A model generated the notes under the pieces. It was not told the origin of the DNA and did no database searches. It saw only the letters and a list, made by a program, of their open reading frames with translations. A program made the position numbers and the translations under genes. A DNA stretch of 64,000 nt from Jannaschia maritima (lineage in GTDB: Bacteria > Pseudomonadota > Alphaproteobacteria > Rhodobacterales > Rhodobacteraceae), in NCBI RefSeq assembly GCF_030973515.1, contig NZ_JARGZA010000012.1:1-64000 (forward strand), in the 5' to 3' direction. This document shows positions 1-64,000 of this stretch, one piece after another. Within the stretch, counting starts at the first letter, position 1. Each line of letters opens with the position of its first letter.

Positions 1-201
1 ATCGATGGCCGTCGCCCCCTCGGCCAGTCGCATCGGCGGCTTCAGCGTGGCATGAAAGCCGAAGCGGCGTGGCGTGGCGACCCAGGCCTCCGGCACGGTG
101 GACGGCACGGCGCGTCCGGCGCGCACGTCCCAGCCCAGCCAGGCCGCTCCCAGGTCCCCAAAGTCCCTGTCCGGGACGCAGTAGATGGCATAGCGTGACA
201 T
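1..201 (-). CDS. DUF1045 phosphonate-metabolism protein, 5' part only
   Basis: The reverse strand reads from an ATG at 201 to the left edge without a stop. The N-terminus begins MSRYAIYCVP and contains the FHATLKPPMRL stretch typical of DUF1045 proteins, a family related to 2H phosphoesterases that accompanies C-P lyase genes. Its start codon overlaps that of the divergent phnM, which supports a shared phosphonate role. Only 67 residues are visible. The exact reaction of the family is not known to me. Confidence 0.75.
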   Translation of the reverse strand, partial: MSRYAIYCVPDRDFGDLGAAWLGWDVRAGRAVPSTVPEAWVATPRRFGFHATLKPPMRLAEGATAID

Positions 202-1372
202 GACCGCTCCCTTCGCACCCCTCCGTGACGCCCAGGCGACGGACCGCTCGGGCCACCTCGCCGACGCGACCCTCGTGTTGCCGGATCGCGCCGTCCGAGG
301 CCACATCCGCTGGGAGGACGGCCTGATCGCCGAGATCGAGGAAGGGGGCCACGTCCCCGAAGGAGCGACCCCCTGCGGCGGCGCGATCGTGATGCCGGGC
401 CTCGTGGAACTGCACACCGACAATCTCGAGCGCCACATTCAGCCGCGCCCCGGCGTCGACTGGCCCCATGACGCGGCCCTCGTCGCCCACGACCGCGAGC
501 TGGCCTCGACCGGCATCACCACCGTCTTCGACGCGATGCGCGTCGGGTCGGCGGCGGACGGCAAGGACTACGCGCAATACGCGCGCGGACTGGCCTCCGA
601 GATGCTCAGCTTACGTGCGGCGAACGCGTTCGCCATCGACCACCGACTGCACCTGCGGGCCGAGATCTGCTCCGAGACGCTGCTGGAGGAGTTGGCGCGG
701 TTCTGCCCCGACGACGAGGTCGGGATCGTCAGCCTGATGGATCACACGCCGGGGCAGCGGCAGTTCCGCGACATCGAGAAGCTGCGCGTCTACTACGAAG
801 GCAAGCATGGCGGCGTCCCCTTCGAGGAACACATCGCCATCCTCAAGGCGCGCCGCGCCAAGCATGGCGACGCCCACGAGGCGGGCGCGGTCGCCGAGGC
901 CCGTCGCCTGGGCGCGGTGCTGGCCAGCCATGACGACACCACGGCCGCGCAGGTCGAGGTCTCGGCCGCCCACGGCGTCGCCCTGGCCGAGTTCCCGACC
1001 ACGCGCGAGGCCGCCGCGGCCTGCCGCGACGCGGGCATCCCCGTGATGATGGGCGCGCCCAACGTGATCCGCGGCGGGTCGCATTCGGGGAACGTGTCGG
1101 CGGCCGAGCTGGCCGAGGCGGGGCTGCTCGACATCCTGTCCTCCGACTACGTGCCGGCGGCGCTGCTGCTCGCGGCGCACCACCTCGCGGCGCTTTGGGA
1201 CGACCTGCCGCGCGCCGTGGCGACCGTCACCTCGGCCCCCGCCGCCGCGTCGGGACTGGCCGATCGCGGGCGGCTCGACGTCGGGATGCGCGCGGACATG
1301 ATCCGTATCGCGCTCGACGGGCCCACGCCGCTCGTGCAAGGCGTTTGGTCCGCAGGTCACCGAGCGGCCTGA
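200..1372 (+). CDS. phnM: PhnM, alpha-D-ribose 1-methylphosphonate 5-triphosphate diphosphatase
   Basis: This is a 390-residue amidohydrolase-fold enzyme of the C-P lyase pathway. It removes pyrophosphate from ribose methylphosphonate triphosphate to give the substrate of PhnJ. Diagnostic motifs are LHTDNLE at residues 71-77 (metal-binding His), HDDTT near 243 and GAPNVIRGGSHSGN near 283, and the length fits the family. The ATG at 200 overlaps the start codon of the divergent DUF1045 gene, so a later start such as the in-frame GTG near 272 is possible. Nothing else of the phn cluster lies to the right, so this is the end of the phosphonate locus. Confidence 0.9.
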   Translation: MTAPFAPLRDAQATDRSGHLADATLVLPDRAVRGHIRWEDGLIAEIEEGGHVPEGATPCGGAIVMPGLVELHTDNLERHIQPRPGVDWPHDAALVAHDRELASTGITTVFDAMRVGSAADGKDYAQYARGLASEMLSLRAANAFAIDHRLHLRAEICSETLLEELARFCPDDEVGIVSLMDHTPGQRQFRDIEKLRVYYEGKHGGVPFEEHIAILKARRAKHGDAHEAGAVAEARRLGAVLASHDDTTAAQVEVSAAHGVALAEFPTTREAAAACRDAGIPVMMGAPNVIRGGSHSGNVSAAELAEAGLLDILSSDYVPAALLLAAHHLAALWDDLPRAVATVTSAPAAASGLADRGRLDVGMRADMIRIALDGPTPLVQGVWSAGHRAA

Positions 1373-1486
1373 AACCCGGCTGGGCGAGGCGCGGCAGCGT
1401 CGGTTGGCTCTGAGCGTGGAACAGTTCCACGTCTATGCCTCATGACCCGTCATGTCTCTGCACGGTAAGCGCGCTAGCATCCCTCC

Positions 1487-2635
1487 ATGGCGCGGGCGGC
1501 GGACGATGATGGACAAGCGATGCGGCGGGCCGGCCTGCATGTCGCGGGTCGCGCCTCGTCCGATCTCTCATCCGCGCTGTCGGTCTGGTTGGATCTGCTG
1601 CGCGTCCTGGCCGCGCTCTTGGTGGTGCTGGGCCATGCCGGGAACCTGCGCTTCACGGACGGCGATCTCCACTGGGTCCGGGAATGGACGCTCGCGCCCG
1701 ATGCGGTGATCGTCTTCTTCGTGGTCTCTGGGCTGGTGGTGGGCCGGGCGGCCACGCGGGACGGATCGGGGCGGGCCTACGCCTTCAACCGCCTGACGCG
1801 CCTCCTGAGCGTCGTCGGGCCCGCGCTCGCGCTGACTCTCCTCCTCGATGCTGTAGGCCGCGCAGTCGATCCGGGCGCATATCGGCCCGCGCATTACGGC
1901 GACCTCGGCCTGGCCGAGTTCCTCAGCCGTGGGCTGACCTTCTCGCAGGAGTGGCGCGGAGTAGGGGCGCCGGTGCAGCTCGGCTCGAACGCGCCGCTAT
2001 GGTCGCTGAGCTTCGAGGCGGCCTACTACGTCCTTCTCGGCGTGGCCCTGTTCGTCCGGGGATGGTGGCTACGGGCGGCGCTGCTGGCCGCCCTCGGGTG
2101 GCTCTTCGGGCTGTCCGTCCTCCTGCTGCTGCCCACCTGGCTCGCGGGGCTCGGCGTCTGGCATCTGATCCGAACCGGACGGGTGCCGCGACGCACCCCC
2201 GTCGCCCTCGCGCTCGCCGCGCTGCCCGTCCTCGCCCTCGTGGCGACCAAGCTCGCACAGGTCGACGAGGCGCTGCTGCGGGCCACGCCCGGCTGGCTCG
2301 GACCCGTGCGCCACGACCACGTCTTCGACTTCGCGCAGGAGGTGCTCTGGAACGCCCTGATCGCCGCCGCGCTTGCGCTGCACCTCCTCGGCATGGCCCG
2401 CGTCGCCCCGGTCCTCGGTGAAGCCGCCACGCGCGCAGTGCGCTGGTGGGCGGGGGCGAGCTTCTCGATCTACGTGGTCCACTACCCCGTGATGCACCTG
2501 ATGGACGCCGTCCTGCCGGAGGACCTGCCTATCAAAGCTGTCCTCTTCGTCGTCCTCCCCATCCTCGCGGGCTTGGCCTTTGCCGAGGCCTTTGAGCGGA
2601 CGCTGCCGCGGGTCCGGCGGATGGTCGGAGGATGA
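1487..2635 (+). CDS. acyltransferase 3 family membrane protein
   Basis: The 382-residue protein has the many-helix architecture of acyltransferase 3 enzymes, which acylate surface sugars or other exported molecules. The family signature is seen near the start (LDLLRVLAALLVVLGH, with the conserved His at about residue 50). A late FSIYVVHYPV segment matches the C-terminal transmembrane motif. The start is uncertain: ATG at 1487, or the in-frame ATG about 33 bases downstream. It stands alone between phnM and the DUF4160 pair, and its substrate cannot be inferred from the neighbours. Confidence 0.8.
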   Translation: MARAADDDGQAMRRAGLHVAGRASSDLSSALSVWLDLLRVLAALLVVLGHAGNLRFTDGDLHWVREWTLAPDAVIVFFVVSGLVVGRAATRDGSGRAYAFNRLTRLLSVVGPALALTLLLDAVGRAVDPGAYRPAHYGDLGLAEFLSRGLTFSQEWRGVGAPVQLGSNAPLWSLSFEAAYYVLLGVALFVRGWWLRAALLAALGWLFGLSVLLLLPTWLAGLGVWHLIRTGRVPRRTPVALALAALPVLALVATKLAQVDEALLRATPGWLGPVRHDHVFDFAQEVLWNALIAAALALHLLGMARVAPVLGEAATRAVRWWAGASFSIYVVHYPVMHLMDAVLPEDLPIKAVLFVVLPILAGLAFAEAFERTLPRVRRMVGG

Positions 2636-2693
2636 GGGTGACCTCGGACGGGGGCCCAGGCGGTACGTCTGAGGCGTTTCAAATGTTTGCTTG

Positions 2694-2717
2694 AATAACC
2701 CATCGTGATGGGTTATT
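2694..2717. promoter_or_regulatory. perfect 11-bp inverted repeat, probable autoregulatory operator
   Basis: AATAACCCATC, a GT spacer, then its exact reverse complement end 7 bp before the DUF4160 start codon. A palindrome at this place fits an operator bound by the product of the two-gene unit, as in many toxin-antitoxin operons. Confidence 0.65.
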
Positions 2718-2724
2718 ACCGTCC

Positions 2725-2964
2725 ATGGTTACGATCCATCGTGCGCATGGCCTGCGTGTTATCATTTTCACCGACGACCACGAACCGGCCCATGTCCACG
2801 TATTCTGCGACGGTCAGGCCAAGATCAATCTGATCGGACCCGATGGCGCCCCAGCTCTCGTCTGGGCGGAAGACATGAAGGCGAACGACCTGCGTCGCGC
2901 CATGCGATTGGTTCGCGAACAGCAGGGTGAGTTTCTCGCGAAATGGAGGGCAATCCATGGCTGA
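2725..2964 (+). CDS. DUF4160 domain protein, putative toxin-side partner
   Basis: This 79-residue protein spans a complete DUF4160 domain, with the conserved HEPAHVHVF segment at about residues 22-30 and a C-terminal helix ending EFLAKWRAIHG. It overlaps the following DUF2442 gene by 8 bases, and a perfect palindrome precedes it. DUF4160 and DUF2442 genes commonly occur as adjacent pairs and have been proposed as a toxin-antitoxin-like unit. No activity is established here; the pairing and the operator are the evidence. Confidence 0.75.
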   Translation: MVTIHRAHGLRVIIFTDDHEPAHVHVFCDGQAKINLIGPDGAPALVWAEDMKANDLRRAMRLVREQQGEFLAKWRAIHG

Positions 2965-3361
2965 CCTGACGGACGCCGAGATCGACGCGGCGGAGGAACG
3001 CGGCCGGATCGCCCGGCAGACCGAGCCCCGCGCCTCGGCCGCGCGCTATGATGGAAAGAACGACCGGATCATCGTCGATCTGACCAACGGCTGCACCTTC
3101 GCCTTCCCGCCCCGCCTTGCGCAGGGGTTAGAGGTGGCCACGGAAGAAGAGCTAGCTTCGGTTGAGATCCTCGGCGCGGGCTACGGCCTGCACTGGGAGG
3201 CGCTCGATGCGGACCTCTCCGTGCCGGGTCTCCTGTCGGGACTGTTTGGCACTCGAGCACATATGGCGCGCCTCGCGGGGCGAGCGACGTCGCCCGCCAA
3301 GGCTGCGGCGGCGCGAGCGAACGGCGCGAAGGGCGGTCGTCCGAAGAAGCAGGCCAGCTAG
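2957..3361 (+). CDS. DUF2442 domain protein, putative antitoxin-side partner
   Basis: The chosen ATG at 2957 follows a GGAGGG ribosome-binding site and overlaps the DUF4160 stop by 8 bases, giving 134 residues. The middle (about 40-95, including LTNGCTFAFPPRLAQGL and GYGLHWEALDADLSVPGLL) is the DUF2442 domain. The tail is Ala/Lys-rich with GGRPKK and could bind DNA. An upstream in-frame ATG at 2927 lies inside DUF4160 and is less likely. The role as antitoxin or repressor is inferred from partner and palindrome. Confidence 0.75.
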   Translation: MADLTDAEIDAAEERGRIARQTEPRASAARYDGKNDRIIVDLTNGCTFAFPPRLAQGLEVATEEELASVEILGAGYGLHWEALDADLSVPGLLSGLFGTRAHMARLAGRATSPAKAAAARANGAKGGRPKKQAS

Positions 3362-3421
3362 GGGGCCATCCTCGCCCGCGTACTCTCGCCAAGGGGTTCA
3401 ACCGAAGAGGAGAACCCGACG

Positions 3422-4045
3422 ATGAGCATCTCATGGAATGGCGAGAACGCCCCCGTCCCGCCGGGCAGCAGCTACGGCTATGCGAGGGTGTCGACCACCG
3501 ACCAGGATCTCGACGTGCAGTACGAAGCGCTGGAGAAGGCCGGATGCCGCGTGATCCGCGCCGAGAAGGTCTCCGGGACGTCGGTGCGGGGCAGGGACGA
3601 GTTGCGCACGCTGCTCGACTTTATCCGGCCAGGTGATGAGCTCGTGGTGACCCGTGTGGATCGGCTTGCCCGCTCGATGGGCGACCTGCAGGACATCATC
3701 CGCGAACTGAAAGCCAAGGGCGAGACGCTCCGCGCTACGGAACAGCCTATCGATACCTCGACGCCCGCGGGCAAAGCGTTCCTCGACATGCTGGGCGTCT
3801 TCGCCGAGTTCGAGACGAACCTGCGCCGCGAGCGGCAGATGGAGGGCATCGCGAAGGCGAAGGCCCGCGGCGTCTACAAAGGGCGGAAGGCGTCAATAAA
3901 CGTCGATGAGGTTCGCCGCCTGCTGACCGAGGGCGTTCGCCCAACCGCGGTCGCGCGGCAGCTCGGGATCAGCCGAACGAGCGTCTGGAGAGTGAGCCGT
4001 CCGCCCGAACCCGACGCCGCGACAACAACGGTTTCGCCAGCCTGA
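3422..4045 (+). CDS. serine recombinase of the resolvase/invertase family
   Basis: The 207-residue protein has the N-terminal catalytic domain (YGYARVSTTDQDLDVQ, nucleophile Ser at about residue 24) and the VDRLARS motif. It ends in a helix-turn-helix at about 165-190 (AVARQLGISRTSVWRV), the usual small-resolvase layout. AGGAG precedes the ATG. On a plasmid such an enzyme typically resolves multimers or belongs to a Tn3-like remnant. No transposase partner is seen, so plasmid multimer resolution is the simpler reading. Confidence 0.88.
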   Translation: MSISWNGENAPVPPGSSYGYARVSTTDQDLDVQYEALEKAGCRVIRAEKVSGTSVRGRDELRTLLDFIRPGDELVVTRVDRLARSMGDLQDIIRELKAKGETLRATEQPIDTSTPAGKAFLDMLGVFAEFETNLRRERQMEGIAKAKARGVYKGRKASINVDEVRRLLTEGVRPTAVARQLGISRTSVWRVSRPPEPDAATTTVSPA

Positions 4046-4168
4046 CGAAGTACCGGGACCGTTCCGCATGGGTCGGTCCCGGCCGTATCACCCGATGGAC
4101 CCATGAAGAACGCTGGCAGGTCGTTTCAGATGTGCACCCAAGCGGAACACATCATCTGAGCGTCGAAG

Positions 4169-4714
4169 TCAGCAGCGTGTCTCCGCTATCCCGATGACGT
4201 TGCTGAGTTGGGCTCCCAGACCGATGGCTTCGTAGGTCGGCCGAGGGGGGCGCTCGGCGACATCGACGCGGCGGCGGAGCCACGTGTGTTCCTCAAGATC
4301 ACGCAGCGACGCCGCCAGTGCTCGATCCGAGACGTTGTCGAGCGCGCTTCGGACCTCCCCAAAGCGCCGGGGCCTCTCGGTCACTGCGAGGATGGGAAGC
4401 GTCCAGGTCCGTCGGATCAACGCGGCGTCGGCCCTCCCGCTTGCGAGTTCCATGATCCGCACCGCAGTTGCGCCAACGGTCTTACCCGTAGGGGTAAGGC
4501 GATACTCCGGACGTAGCGGATGCCCGTGGCCAGGGTTCCGCTCTACCAGTTGCAAGTCGATCAGATGGCGAAGGCTGGCCGCGAGCGCCGTCCGGCCAGC
4601 ACCCGTGCGGGTCAGCAGCGCGGCTTGCCGCCCAGGTGTGCCCGAGGCGAGCGCTGCGAGGATGGCGAGCGACCATGCACGCGATGAGACGTTGACGAGT
4701 GATGCAATGTCCAT
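4169..4714 (-). CDS. HxlR-family winged-helix regulator, tandem domains
   Basis: The 181-residue protein appears to contain two winged-helix units. The first (about 10-85) resembles MarR/HxlR domains with RTALAASLRHLIDLQLVERN. The second (about 95-170) repeats the pattern with SDRALAASLRDLEEHTWLRR. It is divergent from the VOC-domain gene with only 39 bp between starts, so it probably controls that gene and itself. Its signal is unknown. Confidence 0.7.
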   Translation of the reverse strand: MDIASLVNVSSRAWSLAILAALASGTPGRQAALLTRTGAGRTALAASLRHLIDLQLVERNPGHGHPLRPEYRLTPTGKTVGATAVRIMELASGRADAALIRRTWTLPILAVTERPRRFGEVRSALDNVSDRALAASLRDLEEHTWLRRRVDVAERPPRPTYEAIGLGAQLSNVIGIAETRC

Positions 4715-4718
4715 AAAA

Positions 4719-4727
4719 GTAAGTTAC
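4719..4727. promoter_or_regulatory. short dyad in the HxlR/VOC divergent promoter
   Basis: GTAAGTTAC (GTAA-G-TTAC) sits in the 39-bp gap between the two divergent start codons, where an HxlR-type operator would be expected. The element is short, so this is only suggestive. Confidence 0.3.
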
Positions 4728-4753
4728 TAGAAAACCCATAGAAGGAAACCCCG

Positions 4754-5128
4754 ATGGCCGTCGTCTCCCTTGATCGCACGATCACGCTCGCTCTGTCCGT
4801 GCGCGACCGCCACCGCAGCGCGCAGTGGTACGGCGACATGCTAGGCTTCACCCTCCTGCACCATATGGACGAGGCAGGCTGGAGCGAGATGGCGACGAAC
4901 GCCGAGGGCGTCACCCTGGGGCTGGGGGAGCAGGCAGAGCCCGCACCCGGCAACACGGTCCCCGTGTTCGGTGTGAGTGATATCGGCGCGGACCGAGCCA
5001 AGCTCGAAGCGGCCGGCGTCCGGTTCGACGGCGAGACCGAGACGATCGAGGGTATGGTCAGTACCGCGACCTTCTACGATCCGGACGGCAACGCGCTCAT
5101 GATCGCCCAAGACCTAAGCGGCACCTGA
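4754..5128 (+). CDS. VOC-family (glyoxalase/bleomycin-resistance fold) protein
   Basis: The 124-residue protein matches a single vicinal-oxygen-chelate domain: VRDRHRSAQWYGDMLGF near the start and the closing FYDPDGNALMIAQDL motif of this fold. GAAGGAAACCCC provides the ribosome-binding site. It is divergent from the HxlR regulator and probably under its control, a common arrangement in response to electrophiles or antibiotics. The substrate cannot be read from the sequence. Confidence 0.8.
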   Translation: MAVVSLDRTITLALSVRDRHRSAQWYGDMLGFTLLHHMDEAGWSEMATNAEGVTLGLGEQAEPAPGNTVPVFGVSDIGADRAKLEAAGVRFDGETETIEGMVSTATFYDPDGNALMIAQDLSGT

Positions 5129-5369
5129 CGACATCGACGAACCAGACGTCCCTGGAAGGCGCGAACACCTCCTGTTGATGTTGGAGGGTGTGCGTTCCAG
5201 CGCGAGCGTTGCAGGCGTATAGTCAGAAGACAAAATTGCTGAGGACTTTTCGACCCCGATCATCTGTATTACCCAACCGCGGTCCATGCCGTTTGACATC
5301 AGCTGCGGACCCGCTCGCGTCGGACGCGATCCCTGATAGAACGTTCGCAGACAGAAGCGGGGTTCGGTG

Positions 5370-6059
5370 ATGACGGGGTGGATATCGATAAAGGTTCTAG
5401 CCGCGTTCTCCGTGACAATCTTTATTGGCTTGGCCGTCGCGGCCGAACCTCAGTCGGTCACCATTACCGGTGTGGCCAAGGTGTTCGACGGGGACACGCT
5501 TGACATCGGTCCGGTCCGTATTCGCTTGCACGGGATCGACGCGCCGGAGAGCAGGCAATCCTGCACGACGTCTGGGGGCGGAACCTGGGCATGCGGTGCG
5601 GCGGCCGCGAGCCGTCTTTCCGTCATAGTCGAAGGCGGACCGATCGCATGCGAGGCCCTCGACCGCGATCCCTACGGCCGCATCATCGCCCGATGCCGGG
5701 CCGACGGGGCGGACATCGGAGAGACGCTGGTCACGGAAGGCCTTGCATGGGCGTTCCTGGAGTACAGCACGGAGTACGCCGGGATTGAGGCGTCGGCGCG
5801 GACGGCTGGGCTTGGCATCTGGCAGGCGCCGACGCAGACCCCCTGGGCGTATCGCGACGACAGGTGGGCCCGTGCGGTCGCGGCGTCGCCGGACGGCTGC
5901 CCGATCAAGGGGAACGTCAATGGCAATGAAAGGATCTATCACACGCCGTGGTCGCCGAACTACGACGCGACGAGGATCGATACGGCGAAGGACGAACGCT
6001 GGTTCTGCAACGAAGCGGAGGCAACGGCGGCCGGATGGCGCGCCCGAAGGTCGAGATAG
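5370..6059 (+). CDS. secreted thermonuclease (staphylococcal-nuclease-like)
   Basis: An N-terminal hydrophobic segment (about residues 5-25) indicates export. An SNase-like domain follows, with VFDGDTLDIGPVRIRLHGID and the catalytic-type RDPYGRIIARC and GLAWAFLEY segments. The C-terminal 70 residues resemble a Ca-binding/extracellular tail (GCPIKGNVNGN and a Cys-containing end). ATG 5370 is chosen; the overlapping GTG 5367 is possible. A second, shorter thermonuclease lies at 55.9 kb. Such small secreted nucleases recur on alphaproteobacterial conjugative elements; whether they help entry or degrade DNA is unknown. Confidence 0.85.
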   Translation: MTGWISIKVLAAFSVTIFIGLAVAAEPQSVTITGVAKVFDGDTLDIGPVRIRLHGIDAPESRQSCTTSGGGTWACGAAAASRLSVIVEGGPIACEALDRDPYGRIIARCRADGADIGETLVTEGLAWAFLEYSTEYAGIEASARTAGLGIWQAPTQTPWAYRDDRWARAVAASPDGCPIKGNVNGNERIYHTPWSPNYDATRIDTAKDERWFCNEAEATAAGWRARRSR

Positions 6060-6296
6060 GAAGGGACGTCCGGAAGACCACAGCAGGGTGCAGACCAACG
6101 GGACGGTCGGCCGAAACGGTTCGAGTGTATTAGATGGCTCGCGTGCAGCGTTTTAAAAGCGTAGGGGCATGCTTAAACCCAAGCGAAACGCTTCCGCAAA
6201 ATCTGGTTGGCCGACGCCTGTCGATGAAGTGTCAGAGACGGTCACGTGGCCTCGGAACGACCGGTGGAGAACGCGGGCCGAGGCCCGCGCATCGTA

Positions 6297-6464
6297 TCAT
6301 TCATAGACGACGTTCTCCCGCCGGCCATCCTTCCACATCACACTGACCTGGCCGGTGTTCCACTCGTAGAGCCACCCAACGGTCTTCCGTGTCCTCGGAT
6401 CCAGAACTCGCTTGATCGCACGCGCTTGCGCCTTCTTCGCGCGCACCGAACCCTGCACGGGCAT
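6297..6464 (-). CDS. small basic protein, paralogue of the 42.3-kb microprotein
   Basis: This 55-residue protein shares the pattern ARAIKR-x2-D-x-RT-x-VVGWLY-x-W-MWKDG...YE with the 50-residue protein at 42319-42471, including its last two residues. The ATG at 6464 is chosen because it gives the same length as the paralogue; a longer form from 6533 is also open. No known domain is recognised. Two divergent copies at opposite sides of the element argue that the gene is real. Confidence 0.6.
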   Translation of the reverse strand: MPVQGSVRAKKAQARAIKRVLDPRTRKTVGWLYEWNTGQVSVMWKDGRRENVVYE

Positions 6465-6651
6465 GTCGAATTCGTGTTTTCGATGAAGTTGTCCCACGTC
6501 GCTGTCCCCCATGACGGCATTGAGCGCAGACATGGCAGACGTCTGCGCGAATTAGTCCTCCCTCGGCCGCTCGATAGACTTCCCCCGCACGCTAGATCAC
6601 GAAACAGGACGAATGGGAGCGCAACAAGACGAAAAGTAGCTGCGTAGAGCC

Positions 6652-8208
6652 TTGATACTGAATGGAAAATATTTCGTAGCACCCAACGATGACCTGCAGG
6701 ACTTCAAGTCGTTGTTTCGACGTCTCGCAGCTGTTGGGGCTGGTCGGCCCGTCGATGCTGACGGGCTTCCCGAAGGTCCGTGGACGCCTGATCTTCTGGC
6801 GGAGGCGATCACGGCCATCGACGCGAACCGGAAAGGGATCGAGCTTCGCACGGTTCAGCTTTGGTTCCAGGATAACCAGAAGGGCGTCAGCACGGAGAAT
6901 GTACGTTGGCTGGCGCGCATCTTCGGATGCGGTGATGCCGAGGCTACGGGCGAATGGCAGCACGAACTTCGCGCGTCTCTCAACCTGCTAGCTGAGAGCA
7001 GGCGGACTGCGCGACTTCGGGTAGGCGAAGCTGCCGAAATACCTCCTGCTAGCGAGTTGACTGAGGATGCACTGCGTACCGACAGCCGACGCCCGGTGCG
7101 CAGCGGAGGGCTTGCAGGCTGGTCGGAGAAACTCTTCGCATCTGGAAGTCCGCTAAACCTTCCTGCGGCGATCTTCGCTGGAGCAGCGGCGCTCCATTTT
7201 GGCGCCTTCCTCGTCGGGAACCATAGCATCACCTACATCCGCGCAGACGGGATCGAGAAGCAGGTTGGGTTTCACTGGACGACCAATTGGACCTTCGTGC
7301 TACTGCTTCTCATGCCGCTCTTCCTAACTTTCGCGGCCGATCTCGTTCACTTCTGGCGATTTCGGGGGCGCGCGACCCTGCTTCCGGATGAGGTTAGGGC
7401 GACTGCGACAAACGAATGGCTTCGGAAGGTCCGAGGGTCCAGTGCGACCTTCTGGGCCGTATTGGTGATCTGTATCGTCTTCGCCGGTCTTATGCAGTGG
7501 GTCGGTGCGAGGGTGCTTCCATTGAGGGCGGGCGTCGATAGCGGAGATATCGACTGGGCGTCCATCGCGCTAATCCGCCCCGAGGTGGTATCGGTCATCG
7601 AGGCAACCGCATTCAGCGGCATTGCCTATCTTTACATGGCGGTGTGCTTCTACGTGATGTTCGCGGGACTGATCCTGCTCTACACCATTGCGGACGACTA
7701 CTGGGCGACCGCGAGAGGTAGCGATCTAGGCACATCCCATAAGGGAGATGTGCCTCGGAAAATCCTCCACGGCCTGTTCCGCTGTTCGGTTTTGGGCATG
7801 CTGATGGCGATTTGTATGGTCGTTCAGGGCCGCTTCCTCTCGTCTGATGCGTCCGACGTTTGGGTATGGCTGTTCACGGACATCGCCACCCTCTGGCTTG
7901 GTCCGCCTCCAACCCCCTCCGAAGTCGGCTATGGGTTCGCCGTACATTATCTGAGCATGATCGTAGCGCTGCCGACATGCGCGGTGATGACCTTCGGAAT
8001 CATCCGGGTCAGGGTTCCGAATGCCATCGTGTTCCGCATGGCAACTGCTCTTCTCGTGGTTTTTTTAGCATATCTTTTGGTCGGTGCGTTCCCTGGCTTC
8101 GCGGTCCTGCTGGCAGTTGCGATGTTTCTGGGCGTCTACGGGCTGGTTGACCCTGACTATAGTATCTTAGGAAAGCAGCGCGCGCCGGAGGAACGGCGTG
8201 CTTCATAA
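6652..8208 (+). CDS. rcgA: RcgA-like integral membrane protein (conjugation-associated putative transporter)
   Basis: The 518-residue protein has a soluble N-terminal part (about 1-160) with the segment LRTVQLWFQDNQKGVSTENVRWLARIFG, followed by about ten hydrophobic segments. I recall this architecture and N-terminal signature from RcgA proteins, described with RcgR in plasmid transfer of rhizobia. Its end overlaps the RcgR-like start by 11 bases. A TTG start is used, as no in-frame ATG is near. A role in transport or sensing that feeds virB control is inferred from position and family. Confidence 0.6.
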   Translation: MILNGKYFVAPNDDLQDFKSLFRRLAAVGAGRPVDADGLPEGPWTPDLLAEAITAIDANRKGIELRTVQLWFQDNQKGVSTENVRWLARIFGCGDAEATGEWQHELRASLNLLAESRRTARLRVGEAAEIPPASELTEDALRTDSRRPVRSGGLAGWSEKLFASGSPLNLPAAIFAGAAALHFGAFLVGNHSITYIRADGIEKQVGFHWTTNWTFVLLLLMPLFLTFAADLVHFWRFRGRATLLPDEVRATATNEWLRKVRGSSATFWAVLVICIVFAGLMQWVGARVLPLRAGVDSGDIDWASIALIRPEVVSVIEATAFSGIAYLYMAVCFYVMFAGLILLYTIADDYWATARGSDLGTSHKGDVPRKILHGLFRCSVLGMLMAICMVVQGRFLSSDASDVWVWLFTDIATLWLGPPPTPSEVGYGFAVHYLSMIVALPTCAVMTFGIIRVRVPNAIVFRMATALLVVFLAYLLVGAFPGFAVLLAVAMFLGVYGLVDPDYSILGKQRAPEERRAS

Positions 8209-9205
8209 GATGCTTGATCTTTGGGACGAGCGCCGCGCAGCACGGGCTGACCCAGCGAAGCGGCCGATGGAACCGATCATTGACGCGAGCTTGCCGTTCC
8301 CCAACGTGAAGCCGGCCACGAGCCTCAATGCGTTCTGCGCAATGGCTGAAGACGCAGCGAACGAACCATCCTTCTTTACGCCGGCCCGGGTGAACGAAGC
8401 AGACGTGCGATGGAAGGACGATCGGATTAGCTTTCCATCCCCGCTGATCTCAGATCTGGAAGCCAACAACACGGTTCATGCGTCCGTCGAGGCTGGCAAG
8501 GATGGGGGACATGCGTTGGTCGTGTTCCACCACTGGAATGCACAAGAGCGCTCGGACCGCCTCGCTCGATACTTTGCGGCGAAGGGCGTTACGGTCGTCC
8601 AGATGGCGCTGCCCTACCACATGGAGCGACGGCGGCCCGGAACTGAGAACGTCGATGACATCCTGAGCGCCGACCTCGGACGCACGTTACGATCCATGCG
8701 GCAAGCGGTCCTTGATGGCCGCGCGTTGATCGGCATCCTCAAAGACGGTGGGTTCGATCAGATCTCCGTTCTCGGAATGAGCGTCGGATCATGGGTTGCA
8801 GGTCTTGTGGCGGCGCATGACGAACGGGTCCATTGCGCGGGCCTCTTTCTGTCTGCGGGAAGCCTCGCGGACGTGGCGTGGACCGGGCGCGCAACGCGGC
8901 ATATTCACACAAGCTTGGACGGGGTAGTTGAGTTGGATCAGCTCCGCAGGACGTGGGCGCCCCTAGACCTTGCGCAACATACATCGAAGCTGGCGCGACC
9001 AGAACTGACGCTGCAATTTGTTCTGGGAAAGCGGGATACGGTGGTTCCACCAGATTTGTCGGAGCGGCTGCTGTCGGCTATCAGGAATGCCGGGGGCGAT
9101 CCCCGTATCCTCTGGCTCAACTGCGGGCACTACTCGCTTTCTCTTCCCCCCTACATACTCTGGGCCGGGCGCAGCATGGCGGCCGCTCTCACAGGGTCGC
9201 GCTGA
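8198..9205 (+). CDS. rcgR: RcgR-like alpha/beta hydrolase (putative quorum-lactone hydrolase)
   Basis: The 335-residue protein has an alpha/beta-hydrolase triad: nucleophile elbow GMSVGSW (Ser about 195), acid in LGKRDTVVP (about 278) and base in NCGHYSL (about 313). There is no signal peptide. A GTG start at 8198 follows GGAGGAACG and overlaps rcgA. Pairing with the membrane protein immediately before virB matches the rcgA-rcgR arrangement of rhizobial plasmids, where the hydrolase is suggested to act on a lactone signal. The substrate is not shown by the sequence. Confidence 0.6.
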   Translation: MLHKMLDLWDERRAARADPAKRPMEPIIDASLPFPNVKPATSLNAFCAMAEDAANEPSFFTPARVNEADVRWKDDRISFPSPLISDLEANNTVHASVEAGKDGGHALVVFHHWNAQERSDRLARYFAAKGVTVVQMALPYHMERRRPGTENVDDILSADLGRTLRSMRQAVLDGRALIGILKDGGFDQISVLGMSVGSWVAGLVAAHDERVHCAGLFLSAGSLADVAWTGRATRHIHTSLDGVVELDQLRRTWAPLDLAQHTSKLARPELTLQFVLGKRDTVVPPDLSERLLSAIRNAGGDPRILWLNCGHYSLSLPPYILWAGRSMAAALTGSR

Positions 9206-9208
9206 ACG

Positions 9209-9493
9209 TCATCGCTGGACCGTCGTGATGAACCGGGCGTATTCTTCAGATACCTCGCGAGCCTCGTAAAACGCGCGGGTTCGCTCCTCATCCAAGCACC
9301 GGAAGTATGCTTGAACGTCTGACAGGTAGGTCTCGAAGTCCGCCCTGATGAGAGCAGCATATCTCCGCGCATCCGTTGGATCGCTAGGAACGAACGGCCG
9401 AGTAGGAGCGAGACACGTCTCAGCTTGGGATACCGCAGGCCAGAGAATCCCAAGGATTATAAGAACGTGCAGTTTTGCCGATATGCGCGGCAT
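9209..9493 (-). CDS. small exported protein of the transfer region
   Basis: From the ATG at 9493 the product is 94 residues. A classical signal peptide (residues 1-24, ending AVSQA) precedes a mature chain starting ETCLAPTRPF with two Cys and a charged helical C-terminus (DEERTRAFYEAREVSEEYARF). A longer start at 9562 would put 23 odd residues before the signal peptide and is unlikely. It is divergent from the virB operon and tail-to-tail with rcgR. Function unknown; a periplasmic accessory of the secretion channel is plausible. Confidence 0.65.
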   Translation of the reverse strand: MPRISAKLHVLIILGILWPAVSQAETCLAPTRPFVPSDPTDARRYAALIRADFETYLSDVQAYFRCLDEERTRAFYEAREVSEEYARFITTVQR

Positions 9494-9562
9494 ACCTGTG
9501 TCTCCGTTGATAGGCTTTAGTTTCACGTTCGTCTGACCTATCGATGAGGCAGGGAGCGACAC

Positions 9563-9605
9563 GGCACAACTGCAAATTTTATAACTTGTGCCACGTCAAT
9601 ATAAT
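9563..9605 (+). promoter_or_regulatory. virB operon promoter with overlapping inverted repeat
   Basis: GGCACAA (9563-9569) and TTGTGCC (9586-9592) form a perfect 7-bp inverted repeat around a 16-bp AT-rich centre. TATAAT at 9600-9605 is a consensus -10. The right arm lies just upstream of the -10, a position suited to repression. The site is between the divergent 94-residue gene and the first virB-operon gene. Confidence 0.5.
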
Positions 9606-9669
9606 ACGTTAGGATCGAGACACCCGAGAAGGGTGCCCGGTCCTGTTCTTGGGAAGGACCACGGGCCTG

Positions 9670-10074
9670 GTGATAGACTTACAAAAAGAAGCACCGAATG
9701 TGGTTACGGAGCCCAAGTTCAGGGAACTCTTGGCACAAGGCTATCAAGCCGAAGTCCTATGTCGCAGCGACGCCTACTATAAGTCGGCCGTCTGGTACGG
9801 TGCCTGGGTCCTCCGGGTCGTCGACAGGGAAGGAACGTTCGAAAGGCTTTTGGTCAACATCCCTCGCCGGGTCACGGGCGAGCCCGAGGTTGCGATCAAG
9901 GTCTTCAAGACCATCAACGGTCTCACGACGTTCATGGCTCGAATGGGCTTCACCCACATCCATGTCCCTCTCCTCGAAGGCGGACGATCTTCGCTGGCCC
10001 TTCCTACCGAAGTCATGGAGCGCATTCGTAAAGAGATCACCCAGGCGGGAGCTGCATCGGACAACGACGGCTAG
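9670..10074 (+). CDS. first virB-operon gene, member of a three-copy uncharacterised family
   Basis: The GTG at 9670 follows GGAAGGACC and gives 134 residues; TTG 9649 is an alternative. The core NVVTEP...LLAQGY...[15 protein letters not shown]...VPL matches two other proteins of this window, at 45499-45798 and 54386-54700. These share NVV-x-EP, a Gly-Ala turn, a short beta-rich middle and the (K/R)T(I/L)(N/D)GI helix. No known domain or catalytic motif is seen. It is lower in G+C than the virB genes that follow, and its end overlaps the transglycosylase reading frame. Confidence 0.6.
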
Positions 10075-10753
10075 CGCGCTCGCGCTCGCGCTGACGGCCT
10101 CGGCCATCTCGGCGCAAGGAATGGTCATGGTGATGCAGAGCGACGGATCGCTCTCCGCCTCGACCCCGCAATCGACCTTCACCCGCAACTACAACGACGG
10201 CATCGGCCAGGGCTCGGCCGACACGCGGCTGGCGATCCGCAGCGGCGCGGCCGAGGAGGCCGCCGAACCCGGCGAGGGCGACTTCCGGGTCGCGTCGGTG
10301 AGCGCGCGCGCACCGCGTGCGCCGCGACCGGAGATCCTGTCGGCCATCGAAGAGACGGCCCTGCGCTACGCAACCCATCCGGGGCTTCGCCGCGCGGGCC
10401 TGTCCGTCACGGAATGGCGCCTGCTGTTCCGCTCGAACATCGAGATCGAGAGTGCCTACAACCCGCGTGCGCGCAGCACCGTGGGGGCCATCGGTCTCGG
10501 TCAGCTCATGCCAGCAACGGCGAACGACCTCGGGGTCGATCCGCACGACTGGCGACAGAACCTCGATGGGTCTGCCCGGTATCTCGCGATGATGCTCGGC
10601 GAATTCGGGGACGCTCGGCTCGCGCTCGCGGCCTACAACGCCGGTCCCGGCGCGGTCGAGCAACACGGGGGCATCCCACCCTATCGGGAAACCCAGAACC
10701 ACGTCCGCCGCGTCCTGGCGGTCTTCAACAGGCTCGAAGGAGAGAATTCGTGA
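9962..10753 (+). CDS. virB1: VirB1-type lytic transglycosylase
   Basis: The C-terminal 150 residues are a lytic transglycosylase domain: IEIESAYNP with the catalytic Glu, [17 protein letters not shown] and [10 protein letters not shown]. It would open peptidoglycan for the type IV channel. A signal-peptide-like stretch ([14 protein letters not shown]) begins near 10070 but has no standard start codon directly before it. The only upstream in-frame ATG, at 9962, gives an unusually long N-region and overlaps the preceding gene in another frame. The start is therefore uncertain and may mark a recombination junction. Confidence 0.75.
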
Positions 10754-11040
10754 AACCCAACATCAACATGCTGGTTGCGCTGACCGCGATGCTCGTCGTC
10801 GTCGCCTTCCCGGCTATGGCGCAAAGTGTCGACTTGTCGCCGATCCAGAACCTTCTGCAAGGGATCGTGGACGCCATCACCGGCCCGCTGGGCATCGTGA
10901 TCGGCACCCTCGCCCTGATCGGTATCTTCCTCGGCTGGCTCTTCGGCTTCCTCGATTTCCGTCAGGCCATGTGGGTGCTTGTCGGGATCGCCGGCATCGC
11001 CGCCGCGCCGACCATCGTGGCCGCCATCTGGACCACCTGA
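10750..11040 (+). CDS. virB2: VirB2-like major pilin
   Basis: A GTG start at 10750 overlaps the transglycosylase stop (GTGA) and gives 96 residues. A signal peptide ends at AMAQ, followed by two hydrophobic helices around a short basic loop ([20 protein letters not shown] and [20 protein letters not shown]). This is the TrbC/VirB2 pilin layout. Processed subunits would assemble the conjugative pilus. Confidence 0.85.
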
Positions 11041-11053
11041 CGGAGCGAAGATC

Positions 11054-11332
11054 ATGGCAGAACAATCCCGGCTGTTCCTCGGCCTCGTGCAACCTCCCAA
11101 GCTGGTGGGCCTGCCCATCATGTATGCGATGGTCTGGTTGTTCGGGACTGTCCTGATCTTCCTGTGGATCCAGCACTGGATCCTCATCCCAATCGGCATC
11201 ACAGCCTACGGCGCGCTCTGGAAGCTGGCCGATTGGGATCCTCACTTCCTCGATGTCGTCGCCACGACGCTCCAGGAAACACCCCCGACCAAGAACCGCT
11301 CCATCCACGGAGGGGACAGCTATGCCCCGTGA
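11054..11332 (+). CDS. virB3: VirB3-like inner-membrane component
   Basis: The 92-residue protein starts MAEQSRLFLGLVQPPKLVGLP and has two adjacent membrane segments at about 18-55, as in VirB3. It ends inside the start of virB4, overlapping it by 11 bases, so the two are translationally coupled. VirB3 anchors VirB4 at the inner-membrane complex. Confidence 0.88.
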   Translation: MAEQSRLFLGLVQPPKLVGLPIMYAMVWLFGTVLIFLWIQHWILIPIGITAYGALWKLADWDPHFLDVVATTLQETPPTKNRSIHGGDSYAP

Positions 11333-13685
11333 TGAGGCTTTCGATCCGATGACGCTGCTTCCCGAATGGTGGAAGAAGGAGAAGCCGCTGACCCACATGC
11401 TTCCCTACGTGAACCTTGCGGACGACGTGACGGTCCGGACGCGGGGCAACGAACTCTTCCAATGCATCCGCCTGGAGGGGGTGAACAGCTCCACCACGGA
11501 TGACCAATATCTAGATCGCACCCGCGGGCTCTTCGCGTCAATCATCTCGCAAATCGGTCCAGGATTCGCCTTCTACGTCCACAAGGTCTCTAAGGCGATC
11601 GACGCGGACCTTCGCCCGATCCCCGGCGAAGACTTTGCCGCCGCCGTCGATCGACGGTGGACGGATGGCCTGCTGCGAAGCGATCTGCGCGACAAGACGC
11701 TGACGCTGACGGTAATGCACCGTCCTCCCCTGGGCTCGAAGGTGCCGTTCTCGAACAAGAAGTCGATCCAAGCTCTACGCGACCAGACCGAGAAGCGGCT
11801 GCGCCGCCTTGGCGAGGTCGTGGGCTTTCTGCTCTCCACCTTCGCCTCCATGTCGCCGCGTCTCCTGTCGGCGGAGAAGGGTGAGCTGTTGGGCTTCCTG
11901 GGGGGGCTGAACACCGGCCAGGAACTCCCTCTCTACAGGCGCAGTAAGTATGGTTATGTAAGTGACGACGTGTCGAACACGCGCGTCACGTTCAAGGGCC
12001 GCGTCTTCGAGATCGCGGACGGAGCCGTGGGCCGGCGCTTCGGCACGAGCTTCGCGATCAAGGCGTATCCGCCGAAGACGTCCTGCACAATGTTCGATGA
12101 GCTGAACCTGCCCGTCGATATGGTGGTCACGCACAGCTTCACGCCGATCAACTCAAACCTGATGGCGAGCCGGATCAAGCGCGAGCAACGCCTGCGCCGT
12201 GCCTCGGACGACGGCGCGCGCTCGCTGGCGGCCGAACTCGAAGACGCGCTGGACGATCTGGAATCCAAGCGCCTGTCGTTCGGCGAACACCACATGAGCG
12301 TGACGATCTTCGCCGACACGCTCGAACGGCTGGAAAGCATCGCGGGCGAGGTCCGCAACACGGCCGCGACGGAGGGCGTGAACCTCGTCTCGGAGGCGTT
12401 CGCCGCCAAGACGCACTACTTCGCGCAGCATCCCGGCAACGGGTCGAAGCGGAGCCGCAAGGCCGCCGTGACGAACCACAACTTCGCCGACATGGCGGCC
12501 TTCCATCGCTCGCAGCTCGGGAAGCGCGGCCCTGAAGTGCCCTGGGGCACCGAAATCACGATGTTCCCGACGCCCGAGATGTCGGCCTACTGGTTCAACT
12601 ATCACGAACAGGGCTCGCCCAATAAGGAACCGACCAGCGGCCACACCCTGATCCTCGGGCGACCGGGTTCGGGCAAGTCCACCATCTCGGCCTTCCTGAT
12701 GACGCAGGCCCGCCGCGCGGGCGCGCGCGTCTTCGTCTTCGACTACCGGCTGGCACTGGAAATGGCGGTCCGGGCCAACGGGGGCCGCTACGCCGCCATC
12801 GAGGCCGGGTCCGCGACCGGGCTGAACCCGCTTCAGACCGAGACGGACGAACGCGGGCAGGCATGGCTCTCCGACTGGCTCGCGGCGCTGATCCACCGTG
12901 CGGACAAGCCGCTCACCCCGGCGCAGACGAACATCATCCAAGAGGTGATCCGGCAGAACGCGATGGCCTCGGCCGACCTGCGGAATTGGTCGGACCTCGC
13001 CTCTCTTTTCGTCTCGGCCGACGACGAAGGCGACCTGCACGGACGTCTGCGCGAGTGGACCGCGGACGGGCGCTACGGGTGGATCTTTGGCCAGAACACG
13101 CAGGACACCTTCTCGCTCGACGGCGACGTGGTGGGCTTCGACCTGACGGGCATTCTCGACAGCGATAGCGAGAAGGAGCGGATGGCCGTCCTCAGCTACA
13201 TCTTCCGCCGCGTCGAGCGCGTGATCGAGGACCGCAAGCCCACGATCATCATCATCGACGAGGCGTGGAAGGCGCTGGACAACCCCTACTTCGCGGAACG
13301 GCTCTCGAACTGGCTGGTCACGGCCCGGAAGCAGAACGCCGTGGTCGTGATGATGACGCAATATGCGTCCCAGCTCGAACAGACCCGCACCGGCAAGACG
13401 ATCATCGAAGCGGTGCCCACGCAAATCCTGCTCCCCAACATCCGGGCGAACGCATCCGACTACGCGATGCTGAACCTGCACGGGAAGGAACTGGATGTGC
13501 TGCTCAACACCGGCAGCAACTCGCGCCTCGCGCTGGTGCGGGACGACCAGGGCTCCGTCGTCGTCAACACGGACCTCAGCCCCCTCGGGCCGCTCCTGAC
13601 CGTCCTCGGCGGGATGGAGAAGGGCGAGGAACTGGTGGGGTCCGACTACCGAGAACGCAGCGACTTTTGGAGGGTCCAAGGATGA
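11322..13685 (+). CDS. virB4: VirB4 ATPase of the type IV secretion system
   Basis: The ATG at 11322 is chosen over longer in-frame forms because it overlaps the virB3 end and yields a normal 787-residue VirB4. The N-terminal half is the CagE/VirB4 domain. The C-terminal half is an ATPase with Walker A GRPGSGKST (about 445) and Walker B TIIIIDEAWK (about 640). It energises pilus assembly and substrate transfer at the inner membrane. Its stop overlaps the next gene by 4 bases. Confidence 0.95.
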   Translation: MPRDEAFDPMTLLPEWWKKEKPLTHMLPYVNLADDVTVRTRGNELFQCIRLEGVNSSTTDDQYLDRTRGLFASIISQIGPGFAFYVHKVSKAIDADLRPIPGEDFAAAVDRRWTDGLLRSDLRDKTLTLTVMHRPPLGSKVPFSNKKSIQALRDQTEKRLRRLGEVVGFLLSTFASMSPRLLSAEKGELLGFLGGLNTGQELPLYRRSKYGYVSDDVSNTRVTFKGRVFEIADGAVGRRFGTSFAIKAYPPKTSCTMFDELNLPVDMVVTHSFTPINSNLMASRIKREQRLRRASDDGARSLAAELEDALDDLESKRLSFGEHHMSVTIFADTLERLESIAGEVRNTAATEGVNLVSEAFAAKTHYFAQHPGNGSKRSRKAAVTNHNFADMAAFHRSQLGKRGPEVPWGTEITMFPTPEMSAYWFNYHEQGSPNKEPTSGHTLILGRPGSGKSTISAFLMTQARRAGARVFVFDYRLALEMAVRANGGRYAAIEAGSATGLNPLQTETDERGQAWLSDWLAALIHRADKPLTPAQTNIIQEVIRQNAMASADLRNWSDLASLFVSADDEGDLHGRLREWTADGRYGWIFGQNTQDTFSLDGDVVGFDLTGILDSDSEKERMAVLSYIFRRVERVIEDRKPTIIIIDEAWKALDNPYFAERLSNWLVTARKQNAVVVMMTQYASQLEQTRTGKTIIEAVPTQILLPNIRANASDYAMLNLHGKELDVLLNTGSNSRLALVRDDQGSVVVNTDLSPLGPLLTVLGGMEKGEELVGSDYRERSDFWRVQG

Positions 13686-13834
13686 AGACCGTAGCTCTGC
13701 TCACCGTGATCGCGGCCACCCTAGCGGGATGCGCGTCCTATCAGCCCGCGCAGGCGAACTGCTTCAACTTCATCGCTCCGAAAGACGGCCAGGGCTGCGA
13801 CTTCACGCCGCTCGGGGGGCCTGCCGATGGCTAG
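13682..13834 (+). CDS. short lipoprotein in the virB operon (VirB7-like position)
   Basis: This 50-residue protein has a signal peptide with lipobox LAGC (Cys about 17) and a mature chain of about 34 residues containing two more Cys. It overlaps virB4 (ATGA) and the next gene by 8 bases, so it is firmly part of the operon although very short. A tiny lipoprotein in a VirB operon suggests the VirB7 role, stabilising VirB9 in the outer-membrane ring. The sequence is too short to prove homology. Confidence 0.7.
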   Translation: MKTVALLTVIAATLAGCASYQPAQANCFNFIAPKDGQGCDFTPLGGPADG

Positions 13835-14972
13835 GCTCCCGACCCTCACGGCGATGGTCCTCGTGGCCGGGCTCCCCGCGTTCGCGCAGGGCGTGCCGAC
13901 CGTCGATAACGGCCTCTCCCTGCGGAACGAACTGGCCCTCGAACAGCGGCGTGTGGACGAAGGGCTGCAAGAGGGCCGCATCGGCGTGCAGTCCGAGATT
14001 GATGAGATCGAGCGCGACCAGCTCGCGGTCCTCGACCGCATCCTGGCGGCGCAGACCTCCTTCGGCGGGGGCAACATCCCTGCGACGGTGAGCGCACTCG
14101 AAGATGGCGACGGGGAACCCGGTGCCGCCGCCGACGCGCTCTACAACCCGGTCGATACGAACCCGGCCGGGACGCAGATGTTCGGCGATGCGGCGCTGAA
14201 CATCGAACAGCTCATCATCCAAGTCGCCCAGGACACGCACGGCTACGCGGGGGTCTCCGAGGCGGGCCTGTCCGTCGTCCAGTGGCGGTACCTCTTGCAG
14301 GCGCTCATCTGGCAGGAGTCCCGCTTCACCATCGGCGCGCGCTCGCCCGTCGGGGCCTTCGGCCTGACGCAGATCATGCCCGGCACGGCCGGCGATCTCG
14401 GCATCTACCCCGCCTATTACGACAGCCCCTATCTCCAAGTGGAGGGCGGGGCGCGATACCTCGCGCAGATGCTCGCGATGTTCGACGGGAACATCATCTA
14501 CGCGCTCGGGGCCTACAATGCCGGGCCGGGCCGGATCATCGAGTATTCGGGCGTGCCGCCGTTCCAAGAGACGCAGCACTACGTCCAAGTCATCCCGCAG
14601 AAATACAACGAATACCTCGCGCGGGTCGGCGGGATCGACGCGCTCGGGACCATCGACCCGGCATTGCTGGCGAACTCGAACCTCTCGATGACCGGGGCCG
14701 GGGCCATTTTCTACGGCAACAGCTCGATGATGTCGGTGCAGATGGCGGCCCAGCGGGTCCGCAACATCGTGACCCGGATCGGCCAGACGACGACCGTGCA
14801 GGAGTCGATGGCGCTCAACACCTACGCGCGGGCCGAACTGGTCCGTCTGATGGCGGCGCGCACGCGCCTTCTCGCTTCGCGGACTAAGCCCTTGAGCGCC
14901 GAACAAGTCGCGCTCGCGGCGGCGCAGCTCGCGGAACAGCAATTCATGGACTTCACGCTGGAGGACTTTTGA
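13827..14972 (+). CDS. VirB5-like protein with an inserted lytic transglycosylase domain
   Basis: The 381-residue exported protein begins like the next gene's product after its signal peptide (AQGVPTVDN against AQGVPTVDT). It also ends like it (ES-x-ALNT-x-AELV ... AEQQFMDFTL against DSVDLNTRVTAEL ... AEEQRFMDFTL). Between them (about 140-260) is a complete transglycosylase domain with IWQESRF (catalytic Glu), GAFGLTQIMPGTAGDLG and GAYNAGPGRI. It therefore looks like a VirB5 paralogue carrying a peptidoglycan-cleaving module. A stand-alone VirB1-like enzyme is also encoded in the operon. Confidence 0.8.
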   Translation: MARLPTLTAMVLVAGLPAFAQGVPTVDNGLSLRNELALEQRRVDEGLQEGRIGVQSEIDEIERDQLAVLDRILAAQTSFGGGNIPATVSALEDGDGEPGAAADALYNPVDTNPAGTQMFGDAALNIEQLIIQVAQDTHGYAGVSEAGLSVVQWRYLLQALIWQESRFTIGARSPVGAFGLTQIMPGTAGDLGIYPAYYDSPYLQVEGGARYLAQMLAMFDGNIIYALGAYNAGPGRIIEYSGVPPFQETQHYVQVIPQKYNEYLARVGGIDALGTIDPALLANSNLSMTGAGAIFYGNSSMMSVQMAAQRVRNIVTRIGQTTTVQESMALNTYARAELVRLMAARTRLLASRTKPLSAEQVALAAAQLAEQQFMDFTLEDF

Positions 14973-15790
14973 TGACGAACCTGACCACCATCCCTGCCGT
15001 CCTTCGCACGACGGCCGCCGCCGCCCTTCTGGGAATGACCGCGCTCGCCGGCCCCGCCGCCGCGCAGGGCGTGCCCACGGTCGATACGCGGAACATCTTC
15101 CAAGAGATCGAGCAGCTTCGGGCGATGGCTCGCGACGAGATCCTTCAGAACGAACAGATCACGCAGCTTCTCGCGCAGCTCGACACGCTGCGCGAGCAAT
15201 ACGCCCAGCTTCAGGAAACCTATGCCGCCCTGACCGGGCTGATGGAGCTTCCCGAGGTGATCCGCACCGAAATGGAGGACGAGCTGAACGGCATCCTCGA
15301 TCAGGAATTTGGGGACATCCTCGGGGCCGTAGACGCGATCAAGCGCGGCGACTGGTCCCGCCTCGCGGGCTCCGGCTCAGGCGAGATCAGGACGCAGATG
15401 GAGCGCGTCCTGGCGGAAGCGGGCTTCGATGAGGACACCCTGTCGGAAATGGCGTCGAGCGGCACGCCGGGCGCGGAGCGCACGGCGCAGGCCGCGACGA
15501 CGGGGGCCGTCACCTCGGCCGCCGCGCAGAACAGCTACTCCGATGCCGGGCAGTCGCTCCAACGGGTGGACCGCCTCGTCGGCATGATCGGGGACATGGA
15601 GAAGCTGAAGGACAGCGTGGACCTCAACACCCGCGTCACGGCCGAACTGGCGATCGCGATGGTGGCGATGTGGCAGTTGGAGGCCGTGCAGACGGTGGGC
15701 GCCGGGCAGATGGGCGTGATCGACGCCGCGACGATCGCCGAGGAACAGCGGTTCATGGACTTCACCCTGCCGACCCTCTCGGCGGACTGA
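14972..15790 (+). CDS. virB5: VirB5-like minor pilin/adhesin component
   Basis: From ATG 14972 (its A is also the last base of the previous stop; TTG 14969 is an alternative) the product is 272 residues. A signal peptide ends at AAAQ. Long amphipathic helices follow (QEIEQLRAMARDEILQNEQI and a C-terminal SVDLNTRVTAELAIAMVAMWQLE). This is the coiled VirB5/TrbJ type that sits at the pilus tip. Its N- and C-termini are shared with the preceding chimera. Confidence 0.8.
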   Translation: MTNLTTIPAVLRTTAAAALLGMTALAGPAAAQGVPTVDTRNIFQEIEQLRAMARDEILQNEQITQLLAQLDTLREQYAQLQETYAALTGLMELPEVIRTEMEDELNGILDQEFGDILGAVDAIKRGDWSRLAGSGSGEIRTQMERVLAEAGFDEDTLSEMASSGTPGAERTAQAATTGAVTSAAAQNSYSDAGQSLQRVDRLVGMIGDMEKLKDSVDLNTRVTAELAIAMVAMWQLEAVQTVGAGQMGVIDAATIAEEQRFMDFTLPTLSAD

Positions 15791-15814
15791 TCCAGAAAGA
15801 CAGGGGACGGTATC

Positions 15815-16465
15815 GTGAAGCACGAACAGGAAATCGTTGAAGAGGAGCTGATCTACGGCGCGCGCCGCCGTGAACGGCTCTGGCAGAAGCTCGGCCTCGC
15901 CGGACTTCTCTTCGGCGTCGTGGGATGCCTGTCGGCCGCTGCCGTCTCCATCCTCGACGTCGATCCGCCCCCGGTCGTCGTGCCCTACGATCCGGACACG
16001 GGCATGGCGTTGCCGAACGCATCCGTGGGGGCCAGCTCCATCACGGCGAACGAAGCGGTCATCGAGTCGATGGTCTTCCGCTACGTGGTGGATCGCGAGA
16101 CCTACAACCAGCTCGACAACGACGTGAGGGTGTTCAGCATCCTCGAACGCTCGGACGGCGCGGCCGAGGAGTCGATGCGCCGGACCTGGGACAGCGCGAA
16201 CCCGCAATATCCGCCGACGCTCTATGGCGCGCAGGGACGCCTCGACGTCGAAGTGCTGTCTATCCAGCGGATCAGCGCGAACCGCGCGCAGGCTCGCATC
16301 CGCAAGCGCCTGACCTCCCCCCAAGGGGTTCAGAACGGCCTCTTCACCGCGACGATGCTCTTCGAGTTCCGTCCCGAGGAGCGCCGCCGGATTGATGAGG
16401 TCTGGACCAACCCGTTCGGCTTCACCGTCACCGAATATTCCATCCGCTCGGATCGTAGGGAGTAA
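15815..16465 (+). CDS. virB8: VirB8-like inner-membrane scaffold
   Basis: A GTG start at 15815 after AGGGGACGG gives 216 residues. There is a short cytoplasmic N-terminus with ARRRERLW, one membrane helix (about 28-48) and a periplasmic NTF2-like domain including YVVDRETYN and NPFGFTVTEYSI. This is the VirB8 layout. VirB8 bridges the inner-membrane complex to the VirB9/VirB10 core. Confidence 0.92.
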   Translation: MKHEQEIVEEELIYGARRRERLWQKLGLAGLLFGVVGCLSAAAVSILDVDPPPVVVPYDPDTGMALPNASVGASSITANEAVIESMVFRYVVDRETYNQLDNDVRVFSILERSDGAAEESMRRTWDSANPQYPPTLYGAQGRLDVEVLSIQRISANRAQARIRKRLTSPQGVQNGLFTATMLFEFRPEERRRIDEVWTNPFGFTVTEYSIRSDRRE

Positions 16466-16470
16466 CCAGG

Positions 16471-17205
16471 ATGAGGGCACTCGCCACCACAATCGCCGTC
16501 GTCCTGGGGCTCGGCACCCTGCCCGCCCTCGCGGAATACGTCCCGCGCGCCGGGGCGAACGACCAGCGCGTCCGCGTCGCCACCTATCAGGAGGGCCAGG
16601 TCTATCGCCTGCGGGTGAGCCTGACGCATGTGACCTCCATCGAATTCGGCCAGGGCGAAACCATCCGCTCGATCATCGCGGGCGACACCGAAGGCTTCCA
16701 GCTCGACGGCGTGCCCGGCGGGCGGGCCTTCGCGGTCAAGCCGAACGCGCGGGGCGTAGCGACCAACATCACGGTCTATACCAACCGGCGAAGCTACTAC
16801 TTCCACGTCACGGAATCAGCATCGCCGACCTTCTACGTGGTCCAGTTTCGGTATCCGCAGGAACAGGCCGCGCGGCGCGTGGCGGCGGTCGCGCGGCAGG
16901 CCCCGAACTACAACTATTCCGCCTCGGCCAATACCGACTTCACGCCGCTGTCGGTCTGGGACGACGGGACGTTCACCTACTTCCGGTTCGGCCCGAACGC
17001 GCCCGTCCCGGCCATCTTCCGCTACCGCAACGGCCGGGAGCGGACGGTAAACAGCCAGCAGGCCGGCGACGGCGTGCTTCGGGTCTCCGGGGTCAACGAG
17101 CAATGGGTGCTGCGCCTTGGCGATGAGGTCGTCTGCATCGTCATGGATGGCAGAGGCATCTCCGCGCAGGACTTCGCCGCCGCCACCGGGGGGATCTCCA
17201 AATGA
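16471..17205 (+). CDS. virB9: VirB9/TrbG/CagX-like core-complex protein
   Basis: The 244-residue protein has a signal peptide (residues 1-18) and the VirB9 pattern: an N-terminal domain around FGQGETIRSI and NVRGVATNITVYTNRRSYYF-like strands at about 90-115. A beta-rich C-terminal domain contains WDDGTFTYFRFG and the NEQWVLRLGDEVVCI ending. It forms the outer-membrane ring with VirB10. It overlaps virB10 by 4 bases. Confidence 0.92.
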   Translation: MRALATTIAVVLGLGTLPALAEYVPRAGANDQRVRVATYQEGQVYRLRVSLTHVTSIEFGQGETIRSIIAGDTEGFQLDGVPGGRAFAVKPNARGVATNITVYTNRRSYYFHVTESASPTFYVVQFRYPQEQAARRVAAVARQAPNYNYSASANTDFTPLSVWDDGTFTYFRFGPNAPVPAIFRYRNGRERTVNSQQAGDGVLRVSGVNEQWVLRLGDEVVCIVMDGRGISAQDFAAATGGISK

Positions 17206-18635
17206 GCGACAGCAACAGCGATCAGGACATCGAGCGCCGGCTGCGCGAACTCGAAGCCGGTGGGGCGGGCAACGCCGCTGCTGGCGGGACGAACCGACCG
17301 AACCCCTTGGTGGCGATCCTCGGGATCATCGTCATCTGCGGGATCGGCGCGGCGGCCTACCTCGCACTCCAAGAGGAACCGGAAGTGCCGATGCCCACGG
17401 CCACGCCCGACGAATTCCAAACGGACGGCAGCGACTTCGGGGCCATCGAACCCTTCGTGCCGCCCCCTGCCCCGGAACCCGAGGTCGTCGTGGTCGAGAC
17501 GCCCCCGCCGGAGCCGAACGCGGAACTGCTGGCGCAGATCGAAGCCCTACAGGCGCAGATTGAGGCGTTGCAGAACGCGCCGGAACCCGTGGTCGAAGAG
17601 GACACGGCGGCGGCCGAGGCCATCGAAGCCCTGACGGCGCAGATCGCCGCTCTTCAAGCCTCGTCCGAAGAGGCGCAATCCGCCTTCCAAGACGAACTGT
17701 CGAGCCGGGACCAAGAACTTCGGGAACTTCGCATGGATCTCGAACAGGCGCTTCTCGAAGCCCAGACCCGCGAACCCGCGCCGCTCCCGACCGGCCCCAC
17801 GGAAGAGGAGCTGGCCGAACGCGAGCGTCAGCGTCTCCTCGCAGCCGAGGAAGCGGATCGCCTGCGCCGCCTGCGCGAGGACGAAGCGCGCCGCATCGCC
17901 GAACTGGAACGCCGCCGTGCGGAAGAGGCAGCCTTCCAGCAGGCTCGGATCGAGTCCCCGACCATCGCCTTCGGCGGTGGCGGCGGCAACGAAGGCGAGC
18001 TGGCGGAGCGGACCTTCGGAGACGTGACCGACTTCGTGCTGAACGGCGCGCTGCCCACGCAGGTCACGCAGGCGGAGGTCATCGCCAATCCCGGCAACAC
18101 GGTGGTCCAGGGCACCATGATCCAGGCGGTGACGGAAACGGCGCTCGACAGCTCCCTCCCCGGCCAAATCCGCGCGATCATCTCCGAGGACGTTCATGCC
18201 TATGACGGCTCCCGCATCCTGATCCCGCGCGGCTCGCGTCTGATCGGACGCTACCGCTCCGGCCTCGACATCGCGCAGAAGCGCGTGACGATCGCCTGGG
18301 ACCGGATAATCCTGCCCTCGAACCAGACGGTCGTGATCTCCTCCTTCGGCGGCGACGAACTCAGCCGCTCCGGCGTCTCGGGCTTCGTAGACACCCGGTT
18401 CCGCGAACGCTTCGGGTCGGCGGCGCTGATCTCCCTCATCACCGCCGCGCCCGGCGCGGCCGCCGGACAGGTCGATGACGAAAACGCGGCCGACGTGCTG
18501 GAGGATGTGGGCGACGATCTCTCGGACGCGACCGACAGCGTGATCGGCGAATACCTGTCCATCGGCCCGGTCATCTACGTGGACCAGGGCTCCCGGGTCA
18601 CGGTCATGGTGGATCGGGACTTGGAGATCTTCTGA
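17202..18635 (+). CDS. virB10: VirB10/TrbI-like core-complex protein with a long coiled coil
   Basis: The 477-residue protein has a cytoplasmic N-terminus, one membrane helix (about 30-50), a Pro-rich stretch (60-105), a long Glu/Ala/Arg-rich coiled coil (about 105-245) and the TrbI domain (about 275-477). The TrbI part includes LIPRGSRLIGRYRSGLD and RVTIAWDRIILPSN. VirB10 spans both membranes and gates the channel. The coiled coil is longer than in the Agrobacterium protein. Confidence 0.93.
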   Translation: MSDSNSDQDIERRLRELEAGGAGNAAAGGTNRPNPLVAILGIIVICGIGAAAYLALQEEPEVPMPTATPDEFQTDGSDFGAIEPFVPPPAPEPEVVVVETPPPEPNAELLAQIEALQAQIEALQNAPEPVVEEDTAAAEAIEALTAQIAALQASSEEAQSAFQDELSSRDQELRELRMDLEQALLEAQTREPAPLPTGPTEEELAERERQRLLAAEEADRLRRLREDEARRIAELERRRAEEAAFQQARIESPTIAFGGGGGNEGELAERTFGDVTDFVLNGALPTQVTQAEVIANPGNTVVQGTMIQAVTETALDSSLPGQIRAIISEDVHAYDGSRILIPRGSRLIGRYRSGLDIAQKRVTIAWDRIILPSNQTVVISSFGGDELSRSGVSGFVDTRFRERFGSAALISLITAAPGAAAGQVDDENAADVLEDVGDDLSDATDSVIGEYLSIGPVIYVDQGSRVTVMVDRDLEIF

Positions 18636-19621
18636 TGGCGACCTCCTACCTGCAAGCGTCCCTCGACAAGCTGGGGGACGCGATCACGGACGAAGTGATC
18701 GAAATCTGCATCAACCCGGACGGCCGGGTTTGGGGTGAGTATCAGGGGGACCGCTTCATGCGGTCCCTCGACGTTTCTCTGGCCCCCGTCGAAATCAAGG
18801 ACCTCTGCGGCCAGATCGCGTCGGCGGCCGACACGCGCGTCGGCAAGGAAAAGCCCATCGTCTCAGTCTCGATCGAGTATCGGGGCCGCCCGATCCGCGC
18901 GCAGGTCATCATGCCGCCTGCCGTCGCTAAGGGGCACTCCATCGCTCTGCGGTTCTTCTCCACCCTCCCCCTCGACCAGATCGAGTTGAAGTGGCTCTAC
19001 GGGGCGGAACGCAGCCTCGAAGAGGAACGGCAGGCCCAGAACCGCAAGCTGCGCGAAGTCGTCAGGGGGGGCGACATCTACGAGGCGGTGCGCTTCTGCG
19101 TGGACCACAAGCTGAACATGATCGTGTCAGGCGGCACCTCGACGGGCAAGACCGTCGCGGCCCGCAAGGTGCTGTCCTACGTCCCGCCGGAAGAACGGCT
19201 CGTCACCATCGAAGAGGCGGCCGAGCTGCTACCCGAACAACCCAACGTCGTGACGCTGGTCTCGAACCGCGACGTGCCCGTCCAGTCGGCCGGCGTCCTC
19301 CTGACGTCCACCTTGCGGATGCGCCCGGACCGGATCGTCCTGGGTGAGGTCCGGGGTGCGGAAGCCATGACGTTCCTAGAGGCGATCAACACGGGGCACG
19401 GGGGGTCGATGACGACGCTCCATGCCGAGACGCCGCAGCTCGCCGTGCAGCGGCTTGCCATCGCCGCTTTAAAGACGAATGTGCCCATGACCTATCAGGA
19501 TATGATACGATACATCGAAAGCTCGATCGACGTCATCATCCAGGCGGGCCGGAACCTGGGCGATCGGGGCATCACCGAATTCTACCTGCCCGGCCAAAGC
19601 GAGGAAAAGGAAAGGGCATGA
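18635..19621 (+). CDS. virB11: VirB11 secretion ATPase
   Basis: The 328-residue P-type ATPase has Walker A GGTSTGKT (166-173), an Asp-box/His-box region (RMRPDRIVLGEVRGAEAMTFLEAINTGHGGSMTTLHAET) and the VirB11 N-terminal domain. The start overlaps the virB10 stop by one base. Hexameric VirB11 drives assembly and substrate switching together with VirB4 and VirD4. Confidence 0.95.
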   Translation: MATSYLQASLDKLGDAITDEVIEICINPDGRVWGEYQGDRFMRSLDVSLAPVEIKDLCGQIASAADTRVGKEKPIVSVSIEYRGRPIRAQVIMPPAVAKGHSIALRFFSTLPLDQIELKWLYGAERSLEEERQAQNRKLREVVRGGDIYEAVRFCVDHKLNMIVSGGTSTGKTVAARKVLSYVPPEERLVTIEEAAELLPEQPNVVTLVSNRDVPVQSAGVLLTSTLRMRPDRIVLGEVRGAEAMTFLEAINTGHGGSMTTLHAETPQLAVQRLAIAALKTNVPMTYQDMIRYIESSIDVIIQAGRNLGDRGITEFYLPGQSEEKERA

Positions 19622-19821
19622 AGCGGTTCGAGCATGAGGTTCTCGTCTTCGAGATGAGAACGACAAAACAGGTGGGTAAAATGAGAGACACCCTCCGTGA
19701 TTGGGGCCAAGCAGGCTTTGAGATCGTAGGTGTCACGCAGTTTGCGGAGGACTCGCCGCTCACTGTATTTCTAAAGCGTGAGGTCCACGCAGACGAGAAG
19801 GCGGTGGAGAACGCAGCATGA
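19618..19821 (+). CDS. DUF4177-like small protein
   Basis: The 67-residue protein (MKRFEHEVLVFEMRTTKQVGKM..., then WGQAGFEIVGVTQFAED and FLKRE) has the KYEY-like start, central LN-x-GxEGWEVV-like turn and FLKR end of DUF4177 proteins. It overlaps virB11 and the next gene by 4 bases each. Its base composition is clearly more A+T-rich than virB11, suggesting a later insertion into the operon. Function unknown. Confidence 0.55.
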   Translation: MKRFEHEVLVFEMRTTKQVGKMRDTLRDWGQAGFEIVGVTQFAEDSPLTVFLKREVHADEKAVENAA

Positions 19822-20222
19822 TCAGGTCAATGCGCTATAGCCTCATGGCTGTTATGCTCGCGCCTGCAATCGCAAGTGCTCAAATGGTGGCACCGGCGCC
19901 AGAAGCTGTGCCCGATGTTTGTCCTAACCGGCCATCTAACCCTGCGATCATCGAGAATATGGGCGTCAGAGACGCCCATATAACACTGCTCCTGCAAGGC
20001 ATGTATAAAGCAGTCGCTTACCAGAATATTGTAGAAACGGGATCATGTAGGTGCGATCAGAGATTTCCGTCGTGGGAACCTGTCGTCCAATATTATTTGG
20101 AACACTACGCAGGTCAGGATGACCATAATATGGTTCGGGAACGACGTTCCTACTATCGTCAATCGTCAAGCGCGAACAGACCTCAAGTCCGCGACCTCTG
20201 TATCGCTGCCGGTAACTGGTGA
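19818..20222 (+). CDS. exported protein of unknown function within the virB operon
   Basis: A signal peptide (residues 1-22, ending AIASAQ) precedes a mature chain of about 112 residues. It has Cys residues in VCPNRPSNP, SCRCDQRFPSWEPVVQYY and DLCIAAGNW, so disulfides are likely. It starts inside the DUF4177-like stop and lies 11 bp before virB6. I do not recognise the family. Position and export suggest a periplasmic accessory of the channel. Confidence 0.65.
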   Translation: MIRSMRYSLMAVMLAPAIASAQMVAPAPEAVPDVCPNRPSNPAIIENMGVRDAHITLLLQGMYKAVAYQNIVETGSCRCDQRFPSWEPVVQYYLEHYAGQDDHNMVRERRSYYRQSSSANRPQVRDLCIAAGNW

Positions 20223-20233
20223 GGGTCTGACCG

Positions 20234-21310
20234 ATGAGCATCGTCACATTCTTCGTTGAGACGACAGACGGCTACCTTGAAGATGCAGCTGAAACGCAAT
20301 TCGGAGCGATCGCATCTACCGTCGGGACGATCATGGTCGTGTCGATGACGCTTCTCGTAGTCTTAGTCTTCATCAACATGGTCTTCCAATACCGCTCGAT
20401 GGACGGGAGGACGGCCTTCTGGCTTGCCGTGAAGCTCGCCTTGGTGGGTCTGTTCGCAACCAACTGGGCGCAATTCAATACCCTCTCGACCGCGATCTTG
20501 AACGGCATCGACAGCATTGCGGGGTCGCTCGTCGCTTCTGTCGGCGGGCCAGGCCCAGGACCTTCGGGAACCTTCGCTGAAGAATTTGACGAAATCATTG
20601 CTGAATTCTCAGAATACCTGAATGGGATAGGAGAGAACATGAACTGGGTGGCGGGCGGCTTCATGTCCGTCGTCGGCACCGTTCTGCTCTCCCTCCTAGG
20701 CGGCCTCGCGGCTTTCTTCCTGATCGCGGCCCGACTGATGATCGCGCTCCTGATCGGCCTTGCCCCGATCATGATCTTCCTGACCCTGTTCGAGGTCACG
20801 AAGGACTACTTCGCGCGCTGGCTCTCGGCCCTGATCGCATTCGCGATCTACCCCATCATCATCGCCGGCGTCTTCGCGACGATCATCGGCGTGTCGAACT
20901 CGCTGATTGGTCGGCTGGCGGATGCGGATGCCATCGGCACCATCGGGGCCGTCGTCCCGTTCTTCATGATGGTCTTCATGGCGAAAGGCTTCATCCTCGC
21001 GACCCCGTTCTTGGTGCGGGCGATCTCTGGCAACATCGTCATGCCTGCCCTATCGAGCGGTTTGGGTGGTGCCTACGATCTTGGTCGTGGGTTTGCTGGA
21101 AACGGTCAAGCCGAAGCGCGGCGGCGCATTGGCACAGCCAGCTACCCCGAGCTTATCGGCCTGCGTGGTCGTGCGATGGCGCAGTCGATGTTCTCCCGGC
21201 CTGCACCCGTTTCGGAAACCAGCACAGCGCCGAACCCCACCCCACCAGGGGAAGGCGCGGGTGCGAAGGTCCAGCGGATGCAGGATCGCGCCAACCGCCT
21301 CCGCCGCTAA
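20234..21310 (+). CDS. virB6: VirB6/TrbL-like polytopic channel protein
   Basis: The 358-residue protein has several membrane helices in the VirB6 arrangement: MVVSMTLLVVLVFINMVFQY near the start, and the signature block FLIAARLMIALLIGLAPIMIFLTLFEVTKDYFARWLSALIAF in the middle. Pro/Ala-rich cytoplasmic residues end the chain. It is the last gene of the operon rather than between B5 and B8 as in Agrobacterium. The first 130 codons are more A+T-rich than the rest. Confidence 0.9.
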   Translation: MSIVTFFVETTDGYLEDAAETQFGAIASTVGTIMVVSMTLLVVLVFINMVFQYRSMDGRTAFWLAVKLALVGLFATNWAQFNTLSTAILNGIDSIAGSLVASVGGPGPGPSGTFAEEFDEIIAEFSEYLNGIGENMNWVAGGFMSVVGTVLLSLLGGLAAFFLIAARLMIALLIGLAPIMIFLTLFEVTKDYFARWLSALIAFAIYPIIIAGVFATIIGVSNSLIGRLADADAIGTIGAVVPFFMMVFMAKGFILATPFLVRAISGNIVMPALSSGLGGAYDLGRGFAGNGQAEARRRIGTASYPELIGLRGRAMAQSMFSRPAPVSETSTAPNPTPPGEGAGAKVQRMQDRANRLRR

Positions 21311-21318
21311 CGAGAAAT

Positions 21319-21340
21319 GCCCGCCACCGGCGGGCCTTCT
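21319..21340 (+). terminator. hairpin terminator after virB6
   Basis: GCCCGCC-ACC-GGCGGGC (21319-21335) followed by CTTCT lies 8 bp after the virB6 stop and closes the virB operon. Confidence 0.7.
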
Positions 21341-21353
21341 TCATCCGGGTATC

Positions 21354-21830
21354 TCAATTAAGTAGTTGGAACTGCCGTGGCGATCTTCGCCTATCTCCGG
21401 TCTGCGGTGGTTGGATCGGTGTGCCTTTAGGTATGGTCTCGTGACTGATGCAGATATCACCGTCTTCGCGGCGCAGGCGGCCTGCGATCTGCTCGGGCGA
21501 CCATCCCGCCCGCAACCGATCCACCACAGAGACGAGCAGCGCAGGCATCCGCGCCAGCTTGCGCAGCCTGTGCCGCCGGTCCCCCGCGATCCCGTGGGCC
21601 ACCGAACTGTAGTATCCGTCGAGATACGGGTTCTCCACATCGGTGAACCGGTTCCGCGCCAACTCACGATAGATCGTCGAGCGGTGGCGTCCCAGTCGAG
21701 CCGCAATCTCCGCCACGGCCACCCCTGCGTTCGACAACCGCTCGATCACGCGCCGCTCTTCGATCCCCAACTCCACATGCGCCATCGTCCATTCCTCCAT
21801 CTCAACAGACGGATAGGCCAAATGTCGCAA
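21354..21830 (-). pseudogene. truncated IS30-family transposase
   Basis: Read from about 21785 leftward, the product has the IS30 N-terminal helix-turn-helix region (ERRVIERLSNAGVAVAEIAARLGRHRSTIYRELARNRF) and the SPEQIAGRLRRE...CISHETI segment. The sequence then leaves homology and stops. The whole DDE catalytic domain is missing, so this is a dead remnant. It marks the left border of the cargo island, directly after virB6. Confidence 0.8.
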
Positions 21831-21841
21831 CCGACGTTAGA

Positions 21842-22183
21842 ATGGTCCTCTTTGCGGTCTGCGAAATAGATAAGGACTGTAATGTAATATTTGGACAGAA
21901 GCTGACCCGGCCGCATTTTATCAACGCACTGCGCGGCCATCTCGCTGAGTTTGGCGTGCTGTGGCCGGACCATCGCGCGAGCGTCGGTCGCATGTTGATT
22001 GCATGCCATGAACTTGGCGACGACGACCTTGCGCCATCAGTGATCGAGATGGTCCGGACCCATACCGACTAGATCGTGCTGCTGACGATGAATGTTGACG
22101 CCATCGACACATCCATCCGCGAAGAGGCCATGAAGGACGACGAGAGGGCACCGATCGAGAGACCGTTCCGGGAGCCAGAATAA
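21842..22183 (+). pseudogene. IS110-family transposase fragment with an in-frame stop
   Basis: The frame contains TRPHFINALRGHLAEFGVLWPDHRASVGRM, which resembles the IS110/IS1111 segment with INALRGHLAEFG. A TAG at 22070-22072 interrupts the frame, which then stays open to TAA at 22181 with a weakly IS110-like helix (IVLLTMNVDAIDTSI). Both ends of the transposase are absent. It abuts the IS30 remnant. Confidence 0.6.
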
Positions 22184-22615
22184 ATCGGGGGCCGCGTGTC
22201 GGCTGCCAGTCTGATCCGGAACCGGTTCGCGCATCTCCATAAGGACACACCGCCAGGTTACGTGGCACCACAAGGCGGGACATCTGACCTCACCCAATCC
22301 AAGGCACCAAGAAAGACCGATATCCTCCCGAGCCCGGGGCATCCACCCGACTTATGTAATTCACGGACCATCAGATTTGCCGGCGTCCGATCCGAATGGT
22401 CGGTCCGCGGGAACCAAGCCTCACGCTGGTCCGAAGCGTCATGGCGTCAACTCACACATCGCGCCCGCGGGCGACCTGTGCGGCTACGGCGGCGCGATCC
22501 GACCGCGATGGGGCCATTCGCCCGGACCCTTCAACGGGCTCGTGCGGTCACGGCATCCGGCACGCGGTCGGGGAGCCCTCCGTCGATCCGGTCACGGCGA
22601 CGCATCCGCAGGCCA
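22184..22615. other. stretch without a supportable gene
   Basis: No reading frame here has coding-like content or recognisable motifs. It lies between the IS110 fragment and the SDR stop and is probably further decayed insertion-sequence DNA. Confidence 0.5.
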
Positions 22616-23410
22616 TCACCAGCAGCAGAAACCGCCATCCACCAGAAGGTCGACACCCGTGCAATACGACGCCGCGTTCGACAACAGGAACACGGCGGGG
22701 CCGATCATCTCGTCCACCGCGGCCATGCGGCCCATCGGCGTCTGTTCCTCGAACAGCTTCGTCTGGTGGACCATCTCGGGGCGGGTGTTCATCGGCGTCG
22801 CCGTGTAGCCCGGCGAGATGGAGTTCACGCGGATCCCGCGCCCCACCCATTCCATCGCCATGGACTTGGTCATGTGGATGACCCCGGCCTTGGAGGCATT
22901 GTAATGCACCTGCTCCAACCCGCGGTTCACGATCACCCCCGACATTGACGCGATGTTCACGATGGACCCGCCCTGCCCGTGCTCGATCATAGCGCGGGCC
23001 TCCGCACGGCAGGACAGCCAGACCCCTTTCATGTTGATGTCCATCAATGTCTGGTATTGTTCTTCGGGCATGTCCTCGGCCGGCGCGGCGTTGGCGATCC
23101 CGGCCGCATTCAGCGCCAGCGTCAGGGGCCCCAGCTTGGCTTGGGTCCGGGCGACGGCCTCGGTTAGCGCGTCCTGGGACGTGACGTCGGCCTCCAGGGT
23201 CAGGGCCGCGCGGCCGGCCGCTTCGACGGCGCGGGCGGTGTCCGCCACGCCGCCATCCGTGCGCCGGTCCAGCAGCGCCACGTCCGCCCCGCATTGCGCC
23301 AGGCCTACGGCAATGCGCTGGCCAATCCCGCTGCCGGCACCCGTAACCAGCGCCACCCGTCCGGTCAGGTCGAACAGGGCGGGGGCGTTCTGGGCGGTCT
23401 CGTCGGGCAT
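22616..23410 (-). CDS. SDR-family NAD(P)-dependent oxidoreductase
   Basis: The 264-residue classical short-chain dehydrogenase has TGAGSGIG (about 23-30), NAAG (about 101), the catalytic NIASM/Ser region and YNASK (Tyr170, Lys174), and the terminal DLLVDGGF. The ATG at 23410 is preferred because GAAAGGAC precedes it; an ATG at 23443 overlapping the ABC gene stop is also possible. It is the last gene of the leftward transporter operon. It probably oxidises or reduces the imported polyol or sugar at a carbonyl. Confidence 0.85.
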   Translation of the reverse strand: MPDETAQNAPALFDLTGRVALVTGAGSGIGQRIAVGLAQCGADVALLDRRTDGGVADTARAVEAAGRAALTLEADVTSQDALTEAVARTQAKLGPLTLALNAAGIANAAPAEDMPEEQYQTLMDINMKGVWLSCRAEARAMIEHGQGGSIVNIASMSGVIVNRGLEQVHYNASKAGVIHMTKSMAMEWVGRGIRVNSISPGYTATPMNTRPEMVHQTKLFEEQTPMGRMAAVDEMIGPAVFLLSNAASYCTGVDLLVDGGFCCW

Positions 23411-23442
23411 GGCATGTCCTTTCGTCGGAACGTGGGTTGGCA

Positions 23443-24933
23443 TCAGGCGGTCGCGCGTTCCATCACCGCGACGTCGGTGGCGTCGGCATGGTCCAGGATC
23501 CCGGTCTGCCGCCCCGCCGCCATGACCATGATCCGGTTCGACACGCCCAGCACCTCCTCCAGGTCGGAGGATACAACGATCACCGCCACGCCTTCGCGGG
23601 CGAGGCCGACGATGATCTCGTAGATGGATGACCGCGCGCCGACATCTATGCCGCGAGTCGGTTCATCCAGAACCACGACGCGCGGGTTGCGGGCCAGCCA
23701 CTTGGCGATGACGACCTTCTGCTGATTGCCGCCCGACAGCTCGCCCGCGTCCTGGCGGCCCTGTCCCTTCACCCCGAAGCGGTTGATTGCCGCGTCGGCG
23801 AAGGCGCGGACACGGCCCGCGGTGACGATACCGTGCCGCGCGACGGCATCACGGTTCGCGTAGCCGATATTCTCGGCGATGGAATGGTCCAGGACCAAGC
23901 CTTGCTGCTTGCGGTCCTCGGGCACCAGGACGATCCCTTCGGCGATCGCGCGGGCGGGATGCCGGGGGGTGATGTCGCGGCCATCCAACAGGACGCGCCC
24001 CCGGGCCACCGAGTCGGCCCCGGCGATGGCGCGGACCAGTTCGGTACGGCCCGCCCCGACCAGGCCCGCGATGCCCAGGATCTCGCCCGCATGGACATCG
24101 AAGGACACGTCCGCGAAGCGGCCGTTGGCCCCCGTCAGGCCATCCACCTGCAACACGACCCTATCCGTAGGGTCCGGCAGGGCGGGGAACATCCGTTCCA
24201 GGCTGCGGCCGACCATCGCCTCCACGATGGTGCGCACGGGAATGTCGCCGGTCTCGAACTCCTGCACCTTCGCCCCGTCGCGCATGACCACGATGCGGTC
24301 AGCGACGCGACGGATCTCCTCCAGGCGGTGGGAGATGTAGACGATGCCGACCCCGTCGTCGCGCAGGCGGTCGATCTGTTCGAAGAGGCGGCGCGTCTCC
24401 TCGCCGCCGAGGGCCGCGGTGGGTTCGTCCAGAATCAGAAGGCGCGCGTCCAGCGTCAGCGCCTTAGCGATTTCGATCAACTGCTGGTTCGCTGTCGACA
24501 AGCCGTCGACCATCCGGCTGGCGGGAATCTCGAGGCCCAGCCGCGCCAGGCCTTCATGCGCGCGAGCCTCCATCGCGCGGCGGTCGATCCGACCCGCCCG
24601 CTTCGGATACCGACCGACGAACACGTTCTCTGCGATGGAGAGATGCGGCAGGAGCAGCAATTCCTGGTGGATCATGCCCATGCCCGCATCGATCGCCTCC
24701 CGTGGGGAGGCGGGCGCGAAGGGACGGCCGCGCCAAGTCATCGTGCCCCCGCTGGCGGGCACGGTGCCCGACACGATGTTCGACAGCGTCGACTTGCCCG
24801 CCCCGTTCTCACCCAGAAGCGCCACGACCTCGCCGGGCCGGACGTCCAGGTCGATCCCGTGCAGGACTTCCACGGGGCCATAGGATTTGCGGATGCCGCG
24901 CAGCGACAGGATGGGGTCGGGTCGGTCGCTCAT
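23443..24933 (-). CDS. sugar ABC transporter ATPase, two nucleotide-binding domains (RbsA/XylG type)
   Basis: The 496-residue protein contains two ABC domains. The first has GENGAGKST (41-49) and LLILDEPTAALGG. The second has the degenerate P-loop GLVGAGRTE and LSGGNQQKVVIAKWLARNPRVVVLDEPTRGIDVG. This is typical of monosaccharide importers. It lies between the binding-protein gene and the SDR gene on the same strand, and pairs with the permease at 26.0-27.0 kb. Confidence 0.92.
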   Translation of the reverse strand: MSDRPDPILSLRGIRKSYGPVEVLHGIDLDVRPGEVVALLGENGAGKSTLSNIVSGTVPASGGTMTWRGRPFAPASPREAIDAGMGMIHQELLLLPHLSIAENVFVGRYPKRAGRIDRRAMEARAHEGLARLGLEIPASRMVDGLSTANQQLIEIAKALTLDARLLILDEPTAALGGEETRRLFEQIDRLRDDGVGIVYISHRLEEIRRVADRIVVMRDGAKVQEFETGDIPVRTIVEAMVGRSLERMFPALPDPTDRVVLQVDGLTGANGRFADVSFDVHAGEILGIAGLVGAGRTELVRAIAGADSVARGRVLLDGRDITPRHPARAIAEGIVLVPEDRKQQGLVLDHSIAENIGYANRDAVARHGIVTAGRVRAFADAAINRFGVKGQGRQDAGELSGGNQQKVVIAKWLARNPRVVVLDEPTRGIDVGARSSIYEIIVGLAREGVAVIVVSSDLEEVLGVSNRIMVMAAGRQTGILDHADATDVAVMERATA

Positions 24934-24955
24934 GACGGGGCCGGATCGCGTCGGC

Positions 24956-24977
24956 GGCGGGCCCCGAAGGGCCCGCC
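24956..24977 (-). promoter_or_regulatory. 9-bp-stem UUCG hairpin between binding-protein and ATPase genes
   Basis: On the coding strand the RNA would be GGCGGGCCC-UUCG-GGGCCCGCC, a perfect stem with a stable tetraloop. It lies 12 bp after the binding-protein stop. Such a hairpin typically protects the 3' end of the upstream message and lets the binding protein exceed the ATPase in amount. Confidence 0.65.
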
Positions 24978-24989
24978 GCGCATCGCGGA

Positions 24990-25919
24990 TCAGGGATGCT
25001 CGTCGACGAATTGCTGCGCGTTCTCGGGCGTCGTCAGAAAGCCCGGCAGCAATTGTTCGGGCGGCAGTTCCTCGCCCGCGACCAGCGCGATGGCGCTGTC
25101 GACGGCAAGCCGTCCGATGCCGCGGACCTGCTGCGTCGCGGTCGCGTCGAACCCGCCATCGGCCAGGATCGGTAGCGCGGTGGTGTCGCCGTCGAACCCG
25201 CCGATATAGACCCGCTGGTCCACGTTCGACACGCGCACGCCTTGCGCCGCGCCCAGGGCCAGACCGTCGGCCTGCGCGAAGATCAGCGTCACGTCGGGGT
25301 TCGCCTGCAGTAGGTTCTGAGTGATATCCAAGCCTTCCGCCTGGGACCATTGCTGCGACCATTGCTGCGCGACCAGTTCCACGCCCGGCGCTTCGTCGAT
25401 AGCCTGCATGCAGCCGCGCGTGCGCTCGACCTCGGGTGTGGTGCCGCGCTGGCCGTGGATCATGATCATCTGACCTTCGCCGCCCGCGAGCCCGATGATG
25501 TGCTGGCACACCTCGTAGGCGGAGGTCGCGTTGTCAGTGGCGATGAACGTATCGCCCGGCTCGCCCTCGGCGTTGCGGTCGACGTTTACCACGGGGATGC
25601 CCTGCGCACGCGCCAGCCGGGTCGGGACGGTCGCGGCGGCGGCCCCCGCGGGCAGGTAGATCAGCGCGTCGATGTCCTGGGTGAGCAGATCCTGCACTTG
25701 GCTGACCTGCGTGGCCCCGTCGTTCTTGGCATCGACGGTGATGACCTCGATGCCCAGCTCGGCGGCGTATTCCTCGACCCCGATCTTGATCTGGTTGAAG
25801 TAGTCGGCCTGCAGGTTGGTCACGGCCAGGCCCAGGCGCTGGACCTCCTGCGCCGTGGCGGCGGTTCCCAGGCTCAGCGCGGCCAGCGACGTGGCGGCCA
25901 GCATCGTCTTGATGGTCAT
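24990..25919 (-). CDS. periplasmic sugar-binding protein (RbsB-like)
   Basis: The 309-residue protein has a signal peptide (residues 1-23) followed by a periplasmic-binding-protein fold of the ribose/galactose type. It includes LGLAVTNLQADYFNQIKIGVEEYA, the VVNVDRNAEGEPG hinge strand, MIMIHGQRGT and VYIGGFDGD. It would capture the substrate for the ABC importer. The ligand cannot be read directly; the operon suggests a sugar or polyol. Confidence 0.9.
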   Translation of the reverse strand: MTIKTMLAATSLAALSLGTAATAQEVQRLGLAVTNLQADYFNQIKIGVEEYAAELGIEVITVDAKNDGATQVSQVQDLLTQDIDALIYLPAGAAAATVPTRLARAQGIPVVNVDRNAEGEPGDTFIATDNATSAYEVCQHIIGLAGGEGQMIMIHGQRGTTPEVERTRGCMQAIDEAPGVELVAQQWSQQWSQAEGLDITQNLLQANPDVTLIFAQADGLALGAAQGVRVSNVDQRVYIGGFDGDTTALPILADGGFDATATQQVRGIGRLAVDSAIALVAGEELPPEQLLPGFLTTPENAQQFVDEHP

Positions 25920-26027
25920 GGTCTCTCCTCCATAGGGTGCCGTCCCGCTGGGGGCGCGGCCTTGGCCCGGCCTATCGGTCGGGCGGGTTGTGGCGGCGGC
26001 GGTCCTCCCCCGGCGCCCATTCGTGTC

Positions 26028-26996
26028 TCAGCGCTTCTTGAACGCCTCCGCGGCGACAGCCATGGCGATGACGACGCCAATCACGACCGCCTGCGTGAAG
26101 GGCGACACGCCCAGCAGGTTCAGCCCGTTGCGCAGGACGCCAATGATCAGCACGCCGATGATGGTCCCTACGATGCCGCCCTGCCCGCCCGACAGGCTGG
26201 TGCCGCCGATAACGACCGCCGCGATCGTGTCCAGCTCGTAGGTGAATCCTGCGGTGGGCTGCACCGAATCGAGCCGCATCGCCAGGACGACGCCCGCCAG
26301 CCCGGCCAGGAACCCCGAAGCCACGTAGACCGCGACGGTCAGCCAGTTGACCTTGATCCCCGCTAAGCGCGCGACCTCCGGGTTGCCGCCGATGGCATAG
26401 AGGCTACGCCCCGCGCTGGTGTAGCGCAGGACGTACCAGCCCAGGGCGAACACGATGAGCATCACCGCGACCGTGGCGGTTAGGAACCCGCCGTGGCGGA
26501 TGAAGGACAGCATGCTGAACCAGGCCGGAAAGCCCACGATCTGCTGGCCGTCGGTGATCATGTTCGCCAAGCCCCGGGCGATGGACATCATCGCCAGCGT
26601 GGCGATGAAGGACGGGACCTTGAACAGTGTGACCAGCAGACCGGACACCGCGCCCGACAGGCCCGCCACGACCAATGCTATGACGATAGCCAAAGGCAGG
26701 GGTACGCCCATGATGTTGGCGAAGTAGCCCATGACCATCATCGCCAATGCAAGAACGGAACCGACGGCGAGATCGATGCCGCCGATCAGGATCACGAAGG
26801 TCATGCCCACCGCCATGATGCCCAGCACCGTGATCTGGTCGAACACGTTGAGAAGGTTGCGGACGGTCAGGAAGGAGTCCGTGGCGAAGGACAGAAAGAC
26901 GCAGAGCAGCACCAGACCGATCAGCGGCCCCGTCGCGCGGCTGAGCGAGAACATCTCGCCCATGGACGTCCGGCGGCTTGGATCGGCAATAGCCAT
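26028..26996 (-). CDS. sugar ABC transporter permease (RbsC type)
   Basis: The 322-residue polytopic protein matches monosaccharide permeases: FVILIGGIDLAVGSVLALAMMVMGY, IGGNPEVARLAGIKV and the conserved GYELDTIAAVVIGGTSLSGGQGG-like block (here FTYELDTIAAVVIGGTSLSGG). It is the first gene of the leftward operon, divergent from the transketolase genes. Confidence 0.92.
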   Translation of the reverse strand: MAIADPSRRTSMGEMFSLSRATGPLIGLVLLCVFLSFATDSFLTVRNLLNVFDQITVLGIMAVGMTFVILIGGIDLAVGSVLALAMMVMGYFANIMGVPLPLAIVIALVVAGLSGAVSGLLVTLFKVPSFIATLAMMSIARGLANMITDGQQIVGFPAWFSMLSFIRHGGFLTATVAVMLIVFALGWYVLRYTSAGRSLYAIGGNPEVARLAGIKVNWLTVAVYVASGFLAGLAGVVLAMRLDSVQPTAGFTYELDTIAAVVIGGTSLSGGQGGIVGTIIGVLIIGVLRNGLNLLGVSPFTQAVVIGVVIAMAVAAEAFKKR

Positions 26997-27187
26997 CTAT
27001 GTCACCCCGTACTGCATATTCATTCAGACTTGATCGCAAATACGACAGGCGGAATCATCTTTGTCAACGATACAGGTTGGCCGGCGGCCATCACGGGTCC
27101 GGACGCCGGGTTTGCGGCCCAGTTCAGTTGACGAACGACGGTCAAATGTGTCTTATGCAGAATAGAATATCTATGCAGGATGTACCC

Positions 27188-28009
27188 ATGGACGTCGATG
27201 AACTGGAACGTCTGGCGAATCATATCCGCCGCCGCGACCTCCGCGCCGTCTTCGAGGCTGGCGCAGGCCATATTGGCGGAGAGATGTCGGTGATTGACAT
27301 TCTGACCACGCTCTACTTCGACGTCATGGACGTCGATCCTGCGCGTCCCGATTGGGCGAACCGCGACAGGCTGGTCCTCAGCAAGGGGCATACTGCGCTC
27401 GCGTTGTACGTCGTCCTTTCCGAACGCGGCTTCATCCCGAAGGACGAGGTGTCGAGTTTCCTGCAGCACAACTCCAGGCTGAACGGCCATCCCAATCGCG
27501 TCAAGGTTCCGGGCGTGGAAACGAATACCGGCCCCCTCGGCCATGGCCTGCCGGTCGGCGTCGGCATGGCGAAGGCCGCGAAGCTGGATGGCGCGTCCTG
27601 GCGCACCTTCGTCGTGGTCGGCGACGGCGAGATGCAGGAGGGATCCAACTGGGAAGCCATCATGGCCGCACGACAATTCGGTTTGGATAACCTGACGTTG
27701 ATCGTGGATCACAACGGTCTGCAACAAGGCGCCGCGCTGGCCGACACGAACGACCTGGCCCCGCTCCTTCCGAAGTTAGAGGCGTTCGGCTGGACCGCGC
27801 GGGAGGTCGATGGCCACGATATCGGGGCCTTGCGCGCGGCCCTGTCGCGCGACGCGGTCACGCCGGGACGTCCTACCTGTTTGGTGGCGAAGACGAACAA
27901 GGGTCACGGCATCTCGTTCATGTCCGGCAACGTCGCCTGGCATCACAAGGTCCCGAACGCCGACCAATATGCGACTGCGATGGCCGAGCTGGAAGGAGAA
28001 GCGGGATGA
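27188..28009 (+). CDS. transketolase N-terminal subunit (thiamine-diphosphate binding)
   Basis: From the ATG at 27188 (CAGGAT upstream; ATG 27173 also in frame) the product is 273 residues. It covers the transketolase pyrophosphate domain: HIGGEMSVIDIL, LSKGHTALALY, GPLGHGLPVGVGMAKA and the ThDP motif GDGEMQEG...N. It is encoded separately from the C-terminal half, which starts 4 bases before its stop. Split transketolases occur in dedicated catabolic routes, for example apulose-4-phosphate cleavage. Confidence 0.9.
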   Translation: MDVDELERLANHIRRRDLRAVFEAGAGHIGGEMSVIDILTTLYFDVMDVDPARPDWANRDRLVLSKGHTALALYVVLSERGFIPKDEVSSFLQHNSRLNGHPNRVKVPGVETNTGPLGHGLPVGVGMAKAAKLDGASWRTFVVVGDGEMQEGSNWEAIMAARQFGLDNLTLIVDHNGLQQGAALADTNDLAPLLPKLEAFGWTAREVDGHDIGALRAALSRDAVTPGRPTCLVAKTNKGHGISFMSGNVAWHHKVPNADQYATAMAELEGEAG

Positions 28010-28968
28010 AGGATCTGCTCTATGCCGATGCGGACCGGTTCGATTGCCGCGATGCCTTCGTCGCAACGCTGGAAGATCTGGGCGCGCAGGACACTGCCAT
28101 CGTCGCGGTTTGCAACGATTCCGTGGGGTCGTCGAAGCTGGCGGGCTTCCGCGACCGGTTTCCCGAGCGTTTGATCAACGTCGGCATCGCGGAGCAGAAC
28201 ATGGTCGGCGTCGGCGCGGGGTTGGCCAACGGGGGCAAGATCCCGTTCGTCTGCGCCGCCTCGCCCTTCCTGACCGGACGCGCGTTGGAACAGATCAAGG
28301 CCGACGTCGCCTATTCGCGCACCAACGTGAAGCTGATCGGCATCAGCAGCGGCATGGCTTACGGCGAACTGGGTCCGACCCACCATTCCATCGAGGACTT
28401 CGCCTGGATCCGCGCGCTGCCCGACGTTCCTGTCGTCGCCCCCGCCGACCGGCACGAGACCGCGGCCGCGATCCGCTGGGCGGTCGCCCATGACGGGGGC
28501 TGCTTCCTGCGCCTCAGCCGCGTGGGCGTTCCCGACCTGCTGCCGGACGGCCATGTCTTCCGGCTGGGCGTTGCCGACACGCTGCGCGACGGGGGCGACG
28601 TGACCTTGATCGCCAACGGCGTGCTGACCCACCGCGTCATGGAGGCCGCATCCCTTCTATCGAACCGCGGCATCGACGCGCGCGTCCTGAACATGGCCAG
28701 CGTCCGGCCGATCGACGCGCACGCCATCGTCGCCGCCGCCCGTGAGACCGGGGCCATCCTGACGGCGGAGGAGCACACGACCTTTGGCGGCTTGGGCAGC
28801 GCCGTGGCGGAGGTCGTGGTGGATCACGCCCCCGTCCCCATGACGCGTATGGGCGTTCCGGGCGTCTTCGCGCATACCGCGTCGGCCAATCAGCTGTTGG
28901 ACGATTTCGGCATGACGCCCGACGCGATCGCCGACGCCGCGCAGACCGTGCTGGCTCGGAAGGGCTGA
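28006..28968 (+). CDS. transketolase C-terminal subunit
   Basis: The 320-residue protein covers the pyrimidine-binding and C-terminal domains: FPERLINVGIAEQNMVGVGAG (Glu for cofactor activation), TNVKLIGISSGMAYGELGPTHHSIEDFAW and a final swivelling domain with AEEHTTFGGLG. It overlaps the N-terminal subunit gene (ATGA), so equal synthesis is expected. Together they form a complete transketolase. Confidence 0.9.
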   Translation: MKDLLYADADRFDCRDAFVATLEDLGAQDTAIVAVCNDSVGSSKLAGFRDRFPERLINVGIAEQNMVGVGAGLANGGKIPFVCAASPFLTGRALEQIKADVAYSRTNVKLIGISSGMAYGELGPTHHSIEDFAWIRALPDVPVVAPADRHETAAAIRWAVAHDGGCFLRLSRVGVPDLLPDGHVFRLGVADTLRDGGDVTLIANGVLTHRVMEAASLLSNRGIDARVLNMASVRPIDAHAIVAAARETGAILTAEEHTTFGGLGSAVAEVVVDHAPVPMTRMGVPGVFAHTASANQLLDDFGMTPDAIADAAQTVLARKG

Positions 28969-28974
28969 CCCCGC

Positions 28975-30438
28975 ATGGCGGACGGCGCGATCCTCGCCAT
29001 CGACGAGGGCACGACCAACGCAAAGGCCGTGATGGTCGCACTGGACGGGGCGATCCTGGCTACGGGATCCGCCCCGCTGGCCATAACGCATCCCAGGCCG
29101 GGTTGGGTCGAGCAGGACGCGGACGCGATATGGGATGCCACCCGCCATGCGGTATCGGACTGCCTGGCACAGGCAGGCGGCGTCCAGCCGGTTGCCATCG
29201 GCGTGTCGAACCAGCGGGAATCGGTCCTGATCTGGGACCGCCGGACGGGTCAGCCGCTGGGGCCCGTCATCACGTGGCAATGCCGCCGCACCGCCGACGT
29301 CTGTGCCGCCTTGCGGGAGGCGGGGCACGAGCCGGATGTCATCGCCCGCACCGGATTACCGCTCGATCCGCTGTTCCCGGCGACCAAGGCGCGGTGGCTG
29401 CTGGACCACCATGCCCCGGCCGGTGGCGAGCCGCTGATCGGCACGGTCGATTCCTGGCTGATCTGGAAGCTGACGGGGGGCGCGGTTCATGCAACCGACT
29501 GCTCCAACGCATCGCGGACGCAGCTTCTTGATCTGGCATTGGGGGACTGGGACCGCGACCTGTGCGGCTTGTTCGGCATCGACCCCGCGATGCTGCCCGC
29601 CATCCACGATTCGGCACATGTCTATGGTCGGACCGATGGCGTGGACGGCCTGCCCGACGGCGTTCCCGTCGCGTCCGCCATCGGCGATTCGCACGCGGCG
29701 CTGTTCGCGCATGGGGCCTTCGCGCCCGGTTCGGCCAAGGCGACCTTCGGGACGGGATCGTCTGTCATGATCCCGCTGGACGCCTTCGCGCCGCCGCCGC
29801 CGGGCATCACGACGACCATCGCCTGGTCCCTGGAAGGTCGGTCGACCTACGCGCTTGAGGGCAACATCCTGGTCAGCGCGTCGATCCTGCCCTGGACGGC
29901 CGCGCTGCTGGGCTTGGATGACGTCGATGCGGTGCTTGCGTTGGCGGATACCGTATCCGATGCGGGTGGCGTGTCGCTGGTGCCGGCGCATGTCGGCTTG
30001 GGCTCCCCCCATTGGGTGCCGGATGCCCGTGGCCTGATCGACGGCCTGACCTTCGGCGTGGGTCCGGCGCAGATCACGCGTGCGGCCGTAGACAGCATCG
30101 CCTTGCAGGTCTGCGACGTTCTTGCGGCGATGGAGAATGCAGCACCCCCGGTCGCCCGCCTCTCCGCCGATGGCGGCCCTAGCCGGAACCGTGCGCTGAT
30201 GGGACGGGTCGCCGATCTGTCGGGGCGCAATGTCGCGCCCTGCGCTGCCGGCGAAGCGTCCGCCATGGGTGCAGCGTACCTGGCGGGACTGGCCATCGGT
30301 CTTTGGCCGGACCTGAACGCGATCGCCGCTATGGTCCGCCACGACGACCCCATTCCTCCCGCGATGGGGACCGCGGAACGGACCGCGGCGCTGGATCGGT
30401 GGCGGAAAGCGGTTGCCCGGGCGGCCCGACCGTCCTAA
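28975..30438 (+). CDS. FGGY-family carbohydrate kinase
   Basis: The 487-residue sugar kinase resembles glycerol/xylulose kinases: AIDEGTTNAKAVMV at the start, PGWVEQDADAIWDA, ITWQCRR, GTGSSVMIPL and the C-terminal ADGGPSRNRALMGRVADL and GEASAMGAAYLAG. It lies 6 bp after the transketolase subunit gene. It would phosphorylate the ketose made from the imported substrate, giving the transketolase donor. L- or D-configuration cannot be inferred. Confidence 0.88.
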   Translation: MADGAILAIDEGTTNAKAVMVALDGAILATGSAPLAITHPRPGWVEQDADAIWDATRHAVSDCLAQAGGVQPVAIGVSNQRESVLIWDRRTGQPLGPVITWQCRRTADVCAALREAGHEPDVIARTGLPLDPLFPATKARWLLDHHAPAGGEPLIGTVDSWLIWKLTGGAVHATDCSNASRTQLLDLALGDWDRDLCGLFGIDPAMLPAIHDSAHVYGRTDGVDGLPDGVPVASAIGDSHAALFAHGAFAPGSAKATFGTGSSVMIPLDAFAPPPPGITTTIAWSLEGRSTYALEGNILVSASILPWTAALLGLDDVDAVLALADTVSDAGGVSLVPAHVGLGSPHWVPDARGLIDGLTFGVGPAQITRAAVDSIALQVCDVLAAMENAAPPVARLSADGGPSRNRALMGRVADLSGRNVAPCAAGEASAMGAAYLAGLAIGLWPDLNAIAAMVRHDDPIPPAMGTAERTAALDRWRKAVARAARPS

Positions 30439-30439
30439 C

Positions 30440-30451
30440 GCATAATTATGC
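30440..30451. promoter_or_regulatory. GCATAATTATGC palindrome before the SorC regulator
   Basis: A perfect 12-bp palindrome is centred between the kinase stop and the regulator start. TATGCA or TGCATA half-sites also occur in the divergent promoter at 27.01 and 27.15-27.18 kb. It is a candidate operator for the SorC-family protein. Confidence 0.4.
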
Positions 30452-30476
30452 ATCCCAGGCGGAAGGACGATCGGGA

Positions 30477-31490
30477 ATGTCGCGCCTGAACGAGCTTCGC
30501 ATGATCGCCCGCGTGGCGCAGATGTACCACGTCGAAGGCCGGCGGCAGGTGGAGATCGCCAAGCACCTGCGCATGTCGCAGGCCACGGTGTCGCGCATGC
30601 TCAAGAAGGCAATCGCCGAAGAGATCGTACGCACCACCGTCGTGGCCCCGTCCGGCACCTATTCCGATTTGGAGGGCGCGTTGCGGGACCGGTACGGCCT
30701 GTCGGAAGCCATCGTCGCCGAATGCGCTGAGGACCGCGATGCCGCCATCATGGCCCGCATCGGCGAGGCGGCGGCCCATTTCCTGGAAGCGACGCTCCAG
30801 CCGGGCGAGGTGATCGGCGTGTCGAGCTGGTCGGAGACGATCCTGCGCATGGTCGACGCGATCCACCCGATGGGACAGGGACGCGCGGGCCACGTGGTGC
30901 AGATGCTGGGCGGCATGGGCGATCCGACGGTGCAGGTCCATGCCAACCAGCTCGTCACGCGCCTGGCGAAGCTGACGGGGGCGACGTCGCATCTGTTGAA
31001 CGCGCCCGGCGTGGCCCAGTCCCGCGACGCGCGACTGGTCCTGGTGGGCGATCCCTATGTGCGCGAGACGATGGACCTGTTCCGCCGCATCACGCTGGCG
31101 GTCGTGGGCCTGGGCACCGTCGAGCCGTCGTCGATGCTGGCGCGCAGCGGCAACGTCTTTTCCCCCCGCGAATTGGCGGAAGTCGCGGCGGCGGGCGGCG
31201 TAGGCGACATGAGCCTGCGGTTCTTCGACGGCGCGGGGCGGCCGGTCCGCACCGCGCTCGACGACCGCGTTATCGGCATCACCGTGGACGAATTGTCCGG
31301 CATCGACCGCGTCGTCGCGCTGGCGGGAGGCCAAACCAAGACCGACGCCATCCGCGGCGCGCTGCTGACGGGCGTGATCGACGTCCTGGTTACCGACCGC
31401 TTCACCGCGGAAAGGCTTACACTCAACGACTTCGCTCGGACGCCCGAAGGTAAGGGTCAAGCCATGACAGACTTGCATAGGGCAGGCTGA
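30477..31490 (+). CDS. SorC/DeoR-type sugar-binding transcriptional regulator
   Basis: The 337-residue protein has an N-terminal helix-turn-helix (MYHVEGRRQVEIAKHLRMSQATVSRMLKKA, about 15-45). A SorC sugar-binding domain follows, with IGVSSWSETILRMVD, AVVGLGTVEPSSML and VVALAGGQTKTDAIRGALLTGVIDVLVTD. GGAAGGACG precedes the ATG. It ends the rightward operon and most likely controls both arms of the divergent module in response to a phosphorylated sugar. Confidence 0.9.
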   Translation: MSRLNELRMIARVAQMYHVEGRRQVEIAKHLRMSQATVSRMLKKAIAEEIVRTTVVAPSGTYSDLEGALRDRYGLSEAIVAECAEDRDAAIMARIGEAAAHFLEATLQPGEVIGVSSWSETILRMVDAIHPMGQGRAGHVVQMLGGMGDPTVQVHANQLVTRLAKLTGATSHLLNAPGVAQSRDARLVLVGDPYVRETMDLFRRITLAVVGLGTVEPSSMLARSGNVFSPRELAEVAAAGGVGDMSLRFFDGAGRPVRTALDDRVIGITVDELSGIDRVVALAGGQTKTDAIRGALLTGVIDVLVTDRFTAERLTLNDFARTPEGKGQAMTDLHRAG

Positions 31491-31660
31491 TGGCCTGACG
31501 GGCGACCGACCGTAGGAAGCAGCAAACGTCCACTCAGCAATCATTCCTGGTAGCAAAATTAGCTTATCACGAGAACCAGACTGCCCGAGAACGTCTCGCC
31601 TCCACTTAGCGTCTCGAACCCATCAGGTAGCGGACGTTCCGTCAGGGTTCCTCCCGACAG

Positions 31661-31688
31661 AGGCGGCGCGTTGAGAGCCGCGCCGCCT
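31661..31688 (-). terminator. terminator hairpin after the RTX gene
   Basis: AGGCGGCGCG and CGCGCCGCCT pair perfectly around an 8-base loop, 11 bp beyond the RTX stop codon. No clear T-run follows. Confidence 0.55.
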
Positions 31689-31699
31689 GCCGCTAGGCG

Positions 31700-32491
31700 T
31701 CAGCCGAGCGCGTCGTAGGGCGTCTCCACCCCGTAGAAGACGCCCTTGTCGATTGTGATGTCGTCGTCCGTCACGACGGCGTCGAGCAGCGTCACCGTGC
31801 CGAGCGCGTCGCCCTGATGCGCGCCCGCGCCGCCCTGTTCGCTGTAGAAGGTCAGGAGCGTGTCGTCGATCAGGCCGTCGCCATCTGCGTCGATCATCTC
31901 CGCGGATTGCAGCGTCACCGTGTGGCCCTCGAAGACCAGCGTGTCGACCTCCGGGTCGTAGTCGGTGACGACGTCGTCGCCGATGGTCTCGACCCAATGG
32001 TCATGCACGTCGTCGTTCTCGCCCGCGACCGCTCGGTAGTCGACGTTCCCGTCCTCGTCGCGGTGCTTGTCGAGGATCTCTTCCTTTGCGTCCAAGAGCC
32101 AGCGGAAGGTGAACGTGTCCGCCCCGTCGCCGCCGGTGAGGACGTCGTCGTCGCTCAGCGGTTCGTCGGGTTCGACCTTCCCGACGCCCTCCTCAACCTT
32201 CTGCGCGATCTCCGGCTCGCCGCCCCATGAGATCGAGAGCAGCGTGTCGTCGCCGTCGCCGCCCTCCATCGCATCGTTGCCGAGCCCGCCTTCGAGCGCG
32301 TCGGCCCCGATGCCGCCGATGAGGACGTCGTCGCCGCCCCCGCCCGCAAGGTCGTCATCGCCGCCACGGCCCTGAATGACGTCCTTGCCCTCGCCGCCGA
32401 CGAACGCGTCGTTCGCTTCGGTCCCCTTGACGACGTTGGCGCCGTTCCCCTTGGCCTTGCCCTTACCTTTGCTCATCCCTGGCATCGGCAT
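31700..32491 (-). CDS. RTX calcium-binding-repeat protein
   Basis: The 263-residue acidic protein carries glycine-rich nonapeptide repeats of the GGxGxDxUx type at about residues 25-90 (for example GGEGKDVIQGRGGDDDLAGG) and one more at about 118. The remainder is acidic, with GDDVVTDYDPEVDTLVFEG, a type-1-secreted RTX C-terminal-like strand pattern. The basic N-terminus KGKGKAKGNGAN is unusual. It likely folds outside the cell on Ca2+; no dedicated exporter is nearby. Confidence 0.8.
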   Translation of the reverse strand: MPMPGMSKGKGKAKGNGANVVKGTEANDAFVGGEGKDVIQGRGGDDDLAGGGGDDVLIGGIGADALEGGLGNDAMEGGDGDDTLLSISWGGEPEIAQKVEEGVGKVEPDEPLSDDDVLTGGDGADTFTFRWLLDAKEEILDKHRDEDGNVDYRAVAGENDDVHDHWVETIGDDVVTDYDPEVDTLVFEGHTVTLQSAEMIDADGDGLIDDTLLTFYSEQGGAGAHQGDALGTVTLLDAVVTDDDITIDKGVFYGVETPYDALG

Positions 32492-32720
32492 CTCCTTGCA
32501 TTGGTCTTCGACGCCCGGCGAAACTGCCAGGCGGTACGGCTTAGGGAGGCAGGCGTTAACGAAGCCTTACCGATCAGCGTCGGCTGTTCGGCGATGGGCG
32601 GGGAACTGCAGGAGTGGTATATGTGAGGGGCTGCGACGCTCCCGCGGCGGCAGGCGAGCCACGACGGGCGAGGTCCGGGTACGTGCAGATCGTGGGCGCG
32701 CTCACGGTCGTCCCGGATGG

Positions 32721-34312
32721 GTGCAGGGTCTGTTGAAATTCTCCCTGTTTCTCTTGGTCTGTTGGGGTTGGCGTGATTCACTTCCTGTAGGTTGAGGGGG
32801 GACGGATCATGATGGGACGGCAGGTCGATCAGGGGGCGCTGTTCTACGAGGTCCGGCTGGAGGACCGGGTGCCGGCGGGGCACCTGCTCCGGCGCATCGA
32901 CGCGATCCTGGACTTGTCGTTCGTGCACGAGGTGATGGCGCCGCATTACGCCCGCGGCGGACGTCCCTCGGTCGATCCCGAGCTGCTCATCTGGATGCTG
33001 CTGGTGGGCTATCTCTACGGCGTCCGATCCGAGCGGCGGCTGTGCGAGGAGGTCGACCTGAACCTCGCGTATCGTTGGTTCTGCCGCCTTGGGCTGGACG
33101 GGCGCGTACCGGACCACTCGACCTTCACCAAGAACCGGCACGGGCGCTTCCGCGAGAGCGGGCTGATGCGCGAGCTGTTCGAGCGGATCGTGGAGCAGTG
33201 CCTCGCCACCGGCTTGGCGGGCACCGACCACGTCGTGGTGGACGGCAGCCATGTGAAGGCGGATGCCAACAAGCAGCGCTGCGTGAAGACCGCCGAGGAA
33301 CTGCCCCGCGCGGGCGAGGGAGCAACGCGGGCAGTGCGCGAGTACCTGGCCGATCTGGAGACGGCCGCGCCCCAGACCCCGTGGGGGTGACGCGCTGGAC
33401 CCCGAAGGCGGTCTCGACCACCGACCCCGCGACGGCCTTCAGCGGCAAGTACGGCCGCTACGTCTTCTCCTACGGCATCAACGTGATGGTCGACAGCGCG
33501 TCGGGCATCATCCTCGACGCCCGCGCGTCCGCCGCCCGCACCGCCGAGGAGCCGATCGCGGCCTACCGCATGATCGACCGTATCCGCGAGCGGCATGGCG
33601 TCCGACCCCGCATCCTCGCCGCCGACACGGGCTACGGGTCAGGCCACTTCCTCGCCTGGCTCGAGCAGCAGGGTATCGAGACGCACGTGCCGGTGATCGA
33701 CCACCGGGGCCGCAAGAAGCGCTACCTGCCCAAGGAGGCCTTTGCCTACGACGAGGCGAGCGACACCTACACCTGCCCGCAAGGTAAGACGCTGCGCCGA
33801 TCAGGTGCGAAGCGCGGCCAGCCTACGAGGATCGAGGCTGAGCAGATCCCCTACTACCCGTCGCGCAGCGATTGCGGCCCATGCCCGGTCCGGGCGGACT
33901 GCGCCCCATCGGGCCTTCGCAAGATCAGCCGCTCCGTCCACGAGCCGGCCCGGGACCGTGCCAGGGCCCGCGAGGGAACGGACGCCTTCGTCGTCTCCAC
34001 ACGGCTCCGACGCCGCGTCGAGCGCGTCTTCGCCTGCATCAAGCATCACGACGACCTGCATCGTGTCCGCCTCCGAGGCCTGCGCGGCGCCGACGAACAG
34101 TTCCTCCTCGCCACCACCGCCCGAAACCTCAAACGAATGGTCCGCCTCGGAGCGGGTCAGCCACCCGCGAAGGCCCCGGTGGCGGCCTGAAGCCGCCCGA
34201 CCGAGCAGGCGTCGGTCCATGACGCCCAGCGAACCAGGATCACCTAACGATCAAGCCACCATGGCGGCCATCATCCCGGCAGAGCAGCAGACTTCTTCAA
34301 CAGACCCTGCAC
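32721..34312 (+). mobile_element. IS1182-type insertion sequence, 1592 bp
   Basis: Perfect 17-bp terminal inverted repeats (GTGCAGGGTCTGTTGAA at 32721-32737 and its complement at 34296-34312) enclose a transposase gene. No flanking target duplication is evident. It separates the RTX gene from the virD4-relaxase block and marks the right border of the cargo island. Family placement rests on the transposase sequence. Confidence 0.8.
32809..34190 (+). pseudogene. IS1182-type transposase, frameshifted
   Basis: The first frame (32809-33390) encodes GALFYEVRLEDRVPAGHLLRRID, YARGGRPSVDPELLIWMLLVGYLYG and the first part of the DDE fold. It stops just after CCCCGTGGGGGTG. The homologous remainder, with FSYGINVMVD, AADTGYGSGHFLAWLE, DCGPCPVRADC and RVERVFACIKHHD, is in another frame to 34190. 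A one-base change in the G/C run, or programmed frameshifting there, would restore a full transposase of about 450 residues. Confidence 0.8.
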
Positions 34313-34422
34313 GCATGCGGGACGATCACTAGGAACGTCCATCCCGTTCCATCAGGGTCCCTTAAACCGTTCGGAACGCCCGGCGGCGCGGGTCTAAGCT
34401 CATACGGAACGGTCGAGACGTG

Positions 34423-34539
34423 TCATAGGGGGTCGATGATCCTCCCCTCCCCCACGGCCTGGCCTGCCGTGAGCATGGACTTTCCCGATCCGTTGGGACC
34501 GGCGACGACGTGAAGCGTCGGACGGCTTCCGTCGTTCAC
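34423..34539 (-). pseudogene. N-terminal stub of a zeta-toxin-like kinase
   Basis: A GTG at 34539 overlaps the virD4 stop (GTGA). The 38-codon frame encodes SRPTLHVVAGPNGSGKSML, the P-loop start typical of zeta-toxin-family proteins, continuing GEGRIIDPL and then a stop. The rest of the gene is absent before the IS1182 end. Intact zeta-family genes often follow virD4/traG in this kind of element, so the IS insertion or a linked deletion probably removed the remainder. Confidence 0.65.
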
Positions 34540-36929
34540 GCCTTCACGCCGCCCGCACGTTCGACCCTAAGATGCGCCTCGGCCGTCACATCGGTCTCCG
34601 TGCCGTCCGGCGCGATCTTGATGATGCGCCCATCGTCCCCGAGGACGACGACGTTCATCCCCTCGGCGCGGCGCGCATCGAGGACCTGGCGCTGCCGGTC
34701 GATGAACTCCGGGTTCTCCCGAACGACCCTTGGCCGGTCGCGCAGCGGCTCGTGGGCCTTGGAGCGCCCGTGCCGCTCGGTCAGGATCGCCTCCAACTCG
34801 GAAAGCTCGACGTTCGCGCGTTCAAGGGCGGCTTCCGCGTCGACCGTCGCCTCGACCTGTCGAAGATCGAGCGATTGCTGAACGGCAAGGTCCATTTCGC
34901 GCTGATCGCTGTCGCGGACGGCCGCCGTCACCGTCTTCGTGCCCTTCCGGGTCTTGCGGGACGCAATCGTCACCGTCCCGCCGCCGCTCGGCGTCGCCTG
35001 GGCCATCGCGACGGATGCACCCTCGGCGATGACCGGGGTGGCCGGTGCGGCGGGCGGGGCCTTCGGAGCGGGCTCCGGCACGGCATCGAAGTCGAAACCG
35101 GGCATCGGTTCGTCCGGGCTGGTCACTGGTGCCGACCGCGACCCGCGATGCTCGACCTCCGGCGTGGCGGCCTGCGCCACCGCAGGCGCCTCTTGATCGA
35201 CGGACGCCGTGTCGTCGGCCGACTCGGCGGCTGCTTCGACCTCGGCCTCTTCCTCCGGCGTGAGCGTCAGGTTCACGCTCGGGAACGGAAGCTCGCCCTT
35301 CTGCGCGCGGTGGAGCTTCTTGAACATCGGATCGTCGTAATACTCGATGCGCTTCGCCCGCACCGGCATCTGCGCGTCCACGACCATGATGATGTCCCCG
35401 AGGGGCATCCGCCGCGCGTCATCCTCGGTCAGCAACGCCACCTCTTCCGTGCGCTCGGACATGCTGCGTCCCTCGAACGGGTTCCGGCCGATGGACCTCG
35501 ACCGGGTGACGACCCGCTTCGTGGTTTTGCCCACTGCCTTCGATAGCTCTTCGACGGTCTTCTCGTCGGACGGCGTGAGGTAGAGCTTCACGCCCGCGTT
35601 GCCCTGAAGCGCGCGGCGGGTGTTCTCGCCATAGATTTCGTCCAGCGCCGGGATGGTCTGGGTGATGACCGCGAGGTGGCCGCGATAGGTCCGCAGCGTC
35701 TCGATGCTCTCCACGACGATCGGCATCTTCCCGAGGCGGTTGAACTCGTCCAGCAGGATCATCACGGGCCACGGCTCGTCCGGGCCGGGGTTCTTGGTCT
35801 GCAAGGACGCGATTAGGTCGGAGAAGAACAGCCGGATCAGCGCGGCCATCGGCCTCACCATGTTCGGGGCCACGACCATGTAGACCGACATGGGTTTCCG
35901 GCGGATGTCGCGGAAATCGAAGTCGCTCTCGGCCGTCGCGCGATCAATGGCCGGGTTGGACCACTGATTGAGGCCCGAGGTCATCAGAAGCGACAGGTAG
36001 GACGTGAGCGTGTCGTTGTTGGTCGATGCGAGCCGGATGAAGATGCGCCGGGCCGCCTCGTTCTTCACTCGCGCGGCGAGGTTGCGATAGGCCACCTGCT
36101 TGTCGCCGCCGTCCGACGCGATCCGGTAGATTTCGCCCAGGGTTGGCGTCTTTCGCTCGAAGGCCAGAAGGCCGGCGGCGACGAACAACTCGATCCCGCC
36201 CTCCAAGAGCCCCTTCACCCGGTCGTTGTCGGATTGGAGGAACAGCGTGGCGAGAAGCTGAAGCTCCATCTGCTGCTGCTCGGGATCCTTTAACTGATAG
36301 ATGCGAAGGAGCGGGTTGTAGCGATGCGACCTCCGGTCGGCCCAATCGGTCGGGGCGAACCGGAATACCTTGTCGCCCGCCGACGCGCGGTGTCGGGCCG
36401 TCTCCTCGAACAGCTCCCCCTTCACGTCGAGCGCGACCGTGCTGCCCTTCCATAGAAGGAGGTTCGGGATCGCGAAGCCGGACGTCTTGCCTCGTCCGGT
36501 CGGCGCGACGATCAGCGCGTGCGGAAAGACCTTCGACACGGCGCTCAGATACCGGCCCTTCCGCTTCGGGCCGCTCAACTTGCCCAGCACGAAGCCTGTC
36601 CCGAGCTTGCCGAAGAAGCCGTTCCGGCGCAGCTCCATTGCCTTCTGGAAGTGGGTCGTCCCGAACCGGGTGAGCGCCTGGCCGGACAGGGCCGCGCTGA
36701 CGACCAGTCCCAGGAGGGTGAACCCACCGATGATGATGTTGACCATCTGGAAGTCGGACGGGCGGATGAGCCGCCAATCGAGATAGCTCTGCGCGATCCA
36801 GAAGAAGTCGAGCTCCGCACGCAGTCCGAAGTCCCGGAACGTGAAGTAGGCGGTCGCGGCGACGTAGCCGAGTGCGGAGAACACAAGGGTCAGGAGGACG
36901 ACGCCGAGGGTCAGCTTGGCCTTATCCAT
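34536..36929 (-). CDS. virD4: VirD4/TraG type IV coupling protein
   Basis: The 797-residue protein has two N-terminal membrane helices (about 8-30 and 63-82), Walker A APTGRGKTS (142-150) and Walker B MILLDEFNRLG (about 390). A long Glu/Ala/Pro-rich C-terminal extension (about 575-797) ends in a coiled coil. VirD4 hands the relaxase-DNA complex to the channel. It overlaps the relaxase gene by 8 bases. The C-terminal extension is longer than the classical protein and may select substrates. Confidence 0.94.
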   Translation of the reverse strand: MDKAKLTLGVVLLTLVFSALGYVAATAYFTFRDFGLRAELDFFWIAQSYLDWRLIRPSDFQMVNIIIGGFTLLGLVVSAALSGQALTRFGTTHFQKAMELRRNGFFGKLGTGFVLGKLSGPKRKGRYLSAVSKVFPHALIVAPTGRGKTSGFAIPNLLLWKGSTVALDVKGELFEETARHRASAGDKVFRFAPTDWADRRSHRYNPLLRIYQLKDPEQQQMELQLLATLFLQSDNDRVKGLLEGGIELFVAAGLLAFERKTPTLGEIYRIASDGGDKQVAYRNLAARVKNEAARRIFIRLASTNNDTLTSYLSLLMTSGLNQWSNPAIDRATAESDFDFRDIRRKPMSVYMVVAPNMVRPMAALIRLFFSDLIASLQTKNPGPDEPWPVMILLDEFNRLGKMPIVVESIETLRTYRGHLAVITQTIPALDEIYGENTRRALQGNAGVKLYLTPSDEKTVEELSKAVGKTTKRVVTRSRSIGRNPFEGRSMSERTEEVALLTEDDARRMPLGDIIMVVDAQMPVRAKRIEYYDDPMFKKLHRAQKGELPFPSVNLTLTPEEEAEVEAAAESADDTASVDQEAPAVAQAATPEVEHRGSRSAPVTSPDEPMPGFDFDAVPEPAPKAPPAAPATPVIAEGASVAMAQATPSGGGTVTIASRKTRKGTKTVTAAVRDSDQREMDLAVQQSLDLRQVEATVDAEAALERANVELSELEAILTERHGRSKAHEPLRDRPRVVRENPEFIDRQRQVLDARRAEGMNVVVLGDDGRIIKIAPDGTETDVTAEAHLRVERAGGVKA

Positions 36930-39267
36930 GAGTGGTGCCCTTCTCGGTATGGGCGTGCCGGATGCGGTGCGCCTCGACCTCCTCCTCGGAAATCTCCAGC
37001 GTCACTTCGTCCAGCGCCTCGCTCTGCGCCGTCGCTTCGTCCGATTGCAGGTAGGCTTTGGCCGCGTAGAGACGGTCCAGTCGGTCGTCTATGATCTGGT
37101 CCATCGCGTCGGCATCGCCGTCCTTGAGACGTGCCAACTGCTCGTCCGACAGCTCACGCTCGACCGCGCCCCGGAACGCTTCCCGGCTCTCGGCATCGGG
37201 CAGCGAGTCGTGGATCGGGTCCGTCTTCTCTCGCAGCACCACGTCGTTGATCGTCTGACGGCGCTCCGCCTGCGCGATGCCCTGGTCTTCGGCAAGCGCC
37301 TCGCCAGGCTCCTGGGCCAGCTCCTCGGACACGCGCTCGCGGTAATCCGTATCCGCCGCGCTCTGGTCGATCAGCAGATCGTGCGCGCGCTCGGCCGCGT
37401 AGCGGTCGACGGCCTCGTCGTTGCGAACCCCGTCGACCTGGGCATAGGTCTGCCCGAGGCCGCGCGCGAGGTGGTCGGGCATGTCGGGGTAGCGTTCCTT
37501 GAAGTCCCGCGCGACGGCATCCTCCACGCTCTCGCGCTCCCCCGCGCGCTCCATGATGCTCTCCGTCTCCTGTGCCACCCGGTCGAAGGCCGCGCGGTCC
37601 GTGACGTTCCTCCCGAACGGCTCGTCCGTCAGCACGGCGGACGGGGCGGCGACGATCTCCGGGCGCTCGCGCAGATAGTCGCGCTGTTCCTGCTCGATCC
37701 GGGCTTCCGCGCGCGCCTCGATCTCCAAGGCGCGTTCGTTGATCTGCGCCTCCCCTGCCCCGTCGCGGCGCATGTCCTGGCGGATCGCGCGGCTCGCATC
37801 CTCGATGCCCTGCCGGTCGTAGTGGAAGTCGCGCCGGTCCTCGACGTCGATCACGCCGTCGTCGCGCAGCACCTCGGCGCGTTCCAAGGCGGTTCCGAGC
37901 TTCACATGCACCGCGTCCAGCTTCTCGGACGCGACCCGCACGTCCTCGCGGCGCTCAAGGTTGAGCCCTTCCGTCTTGGCGATCTTCTCCATGTCCTGCG
38001 CCAGCCATTCCCGCTCCATCGCGGCGTTTTCGGCGCCGCGCTCCACGCGGGCGATGACCGTCTCGCTGGAAATGCCGGTGCCGCGCAGCGCGGTCTCGAT
38101 CTGGGCGCGGGTCTCGGGCTCGCGCATCCGGGCCGTCAGCTCCGTGTTGATGTTGGCCTGGCTATAGACGCCCGTGTCGGACGGGGCCTGCGTCAGCGTG
38201 GCGGACCGGACGCCCATTGGCTGCAAATGCGCCATGTTCGCGTAGATTTCGTTGAGCTGCGCTTCCGCCTTGGGCCGCTCGGCCTCGGGAAGCTCGCGCA
38301 CCATCGCCTCGACCCGCTCGGTGCGCTCCGCGAATTCCGACTTCATCTCGTCAAAGCTGGCCATGTAGATGTCTCCTGTCTGTTCGAGTTTGCCCTTCTG
38401 CGCGAGGATTTCCCCGGCGCGGAACAAGGCGTTCGCGATGTCTTCCCGGCCCTCGTCCGACGCCTCAGCGGACAGGGCTCCGTAGATCTTCGATGCGACC
38501 GCGACCTCGGACGCCGCGCGGGCCAGGTCCTCGCCCACCCGCTCGCGCTCGACCGGCGCACGCGCTTCCGTCTTCGCAGCATACACTTCGCCGGTACGCG
38601 CCGGGTAGGTCAGCACGCCGCGATCGACGCGCCGCGTGGCCTCCAGGCGGACGCCCACCTTGTCGGCCTCCTCGACCATCGCCATGCGGAAGTCGTCGTA
38701 GTTGAAGCGGTGATCGCGCCCGAGGTAGAAGATTTCCCCCTCCTGCGACCGCCGATTGAGAACGATGTGGGCGTGGGGATGATCGCGGTCCTCGTGGACG
38801 GCGATGATGTAGTCGAAGGTGCCCTGCTCGTTGTTGAAGAACCGCTCGGCCACGGCCGCGGTGATGTCCCGCACGTCCTCGCCCTTGGTGCCCACGGGAT
38901 AGGACATGAGCATGTGGGTGGTGTGCCCCAGCTTCGGATGGAAGCCGGTTCCCCAGTTCTCCGCGAACCGCTCGGAGACGCCCTTGATCTCCTTGGCCAT
39001 CAAGGTCGCCTTGCCGTCGAGCTGGCCCCGGCTGTCCACGATATGAGACGACTTCGTGGTCAGATAGTCGAGCTGTCGGGCGAGCTGCGCCTTCGTGTGC
39101 GTGCCGCCGCCCCGGATCGCCTTGAAGACGGCCGCCCGATGACCGCGCGCGGCCCGGACCATCTGGCGCTGCTTGGACCCGAGGCCCTGGGTCGATCCCC
39201 GGACCTTGCTCCACCCCTCGCGGAAGACCTCGCCCGTGACGGCGGTGACGGCATCACTCCGCGCCAT
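36922..39267 (-). CDS. VirD2-type (MOB-P) conjugative relaxase
   Basis: The N-terminal third is a relaxase domain: candidate nicking Tyr in LDYLTTKS (Tyr about 68), HTTHMLMSYPVGT, and the 3-His metal motif HEDRDHPHAHIVLN (His158, 163, 165, 167). The remaining 500 residues are largely charged helices, perhaps a translocation signal and dimerisation region. It cuts oriT and pilots the strand into the recipient. It overlaps mobC by 14 bases and virD4 by 8, forming one leftward mob operon. Confidence 0.92.
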   Translation of the reverse strand: MARSDAVTAVTGEVFREGWSKVRGSTQGLGSKQRQMVRAARGHRAAVFKAIRGGGTHTKAQLARQLDYLTTKSSHIVDSRGQLDGKATLMAKEIKGVSERFAENWGTGFHPKLGHTTHMLMSYPVGTKGEDVRDITAAVAERFFNNEQGTFDYIIAVHEDRDHPHAHIVLNRRSQEGEIFYLGRDHRFNYDDFRMAMVEEADKVGVRLEATRRVDRGVLTYPARTGEVYAAKTEARAPVERERVGEDLARAASEVAVASKIYGALSAEASDEGREDIANALFRAGEILAQKGKLEQTGDIYMASFDEMKSEFAERTERVEAMVRELPEAERPKAEAQLNEIYANMAHLQPMGVRSATLTQAPSDTGVYSQANINTELTARMREPETRAQIETALRGTGISSETVIARVERGAENAAMEREWLAQDMEKIAKTEGLNLERREDVRVASEKLDAVHVKLGTALERAEVLRDDGVIDVEDRRDFHYDRQGIEDASRAIRQDMRRDGAGEAQINERALEIEARAEARIEQEQRDYLRERPEIVAAPSAVLTDEPFGRNVTDRAAFDRVAQETESIMERAGERESVEDAVARDFKERYPDMPDHLARGLGQTYAQVDGVRNDEAVDRYAAERAHDLLIDQSAADTDYRERVSEELAQEPGEALAEDQGIAQAERRQTINDVVLREKTDPIHDSLPDAESREAFRGAVERELSDEQLARLKDGDADAMDQIIDDRLDRLYAAKAYLQSDEATAQSEALDEVTLEISEEEVEAHRIRHAHTEKGTTHG

Positions 39268-39829
39268 CGGCCAGCTCCCTCAATGCGGCATCGACGGTCA
39301 TCTCGATCCTGGCGCGGCGGCGCTCGGCCAGCGAGTTCACCTGATCGGCGAAGGCGAGGACGAAACCGGCGAGGCTCCTGATCTGCGCGAGACTGGCGAC
39401 ACCGAAGGCCGGCGCGATGCCCTTCTGTTTCGCCTCGTTCAGCCGCTTGGCGATCTGCGTGACGTTGTTCCCGACCCGATTGAGGGACGCGCGGAAGCTG
39501 CGAAGCTCGCCTTCCAGCGTCTCGTCGGGCTGAAAGACCCCGTTCGCGGCCTGGATGAGACGGCGCATTCCGTCCGATCTGCTGCTGATCCCCTGCCGTG
39601 CGAGGACCGCATCGAAGGCGCGAAGCTCGTCCTCGGTGACGGTGACGCTGACCTGGCGGGTGCGGACGCTGCGCTCGCGGCGGCGCTCTTTGTCAGTCCG
39701 AAGGGTGTAGTAGATCGTTCGCTCGGTGACGCCGAACCGATCTGCAAGCGCCTTGTGCGTAACGCCTTTCGCCCGCTCGCGGACGATGGCGAGACGGTCA
39801 TCACGAGTAAGGCGACGGCGCGTCGGCAT
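39254..39829 (-). CDS. mobC: MobC-like relaxosome accessory protein
   Basis: From ATG 39829 the product is 191 residues. It has an N-terminal helix-turn-helix (about 5-45, KALADRFGVTERTIYYTLR) and a ribbon-helix-helix-like strand (RQVSVTVTEDELRAFDAVLARQGISSRSDGMRRLI). The MobC family region follows (LRSFRASLNRVGNNVTQIAKRLNEA). It would bind near oriT and help the relaxase nick. An inverted repeat lies 34 bp upstream of the start. A longer start at 39889 would run into that repeat. Confidence 0.85.
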   Translation of the reverse strand: MPTRRRLTRDDRLAIVRERAKGVTHKALADRFGVTERTIYYTLRTDKERRRERSVRTRQVSVTVTEDELRAFDAVLARQGISSRSDGMRRLIQAANGVFQPDETLEGELRSFRASLNRVGNNVTQIAKRLNEAKQKGIAPAFGVASLAQIRSLAGFVLAFADQVNSLAERRRARIEMTVDAALRELADGAE

Positions 39830-39862
39830 ACTGAACATACAACCCCTATTTCCTGCCAACCT

Positions 39863-39934
39863 CTTACCGTTATTTAGGCTCCGACTCAATCGAAGATGGC
39901 GTCATGTGTCGGAGCCGTTTAGAATGGCGGTAAG
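39863..39934. other. nested inverted repeat upstream of mobC, candidate oriT or MobC operator
   Basis: GGCTCCGAC (39877-39885) and GTCGGAGCC (39908-39916) pair perfectly. An outer pair, CTTACCG (39863-39869) and CGGTAAG (39928-39934), is also perfect. The element lies between the leftward mob operon and the rightward virC1/virC2-like operon, the usual place for oriT beside mobC. The nick site itself cannot be read. Confidence 0.5.
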
Positions 39935-40189
39935 GCAATCGAAGCGGACCCCGACCAGGGGGCCGCGCGTCGAGCCCCACGGGCGAGACCGGCCGGAAGC
40001 GGAGCTGAAGGCCCAACGAGAAATCGCCCCAGGACGCCGCTGAGAGGTCGTCCGCACCCTACCCCCCATCGGCATTCGACATGGCGCTGTAGCCCCCCTT
40101 CTGGCGGCGCTACGGTCATCCGAAGACAGTGCGCGACCTGCGCCTCCGCCGCACGCGGCTCGTTCCGCGCCTCCAATTTGGCAGACGAC

Positions 40190-40580
40190 GGATGAAGGAT
40201 AACGGATAAAGGATAACGGATAATAGCTAACAGATGAAAGATGACGGATAACGGATGACGGATGACAGATAACGGATGACGGATAGAAAACGACGCAAGA
40301 CGGTTGACGACAAACGATGGGCGGATAGCGGAAAACGGTAGGCGGATGGCGGAAAACGGTAGGCGGATGGCGGCAAACGGAGGAAAGATTACGGAAGCAG
40401 CGCAACGGACGGCGACGGACGGATGACGGAAGGCGCGTGGCGTAAGAAGCACAGCGGTGAACGCATAGCAGAAAGCGCATGACGAACGACGCAGGGCGCG
40501 GTAACGATAGCGAAGAACGGAAGACGCGTCACGCAAAGCGGACAACGGATGACGCGGAACGGATGACGCGAGGCGCATCG
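40190..40580. repeat. degenerate purine-rich heptamer array (GGATGAC/GGATAAC type)
   Basis: About 390 bp are dominated by short direct repeats such as GGATAAC, GGATGAC, GGATGGC and GCGGAAAACGGTA on the + strand, with almost no coding character. The array ends at the ribosome-binding site of the virC1-like gene. It could bind VirC1/VirC2, act as overdrive or serve as a partition site. Confidence 0.6.
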
Positions 40581-40592
40581 GAGGGACGGAAG

Positions 40593-41336
40593 ATGAAGGA
40601 CACGGCGGCGGAGGAAGCGCGGGTGGCGAATGACGACATGAAGGTCATCACGGTGATGACCCGGAAGGGCGGGGCCGGAAAGACGACCCTGACGCAGGCG
40701 CTCCTCAGCGCCGCGATTTCGCAGGGCAAGCGGTGCCTCGCCCTCGACGCCGATCCGCAGCAGGGCCTTCACCGCTGGCTCTACGAGGTCGCCCAAGACG
40801 AACCCCTCCTCACCTTCCGCCAGCTCGAATTTGCGGCTGACCTCGGCAAGGCGGCGGACGAAGCCTACGAGTCTGGCGAGGTCGATCTGATCTTCGTGGA
40901 CACGCAGGGCGCGGCCGAGGCTTGGGCCGACGAACTTGCCGCACAGAGCGACATCCTCGTGGTTCCCATGAAGCTCGGGAAGACCGATTACCTTATCACG
41001 ACCGATACGGTGAATTGGTATGCCGGTCTCCTCGATCGGGTCGATAAACCCGAGCTTCTGCCCGAGTTGCGGGTCATCGTCTCCGGGGCGACCATGAAGC
41101 CCAACAAGACCGAACAGGAATACGAGGCATTGGCCGTTCGGAACTTCCCCGTCCTTCCGACCTACTTCATGTATCGAAAACAGCATCTCGATGCGGGCGC
41201 GAATGGCTTCCTTCACAAGCTGGCCGACGCGAAGCGCAACTCGACGTTCGGCCTCGAACGGCGACATGCCCAGCATTTCGATGAGGCGGTGAAGGAAGCC
41301 TCCGCCATGCTCGATGAAATCCTGGGAGAAGTGTGA
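40593..41336 (+). CDS. virC1: ParA/VirC1-like Walker ATPase
   Basis: The ATG at 40593 follows GGAGGGACGG and gives 247 residues; the open frame further upstream is repeat-array translation. A deviant Walker A (TRKGGAGKTTLT, about 20-31) and FVDTQGAAEAWADELAAQSDILVVPMK identify a ParA-superfamily ATPase. The downstream VirC2-like gene and the neighbouring relaxase operon point to VirC1, which promotes relaxosome assembly and T-strand numbers, rather than to plasmid partition. Confidence 0.75.
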   Translation: MKDTAAEEARVANDDMKVITVMTRKGGAGKTTLTQALLSAAISQGKRCLALDADPQQGLHRWLYEVAQDEPLLTFRQLEFAADLGKAADEAYESGEVDLIFVDTQGAAEAWADELAAQSDILVVPMKLGKTDYLITTDTVNWYAGLLDRVDKPELLPELRVIVSGATMKPNKTEQEYEALAVRNFPVLPTYFMYRKQHLDAGANGFLHKLADAKRNSTFGLERRHAQHFDEAVKEASAMLDEILGEV

Positions 41337-42061
41337 TGGGACGCCGCGAACGACCCAAGGTCAGTGGCACGGATCCGGCCTATTCGCACGCCTTCCTGAA
41401 GGAACGGCCCAAGCTGCCGAACGGGATGCCCCCGTCCGTGAAGATACCTGGCCTCAACGATGGCGGCGCGCAAGCCGGGCCGTCCACGGAGGAGGAGAAG
41501 CCCAAGGCCGGTCCCGCACCCGTGCCGGACGCGGCCGATCTGGCGGCGAAGGTTGCGGAACCGGAAGTCGAGCCGACACCGGAGGCGAAGACGGAAGCGA
41601 AGCGACCTGCTGCGAAGCCCAGCAAGCGCGTAAAGGCGAAGCGACCGGCGGACGACGCAGCGCCCCCGAAGGAAAGCGTCACGGCGAACGCTTCTTCGGG
41701 GGAGAAGCGAAAGGTCTCGCTCAAGGTCTCGATGACGACGGCGCATGTCGAAGCGATGAAGCCCCTCGTGGCGGCAGGGCTCGCGCAGCGCGACGTCCTC
41801 GCGCTGGCGGGCAGGCGGACGATGAAACGGTTCGAGCCGTCTCCCGACTTCGTGCCCGTGCCGGACGGGGACAGGGTGCCGATGACGGTGGCCTACTCCA
41901 CGACCAAATACGTCTCCGGCCGAATGCTCGATGACATGCGGGACGAACACGACCCGCTGCGCGTGAAGTCGGATGCCGCGATGATCAGGGGGCAATTCGA
42001 GACCCTGTTCTGGTCCGTCCTCGATGACGTGATCGCAGAGCTGCGCCAGCAGCGGGGATAG
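41333..42061 (+). CDS. virC2: VirC2-like ribbon-helix-helix protein
   Basis: The 242-residue protein overlaps virC1 (ATGA). Its first half is a low-complexity Pro/Lys/Glu linker. The second half has KVSLKVSMTTAHVEAMK and AYSTTKYVSGRMLDDMRDEHDPLRVKSDAAMIRGQF, which I align with the VirC2 pattern near its C-terminus (including the F/EHDPL motif). Agrobacterium VirC2 binds overdrive next to the border/oriT. Function here is inferred from partner, position and partial similarity. Confidence 0.6.
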   Translation: MMGRRERPKVSGTDPAYSHAFLKERPKLPNGMPPSVKIPGLNDGGAQAGPSTEEEKPKAGPAPVPDAADLAAKVAEPEVEPTPEAKTEAKRPAAKPSKRVKAKRPADDAAPPKESVTANASSGEKRKVSLKVSMTTAHVEAMKPLVAAGLAQRDVLALAGRRTMKRFEPSPDFVPVPDGDRVPMTVAYSTTKYVSGRMLDDMRDEHDPLRVKSDAAMIRGQFETLFWSVLDDVIAELRQQRG

Positions 42062-42127
42062 AGCGCACAGCGCGTCGTCCAGCCATACCACAGAGGGGGG
42101 AGGAGTTGCGACTTCCTCCCCCCCCGA

Positions 42128-42195
42128 AGCGAAATAGACAGGGCCGTGTCCTCGCGCGTCGCGCTGCGGGCCGCACCACCCCTGTCGATTTCGCT
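42128..42195 (+). repeat. structured core related to the 504-bp leader repeat
   Basis: A 15-16-bp stem with one mismatch (arms 42128-42143 and 42179-42195) encloses GGGCCGTGTCCTC, the hairpin GCGC-GTC-GCGC (42154-42164) and TGCGGGCCGCACCACC. The reverse strands of 45109-45149 and 53695-53735 carry the same flanks, but with GGGC-x4-GCCC as the hairpin. It is preceded by a G-rich hairpin (42096-42126) and sits 124 bp before the 50-residue gene. Confidence 0.65.
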
Positions 42196-42318
42196 CCACC
42201 CCCCACCTCTCGCGCTCGCCGCAAGGCAGGCGGTCAGGCGGGGCCTGACCGCCGCATCCATGATGACGTGGAGCGGTGTCCGGAGGCCCTGCCGTGCATC
42301 GGAGGATGAGGGAAAGCC

Positions 42319-42471
42319 ATGCCGCGCAAGGTGAGAACAGAAGCAAGGGCGATCAAGCGCATCCGGGACGCCCGGACCAGGGCCGTCGTCGGGTGGCTCT
42401 ACCGCTGGAAGGAAGGCGGGGAGTTTCCAATGTGGAAGGACGGCCCCAGGTCGGACGTGATCTATGAATGA
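42319..42471 (+). CDS. 50-residue basic microprotein, paralogue of the 6.3-kb gene
   Basis: The frame MPRKVRTEARAIKRI...RT-x2-VVGWLYRW...MWKDG...VIYE is complete and matches the protein at 6297-6464 over almost its whole length. GGAGGATGAGGGAAAG precedes the ATG. It overlaps the next gene by 8 bases, so it is translated in an operon. No known fold is recognised; the Trp/Lys-rich end could bind nucleic acid. Confidence 0.65.
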   Translation: MPRKVRTEARAIKRIRDARTRAVVGWLYRWKEGGEFPMWKDGPRSDVIYE

Positions 42472-42721
42472 GGGCGGCCTGTTCTGCCTGCGCGCCGAGG
42501 ATGCCGTCCGCGACCTCGGTGCGGTCTATTCGGCCTCCGAGGAAAGCCTGCGCGTCCTCGGCGCGGCTTATATGCGCGATTTGAAGACCATCGGCTCGCT
42601 CGTGCTGCACGGCCCGGACTACGCGGTGATCGCCATCTTCGATGTGTGGACGGACGATTGGCGGGAGGCCGGGTCGGACGGCGAGCCAGCTTCACATGGG
42701 CCGCGTCGAATGGTAAGATGA
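42464..42721 (+). CDS. small protein of unknown function
   Basis: This 85-residue protein (MNEGGLFCLRAEDAVRDLGAV...) starts within the stop of the microprotein gene, and its stop overlaps a possible start of the following secreted protein. I do not recognise a family. The tight overlaps are the main support that it is expressed. Confidence 0.55.
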   Translation: MNEGGLFCLRAEDAVRDLGAVYSASEESLRVLGAAYMRDLKTIGSLVLHGPDYAVIAIFDVWTDDWREAGSDGEPASHGPRRMVR

Positions 42722-42741
42722 AGGAAGAGCGGAGGCCCGTG

Positions 42742-43164
42742 ATGCGTGCGCTCAACCCTTTGATTCTCGGCGCTTTCCTTGGCGCGTTCCCGATGGCCGC
42801 CGCTGCCTGGGACCACAGCATCGAACGCGGGCTCGATCTCTATCAGGCCCGCGACGGCGGTGTTTCGGTCGCGCTCGTCTGCGATCCCAACAGCGTCTAC
42901 GGCGGGACGTCCCAAAGCGGCGTCCTGCTGAACCTCGTGGGCAATGTCGATGCGTCGCTGCCCGTGACGTTCCGCTTCCCGGACGGCATGGCCGTGCAGG
43001 CGGAGCTGGTTCACGGCCGCGTGGGCAAGGCCGAGATGGACGCGGGCGCGTGGGCCTCGCTTCTCGACGGGTTCCGCAGGAACGCCGCCATGACGCTCGA
43101 AGTCGGGGACGCGGCGTCCCGGCCGATCGAGCTGGGCGAGCCGGTGATGTTCACCTGTGTCTGA
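42742..43164 (+). CDS. small exported protein of unknown function
   Basis: From ATG 42742 (GGAGG 7 bases upstream) the product is 140 residues. It has a signal peptide (1-25, ending AAAA) and a beta-rich mature part including YQARDGGVSVALVCDPNSVYGG and FRFPDGMAVQAELVHG. An earlier ATG at 42718 overlaps the previous stop. It ends the three-gene rightward operon and is followed by strong hairpins. Family not recognised. Confidence 0.6.
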   Translation: MRALNPLILGAFLGAFPMAAAAWDHSIERGLDLYQARDGGVSVALVCDPNSVYGGTSQSGVLLNLVGNVDASLPVTFRFPDGMAVQAELVHGRVGKAEMDAGAWASLLDGFRRNAAMTLEVGDAASRPIELGEPVMFTCV

Positions 43165-43304
43165 CGGGAAGTCGCGGCGGCCTGCGTAAGCCGCCGCCGC
43201 GATATGCGTGCCTGTATGCGCCGCCTCTCGGGGTGGTTGCTTCACCTCTCAAGTTCTTCTGACAGAACGCCGAATCGCGGACAACCTCGGGGTTGGCGCC
43301 ATCC

Positions 43305-43347
43305 GGCGGGCCGGTCCGGCGCGCGCAGCGTGGCGGACCGGCCCGCC
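43305..43347. repeat. 14-bp perfect inverted repeat between convergent genes
   Basis: GGCGGGCCGGTCCG and its exact complement are separated by 15 bases. Together with a weaker hairpin at 43174-43197 it probably terminates the rightward operon. Confidence 0.5.
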
Positions 43348-43372
43348 GCGATTCCGCACCTTCCGAAACGAA

Positions 43373-43402
43373 GGCCCCCGCCGGGGAGGATCGGCGGGGG
43401 CC
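43373..43402 (-). terminator. terminator hairpin of the leftward ardC operon
   Basis: GGCCCCCGCC and GGCGGGGGCC form a 10-bp stem; on the leftward strand the loop is GATCCTCCCC and TTCGTTTC follows. It lies about 50 bp beyond the stop of the 73-residue gene. Confidence 0.6.
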
Positions 43403-43451
43403 ATCGGAGGCGCTGGACGGGGGAGGTCCGGCCTCTGGGGCTATGATCTGG

Positions 43452-43673
43452 TTATAGGATTCCCAGACGCAACAACCATGACGGGTGCCCATGGCAGCAT
43501 GTGCCGTCCGGGTCCACGCCCTCGCAACCGTCCGTCGCGATGCAGGCGCGATCGAATAGCATCGCCTCGATCTCGTCGGCCTCGGGCTGCGCCGTGGTCG
43601 GCTCGGGATAGGGTTTCCCGGTCAGCAGGTCGAACGGTGTGTCGTTTATAGCGCTGGACAGGTCCGAGGTCAT
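43452..43673 (-). CDS. small acidic Cys-containing protein
   Basis: From ATG 43673, which overlaps the previous stop (ATGA), the product is 73 residues. It has DTPFDLLTGKPYPEP and a C-terminal cluster of Cys (ACIATDGCEGVDPDGTCCHGHPSWLL) that could bind a metal. It is the last gene of the ardC operon. Family not recognised. Confidence 0.55.
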   Translation of the reverse strand: MTSDLSSAINDTPFDLLTGKPYPEPTTAQPEADEIEAMLFDRACIATDGCEGVDPDGTCCHGHPSWLLRLGIL

Positions 43674-44017
43674 GCCGCGCCCTCCGGCATCGTCAGCTCG
43701 GCCAGCCATGCGGGGCCGTGGGTGTTCCGCAGGCGGTGCAGGGCGGGTTCGGCCCGCGCCTCCGTCCAGTCGGCGCGCAGCGCGTCCTTCCAGCCGGGTC
43801 CGCGCAGGACCGCGAAGCGGGCGAGGGCGATCCGCTGCGAGGCGGTGAGCGTTCCCGCATGGGGAAGCTCGGCCAGGCGCGCGGCCTGCCGCAGGGCGGT
43901 CGTGCCCGCGTCGATCACTTCGGTTGCGGGCAGGTCGTGGAACGGACGCCAGAATGCGGCGCGGTCCTCGATGGTGGGGCCGACGCCCGCGCGCCGTTCC
44001 AGTTCGCCAAGGGTCAT
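43670..44017 (-). CDS. small protein sharing a C-terminal domain with the 58.0-kb gene
   Basis: The 115-residue protein ends in LARFAVLRGPGWKDALRADW...ALHRLRNTHGPAWLAELTMPEG. This aligns with LRAFAAAHGPAWRIAVAALW...WLTSLRVSHGRHWLARVSLEDG of the gene at 58041-58646. The shared pattern is L-x-x-F-x4-G-x-x-W ... LR-x-x-x-G-x-x-WLA. It lies between ardC and the Cys-rich gene. The domain is unnamed as far as I know. Confidence 0.6.
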   Translation of the reverse strand: MTLGELERRAGVGPTIEDRAAFWRPFHDLPATEVIDAGTTALRQAARLAELPHAGTLTASQRIALARFAVLRGPGWKDALRADWTEARAEPALHRLRNTHGPAWLAELTMPEGAA

Positions 44018-44067
44018 GGGGGAACCTCTCAAGGTGGTGGGGGTGTCGGGGAAGGGCAGGGGGCCGC

Positions 44068-44970
44068 TCACGCGGCCGCCCTCCCGATGTCGGCGTCCGC
44101 CTCGGCCGAGGTCCGGGCGTTCAGGAAATCGACGGCCTTCTGGGCTTCGGCGGCGGCGCGGAAGATCACGTCGCGGTCCGCCTTCATCGCTTCGATCCAG
44201 CCTTCGACATAGGCGGCGGACTGGTCGAATTGCGGCTCGATCCCGAGTTGCATCCCGAGGAAACAGGCCCCGAGTTCGGCCACCAGTTCCTCGAAGGCGT
44301 AGGCTTTGCGGTCGGCGAACCGCTTGATCCGGTCCAGCCGCTTTTCCGCGCCGGTCCAGTGGCAAAGCTCGTGGGCGAGGGTGCCGTAATACCCGGCCGC
44401 GTCGTGGAAGGTCTCGACGGGCGGCATGTGGATATGATCCGACGACGGGCGGTAGTAGGCGCGCGGCTCGGCGCTGGTCTCGATCCGCGCGCCGGTGGCG
44501 GCGAACCATGCGTCCAGTTCCGGGTCGGCCTCCGTCCCGAGGTCGCGGGGCGGGTCCGGGCGGACGTAGTAGGCTTCGGGCAAACCCTCGATCTGGTCGG
44601 CGTTGAAGACGTTGTTGACCTTGGCGAAATGGACGCGGCGCTTGCCGTCCTCGGCGGCCTCGTCCTCCTTCTCGACCGACCCGTAATAGACCGACTTCGC
44701 GGCCCGCTCGCCCTTGCGGACCATGCCGCCGAGTTCCTTAGCTTGGTTGAAGGTCATCCAGCGGTCGGAGGCGTAGCCTTTCACATGGGCCGCAGCCCAT
44801 AGGATCAGGATGTTGACGCCCTTGTAGCCCTCGCCGGTATGACGCAACGGGAAGCCCGCGACGGTGCGCGCGCCGGTCCACGGCTGACGCCACGGGGGCG
44901 TGCCCGCCTCGATCTGGGCGACGATCTGGTCGGTGACGTGCTGCCGGATGTCGAAACGCTCTTTTGCCAT
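44068..44970 (-). CDS. ardC: ArdC-like antirestriction protein
   Basis: The 300-residue protein has the ArdC N-terminal ssDNA-binding region (about 5-125, WRQPWTGARTVAGFPLRHTGEGYKGVN...WMTFNQAKELGG). It ends in a metallopeptidase-like domain with HELCHWTG (200-207) and FEELVAELGACFLG. ArdC proteins protect entering plasmid DNA from restriction. AAGGA lies 9 bases before the ATG. Everything upstream of that site is the 504-bp repeat shared with the DUF3768 gene. Confidence 0.9.
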   Translation of the reverse strand: MAKERFDIRQHVTDQIVAQIEAGTPPWRQPWTGARTVAGFPLRHTGEGYKGVNILILWAAAHVKGYASDRWMTFNQAKELGGMVRKGERAAKSVYYGSVEKEDEAAEDGKRRVHFAKVNNVFNADQIEGLPEAYYVRPDPPRDLGTEADPELDAWFAATGARIETSAEPRAYYRPSSDHIHMPPVETFHDAAGYYGTLAHELCHWTGAEKRLDRIKRFADRKAYAFEELVAELGACFLGMQLGIEPQFDQSAAYVEGWIEAMKADRDVIFRAAAEAQKAVDFLNARTSAEADADIGRAAA

Positions 44971-44984
44971 GCTCTCGTTCCTTG

Positions 44985-45488
44985 TGGTGTTGGTGGGGTC
45001 TGTTGCCCCTGTGGGTCGGGTTTGGAGGCACGGCGCGTGGCGCCGCTGTCCTGCAAACCTGGCCTCGCCGAGAGCGGAGGGGGGCGAGACAAGGGGAGAG
45101 GGACGGGGGTGGTGCGGCCCGCAGGGCGTCAGCCCGAGGACACGGCCCCGGCCCGACCCCTTGTCCGAGGGGGGAGGCTGCGCCGCCCCCCTGACCGGCG
45201 CAGCGGCGTTCGGCTTGCCCGAACCCCAAGCCCAAGAAGGATCCCGGTCGCGCGCGGCCACCGGCCGGGCCGATCCGGGCCGCCCCAGGGATCGTCACCC
45301 GCAAGGGCGGAGACGCGGCCCCGCGCCCGACCATGCCCCGCCCGCCAGGACGCGGCTCCGCAGGAGACGGGGCAGGGCGGAAGGGCCGGCGCGTCAGTGC
45401 AGGGCCGCCGGGGCAGGGAGGACGGGGGGACGCGGCTTCGGGAGGACCGAAGGGACGACTAGAGCCCGGTGCGCGTCAGCGCAGGGGC
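44985..45488 (-). repeat. 504-bp direct repeat, copy A (leader of ardC)
   Basis: I compared this block with 53571-54074 and found no difference. It starts 14 bp upstream of the ardC ATG, just before the ribosome-binding site, and ends 11 bp short of the stop of the next gene. Internal structures are an outer pair GACAAGGGG/CCCCTTGTC (45088-45096, 45157-45165) around GGGC-GTCA-GCCC, a GTTCGG/CCGAAC hairpin (from 45208) and a CTTCGG/CCGAAG hairpin (45436-45452). No conserved reading frame joins it to both downstream genes. Confidence 0.9.
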
Positions 45489-45498
45489 ACGGTCAGTT

Positions 45499-45798
45499 TT
45501 ACTCGAGACGGTTCTCCGACTGGCGGCCTTCCTTCATCGGGACGGTCACGGGCTCGATTCCGAGGTCCGCGATGAAGGAGATGATCCCGTCGATGGTCTT
45601 GATGGATCGCACCGTGTCCTGATCGCGGGTCGTGACGAGCTGGCGGGCGGTGCCGTCCGGCATCGCGATGGCGATGGTCCAGCTCCCGCGGATGCCGCTT
45701 GTCCTTCGGTGCGGAGGGTCTTCGCAGGTGACGACGACGGTGCCGCCCTCGGCCAGCAAGCCGGGAATCTCTGCTTCGGTGAAGACGTTCTCGGGCAT
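45499..45798 (-). CDS. member 2 of the three-copy uncharacterised family
   Basis: The 99-residue protein (GLLAEGGTVVVTCED...IRGSWTIAIAMPDGTARQLVTTRD...IKTIDGIISFIADLGIEPVTVPM) matches the proteins at 9670-10074 and 54386-54700 in order and spacing of motifs. The pattern is a beta-hairpin core ending in RQLVT-x-RD, then (K/R)T(I/L)(N/D)GI-S. ATG 45798 is preferred to 45804. It follows the Abi-like gene on the same strand. Function unknown. Confidence 0.65.
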   Translation of the reverse strand: MPENVFTEAEIPGLLAEGGTVVVTCEDPPHRRTSGIRGSWTIAIAMPDGTARQLVTTRDQDTVRSIKTIDGIISFIADLGIEPVTVPMKEGRQSENRLE

Positions 45799-45813
45799 CG
45801 GCACGATGAGCGG

Positions 45814-46587
45814 CTACGGGCGCTGCGCCAGCAGTGCCGTCACCGTCTCCGTCGATCGCAGCCATGCGGCGATGTCCGGCCGTCGCCACTCGACCAGCTT
45901 CAGCGCGGCGCGGAGGTCGGCGGCGAGGTCACGGGACAGCAGGGGTTCGTGATGGGCGATCCGGTTGCGGAAGTTGCGGATCGTCTGGATGCGGGCGCGG
46001 ACCTGGCCGCGCCCGACCTGCACGGTCATCTGCGGGGGTAGTCCGGGGAACGCCTGTCGCAGGTGCGGATTCCACAGCACCGCGTCCTGCGCCGCGACGA
46101 AGAGGTGCTGCCAGAAGACGAACTTGATGTCGGCCACGACGCTCCCGGCATGTTGGTGCCGCCGCGCGAGCGACCGAAGGTCGTCTCGCATCCGGTAGTG
46201 CCCGACTATTGGGCGAAGGGATTGCTGGAAGGCGGGGCTGCGGTGCCAGTCCGCGCCATAGACGGCCGCGATCGCTTCGACCGCCCCGTTGCGGGCCGCC
46301 AGCTCGGCGAATTGGAGCGGGGTGTAGAAGGCCGCCGCGAGGTCGGTGTGCCAGCAGTAGAGGTCCATCGCCTTCACGCGGTCCCCGCCGGCCTGCCTGA
46401 CATAGGTGGCGAAGCGCGGCGGCGAGAGGACGGCTTCGAGGTCTAGGAGGAGCTGGACGGGCGGGGTACGTGGCAAGGGCGGACGGGTCTCCGTGGACGG
46501 TGCGGGGCGGTCCCGAACCTTGACAGACGGGGCTCCGAAATGTAGGTAGGCCGGTGAATGACTGTTGGGGACCGGAGGTGGCGACAC
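45814..46587 (-). CDS. Abi-like (Abi_2/HEPN-type) protein
   Basis: The 257-residue protein has the order LEAVLSPPRFATYVRQAGGDRVKAMDLYCWHTDLAAAFYTPLQFAELAARN followed late by TIRNFRNRIAHHEPLL, the R-x4-H type motif of HEPN/Abi proteins. Such proteins are often RNases in phage-abortive systems. A GTG start follows AAGGGGGAAG. Plasmid carriage suggests defence of the host-plasmid pair. The true start could be about 40 residues later, where conservation begins. Confidence 0.65.
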   Translation of the reverse strand: MSPPPVPNSHSPAYLHFGAPSVKVRDRPAPSTETRPPLPRTPPVQLLLDLEAVLSPPRFATYVRQAGGDRVKAMDLYCWHTDLAAAFYTPLQFAELAARNGAVEAIAAVYGADWHRSPAFQQSLRPIVGHYRMRDDLRSLARRHQHAGSVVADIKFVFWQHLFVAAQDAVLWNPHLRQAFPGLPPQMTVQVGRGQVRARIQTIRNFRNRIAHHEPLLSRDLAADLRAALKLVEWRRPDIAAWLRSTETVTALLAQRP

Positions 46588-46610
46588 CTTCCCCCTTAGT
46601 CAACAGATCA

Positions 46611-46634
46611 AAGCCCGGTGCGAAAGCACCGGGC
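46611..46634 (-). terminator. terminator hairpin after the 104-residue membrane protein
   Basis: AGCCCGGTGC-GAAA-GCACCGGGCT is a perfect stem; reading leftward it ends in GGGCTTTGATC. It lies 20 bp beyond the stop of the gene at 46654. Confidence 0.65.
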
Positions 46635-46653
46635 TTCTTCGTTCGAGCTTTCG

Positions 46654-46968
46654 TCAGATGAAGAACGCGAGGATGGCGAAGACGAAGAGCGTCGCGCCGC
46701 CGGAAACGACGAGGAAGGTCGCAGCGCGCGAGGTCCGCGTCGTCAGGCCGTAATCCTCTATCGCGATCAGCAGGACGGCCAGCGCCGGCGCGAAGGCGGC
46801 GAGCGGACCGATGATGGCGGCGAAGATCGAGATGAGCGATCCGAGGGCGGCGGCCTGGCTGATGGCGACGCCGAAGCCGATGATCGCCGCGATGGTCGAG
46901 ATGGCGCCGGCCTGCCAGAGCAGGCGCGCGCGCGACGTCTCGTGAGCGGGCAGAAGATGGTCGAGCAT
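46654..46968 (-). CDS. small integral membrane protein
   Basis: From ATG 46968 (AAAAGGACACG upstream) the product is 104 residues with three probable membrane helices (about 20-45, 48-70, 80-103) and an extreme hydrophobic C-terminus. It is monocistronic, divergent from umuD and closed by its own terminator. No family recognised. Confidence 0.55.
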   Translation of the reverse strand: MLDHLLPAHETSRARLLWQAGAISTIAAIIGFGVAISQAAALGSLISIFAAIIGPLAAFAPALAVLLIAIEDYGLTTRTSRAATFLVVSGGATLFVFAILAFFI

Positions 46969-47061
46969 GGGTCGTGTCCTTTTATGGGGGTCTCCCGAGA
47001 TGATACGACTGGCCCGTGAATGTCGGAAACGGTTCTCCACAGGGTTCGTGCGACGGATTTC

Positions 47062-47105
47062 TTGACAGAGAGGGCGGCGCTCGCAGATTAGAACATAAAC
47101 AGAAC
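47062..47105 (+). promoter_or_regulatory. umuDC promoter with alphaproteobacterial LexA box
   Basis: TTGACA (47062-47067), a 17-bp spacer and AGATTA (47085-47090) form a sigma70-type promoter. GAAC-N7-GAAC at 47091-47105 is the alphaproteobacterial SOS box, placed right after the -10. LexA would block transcription until DNA damage or ssDNA entry triggers SOS. Confidence 0.8.
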
Positions 47106-47120
47106 ATCGGAAGGACTCGG

Positions 47121-47555
47121 ATGCCGCTCTATCGGATCGACACGCCCGTCATCGACCACGGCCAGCCGGTTCGCCTCGTGTCGCTGACCGTGAGTGCAGG
47201 GTTTCCGTCCCCGGCGGCCGACGATCTCGAAGACGAAATCGACCCGATCGCCTGGGTGGTGCGGCGGCCCAGCTCGACCTTCTGGTGGCGTGTCTCGGGC
47301 GACTGCCTCTGGGACGTGGGCATCCGCGACGGCGATCTGATCGCGGTGGACCGGGACGGCACTCGCCGCATCGGGCGCGCGGTCCTCGCCGTCGTGGACG
47401 GGCAGGTGACGGCGAAGATCCTTCGGCGTCGGAATGGGCGCTACTACCTCGCGCCTGCGAATGCGGGCGAGGACTTCCCCGACGTGGAACTGACGCCGGA
47501 CAGCGAGGTCTGGGGCGTGATCGCGGGCGTGGTCCGGCGCTACGAACTGGAATGA
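47121..47555 (+). CDS. umuD: UmuD-like S24 protein with Ser-to-Cys change
   Basis: The 144-residue protein keeps the UmuD cleavage region ([13 protein letters not shown], Ala-Gly bond at about 26-27) and the catalytic Lys (VTAKI, Lys99). At the nucleophile position, where UmuD reads GDSM, it has GDCLWD (Cys62). Self-cleavage may therefore use Cys or be lost. It overlaps umuC by 4 bases and sits behind a LexA box. UmuD' normally supports UmuC as polymerase V. Confidence 0.8.
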
Positions 47556-48823
47556 GCCGCCAACCGATCGCGATCTCGGACAGCAAGAACTTCTACGTCA
47601 GCGCGGAACGGGTCTTCGATACGTCGCTGGCGAACGTGCCGGTGATCGTGCTGTCGAACAACGACGGCTGCGCCGTGGCGCGCAGCGACGAGGCAAAGGC
47701 GCTCGGGATCAAGATGGGCGACCCGCTCCATCTGATCCGCGACAAGGTGGAAGCGCATGGGGTCCGGGTCTTCAGCTCGAACTACACCCTCTATGCGGAC
47801 CTCTCCCGGCGGGTGGTGGACACCTATGCGGACTTCACGCCCCATGTCGAAATCTACTCGATAGATGAGTGCTTTCTGGACTTCATGGGGTTCAGGGACC
47901 GCGAGGCGCACGCGCGCGCCATGCGTGCGGCCGTGCGCCGCCGGGTCGGCATCCCAATCCGGGTCGGCATTGCCAGCTCGAAGACGCTGGCGAAGGCGGC
48001 GAACGAACTGGCGAAGAAGAACCCCGTCTTCGACGGCGTGCTGGACCTGATGGATGAGGACCTGGCCCGCTGGCTCCTGCCGCGCGTGCCGGTGGGCGAC
48101 ATTTGGGGGATCGGCCGACGCACGGAAGCGAAGCTGAAGGGCGTCGGCATCGCCACGGCGGCGGAGCTCCGCGACATGCCGTTGCGCCAGGCCCGCAAGC
48201 TCGGCACGGTCGTTCTCGAACGGACCGTTCTGGAATTGCAGGGCGAACCCTGCCTGTCGCTCGAAGAGGTGGAGCCGCAGCGCAAGGGCATGGCCGTGAC
48301 ACGCTCGGCGTCCGCGCCGATGACCGACTTCGACACGCTGTTCCAGGCGATCACGGCCCATGCGACCCGGGCGGCCGAGAAGCTGCGCCAGCACGGGCTT
48401 GTGGCGGGGACGCTGACGGTGATCTTCCACACCAACAAGCACCGGCAGGACAGGCCGCAATGGTCGGCGGCGCGCTCCACGAAGCTGACGCCCATGTCCT
48501 CGGACACGTTCGACCTCGTGGACGCCGCGCGCAGGTGCGCGCGGTCGGGCTGGCCGAAGGACGGGAAACCCTACGGCTTCACCAAGGCCGGCGTCATGCT
48601 CGATGATCTGCTGCCGAGCGAGGATCGGCCGAGGACGCTCTTCGACGTCATGCGGCCGAAGTCGGCGCAGCTCATGTCCGCGCTCGATCAGGTGAACGAC
48701 CGTTTCGGGAAGAAGACGCTCGTGCTGGCGTCGGAAGGCATGAAGCGGCCCTGGGCGCTGCGCGCCGATCATCGGAGCCCGCGCTACACGACGCGCATCG
48801 AGGATCTTCCCGTGGTCCGCTGA
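47552..48823 (+). CDS. umuC: UmuC-like Y-family DNA polymerase (polymerase V catalytic subunit)
   Basis: The 423-residue protein has the Y-family catalytic residues ([16 protein letters not shown] with Asp10, and [10 protein letters not shown] near 105). It also has [30 protein letters not shown], thumb-domain [15 protein letters not shown] and the UmuC C-terminal part. It performs error-prone translesion synthesis with UmuD'. Plasmid umuDC pairs (RumAB/MucAB type) are frequent in leading regions. The rightward orientation is opposite to most neighbours. Confidence 0.93.
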
Positions 48824-48830
48824 CGCGGAC

Positions 48831-48893
48831 GGGGGACTGTCTGCCCCCCGGCGCTTGCGTGCCGTCCCCCGAGGATATTTCCGGGAAGATGAA
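48831..48893. repeat. REP-like intergenic element, copy 1
   Basis: GGGGG-x7-CCCCC hairpin, GGCGCTTGCGTGCC, then CCCCCGAGGATATTT and GGGAAGATGAA. The same order and most bases recur at 61564-61624. This one directly follows umuC. Confidence 0.6.
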
Positions 48894-49068
48894 TGGGAGG
48901 GGCTAGCGTTTCTTCGCGGCCCCGATGAGTGCAGCGAAACCGAAAAGGGCGATGAAGAGGGTGGCGACGACCATCCCGCCTCGTCCCGCGCGGTCAAGGC
49001 GTGGGCGTGCGGCGATCTGGGCGCTTCGGTGGCATATCCCGAGGATACGCGACGAATGTGAGAGGAAG

Positions 49069-49095
49069 GCGAAAGCCCCCGAGGGGGCTTCGCCC
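49069..49095 (-). terminator. terminator hairpin of the 53-residue basic gene
   Basis: AAGCCCCC-GA-GGGGGCTT extended by GGCGA/TCGCC lies 12 bp beyond the stop at 49107 on the leftward strand. Confidence 0.6.
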
Positions 49096-49106
49096 TGCGG
49101 CCGGAC

Positions 49107-49268
49107 CTAGTCCGCCCGGCGCTTCATGGTGAAGGTCAGCTTCAAGAAGATGACGTTGATCTCGATAGCAAGGCTCAGGTCGATCTTGCGGAGCTGGCGG
49201 CGGATGGTGCGGAGCCTGCGCGCGGTGCGGCGGCGGAGGCGGATGGATTTCTTGCGAAGGTAGGTCAT
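49107..49268 (-). CDS. 53-residue arginine-rich microprotein
   Basis: The frame starts MTYLRKKSIRLRRRTARRLR, continues TIRRQLRKIDLSLAIEINVIFLKLTF and ends MKRRAD. CAGGAGACAG is a clear ribosome-binding site, and a terminator follows. The first half is strongly basic; the second is a short hydrophobic segment. It may be a nucleic-acid- or membrane-associated peptide. It is preceded by an unusual nested inverted repeat. Confidence 0.5.
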   Translation of the reverse strand: MTYLRKKSIRLRRRTARRLRTIRRQLRKIDLSLAIEINVIFLKLTFTMKRRAD

Positions 49269-49303
49269 GGCTGTCTCCTGTTGGTGAATGAACAGGGCTG
49301 GCC

Positions 49304-49383
49304 GACACGGCGATGAAGGGGGGCGGTCAACACGCGCGCAGCGCCCCGAAGGGCTTGATGTTGACGGCCTCCCGCGCCGTGTC
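49304..49383. repeat. nested inverted repeat upstream of the basic microprotein
   Basis: GACACGGCG (49304-49312) pairs with CGCCGTGTC (49375-49383), and inside it GTCAACA (49326-49332) pairs with TGTTGAC (49359-49365). The remaining stretch from 49384 to 49555 holds no gene I can support. Confidence 0.5.
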
Positions 49384-49555
49384 AGCTTGCCCGACTGTCG
49401 TTCACTGATGGGGACCGCTCTACCTTCGGAGGGGGTCCGTTCGCCGGTGGGGAAACCGTGATCTTCGGACCGTCCGCCCTGGCGGGGTGCGGGGCGTCAG
49501 AATGCCATGTTCGGCGTCTATCGATGCTTGACGTCAGACGGAAAAGGACACCGAC

Positions 49556-49726
49556 ATGAGCAATGAAGCGACCCGGGACTGGGCGGAGCACCGGCACGAG
49601 GCGGAGCGCGAGGTCAAGCTGCGCGAGACGGGTTCGTCCTGCCTTCACTGCGGATGCGCGGTCACGACCACGAACGGCGTAGTGACGCCCGAGGCCGCGA
49701 TCTGCGACACCTGCAACGGGCGCTGA
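49556..49726 (+). CDS. 56-residue zinc-finger-like microprotein
   Basis: GGAAAAGGACACC precedes an ATG. The product is charged at the start (NEATRDWAEHRHEAEREVKLRETG) and has CLHCGCAV and ICDTCNGR, a CxxC...CxxC metal-binding pair about 25 residues apart. The arrangement resembles DksA/TraR-type or short zinc-ribbon proteins, without the full TraR helix. It is lone and rightward. Confidence 0.55.
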   Translation: MSNEATRDWAEHRHEAEREVKLRETGSSCLHCGCAVTTTNGVVTPEAAICDTCNGR

Positions 49727-49741
49727 ACGCCCGGCGGATCG

Positions 49742-49960
49742 TCAGTCGAAGGTGCCGGGGTAGGGGTTGCCCAGCCCGTAGGTGATGCCGTCCTGCTCGA
49801 AGCATCCATGCCGGCCCGCGAACCAGGCCCGGTGAAGTACGCTGCGCGCCAGGATGCGGCACACCCCCTTCGGCAAGCTCTTGCCCTGATAGCCGTGCAG
49901 ATAGAATCGGTGGGCGAGGCCGTCGATCAATGCGTCAATCCGTTCTCGGCGGCACATCAT
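49742..49960 (-). CDS. small protein of unknown function
   Basis: The 72-residue protein (RRERIDALIDGLAHRFYLHGYQGKSLPKGVCRILARSVLHRAW...) has no recognised domain. It lies just downstream of the two-gene unit at 49986-50824 on the same strand. The amphipathic first half and the GLGNPYPGTFD end look protein-like, but support is limited. Confidence 0.45.
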   Translation of the reverse strand: MMCRRERIDALIDGLAHRFYLHGYQGKSLPKGVCRILARSVLHRAWFAGRHGCFEQDGITYGLGNPYPGTFD

Positions 49961-49985
49961 CGTCGCGGAAGGTTCGTTCGCGGGC

Positions 49986-50276
49986 TCATTGCCGTTTCTT
50001 CTTTCGGACCTGCAACGTCTCCCAACCGCTCACGATCAGACATGCCGCACCGATGAAACCAAAGAAGAACGGAAGGAATAGACGGACGAACGACCAATCT
50101 GCGACCTGCTCCTTGTTGATGAACAGGTGGTCGATACCGTACATCACCCACCACCACATACCGAAGAACACGCTGAAGCACACCCACATGACGAAGCTGT
50201 ATATCAGCCATCCCACCATGGAACCGTCGAGAACTTTCCGTTCCGGTTCTGCTTCCGGCTTCATGTTGGAAATCAT
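49986..50276 (-). CDS. small two-helix membrane protein
   Basis: From ATG 50276, overlapping the previous stop (ATGA), the product is 96 residues. It has two strongly hydrophobic segments (about 20-47, Trp/Phe/Met-rich, and 63-84) and a basic end RKKKRQ. The 188-codon upstream partner gene is cotranscribed. No family recognised. Confidence 0.6.
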   Translation of the reverse strand: MISNMKPEAEPERKVLDGSMVGWLIYSFVMWVCFSVFFGMWWWVMYGIDHLFINKEQVADWSFVRLFLPFFFGFIGAACLIVSGWETLQVRKKKRQ

Positions 50277-50824
50277 CGTCCAGCTCCTTCTATCTGGCGT
50301 TGACGTGATACGACGCCATCTGGCGTCAGCCCCTCGATCCGATCGGCCGTCCGCCTGGTGATTTCCGCGCCATCGGCCGACACGCAGACCTCGGCACCCT
50401 CGGTCAACTGGATGATCGAGCCATCGAACTCCAGGAAGGTGGTGGACGCCCCGTCGTCCGCCTCCCGCTTCACGGTGCCCATCTGGTCGATCGTGATCCA
50501 GACATCGCCGACCAGCACGCGGACGCTTTGGTCGTTGATCTCCACGCCCGACCAGCCCCGGCCCGGATCGCGCCGCGCGATGATGGCGTTGGTGCGGAGC
50601 TTGAGCTGCACGTCGTCGGCGCGGTCGGTCCCCCGCATGTGGACGAAAGTTTCCTGATCGTCCGTCTCGGCGCGCAGCCCGGCGGCGGCGTCCTTGGGCG
50701 GCCACAGGTAGGGCTCGGCCCGCTTCTTCCGGGCCGGATCGCGGTGGAAGGCGATGAACATCTGGGCGCGGTCCCAGATGGAACGGACACGCGATTTCGG
50801 GGTGGTGGCGGGGCTCTGGGACAT
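50273..50824 (-). CDS. protein of unknown function paired with a membrane protein
   Basis: From ATG 50824 the product is 183 residues. A short N-terminal region (RSIWDRAQMFIAFHRDP) precedes a beta-rich domain (VRVLVGDVWITIDQMGTVKRE...FLEFDGSIIQLTEGAEVCVSADGAEITRR) with repeated strand-turn-strand units. These resemble the repeated strands of phage baseplate or tip proteins. Homology is not certain. It overlaps the membrane-protein gene. Confidence 0.5.
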   Translation of the reverse strand: MSQSPATTPKSRVRSIWDRAQMFIAFHRDPARKKRAEPYLWPPKDAAAGLRAETDDQETFVHMRGTDRADDVQLKLRTNAIIARRDPGRGWSGVEINDQSVRVLVGDVWITIDQMGTVKREADDGASTTFLEFDGSIIQLTEGAEVCVSADGAEITRRTADRIEGLTPDGVVSRQRQIEGAGR

Positions 50825-50870
50825 GGTGCAGTCTAGCATTTCAGGTCTCGATTATCCAATGAAATAGGGG

Positions 50871-52211
50871 TTATCCGGGCTTTTGGATGACGCTGTATCC
50901 GGTCGGCACGTTCGTTCCCGAGGCGGCGAAGCTGCCCACGGGAAGGTCGCGCCATTCGCCCAGGTCGAAGCCGTGATCGTAATGGGCCGACGCCGGAAGG
51001 ATACAGGCCAGCCGTCCGCCGGGGCGCAGGAAGCGCAGGGCGTGATCGACATGCAGCCGGTAGTGCCGACCGTAGAAGGGCGGGTTCATCACCACGGCGT
51101 CGAACCACGGATCGGGGGCGACCTGAAGGAAGTTGGCGCGCATGACCGCGTGCCCCTTCGCGCGGGCCTGCTCGGCCCGTCCGCCGTCATACTCGATGCC
51201 GGTGAGGCGGAGCGGGTCGCGCGGCCCCTGATACTTGCGGGGTTCATGCCAGCGGGCCAGCACGTCGAGCATCCGACCGTCGCCGCAGGACGGCTCTAGG
51301 ATCGTCTCGCCCCCGCGCAGCGGCAGGGCGGCGATGACGGTCTCGGCCACGCTGTCGGGCGTCCAGTAGAATTGCAGGTCGCGCGCGACGTCCGTGCTGG
51401 GCCGCTTGGCCTCGTCCTCGCTCGGCGCGTCTGGCAGGACCTCGCCGTAGAACTCGGCCAGGGCGCGGTTGATGTCGAGACGCCCTTGCGCGTCGAAGAC
51501 GATATGCGCGTTCCCGTTCTTGAACCGCTTGATCCGTCCGCCGCAGAAATCGGCCTCGCCGTGCCGCTTGGCCTCGTCCATGACGGCGCGCAGCTCGGCC
51601 CACTCGTAGCGGGGTTCTCCCCGGTAGAGGCGGAGCGCATTAAGTGTATCGCGCACCCGTTCGTTGCCCCAGCCCTCGCCGTAATCCGAGACGTGCCCGA
51701 CGATGATGCGCTTTGGCAGGCCCTCGACGCCGATCTTCACCTTGGAATGGCTACGATAGGCCGGGTCCAAGTCGCAGAAGCATTCCGCCAGCCCTTTGAG
51801 GACGTGGAAGCGCGGGGACAGGAGGAAGTCTCCGAAGAGGTCGCGGATCGCCTCGATGGTGAAGGACGGCGGGTTCTCAAGGCGAAGCTCGATGGCCTTC
51901 CGGTCCTTCGCGCTGGCGACGTCCTCGATCCGCAAGCCCTCGCGGACGTGCCGCCATGCGGATTTGAGAAGGGCGGCGCGCACGTCGCGTTCGTAGAGGC
52001 TGGGCGAGCGCGAGAAGATCTGACCTCCGAACGTGCCGCCGATGCACCCGGCCATGCCGATTGCGGTCTCCGCCTCCTCGAAGGCGGCGATGGCGTCGGG
52101 GATCGCCTCCGCCTTGGCGTCGTATTCGGCGACGATCTCCGAGATGCTGCGGCGCAGGGCGGGGGCCGCGTGGACGGCCTCCCCCTCTCCGATCTGGGCG
52201 TAGCTGGTCAT
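50871..52211 (-). CDS. DUF4942 protein with N6-adenine methyltransferase domain
   Basis: The 446-residue protein has an N-terminal DUF4942 region (about 1-290) and a class I methyltransferase with ILEPSCGDGRMLDVLA (SAM-binding, about 318) and VVMNPPFYGRH (NPPF catalytic motif, about 374). Plasmid-borne orphan methyltransferases of this type can protect incoming DNA from host restriction. It overlaps the preceding small gene by 4 bases. No cognate nuclease is nearby. Confidence 0.85.
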   Translation of the reverse strand: MTSYAQIGEGEAVHAAPALRRSISEIVAEYDAKAEAIPDAIAAFEEAETAIGMAGCIGGTFGGQIFSRSPSLYERDVRAALLKSAWRHVREGLRIEDVASAKDRKAIELRLENPPSFTIEAIRDLFGDFLLSPRFHVLKGLAECFCDLDPAYRSHSKVKIGVEGLPKRIIVGHVSDYGEGWGNERVRDTLNALRLYRGEPRYEWAELRAVMDEAKRHGEADFCGGRIKRFKNGNAHIVFDAQGRLDINRALAEFYGEVLPDAPSEDEAKRPSTDVARDLQFYWTPDSVAETVIAALPLRGGETILEPSCGDGRMLDVLARWHEPRKYQGPRDPLRLTGIEYDGGRAEQARAKGHAVMRANFLQVAPDPWFDAVVMNPPFYGRHYRLHVDHALRFLRPGGRLACILPASAHYDHGFDLGEWRDLPVGSFAASGTNVPTGYSVIQKPG

Positions 52212-52540
52212 GCGCCCGCCTCCGTGAAGAGGTCGCGTTGCCCGTCGGACCAATCGCCCGGCGGAAGCGGATCCACGCCGCGGACCTCGATGAGAAAGCG
52301 CGACTGACGAATGCGGCGCTGACCGGCATCGGTTCGATAGGTCTCGCCGATGATGACGCGATAGCGGGCGGGATCGCTGCCCATAGGTGCCAGGGCATAT
52401 CTCTTGATCGAGCGGCGCCGTCCCATCCAGCCGCCGCGCTTCGCTGCGTAGCGCATGAACTCGATGCACCCGAGGATGTTGCTCTTGTCGGCCGCCGTCA
52501 GGTGCAGCCCCTCGATCATGGTCACGCTCGGGCGGGTCAT
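52208..52540 (-). CDS. small basic protein of unknown function
   Basis: From ATG 52540 the 110-residue protein overlaps both neighbours by 4 bases (zinc-ribbon gene before, methyltransferase after). It has GCIEFMRYAAKRGGWMGRRRSIKRYALAPMGSDPARYRVIIGETYRT and is Arg-rich. Family not recognised. Confidence 0.6.
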   Translation of the reverse strand: MTRPSVTMIEGLHLTAADKSNILGCIEFMRYAAKRGGWMGRRRSIKRYALAPMGSDPARYRVIIGETYRTDAGQRRIRQSRFLIEVRGVDPLPPGDWSDGQRDLFTEAGA

Positions 52541-52734
52541 GCTGCGACCTCCCGCGCCGTCTCGGGCTGCATCGGGCGTTCGGTCAGGGTGGTGTCGTTC
52601 TCGCACGCTTCGCAGGTCGCGGCGTCATAAACGGCGGCCAGCTCCCATTCCTGGGTTTTGGTATTCCACGACGCGAAGGCGTCCCGGTGGACGTTCTCGC
52701 TGCCGCAATGGGCGCAATGGATGGTGATGGACAT
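52537..52734 (-). CDS. zinc-ribbon-like small protein
   Basis: The 65-residue protein has CAHCGSENVHRDAFASWN and, after a Trp/Glu strand, CEACENDTTL, a CxxC...CxxC ribbon. Similar short proteins accompany ArdC and DUF3768 genes in alphaproteobacterial plasmids. It starts the three-gene unit that ends with the methyltransferase. Confidence 0.65.
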   Translation of the reverse strand: MSITIHCAHCGSENVHRDAFASWNTKTQEWELAAVYDAATCEACENDTTLTERPMQPETAREVAA

Positions 52735-52787
52735 GGGGACGGTCTCCCGTTCGGGGCCGGGGACGGCGCGCGCCGCCCCGGCGGGGA

Positions 52788-53105
52788 TTACTGGAAACTG
52801 GCGTTGAGGATGGGAAGCTCGGCGGCGGCGGCCTTCACCGCGTCGAACATCGCACGGTCGGCCATCTGCGCGGTCAGACCCTCGATGGCCTCGGTCAGGC
52901 GGACGGGCTGGCCCCACGGGGTCACTTGATCGAGCGCCTTCAGGCTGCGCCCGGACCGGGGGTGGTCGGCGAGATAGCCGCGCGGGCACCGCCGCAAGGC
53001 GATGTCGATGGATCGGTAGCCCGACATGGACAGGCGGACGATGTGGCCCATGCGCGGCTCGGGGTCCATCTGGTGACGGGCGATGAAATAGGTCTTCATG
53101 GGCAT
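52788..53105 (-). CDS. small protein of unknown function
   Basis: From the ATG at 53105 (GAGGAG upstream; ATG 53099 is an alternative) the product is 105 residues: MPMKTYFIARHQMDPEPRMGHIVRLSMSGYRSIDIA... Strand-rich start, helical C-terminus. It lies in the same leftward block as the DUF3768 gene. Family not recognised. Confidence 0.55.
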   Translation of the reverse strand: MPMKTYFIARHQMDPEPRMGHIVRLSMSGYRSIDIALRRCPRGYLADHPRSGRSLKALDQVTPWGQPVRLTEAIEGLTAQMADRAMFDAVKAAAAELPILNASFQ

Positions 53106-53161
53106 GGGTTCGGCTCCTCTATTGGAAGGCCGGGCGACACGGGGCCGCCCTGGGCCGGGTG

Positions 53162-53554
53162 TCAGTAGTCGGACGGGAACATGATGGTCAGGACGCGCCG
53201 CGTGACCCGCTTGTTGGCTGGGTCGGGGGAGGCCCATTCATAGCCTTCGTCGTAGAGGTCGATCTTCCAGAACAGCCGCTCGCCCTCGACGGTCACGGTT
53301 CCAAAGGTGCGATCCTTGTAGGGGTCGTTGTCCTCGGTGAACGTGGTGTCCTGGGCGACGGCGCGGGTCGCGGCCAACTGGAAGTCCGGCCCCCGCGCGG
53401 CCACGGCGGCGGTCATCACATGCTTGCCCTTGGGGGTGAGGGAGTCGGCCCCCGCGATCATGGCCTTGCGGAACTGGTCGTTCTGCTGCGCGACGGCCAT
53501 CGTCTCCATCGCGGCCGCGATTTCGCCCCCGGTCATCTCCATCATGTTCGGCAT
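53162..53554 (-). CDS. DUF3768 domain protein
   Basis: The 130-residue protein matches DUF3768: QNDQFRKAMI, GKHVMTAAVAA, the acidic DNDPYKDRTFGTVTVEGERLFWKIDLYDEGYEWASPDPANKRVTRRVLTIMF block. These proteins are common on alphaproteobacterial plasmids near ArdC, and their function is unknown. GAAGGAGAG precedes the ATG. Everything upstream of that is the second 504-bp repeat copy. Confidence 0.8.
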   Translation of the reverse strand: MPNMMEMTGGEIAAAMETMAVAQQNDQFRKAMIAGADSLTPKGKHVMTAAVAARGPDFQLAATRAVAQDTTFTEDNDPYKDRTFGTVTVEGERLFWKIDLYDEGYEWASPDPANKRVTRRVLTIMFPSDY

Positions 53555-53570
53555 CCCGGTCTCTCCTTCG

Positions 53571-54074
53571 TGGTGTTGGTGGGGTCTGTTGCCCCTGTGG
53601 GTCGGGTTTGGAGGCACGGCGCGTGGCGCCGCTGTCCTGCAAACCTGGCCTCGCCGAGAGCGGAGGGGGGCGAGACAAGGGGAGAGGGACGGGGGTGGTG
53701 CGGCCCGCAGGGCGTCAGCCCGAGGACACGGCCCCGGCCCGACCCCTTGTCCGAGGGGGGAGGCTGCGCCGCCCCCCTGACCGGCGCAGCGGCGTTCGGC
53801 TTGCCCGAACCCCAAGCCCAAGAAGGATCCCGGTCGCGCGCGGCCACCGGCCGGGCCGATCCGGGCCGCCCCAGGGATCGTCACCCGCAAGGGCGGAGAC
53901 GCGGCCCCGCGCCCGACCATGCCCCGCCCGCCAGGACGCGGCTCCGCAGGAGACGGGGCAGGGCGGAAGGGCCGGCGCGTCAGTGCAGGGCCGCCGGGGC
54001 AGGGAGGACGGGGGGACGCGGCTTCGGGAGGACCGAAGGGACGACTAGAGCCCGGTGCGCGTCAGCGCAGGGGC
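53571..54074 (-). repeat. 504-bp direct repeat, copy B (leader of the DUF3768 gene)
   Basis: Read block by block, it shows no difference from 44985-45488 and has the same orientation. It begins 16 bp upstream of the DUF3768 ATG, against 14 bp for ardC, which puts the two genes in different frames relative to the repeat. It contains the same hairpins at an offset of 8586 bp. Its far end lies 68 bp before a rightward small gene. Confidence 0.9.
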
Positions 54075-54142
54075 CTTGATGTGGGATTCTTCGCGGCCGA
54101 CTTTCATCCCGAGGCAGGGCCGAACGACGAAGGAACTACCGC

Positions 54143-54382
54143 ATGGACGAAGTGGACATCTATAGGAACGAGGCCGGTATCTACGGCTTCGTGAAAGCCG
54201 GGGAGGAACGATCCCTTCCGGCCGTGTCGGGGCCTTGGGCCTATTGGAAGCGCACCAGGTTCGACGGGGTGCGGCCGCTGATCGGAGCCTTGATGTCGAG
54301 CCCAGAAATCGCCCGCATCATCGGGCGGAACGGCTACTACCTCGAAGGATCGACGGCGCATATCGTGAAGTCCTATCCCTGA
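54143..54382 (+). CDS. small protein of unknown function
   Basis: The 79-residue protein (MDEVDIYRNEAGIYGFVKAGEERSLPAVSGPWAYWKRTRFDGVRPLIGALMSSPEIARII...) follows AGGAACTACCGC. It is convergent with the family-3 gene, with 3 bp between stops. No domain recognised. Confidence 0.5.
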   Translation: MDEVDIYRNEAGIYGFVKAGEERSLPAVSGPWAYWKRTRFDGVRPLIGALMSSPEIARIIGRNGYYLEGSTAHIVKSYP

Positions 54383-54385
54383 TCG

Positions 54386-54700
54386 TCAGCCGCCTCGCGT
54401 ATTGGTCGCCTCGGCCCCTTTCGCGAAGGGGATGGCGAGCTGAGTGCAGCCTGCGGCGGCGAGGAGCGAGGCGATGCCGTTCAGCGTCCTGAAGACGCGC
54501 GGGTTGTTGAAATCGCGCTGCGTGACGAGCTGCCGCGTGTCGCCGGAGGCGAAGACCAAGCGCACGGTCCATCGCCCGTAATGGATGGATTCCTTCCGGG
54601 TCAGCGTTTCCTTGCAGGTTACGACGATCGCCGCGCCTGCGGCGAAGTGGTCGACCAGCTCGGGCTCGAAGACGACGTTCGGCTTGAAGCGGGTGGTCAT
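54386..54700 (-). CDS. member 3 of the three-copy uncharacterised family
   Basis: The 104-residue protein (NVVFEPELVDHFAAGAAIVVTCKE...RWTVRLVFASGDTRQLVTQRD...FRTLNGIASLLAAAGC) shares the RQLVT-x-RD and TLNGI-S blocks with 45499-45798. It shares NVV-x-EP plus the (K/R)T-(I/L)-N-G helix with 9670-10074. It overlaps the TSCPD-like gene by 4 bases. Confidence 0.65.
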   Translation of the reverse strand: MTTRFKPNVVFEPELVDHFAAGAAIVVTCKETLTRKESIHYGRWTVRLVFASGDTRQLVTQRDFNNPRVFRTLNGIASLLAAAGCTQLAIPFAKGAEATNTRGG

Positions 54701-55080
54701 GGCTGTTTCGCCAGCTCGGCCACGATCAGCCCGACATGGCTGGCATGGACGGTTTCGGGATTGGGTTCTTGGTCGCCCTCGGTCCACAGGCCCGGCTTCT
54801 CGGTTTGCGCAAGCGATTTGAGGATCGCGCCGGGGCGGAGCCCGTGCTGGAGGAGGAGGGAGATCAGGACGCAGGCGTCTTGGACCTGAAACTCCAACTG
54901 CGACCCGGTGCGGAAGCCGCCCGAGTAGAAGACCTCGCGGGGGCGGTCCGGCTCATCGGGGTCGAAGCCCACGGTCAGGTGGATGGTATGCCCCTCGGGC
55001 GTCTGGACGCGCCGCGTCTCGCAGAGACGGCGGGCGGGAAGGTCGTGCCGGGGATCGGGCGTCTTCTTGTAGGCGGTCAT
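54697..55080 (-). CDS. TSCPD-domain-like protein
   Basis: The 127-residue protein has LTVGFDPDEPDRPREVFYSGGFRTGSQLEFQVQDACVLISLLLQHGLRPGAILKSLAQ, matching the TSCPD domain otherwise found at the end of ribonucleotide reductases. Stand-alone plasmid copies are common in this lineage; their role is unknown. It lies between ssb and family member 3 in a leftward operon. Confidence 0.7.
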   Translation of the reverse strand: MTAYKKTPDPRHDLPARRLCETRRVQTPEGHTIHLTVGFDPDEPDRPREVFYSGGFRTGSQLEFQVQDACVLISLLLQHGLRPGAILKSLAQTEKPGLWTEGDQEPNPETVHASHVGLIVAELAKQP

Positions 55081-55136
55081 CGCGGCCTCCTGCGGCGGGT
55101 GATGGGAAGGGCGGGCCATGAGGCCCGCCCGTTCCG

Positions 55137-55493
55137 TCACTGGTCCTGCTGCGCCTTGCGGGCCTGCCGGCGGCGCTCGTCGTGGCTGAAGTTGTCGAAA
55201 TCCTCGGCCGCCATCGTGATCCCGTATTCGGTCCCGCCTTCCTTGTTCTCCCAGCTCGTCTGGCGGACGGTGCCGAAGGCCCGGACGATGTCGCCCGGCT
55301 GGGTGTTTTCGCGCACCCACTTGGCGACGTTCTCGTTGAAGATCGTGACCTCGTTCCAGTAGGGCTTCGACTGGAATTCGCCCTTGTCGTCCTTGCGGCC
55401 GTATTCGGCGGCGACGCTGACCCGGAGGGTGTTGCCGACTTCCTTGTGCTTCCCGACCCGGCCGATGATCTCGAATTGTGCGAAGGTTCTCAT
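55137..55493 (-). CDS. ssb: single-stranded DNA-binding protein
   Basis: The 118-residue OB-fold protein has IIGRVGKHKEVGNTLRVSVAAEY, SKPYWNEVTIFNENVAKWVRENTQPGDIVRAFGTVRQTSWE and a basic Gln-rich end. It lacks the acidic C-terminal tip of chromosomal SSB. A plasmid SSB would coat the entering strand in the recipient, and ssb is a hallmark of leading regions. Confidence 0.85.
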   Translation of the reverse strand: MRTFAQFEIIGRVGKHKEVGNTLRVSVAAEYGRKDDKGEFQSKPYWNEVTIFNENVAKWVRENTQPGDIVRAFGTVRQTSWENKEGGTEYGITMAAEDFDNFSHDERRRQARKAQQDQ

Positions 55494-55581
55494 GGTGTGT
55501 CTCCTCGGTGAGAGTGTTTCGATGAAGAACGGGCACGCCGGGGGGCGATGCGCTCAAGGGAAAAGTCGGAGGATCCGCGCG

Positions 55582-55609
55582 CTTTATAAAGAAGCGTAGA
55601 GATTATAAT
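55582..55609. promoter_or_regulatory. AT-rich divergent promoter region of ssb and thermonuclease
   Basis: CTTTATAAAG (palindrome at 55582-55591) and ATTATAAT (55602-55609), which gives TATAAT on both strands, form an AT-rich island in otherwise GC-rich DNA between the divergent genes. The rest of 55494-55945 holds no gene I can support. Confidence 0.45.
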
Positions 55610-55945
55610 ATTGTGTGGAAACCGTCTTTTTGCTTGGAGGCGGACGAAGGCCGCCGGGCGCAAAGAGCCCCCCGAGCGATGTTCCGTGATGAGAAACACG
55701 TCCGGGGAGACGAATGGGAACCGTGCCGCCCAGTATTCGGTGGGCGGGTCTGCACAAGGATGGCGGCGGCACCCGTCAGCGTTCCCGCAGGCCAAAGCGC
55801 GAGGACGACAAGGGTGATTGGCGAAGCTGGAACGATGGTCTCTTGATCGGAAACGATCGCCGAGGGGCGCGAGGACGAACGGACGGTCGTGGCTATGCGC
55901 TTGGTCGTCCGCAAAATGGGTGAACAAGGAAGGCTGGACCGGATA

Positions 55946-56398
55946 ATGGGATCGACGGCGACGATGATCGGCTTCTACCTCGTGGCCGCTTGCCTTCCGA
56001 TCGGCGCGGCCGTGGTGGCGGCGGAGCGGGTCAGCGGCCCGGTCGATCATGTGCGCGATGCGGACACAATCATTGTGCAAGGCGTCCCGGTCCGCTTCAA
56101 CGGCGTGGATGGCGCCGAACGGGGCACCCGTCGGGGCGAGGCCGCACGTGACTGGATGCTAGACGCGGTGCGCGGGCGCGAAGTGCGGTGCGAGCTGAAC
56201 GGCGAGCGGACCCATGACCGCTGGGTCGGCGTCTGCTTCATCGAGGTCGATGGCGCGTGGACCGACCTCGGCGGACTGGTGATCGCCGCCGGTCTCGCGC
56301 TCGACTGCCCGCGCTACTCGGACGGGCGCTATGCCGCGCTGGAAACGGCCCGCGCCCGTCTCGTCCAGTCGCGGGCATCCTACTGTTACCCCCGATGA
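55946..56398 (+). CDS. second thermonuclease-family protein, minimal form
   Basis: From ATG 55946 the product is 150 residues, with an N-terminal hydrophobic segment and an SNase-like domain (GPVDHVRDADTIIVQGVPVRFNGVDGAERGTRRGEAA, then DRWVGVCFIEVDGAWTDLGGLVIAAGLALDCPRYS). It lacks the C-terminal tail of the enzyme at 5370. ATG 55964 is an alternative start. Likely exported; role unknown. Confidence 0.75.
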   Translation: MGSTATMIGFYLVAACLPIGAAVVAAERVSGPVDHVRDADTIIVQGVPVRFNGVDGAERGTRRGEAARDWMLDAVRGREVRCELNGERTHDRWVGVCFIEVDGAWTDLGGLVIAAGLALDCPRYSDGRYAALETARARLVQSRASYCYPR

Positions 56399-56438
56399 GC
56401 GGTCCGGGCGATGACGGTCGCCTGGCTGGGGTGCGCTG

Positions 56439-56759
56439 ATGCCTGGGCGGCCCGCCTCGGCGTCCATCGCGGCGTGGTCCGCGCGCCAGCCGGGAGGTCG
56501 CACGGTGACGATCGCGCACCGCCGCGTCGTCGCCGCGCTGGCGCTGTCCCGGTCCGATGAGCCACCTCTGCGTCATCCCCGCGAAAAGCTCCTGACACTA
56601 CTCAAGGAAGCGGAGCCGGGGACGGTTTTCGAGCGCGCTTCCGGCCAACTCGAACTGTTCCCGGAGGTTGAGGCGGACGAGCTGTGCCAACTCGATAGGA
56701 TGGCGTCGCGGGTCGGACTGGAAGACGACGCCCTGCGATCACCACCGTCGTCAGGGTGA
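56439..56759 (+). CDS. possible small protein of unknown function
   Basis: The 106-residue frame contains VTIAHRRVVAALALSRSDEPPLRHPREKLLTLLKEAEPGTVFERASGQLELFPEVEADEL, which looks protein-like in the middle. The first 20 residues do not. The end overlaps the stop region of the convergent gene. No domain recognised. Confidence 0.35.
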   Translation: MPGRPASASIAAWSARQPGGRTVTIAHRRVVAALALSRSDEPPLRHPREKLLTLLKEAEPGTVFERASGQLELFPEVEADELCQLDRMASRVGLEDDALRSPPSSG

Positions 56760-57272
56760 CGCGATTTCGCGGCGCGCGATCCGAAGGATTTCTTCGTATC
56801 CGTCGGAGAAGCACTTCGATTCCATGGCAACAATGTTAGGGGGGAGGCCATGTTCATCCACCGCCTCCAAGGCCGTTCCGATTGACAGAAATGCGCGGTC
56901 AAACTCGGGCGACACGATTAGGCGGCTTGCATCGAACGTCTGTTTAGCCGTGCTCCACGCCGCCCATGCAGCGCGGGCGCGCTCGCGGCTCTCCTTCGAC
57001 CCGTGATAACCCTCGGGTCCGTGTTCATGATTGTAGTATCCATCGGCATCTCGACCTGCCTCAGCGGCGGCCTTCTTCAAGTGCGCGACGATTTCGGAAT
57101 ACTGACTGCGCCGTAGATCCCAGATGCGATCTTCATGGTGGCGTTCCTTGGCAGTCTTCGCGCGGTTTCGCTCGATCACCCACGTTGTCGCCAAAGTCAG
57201 ACCCGAACCGATGACCAGTGTGAGGATGGTTAGAAGGGGGCCGATCCACGGCGCGGTCGTCTGGTCTTCCAT
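56751..57272 (-). CDS. single-pass membrane protein with cytoplasmic helix
   Basis: From ATG 57272 the product is 173 residues. One N-terminal membrane helix (WIGPLLTILTLVIGSGLTLATTWVI, about 9-33) is followed by a charged helical region (RNRAKTAKERHHEDRIWDLRRSQYSEIVAHLKKAAAEAG...). This resembles small phage or plasmid membrane proteins of unknown role. No family recognised. Confidence 0.6.
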   Translation of the reverse strand: MEDQTTAPWIGPLLTILTLVIGSGLTLATTWVIERNRAKTAKERHHEDRIWDLRRSQYSEIVAHLKKAAAEAGRDADGYYNHEHGPEGYHGSKESRERARAAWAAWSTAKQTFDASRLIVSPEFDRAFLSIGTALEAVDEHGLPPNIVAMESKCFSDGYEEILRIARREIASP

Positions 57273-57324
57273 GATGGCCTCCAATCGGATCGCCACGCAT
57301 AGGTCCGAACATCGTCTCGCGGAA

Positions 57325-57351
57325 GAAAAAAGGCCCCGCCGGAGCAGGGCC
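57325..57351 (-). terminator. terminator hairpin with T-run after the 120-residue gene
   Basis: Reading leftward, GGCCCTGCTCCGGCGGGGCC forms a stem with one mismatch and is followed by TTTTTTCTTC. It lies about 60 bp beyond the stop at 57414. Confidence 0.75.
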
Positions 57352-57413
57352 GAGGAATTCCTCACCACAAGGAATAGGGGAAGCGCGGCGGCCTGGCCGT
57401 CCGCGCGGTAAGT

Positions 57414-57776
57414 CTATGTGCCACCCGCGCCGTGGATCGCCAACCAGTTCGGTCCCGGCTCGATCGCGTCGGCTTCGCGTTCTAGGACGGCCAGCCGATT
57501 GTTGATCGCCACGATGAGGGTGGTCTGCGGCGCAGCCGCTCGGTGCCCCCGGAGGGGTTGGCACAGCCCGGACGGGCCGCGCAGGAAGAGGTCGCTGACC
57601 CTGCGTAGCAGGTCCGCGTCGGTCTCGCGCGCGATCATCGCGACCGGCAGGGCGGCAACGTGGCAGGTCCACGGCTCGACGCGCCGAGTGGCTCGTCTGC
57701 GCCCGATGATATGGGTCGCGACCATCCATTCGGTGAGGTCGTGCCAGTCGAGCCGGGTGCCGGGCGTGCGGGTCAT
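57414..57776 (-). CDS. protein of unknown function
   Basis: The 120-residue protein (MTRTPGTRLDWHDLTEWMVATHIIGRRRATRRVEPWTCHVAALP...) overlaps the preceding zinc-binding-like gene by 4 bases and is last in a leftward operon with a strong terminator. No domain recognised. Confidence 0.5.
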   Translation of the reverse strand: MTRTPGTRLDWHDLTEWMVATHIIGRRRATRRVEPWTCHVAALPVAMIARETDADLLRRVSDLFLRGPSGLCQPLRGHRAAAPQTTLIVAINNRLAVLEREADAIEPGPNWLAIHGAGGT

Positions 57777-58048
57777 ATCAGGACTCCTTGGCGGGGATCG
57801 GCCTCGGGGCGCGGGCGGATGCCGACGCGGCCTCGCGGATCGATGGTCCAGCCGTCCGCCGTGCGCTCGACGCTCGCGTCCGGCCCATGACGCTTGATGA
57901 ACACGCGGTCGGCTTCAGCCTTGCGCGCGAGATGCAGGTCCGATGCCCGGTGGCCCGAGGGTCGGGCGCACCACGATCCGGGCCGTGCGCTGCAAACGGG
58001 GCAGGCGACGGCGAGGACCGGGTGACGATGGGCGGTGAAATCAGACAT
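57773..58048 (-). CDS. short zinc-finger-like protein (C-x2-C...GH motif)
   Basis: The 91-residue protein has VLAVACPVCSARPGSWCARPSGHRASDLHLARKAEAD, a recurrent motif of small proteins in alphaproteobacterial plasmids and prophages. It has a CxxC pair, a third Cys and His residues fit to bind zinc. It overlaps the amber-interrupted gene by 8 bases. Function unknown. Confidence 0.65.
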   Translation of the reverse strand: MSDFTAHRHPVLAVACPVCSARPGSWCARPSGHRASDLHLARKAEADRVFIKRHGPDASVERTADGWTIDPRGRVGIRPRPEADPRQGVLI

Positions 58049-58646
58049 GGCAGCGCCCGTCCTCCAGGGAGACGCGCGCCAGCCAGTGCCGCCCGTGCGA
58101 CACGCGGAGGCTCGTCAGCCATCCGGGCTCGCGATCCGCGTCCCAGAGGGCCGCGACGGCGATCCGCCATGCCGGACCGTGCGCGGCGGCGAAGGCCCGC
58201 AAGCGGTCGAGCTGGTCGGTTCGCACCGTGAGCCGGTCGTAGCGCCGTCCCGAGGGGTCCGTCCGGCTCGCATAGAGCGGGTCGGCCAAGTCCACGCGGC
58301 CCCGGTCGATCTGGGTCAGGAAGTCGAGAAGATAGCTCGGATCGGCGGGGAAGGGCGCGCGGTCCCACGCGCGGCGGATCAGGGTCCGCTCGCGGAGGGG
58401 CCGGGCCGCGATGGCGCGGCGGGCGCGGTGCCAGTTCGCCGCACGCCGGTCGCGATCCTCCTACTGGGTCCGGTCCCAGACGACGGCGCGGCGCCGCATC
58501 ACCTCGTCCTCGCTCGGTTGCGCGGCTGCGATCTGGGCGCTGAACAGGGGCAGGGCCTCGCGTTCGGCGGCCTGCTTGCGGCGGAGATGCCCGCGCTTGC
58601 GGGCCGTGTCGGTGAAGGGGGTTCGGGGGTATCGCTTGCAGCGCAT
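58041..58646 (-). pseudogene. 200-residue accessory gene interrupted by one in-frame TAG
   Basis: The frame from ATG 58646 encodes MRCKRYPRTPFTDTARKRGH...EDEVMRRRAVVWDRTQ, meets TAG at 58461-58463, and continues open in the same frame with EDRDRRAANWHRARRAIAARPLRERTL...AFPADPSYLLDFL-like sequence to 58041. Both halves fit one protein type that I associate with such plasmids. The region after the stop has no ATG, GTG or TTG until 58295. It is either a recent nonsense mutant or read through. The C-terminus shares a domain with 43670-44017. Confidence 0.65.
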
Positions 58647-58711
58647 GATCCGGCTCCTCGGGGTTGCTGGGGATCGGGGAGGGGGCGGGCTCACGGCCTG
58701 CCCCGCCCTTG

Positions 58712-60562
58712 TCAGGCCATGCCCTCGGGGAGCCAGTTCGCGATGCGGTCCCGCTGCGCCTTGGTCAGGCCGTGCGCCTCGCGGGTCGCCTCGTCGTTGA
58801 ACAGGTCGTGCAGCTTCCCGACCTTCTCGCCCTTCTTCAACTTCGCGAAGGTCGTGGCGGTCGGGTGATCCTCCGCGAGGTCGAGCAAGTCCTGCCACAG
58901 GGCATTGAGGTAGGGACCGCCCACCCGACCGAAGAAGTTCTCCCCGGTGGGGGCCCACACGTCGCGGGTGCGCCGCCCGGTGGCCTTGTCGATCATCGCG
59001 CCCAACTCGGCGTCGGGGACCGTCAACAGGCTGGCGAGGTAGCCGTTCAGGGCCTCCATGACCTTCTTGTCGCCCCGCTTGCGGAAGGCGGCGAAGTCCT
59101 TCCCGACCTCCGACCCGAACCCCGCCTCGTAGCGCTCGGCGATGGACGACAGGCGCTTGTCGAGCGTGTAGCCCGTCTCGGTCTCGGGCGCGTTCGCAGG
59201 CGGGTTCACGGTCAGGCCGAAGGCATAGCCGTAGCCCATCTTGCCGGACAGGTGGAACGCCAGCAGGTGCAGGGCCAGCTTCGGGTCGGTCAGGAGCGCG
59301 GCCTGCCGCGCGCCCTTCTCGATCCGGTCCAAGTCGCCCCGCAGCTTGTCCGAGATAGGCGACTTCGGGGCGGTCTCGCCCGTGGTGCCGTGCTGGGACG
59401 CGGCGAGGATGCCCGCCGCCATCGCCTCCTTGCGGTCCTCGGGCTTCACCAGCCCCTCGGCCACCTTGATCGTCCCGCCGCGCGCGACGTAGAGGACGGC
59501 CCCCGCCACGGCCTTCTGCTCGTCGGTGAACGCGCCGTCCGCCTTGGCCTGCAACGCCTCCAACTCGGCTTCGCCGTCCTCGTCCAGCACGTCGCCGTTC
59601 GCCAGTTCGGCCAACTCGTCATACCGCTCGGACTCGGCCTCCGACAGGTCGCCCTCCACCGGATAGACCCGACCGAATTTGCGGTCCTCGGTGAAGCCGT
59701 AGGGCAGGTAATCCTCGGGATGGGTCTCGACCCATTTCCAGCCGTGGGCCTCCGCGAAGTCGTCTGCCGCCTTCGCCAGCTTCGCCGCGAACAACTCGTC
59801 CAGAAGGGCGGTGTCATCGAACAGGGTCTCGTCCGCGAACAGGTCGCCCCCAATGCGCCCCCCGGCCTCCTTGTAGGCGTCCACGCCCACGAAGGCCGCG
59901 CGCCGGTCGCTCTCCTTGACCGCGCCGGGGCGCAGCATCGCCTTGATTTGGTGATCGGACAGCGCGTAGCGCCCGTTCGCCGCGTCCTCCACGATCCGGG
60001 TCAGCACCTCGATCATCAGCTTCTCGTCCTGCCCCACGGTGAAGGCGGCGGCATGGGACAAGCTGATCTGACCGGCCTTCAAGGCGTCCAGCACGGGATC
60101 GGGCAGGCCCGCCAGCGCCAGGCGGCGATAGACGTGCTTCTCGGTGACGCCGTAGGCCACGGAAATGTCGGCCACGCTCACGCCGCGCCGATCCATCGCG
60201 CCGTAGTCGCGGATTTCGTCGGCGGGGTGCAGAGCCTCGCGTTGGCCGTTCTCCGAGGTCGCCCACAGACGGGCCGTCTCGGCATCCGGCGCGATCTGCA
60301 CGGCGACGGTCTGGAACCGGGGGTCGTCCTGCAGGAGGGCCAGCGCGCGCAGCCGCCGCCCGCCCGCGACGACGCCCACGCGGGTGCCGTCCTCGTCGCG
60401 CAGGCCCCCGAGGTTCTGGATCAGGCCCACCTTGCGGATGTTCTCGGCCAGCACGGCGACGGCGCTTTCGCTGACGACGGTGCGGGGGTTGAGGTCGGAC
60501 AGGTAGAGGTCCGCGAAGGGCACGGACTCGATGGTGGCGGCGATCTTGGTCTGGTCGGTCAT
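58712..60562 (-). CDS. large ParB-like DNA-binding protein, no ParA partner
   Basis: The 616-residue protein has a ParB/Srx N-terminal domain (LNPR about 24-27, GLIQNLGG, VVAGGRRLRAL about 65-73, SENGQREALHPADE) and a KorB-type helix-turn-helix (about 125-150, VADISVAYGVTEKHVYRRLAL). A long C-terminal half rich in Asp/Glu/Lys follows. Size and isolation from a ParA resemble the ParB-like proteins of enterobacterial leading regions (YubM type) rather than segregation ParB. Confidence 0.88.
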   Translation of the reverse strand: MTDQTKIAATIESVPFADLYLSDLNPRTVVSESAVAVLAENIRKVGLIQNLGGLRDEDGTRVGVVAGGRRLRALALLQDDPRFQTVAVQIAPDAETARLWATSENGQREALHPADEIRDYGAMDRRGVSVADISVAYGVTEKHVYRRLALAGLPDPVLDALKAGQISLSHAAAFTVGQDEKLMIEVLTRIVEDAANGRYALSDHQIKAMLRPGAVKESDRRAAFVGVDAYKEAGGRIGGDLFADETLFDDTALLDELFAAKLAKAADDFAEAHGWKWVETHPEDYLPYGFTEDRKFGRVYPVEGDLSEAESERYDELAELANGDVLDEDGEAELEALQAKADGAFTDEQKAVAGAVLYVARGGTIKVAEGLVKPEDRKEAMAAGILAASQHGTTGETAPKSPISDKLRGDLDRIEKGARQAALLTDPKLALHLLAFHLSGKMGYGYAFGLTVNPPANAPETETGYTLDKRLSSIAERYEAGFGSEVGKDFAAFRKRGDKKVMEALNGYLASLLTVPDAELGAMIDKATGRRTRDVWAPTGENFFGRVGGPYLNALWQDLLDLAEDHPTATTFAKLKKGEKVGKLHDLFNDEATREAHGLTKAQRDRIANWLPEGMA

Positions 60563-60628
60563 GGGTTTACGTTCCTTGTCGGTGGTGAGGTTGGGGAGTG
60601 CCCCGCCCGTGGGGGACGGGGCGCGGGG

Positions 60629-60847
60629 CTATGCGCCCTCTTGGTCGGTCCAGTCGCTCGCCCAATGGTCCAGCATGGCGACGACGCGCCCTTGCGGATC
60701 GGTCAGGGTGAGGTCCGGGACGATCTGCGCCTGCCGGTGGTGATCGCGGCCCAGCATTCGCAGGACGTCCTCGCTCTCGGCATGGACTTCCTCGTTCGTG
60801 GTCAGGTCCGGGTGGTCGATGGTGAGCGTCCAAGCGGCCCGCCTCAT
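60629..60847 (-). CDS. small acidic protein of unknown function
   Basis: The 72-residue protein (MRRAAWTLTIDHPDLTTNEEVHAESEDVLRMLGRDHHRQAQIVPDLTLTDPQGRVVAMLDHWASDWTD) overlaps the DUF1419 gene (ATGA) and precedes parB. No domain recognised. Confidence 0.55.
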   Translation of the reverse strand: MRRAAWTLTIDHPDLTTNEEVHAESEDVLRMLGRDHHRQAQIVPDLTLTDPQGRVVAMLDHWASDWTDQEGA

Positions 60848-61182
60848 GCGACCGGCTCCAGCTTGCGGACATGAGCGTTGAACGCCGCCACGGTGGCGAG
60901 GAAGTCGGATTGCGACCCGTGGCGGACGGCGAGGCAGAAGGCCCGCTTGCCGACCATGATCCACGCATCCGACAGGTTCTCGGTCGCGGCCTCGGACATG
61001 ACGAACGCGCTGCCGGTGAAGTTCACCGGGGGCAGGATCGACAGGAAGTAGTCCCACATCTCGGGGGTGGTCTCGAACCACTGGCCCGCGCTGCGCTGGT
61101 GCGCTTCGTAGCCACGGTTCAACAGGGCGAAGGTCGCGGTGCGGTCGGCCACGCCCTCCCCTATGTTCTGGAAATCATCCAT
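60844..61182 (-). CDS. DUF1419 domain protein
   Basis: The 112-residue protein matches the DUF1419 pattern: TFALLNRGYEAHQRSAGQWFETTPEMWDYFLSILPPVNFTGSAFVMSEA, with the conserved GxWFE and WDYxxxILPP. The family is common on alphaproteobacterial plasmids and uncharacterised. It is the first gene of the leftward parB operon. Upstream lies the region with the diverged leader copy. Confidence 0.75.
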   Translation of the reverse strand: MDDFQNIGEGVADRTATFALLNRGYEAHQRSAGQWFETTPEMWDYFLSILPPVNFTGSAFVMSEAATENLSDAWIMVGKRAFCLAVRHGSQSDFLATVAAFNAHVRKLEPVA

Positions 61183-61868
61183 CTTTCTTCCTTTATGGTG
61201 AGCCGCGTTCTCGATCTTGGTGCCGAAAATTGGGGCAGGTGGTCAGGCGAGGATCGCGAAGCGGCCCTCTCCTTACCGCTTGCCCGTCGGCGAGACCGGG
61301 AGGGGGGCCCGCGCCAGGTTCCCGACAAGGAAGGGGGGGAGGGGGATCACCCGGCGACGCAGCCCGACCGAAGGGAGGGACCGTCGTTGGGGACACCCTC
61401 CCTGACGCCGATCGGGAGCCTTGCGTGGGGGAACCGGCGGTTCCCAGGCGGACGACCCGAAGGGGAGGACCATCAAGGGCAGGGGCGTTCGGCTTGTCCG
61501 AATCCCGCTGCCTGTCGCGGACCCCGTTCGCGGGGGCCTCCTAAGCCTCTCCCGCCACGGCGAGGGGGCTGTCTGCCCCCGGGCGCTGATGCGCCTCCCC
61601 CGAGGATATTTCGGGGAAGATGAAGCCGCAGGGGATCCGCCCCGGTCATTGGACGTGCCACGTCGTTCTGATACTATGGGGATGCGGAACAGGCAGGGAT
61701 GCCGATGGCCGTGGAAGGTGAAGGGGCGTGAGCCCGATCACGTGAGAGCCGGGGACGTCGTGCTCTGGTTCCCCTCACCCGAAGGGGAACGACATGGGAC
61801 AGGATTTGAGCTGGTCGGTGCAGGCCGTTCTCTGACCGCCTGCGACGCGCGAGGCCCTTCGGTCCCGG
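61183..61868. other. long non-coding stretch upstream of the parB operon
   Basis: No frame looks coding. It contains GGCGTTCGGCTTG-TCCGAATCCC (61484-61506), the same hairpin-bearing motif as copies A and B of the 504-bp repeat, and the second REP-like element. Confidence 0.55.
61564..61624. repeat. REP-like intergenic element, copy 2
   Basis: GGGGG-CTGTCTG-CCCCC hairpin, then CTCCCCCGAGGATATTT and GGGAAGATGAA, closely matching 48831-48893. I recall similar C-rich, GATATTT-containing intergenic repeats in Rhodobacterales genomes. Confidence 0.6.
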
Positions 61869-62072
61869 GTGTCGTTCCGGCGTTGGATCATGCTGACGGT
61901 CATTTCCGTCTCGATGGTCGGGATGGTCCTGTTCGCCGGATCCTTCTGGATGTCGTTCTACGCGGCGTCCGGGGGCCAGGCCCTTCCGATCTTCGTCGGC
62001 ATGGTCGTCGTCGCGATCTACTACGCGGCCGTCACAACGGTCCTCATGTTGGGCATTCGCCCGATCGAATGA
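61869..62072 (+). CDS. small two-helix membrane protein
   Basis: The GTG-started 67-residue protein has two hydrophobic segments (IMLTVISVSMVGMVLFAGSFW, about 7-27, and LPIFVGMVVVAIYYAAVTTVLML, about 39-61). No family recognised. It lies between the split pieces of the diverged leader copy. Confidence 0.5.
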   Translation: MSFRRWIMLTVISVSMVGMVLFAGSFWMSFYAASGGQALPIFVGMVVVAIYYAAVTTVLMLGIRPIE

Positions 62073-62108
62073 CTGGCGCAGCCGGACGGCCAGCGGCGGC
62101 TTGGGCGA

Positions 62109-62281
62109 GGATCGTCACCCGGAAGGCGGAGACACGCGCTCTTGGCCGACCATGACCCGCCCGCATCGAGATGGCTCCGCAGGAGACGGCGCGGGGCGGC
62201 AGGCCGGCGCCGCAGGCGGCGGACCGCCGGGTCAGGGAGGACGGGGGCGCGGGGCTCCGGGAGGCGGAGCCGACTAGAGCC
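62109..62281 (-). repeat. diverged partial copy C of the leader repeat
   Basis: GGATCGTCACCCG, GGCGGAGAC, the GACCATG-CCCGCCCGC stretch, GGCTCCGCAGGAGACGG, GGGAGGACGGGGG and CGACTAGAGCC occur in the same order and spacing as in 45289-45466. The hairpin near its end is GGCTCCG-x5-CGGAGCC (62253-62271) instead of CTTCGG-x5-CCGAAG, so pairing is kept with different bases. Confidence 0.75.
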
Positions 62282-62321
62282 GGTCCGGCATGGCCGGACG
62301 CCCCAACTTCCTCGCCATTAC

Positions 62322-62738
62322 TTACTTGTAGGCAGACCGGCGGTTACGAAAACTGCGGATCGCCATGTTCACAAGAACCACCATCGCGGCGCTGATGTAG
62401 AACACCGAGAAGGTCGCGAGGTAGTCGCTCAGCCTAGGAGGTGGATCGTTCGGCCCCCGTGGACTGAAATCGAGAACAGGACCCGATGTCTCCGTCCCTG
62501 GGGGAGCGAGGGCGATCCCGACCGAAAAATACACCACAGCCCATAAGAGTAAGATCAGGGATCCGAAGACCGCCAATTTTGGGCGGGACATGAGATATGG
62601 AACATAGAAAAACAGGGTGACGGGGGTCAGGCCCATTCCCAACGCCCATAACAACCTGCCTCGGGGGGGCTCGATGAGCCGATCAACCGACGCATAGTGA
62701 TCGTCATCGAAAGGTTCTTCGCGCCAGTTCACGGTCAT
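62322..62738 (-). CDS. polytopic membrane protein of unknown function
   Basis: The 138-residue protein has a charged N-terminus, two central membrane helices (about 27-48 and 55-78) and a third near the C-terminus (about 108-128). The linker is Pro-rich. It lies between leader copy C and repC. No family recognised. Confidence 0.55.
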   Translation of the reverse strand: MTVNWREEPFDDDHYASVDRLIEPPRGRLLWALGMGLTPVTLFFYVPYLMSRPKLAVFGSLILLLWAVVYFSVGIALAPPGTETSGPVLDFSPRGPNDPPPRLSDYLATFSVFYISAAMVVLVNMAIRSFRNRRSAYK

Positions 62739-62847
62739 TGGAATGGCCCCAATCCCTGATCGTAAGATCTGCGTCCTGAATTAATGTTACACCGATTGCC
62801 CGGCGATGTCTCTCGTCGGTTCGGGTCCGCCGGGGCTAATCGCCGGT

Positions 62848-64000
62848 TCAACAGTCTTTCCTCCGAGAGAGCCCGATCAGGCTGCCGACGAGGTTCAACC
62901 TCCCGTCGCGATGCCGCTTCGTCATCGCCCGCAGCGTCCCGCCCGGATTCCGCACGGGCTTCACGGGATGATCCCGGTTCGCGTCCACGATCAGCACGGC
63001 CAACGCGGCCCCGCTCTCCCCCATCGCCTCGATCGCCTTCTCCCAGGCGTCGTGGTTGATCCCGAGATAGGGAAGGATCCGAATGGCGGCGTCGATCACA
63101 TGGACCTCGCGGAACGCGACGTCGGAGCCTCGGCTGTCGCGCATGATCGCTCGCATGTCTTCGCCGGCGATGTCGTAGAGCCGCTTCGCTGTCAGCCGGG
63201 AGACGAATTGGGCCTTGCGCACGACCTCTCCCTCGGCACCATTACATTCTTCGCCTTTGGGGCCGTTAGGCCCCGAACCAAAGGGATGATCGTGCGCGGG
63301 CTTGCCCGCGCTCCGCTGATCCATGCCGGCATTACATGATACAGGTCGAAGACTTTGGTTGTTCTCTTGTAAATGAGAGTCGCCGAAAACTTCCGACATG
63401 GCAGAAGAATCACGACGTCCATCATCGAAGGCGTCGAGTGCTTCGCATAGGCTCTTGGCGGCCTCGACATGGGTTGCGAGGGCGTTGATCTCCATCGTGG
63501 CGAGGGACCGGGCGTCCGGCCAGGTATCGAGGGCTGCGGCGGCGGCCTCGATACGGGGATGGGGCGTCTCGCCCGCGTCCCGGATGTAGCGCAGGACGAT
63601 CCGGCGGAAGGAGCTGCGCCGGTTGCGGAGCGTCCGGCGCTCGCTGCGTTCTTGGCGGAGCTGGTCGACCAGATTGAGAAGGTCGGGGACCAAAGCGATG
63701 AGGCGGCTGAAGACGATACCGCATCCGCCGTAGGGGGAGCGGTGGCCGTTGCCCTTCACGCGGCGCTCGATCAGCCCGAGGCGTTCGAGCTGGCGTTCGG
63801 TGTCGTAGAGGGCGCGGGGCGTCTTCCCGAGCGCTGCGGCGGTGACGTCCTGGGGGGCGAAGTAGATCGGCTCGCGATTGGGCGACGTCCAGTCGTCCGG
63901 CTTGGTGTGCCCGATCATGTGAAGCAGCGCCATCAGGCTCGATGCACGCAGGCCGATATGCACCCCGACCTCGCGGAGGAGCTGTTCGACGGTGAAGCGT
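62848..64000 (-). CDS. repC: RepC-like plasmid replication initiator, 5' end outside the window
   Basis: The frame is open to the right edge, with 383 residues visible. The N-terminal part has a winged-helix replication domain (IYFAPQDVTAAALGKTPRALYDTERQLERLGLIERRV...GGCGIVFSRLIALVPDLL). The end matches RepC: AIRILPYLGINHDAWEKAIEAMG...NPGGTLRAMTKRHRDGRL. RepC initiates replication of repABC-type plasmids. The repA/repB genes and the start would lie to the right. Confidence 0.85.
   Translation of the reverse strand, partial: RFTVEQLLREVGVHIGLRASSLMALLHMIGHTKPDDWTSPNREPIYFAPQDVTAAALGKTPRALYDTERQLERLGLIERRVKGNGHRSPYGGCGIVFSRLIALVPDLLNLVDQLRQERSERRTLRNRRSSFRRIVLRYIRDAGETPHPRIEAAAAALDTWPDARSLATMEINALATHVEAAKSLCEALDAFDDGRRDSSAMSEVFGDSHLQENNQSLRPVSCNAGMDQRSAGKPAHDHPFGSGPNGPKGEECNGAEGEVVRKAQFVSRLTAKRLYDIAGEDMRAIMRDSRGSDVAFREVHVIDAAIRILPYLGINHDAWEKAIEAMGESGAALAVLIVDANRDHPVKPVRNPGGTLRAMTKRHRDGRLNLVGSLIGLSRRKDC

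Follow-up and report, generated by a model that had tools for sequence, protein, structure and literature searches.

Structured leaders facing oriT in conjugative elements of proteobacteria: a possible family of single-stranded DNA promoters

The repeats in the window (the whole 64,000-nucleotide stretch of Jannaschia maritima DNA) are members of an apparently unnamed family of structured leaders, carried by alpha-, beta- and gammaproteobacteria on their plasmids and integrative conjugative elements. At E ≤ 1e-5, the family was detected in 88 of the 390 genomes sampled from the order, with several copies per plasmid. On balance, we favour an Frpo-type role, in which these elements would form a family of single-stranded DNA (ssDNA) promoters that has no sequence kinship to Frpo. 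If this role is right, anti-defence genes of the plasmid would be switched on while it is entering a new cell as a single strand. The elements also flag leading regions and point at establishment genes that are not yet known.

Repeated leaders in the window

Sequence comparison, matches to a core pattern (three in the window versus none in 100 shuffles) and matches to a core model (three strong, E < 1e-12; four weak, E 0.1–7) all bear out the repeats named in the preliminary description of this DNA. The core consists of GTGTCCTC, a variable hairpin and TGCGGGCCGCAC, set inside covarying arms. Two distal leaders, at 44979..45488 (−; core 45112-45145) and 53564..54074 (−; core 53698-53731), are 99.8% identical over 511 columns. 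Both read toward oriT, the first into the anti-restriction gene ardC (44068..44970, −; PF08401 and PF18818; start codon picked by eye) and the second into a DUF3768 gene (about 53162-53554, −; Pfam). The segment 42115-42227 (+) matches the core of both leaders in the opposite orientation (71%), as had been described for 42.1 kb; the element itself, the proximal copy, spans 42116..42206 (+; core 42144-42176; 72.5 bits with model R1) and reads away from oriT. The copy reported at 62.1 kb holds for its upstream part (62109..62287, −; 78% to 45289-45473), but the core is absent there. Among the loci compared, upstream module E1 occurs in this window and L044 only. When the whole assembly was searched with the repeat DNA, the four sites named above were the only ones reported at E ≤ 0.001, with scores computed for 40 of 147 first-look candidates.

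A type 2 variant core, GGTGTCCCCAAC..CTGCGT.GCCGGGTGAT, lies at 61346..61397 (−), where it leads a DUF1419 gene (60844-61182; Pfam PF07215); it was missing from the preliminary list. This variant also occurs in L006 (two copies) and L009, with a divergent one in L153, and by eye one of its positions covaries. Fuzzy matches with four mismatches (positions 9103 and 45934 of the window, 23697 of L169 and 10142 of L271) are uncounted.

The leading-region gene set proposed earlier is largely supported by Pfam, with matches for ArdC, DUF3768, SSB (ssb, 55137-55493, −), a ParB-like protein (HTH_ParB; 58712-60562, −) and UmuD/UmuC-like proteins (about 47016-48823, +), but the presumed methyltransferase, a DUF4942 gene (50871-52469, −), has a sub-threshold methyltransferase match. 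The umuDC genes read rightward. The repeat at ssb is an imperfect inverted repeat of about 770 nt (55200..55968), with the 5′ part of ssb as one of its arms; it differs from the leader repeat, is much larger and is present in L009 and L169 too. A scan for duplex sigma-70 promoters on the − strand of 42050-61700 found no site, which carries little weight because only 1.5 sites are expected by chance on both strands.

Orientation relative to oriT

A VirC1-like ATPase gene (40479..41336, +; Pfam PF07015) lies beside oriT, a VirD2/MobA-type relaxase gene (36922..39267, −; Pfam PF03432) is on the lagging side, and a coupling protein gene is at 34536-36929 (−; Pfam). An RP4-type ATCCTGY scan of the oriT region found no nic. 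By comparing eight regions we obtained a relaxed motif, the nic-like site CCCTATTTCCTG/CCAA (39844..39859, +), which we take to resemble RP4 nic. The window shares ATTTCCTGC with L006, L009 and L173, in the same orientation and either at the mobC-like gene start or immediately ahead of it; TTCCTGCCAACC occurs in L007, which lacks relaxase and mobC in the stretch examined; and the motif was not found in L169, L170 and L172 among the eight. The predicted nick, 39855/39856, would send the rightward side in first, which agrees with the leading side as previously placed and would make the + strand of the window the entering strand.

Across loci, the copies follow a simple rule: all 26 non-proximal copies (19 loci with a transfer-gene anchor) read toward oriT, whereas oriT-proximal copies point away from it in each of the 12 loci that possess one. 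The placement and distal orientation described for the window are supported, with the leading side inferred from the nic-like motif, and the reversed copy at 42.1 kb, which had been raised as a problem, is a conserved feature for which Frpo gives no explanation. The count covers 32 loci searched for anchors plus L346; L092, L264, L270–L276 and L279–L281 have no anchor, L266 and L267 are one contig, and L051, with a contig equal in size to that of L265 (51,543), was left out. The model was also run on L008, L171, L174, L344 and L345, which are uncounted because the element's own anchor is not clear. In L173, where virC1 was undetected, the copy closest to the nic-like motif was taken as proximal. 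The sole unusual case is L282, whose single copy lies about 700 bp before the relaxase gene and reads toward it; it was counted as reading toward oriT.

During conjugation, the leftward genes of the leading region would have the entering strand as their template. On this strand, each leader would fold into a long arm–core–loop hairpin immediately ahead of an establishment gene, among them ardC, DUF3768, DUF932 and DUF1419. The hairpin would offer a local duplex to the host RNA polymerase, and we propose that the genes could therefore be transcribed before a second strand exists.

The proximal copy lies on the entering strand in the non-template orientation, which counts against this explanation. 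It leads a gene for a 50-amino-acid basic protein (42319..42471, +), with relatives in the same place in L006 (64%), L009 (58%), L269 (60%) and L044 (98%), and behind it lies a gene for a secreted-type protein (42718..43164, +; 45–47% identity to L006, L009 and L269) that has no match in Pfam or NCBIfam; the genes of the proximal copy belong to no known family in Pfam, NCBIfam or PADLOC. Perhaps, although we hold this tentatively, the elements form a two-sided ssDNA switch. Distal copies would then be active in recipients, on the entering strand, and the reversed proximal copy in donors, on the strand that stays behind. Peeling off of the entering strand would expose the retained strand, and the proximal copy might then turn on the genes for the basic and secreted proteins or prime replacement synthesis. 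With the reversed copy, one can test whether donors, too, respond to strand exposure.

Covarying fold and the genes led

The family has a stable covarying hairpin fold, which folds of the window leader support too. In an alignment of 56 copies, 92.8% of cells are paired versus 77.0% after shuffling, and 108 cells have changed on both sides versus 34. The covariation score is 0.355, compared with at most 0.124 for slid alignments. Counted by pairs, there is no excess of those changed on both sides (8 versus 7.0 shuffled; 153/500), and 5 of the 14 pairs are invariant, in part because the collecting pattern fixes the core.

Among 54 proteins scanned, the genes led encode DUF3768 (9), DUF932 (8), ArdC (7) and ParB_N (2). 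The distance from copy to start codon is 189–206 nt for 28 of 38 class A ORFs, those of 274–279 amino acids, and 170–181 nt for 12 of 17 in class B. These near-constant distances, together with the several copies per plasmid, argue against the hairpins being primarily single-strand initiation sites that serve second-strand synthesis by loading a primase or making a primer, with gene expression secondary. The proximal copies, although reversed, still lead conserved genes, which also does not fit. Such sites would need the same strand in the same region, and the title of Masai and Arai 1997 reportedly gives Frpo itself both priming and promoter roles, but we consider this reading unlikely.

Position 5′ of genes and strong covariation would equally suit a cis-acting leader that folds in the mRNA as a riboregulator. 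Rfam gave no match in the window at the gathering score and, at relaxed settings, seven weak matches in 41.9-62.4 kb (up to E 5), none of them on the elements. The absence of an Rfam family and the mismatches described below, which lean the wrong way (sense A.C exceeds G.U two- to five-fold), make an RNA leader highly improbable.

Promoter boxes on the folded strand

In class A (beta- and gammaproteobacteria), whose copies are close relatives of one another, TTGA-16-TAnnGT occurs on the folded strand in 42 of 45 copies (shuffled mean, 0.07) and on the sense arm in none of the 45. This set was anchored on downstream sequence only, and its three misses are off-register matches at loci that are represented by their exact match as well. 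An earlier count of 40/40 is circular because the boxes helped to define the class. The paired −10/−35-like elements sought by the preliminary description are present in class A, but not above chance in the alphaproteobacterial classes or in the window: boxes occur in 0 of 34 class B copies, 3 of 173 in class C (4.5 shuffled), 1 of 10 in class D (0.3 shuffled; not above chance) and neither of the two window copies tested.

Which strand folds

A count of wobble asymmetry lets one ask, with nothing but sequence, whether a conserved fold acts as RNA, duplex DNA or one DNA strand. Among 203 distinct exact-core copies, the arms hold 76 A.C mismatches versus 27 G.T on the sense strand, which favours a fold in the template strand; mismatches were counted only if flanked by Watson–Crick pairs, with the best match per place. 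The bias persists for distinct events (46:23, p 0.008) and derived events (26:5, p 2e-4), and 967 ungapped control hairpins from these loci split 330:334. When each cluster contributes a single copy, the bias loses significance at 70–80% clustering (16:7, p 0.09; 21:13, p 0.23), and class B alone gave 4:4 in an earlier, smaller set. A looser count (117:25 in 226 matches; 36:9 in 86 clusters), which allowed up to four core mismatches and included off-register matches, is superseded by 76:27. Eleven loci judged spurious by eye (L017, L018, L027, L034, L038, L065, L074, L077, L078, L097 and L111) were left out of the strand and box counts; one earlier count omitted L017, L027, L038 and L074 only and included L065. 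RNAalifold energies are lower for antisense than for sense in class A (−50.7 versus −36.4), B (−62.9 versus −44.8) and D (−75.9 versus −72.0); in class C both strands fold equally well (−18.3 and −18.7). Taken together, these comparisons moderately favour folding of the strand that serves the downstream gene as template, with the one-per-cluster counts falling short of significance.

A duplex-DNA operator or cruciform bound by a plasmid regulator would account for the palindromic arms and the orientation linked to genes, and the strand bias does fade in the strictest counts. However, a palindrome acting as duplex DNA should show no preference for either strand, like the control hairpins, and here the arms change freely by compensation while an asymmetric core is kept; we regard this as quite unlikely. 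The same asymmetry would be expected of a structured antisense RNA encoded opposite the genes, and the class A boxes also make up a divergent duplex promoter. Transcription from these boxes would begin past the hairpin and leave it out of the RNA, and divergent ORFs are inconsistent in length and place (25 class A loci checked), so that an antisense RNA seems very unlikely.

Relation to known systems

The nearest counterparts are the Frpo/ssi ssDNA promoters of F and ColIb-P9, which also lie in leading regions as near-identical copies kilobases apart, with a large hairpin ahead of establishment genes and SSB, DUF932 and ParB-like neighbours. As in classes A, B and D, RNAalifold favours the antisense fold of F Frpo (nine copies; −141.8 versus −119.5; G.T 15, A.C 5). 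By contrast, the family has a compact core with freely varying arms, boxes in class A only, alpha-, beta- and gammaproteobacterial carriers and one reversed proximal copy, and model R1 has no match in the F leading region at E ≤ 1.

Leading-region anti-defence islands with predicted ssDNA promoters have been described (Samuel et al. 2024, PMC11541004), the candidates coming from BLAST to five Frpo/ssi sequences and from −35/−10 scans of four islands. The main text of that paper does not contain the word Alphaproteobacteria, and one of its candidates may be identical with the present family. Two ssDNA-promoter surveys, as far as their available text describes, took Frpo or candidates from four islands as the starting point of similarity searches and could therefore miss the present family.

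Integrative conjugative elements of the Tn4371 family carry class A of the element before DUF932 and/or ParB-like genes. The available text of a study of their promoters and oriT (PMC11448139) mentions no such element, and it places oriT experimentally in the traF–traI gap. The class A element of this family reads toward the traF–traI side.

Repeated leaders in the window

The window is part of contig C3 of a 3.67-Mb assembly and carries a plasmid-type gene set: a coupling protein, a VirD2-type relaxase, an HTH/NikA-like (mobC-like) gene, a VirC1-like gene and a RepC-type replication gene. The repeated leaders that the preliminary description had reported proved to be a 99.8% identical pair (44979–45488 and 53564–54074, both −), a repeat of their upstream part only (62109–62287, −) and a copy of their core in the opposite orientation (42115–42227, +). 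No copies beyond these four places were reported in the assembly, either in a search with leader DNA (40 of 147 first-look candidates scored) or with R1, a covariance model of the core, and the core pattern occurred 0 times in 100 shuffles of the window. The genes named earlier to the right of the candidate oriT, said to read mostly leftward, are present, although umuDC reads rightward.

The upstream module (ATGGTCG..GGGTGACG) occurs three times in the window (45289–45473, 53875–54059 and 62109–62287) and, among the comparison loci from other genomes (L numbers), in L044 only (~730). The near-identical direct repeats 44979–45488 and 53564–54074 bracket 8 kb that include umuDC, and recombination between them would delete this segment; such repeat-to-repeat deletion is discussed for Frpo1 and Frpo2 of F (PMC9849209).

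A widespread family with a conserved fold

The leaders matched plasmids of Phaeobacter, Paracoccus, Ruegeria, Leisingera and others (BLAST), with core matches in Sphingobium, Skermanella, Cupriavidus, Delftia and Citrobacter. A degenerate core pattern gave at least 116 stretches with one genome per species; eleven loci from this search were left out as spurious. At E ≤ 1e-4, R1 detected the element in 18 of 149 family genomes and 11 of 398 phylum genomes; at E ≤ 1e-5, it did so in 88 of 390 genomes from the order and 2 of 385 from the class. Single genomes gave up to eight matches. A 231-base query from class A, which comprises copies on beta/gamma integrative elements, matched 238 plasmid records. 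No Rfam family matches the element, and among the papers listed in searches of an open-access library we recognized none that describes it.

The core consists of CCGTGTCCTC, a variable hairpin and TGCGGGCCGCAC, its uniformity being partly an effect of collecting copies by pattern. The flanking arms vary in sequence among lineages and keep their complementarity. Across 56 copies, 92.8% of cells are paired (77.0% when shuffled), both sides have changed in 108 cells (34 when shuffled) and covariation scores 0.355, against at most 0.124 for slid partners. Counted by pair, those altered on both sides (8) are not in excess over shuffles (7.0), and 5 of 14 pairs are invariant. The arms define classes A to D, with the window copies at 45.1 and 53.7 kb in class C and that at 42.1 kb in class D. 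A variant, type-2 core occupies the same setting at 61.4 kb in the window and in L006 and L009.

We scanned 54 led proteins (46 of 97 script-found first open reading frames behind 103 copies, and 8 added by hand). These include DUF3768 (9), DUF932 (8), ArdC (7) and ParB_N (2) proteins, and about half fall outside these families. The ArdC of R388 is reported to be required in recipients (PMC7213743). Core and start codon are separated by a nearly constant distance in class A (189–206 nt in 28 of 38) and class B (170–181 nt in 12 of 17).

The template strand probably folds

A single-strand fold tolerates G·T (G·U) pairs on the folding strand, which the other strand shows as A·C. Using a symmetric pairing score, we counted mismatches between Watson–Crick pairs on the sense (coding) strand of the led gene and found 76 A·C and 27 G·T among 203 distinct exact-core copies. 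The excess persists for distinct events within clusters (46 versus 23, p 0.008), for events at sites paired in most copies of a cluster (26 versus 5, p 2e-4) and with one representative per 90% cluster (37:18, p 0.014). An RNA leader would give the opposite sign, contrary to this excess. A duplex operator would give no bias, whereas the bias is present in the element and absent from control hairpins taken from the same loci, 400 nt or more from the element (330 versus 334, ungapped scoring). RNAalifold prefers the antisense fold in classes A, B and D, with no antisense advantage in class C, and the mismatches have the same sign (15 to 5) in nine copies of Frpo, the known single-stranded-DNA promoter of F. 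Taken together, the mismatch bias, the controls, RNAalifold and the sign in Frpo argue that the downstream gene's template strand is probably the one that folds. A template-strand fold is favoured by the full count, although the bias is not significant with one representative per cluster at 80% (21:13, p 0.23) or 70% (16:7, p 0.09).

For this count, class A was set only by sequence lying downstream. Its folded strand contains TTG, 15–18 nt and TAnnnT in 42 of 45 copies (shuffled, 0.07), mostly as TTGACG and TACAGT, and the spacer is 16 nt in every case; on the duplex sense arm, such boxes occur in 0 of 45. In the consensus fold, the −35-like box lies in a paired stem and the −10-like box falls where the facing arm lacks complementarity. 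This is the architecture reported for Frpo, in which the stem-loop rebuilds the −10 and −35 boxes (PMC9849209). The boxes anticipated in the preliminary description are found in class A, but are not above chance in class B (0/34), C (3/173; shuffled, 4.5) or D (1/10; shuffled, 0.3), with no such signal in the two window copies tested. For these classes and the window copies, we infer a promoter role from fold, position and genes.

Orientation relative to oriT

The motif ATTTCCTGC, which we take to resemble RP4 nic, lies at or just 5′ of the mobC-like gene start in the window, L006, L009 and L173, on the strand that would leave rightward. Its L007 counterpart is TTCCTGCCAACC, and it was not found in L169, L170 or L172. 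The motif would make the plus strand the entering strand and the right side leading, the same side (40–62 kb) that had been proposed to enter first. The interval that separates the nic-like site from the VirC1-like gene holds numerous 7-nt direct repeats (ACGGATGA/GGATAAC type, 14-nt register; 40168–40660), a candidate array that is possibly bound by relaxosome or partition proteins.

Among 19 loci anchored by a relaxase, mobC or virC1 gene, several of them on related plasmids, the copy nearest oriT points away from it in 12 (the window, L006, L007, L009, L044, L169, L170, L173, L265, L267, L268 and L269), and all 26 remaining copies point toward it: three each in L007, L265 and L266; two each in the window, L170 and L172; and one each in L005, L044, L169, L173, L268, L269, L277, L278, L282, L283 and L346. 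All four anchored type-2 copies also point toward oriT. Element direction in L005 and L346 agrees with an oriT in the traF–traI gap, as reported for the Tn4371 family (PMC11448139).

The reversed core at 42.1 kb, noted earlier ahead of rightward genes, is thus one of a recurrent set whose orientation and led genes are conserved. Behind these proximal copies lie genes for a conserved 50-aa basic protein and for a secreted protein; in Paracoccus, the gene led is a different open reading frame, also conserved. On the antisense strand, well-aligned class D stems have 7 G·T and 0 A·C cells (event list read by eye), and all stems 21 and 9. The stems suggest that the proximal copy folds on the template strand of its own genes; this strand would be the one that stays behind in the donor. 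Our boldest reading, and an unlikely one, gives the copy a role on the donor side.

A palindrome at ssb and other features

The preliminary description had listed ssb among the genes to the right of the candidate oriT; no core element was found 5′ of it. Instead, the 5′ coding part of ssb and an inverted, degraded copy form an imperfect palindrome of ~770 nt (55200–55968), present also in L009 (~690 nt) and L169 (~570 nt) and absent from L048. With RNA parameters, its antisense fold reaches −440 kcal/mol, against −345 (sd 10) for 12 shuffles (L009, −358 versus −287; L169, −379 versus −342). The palindrome may be an independent single-stranded-DNA leader, paralleling Frpo2, which is reported upstream of ssb in F.

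A 62-nt intergenic repeat (87% identical) containing CCCCGAAATATCCTCGGGG lies at 48832–48893 and 61564–61624. A match to the 6C RNA family at 43366–43436 (−) falls below threshold (40.4 bits; cutoff, 47), and the leading region encodes an Abi_2/PD-T4-5-like protein at 45814–46587 (−) (PADLOC, E 7e-14).
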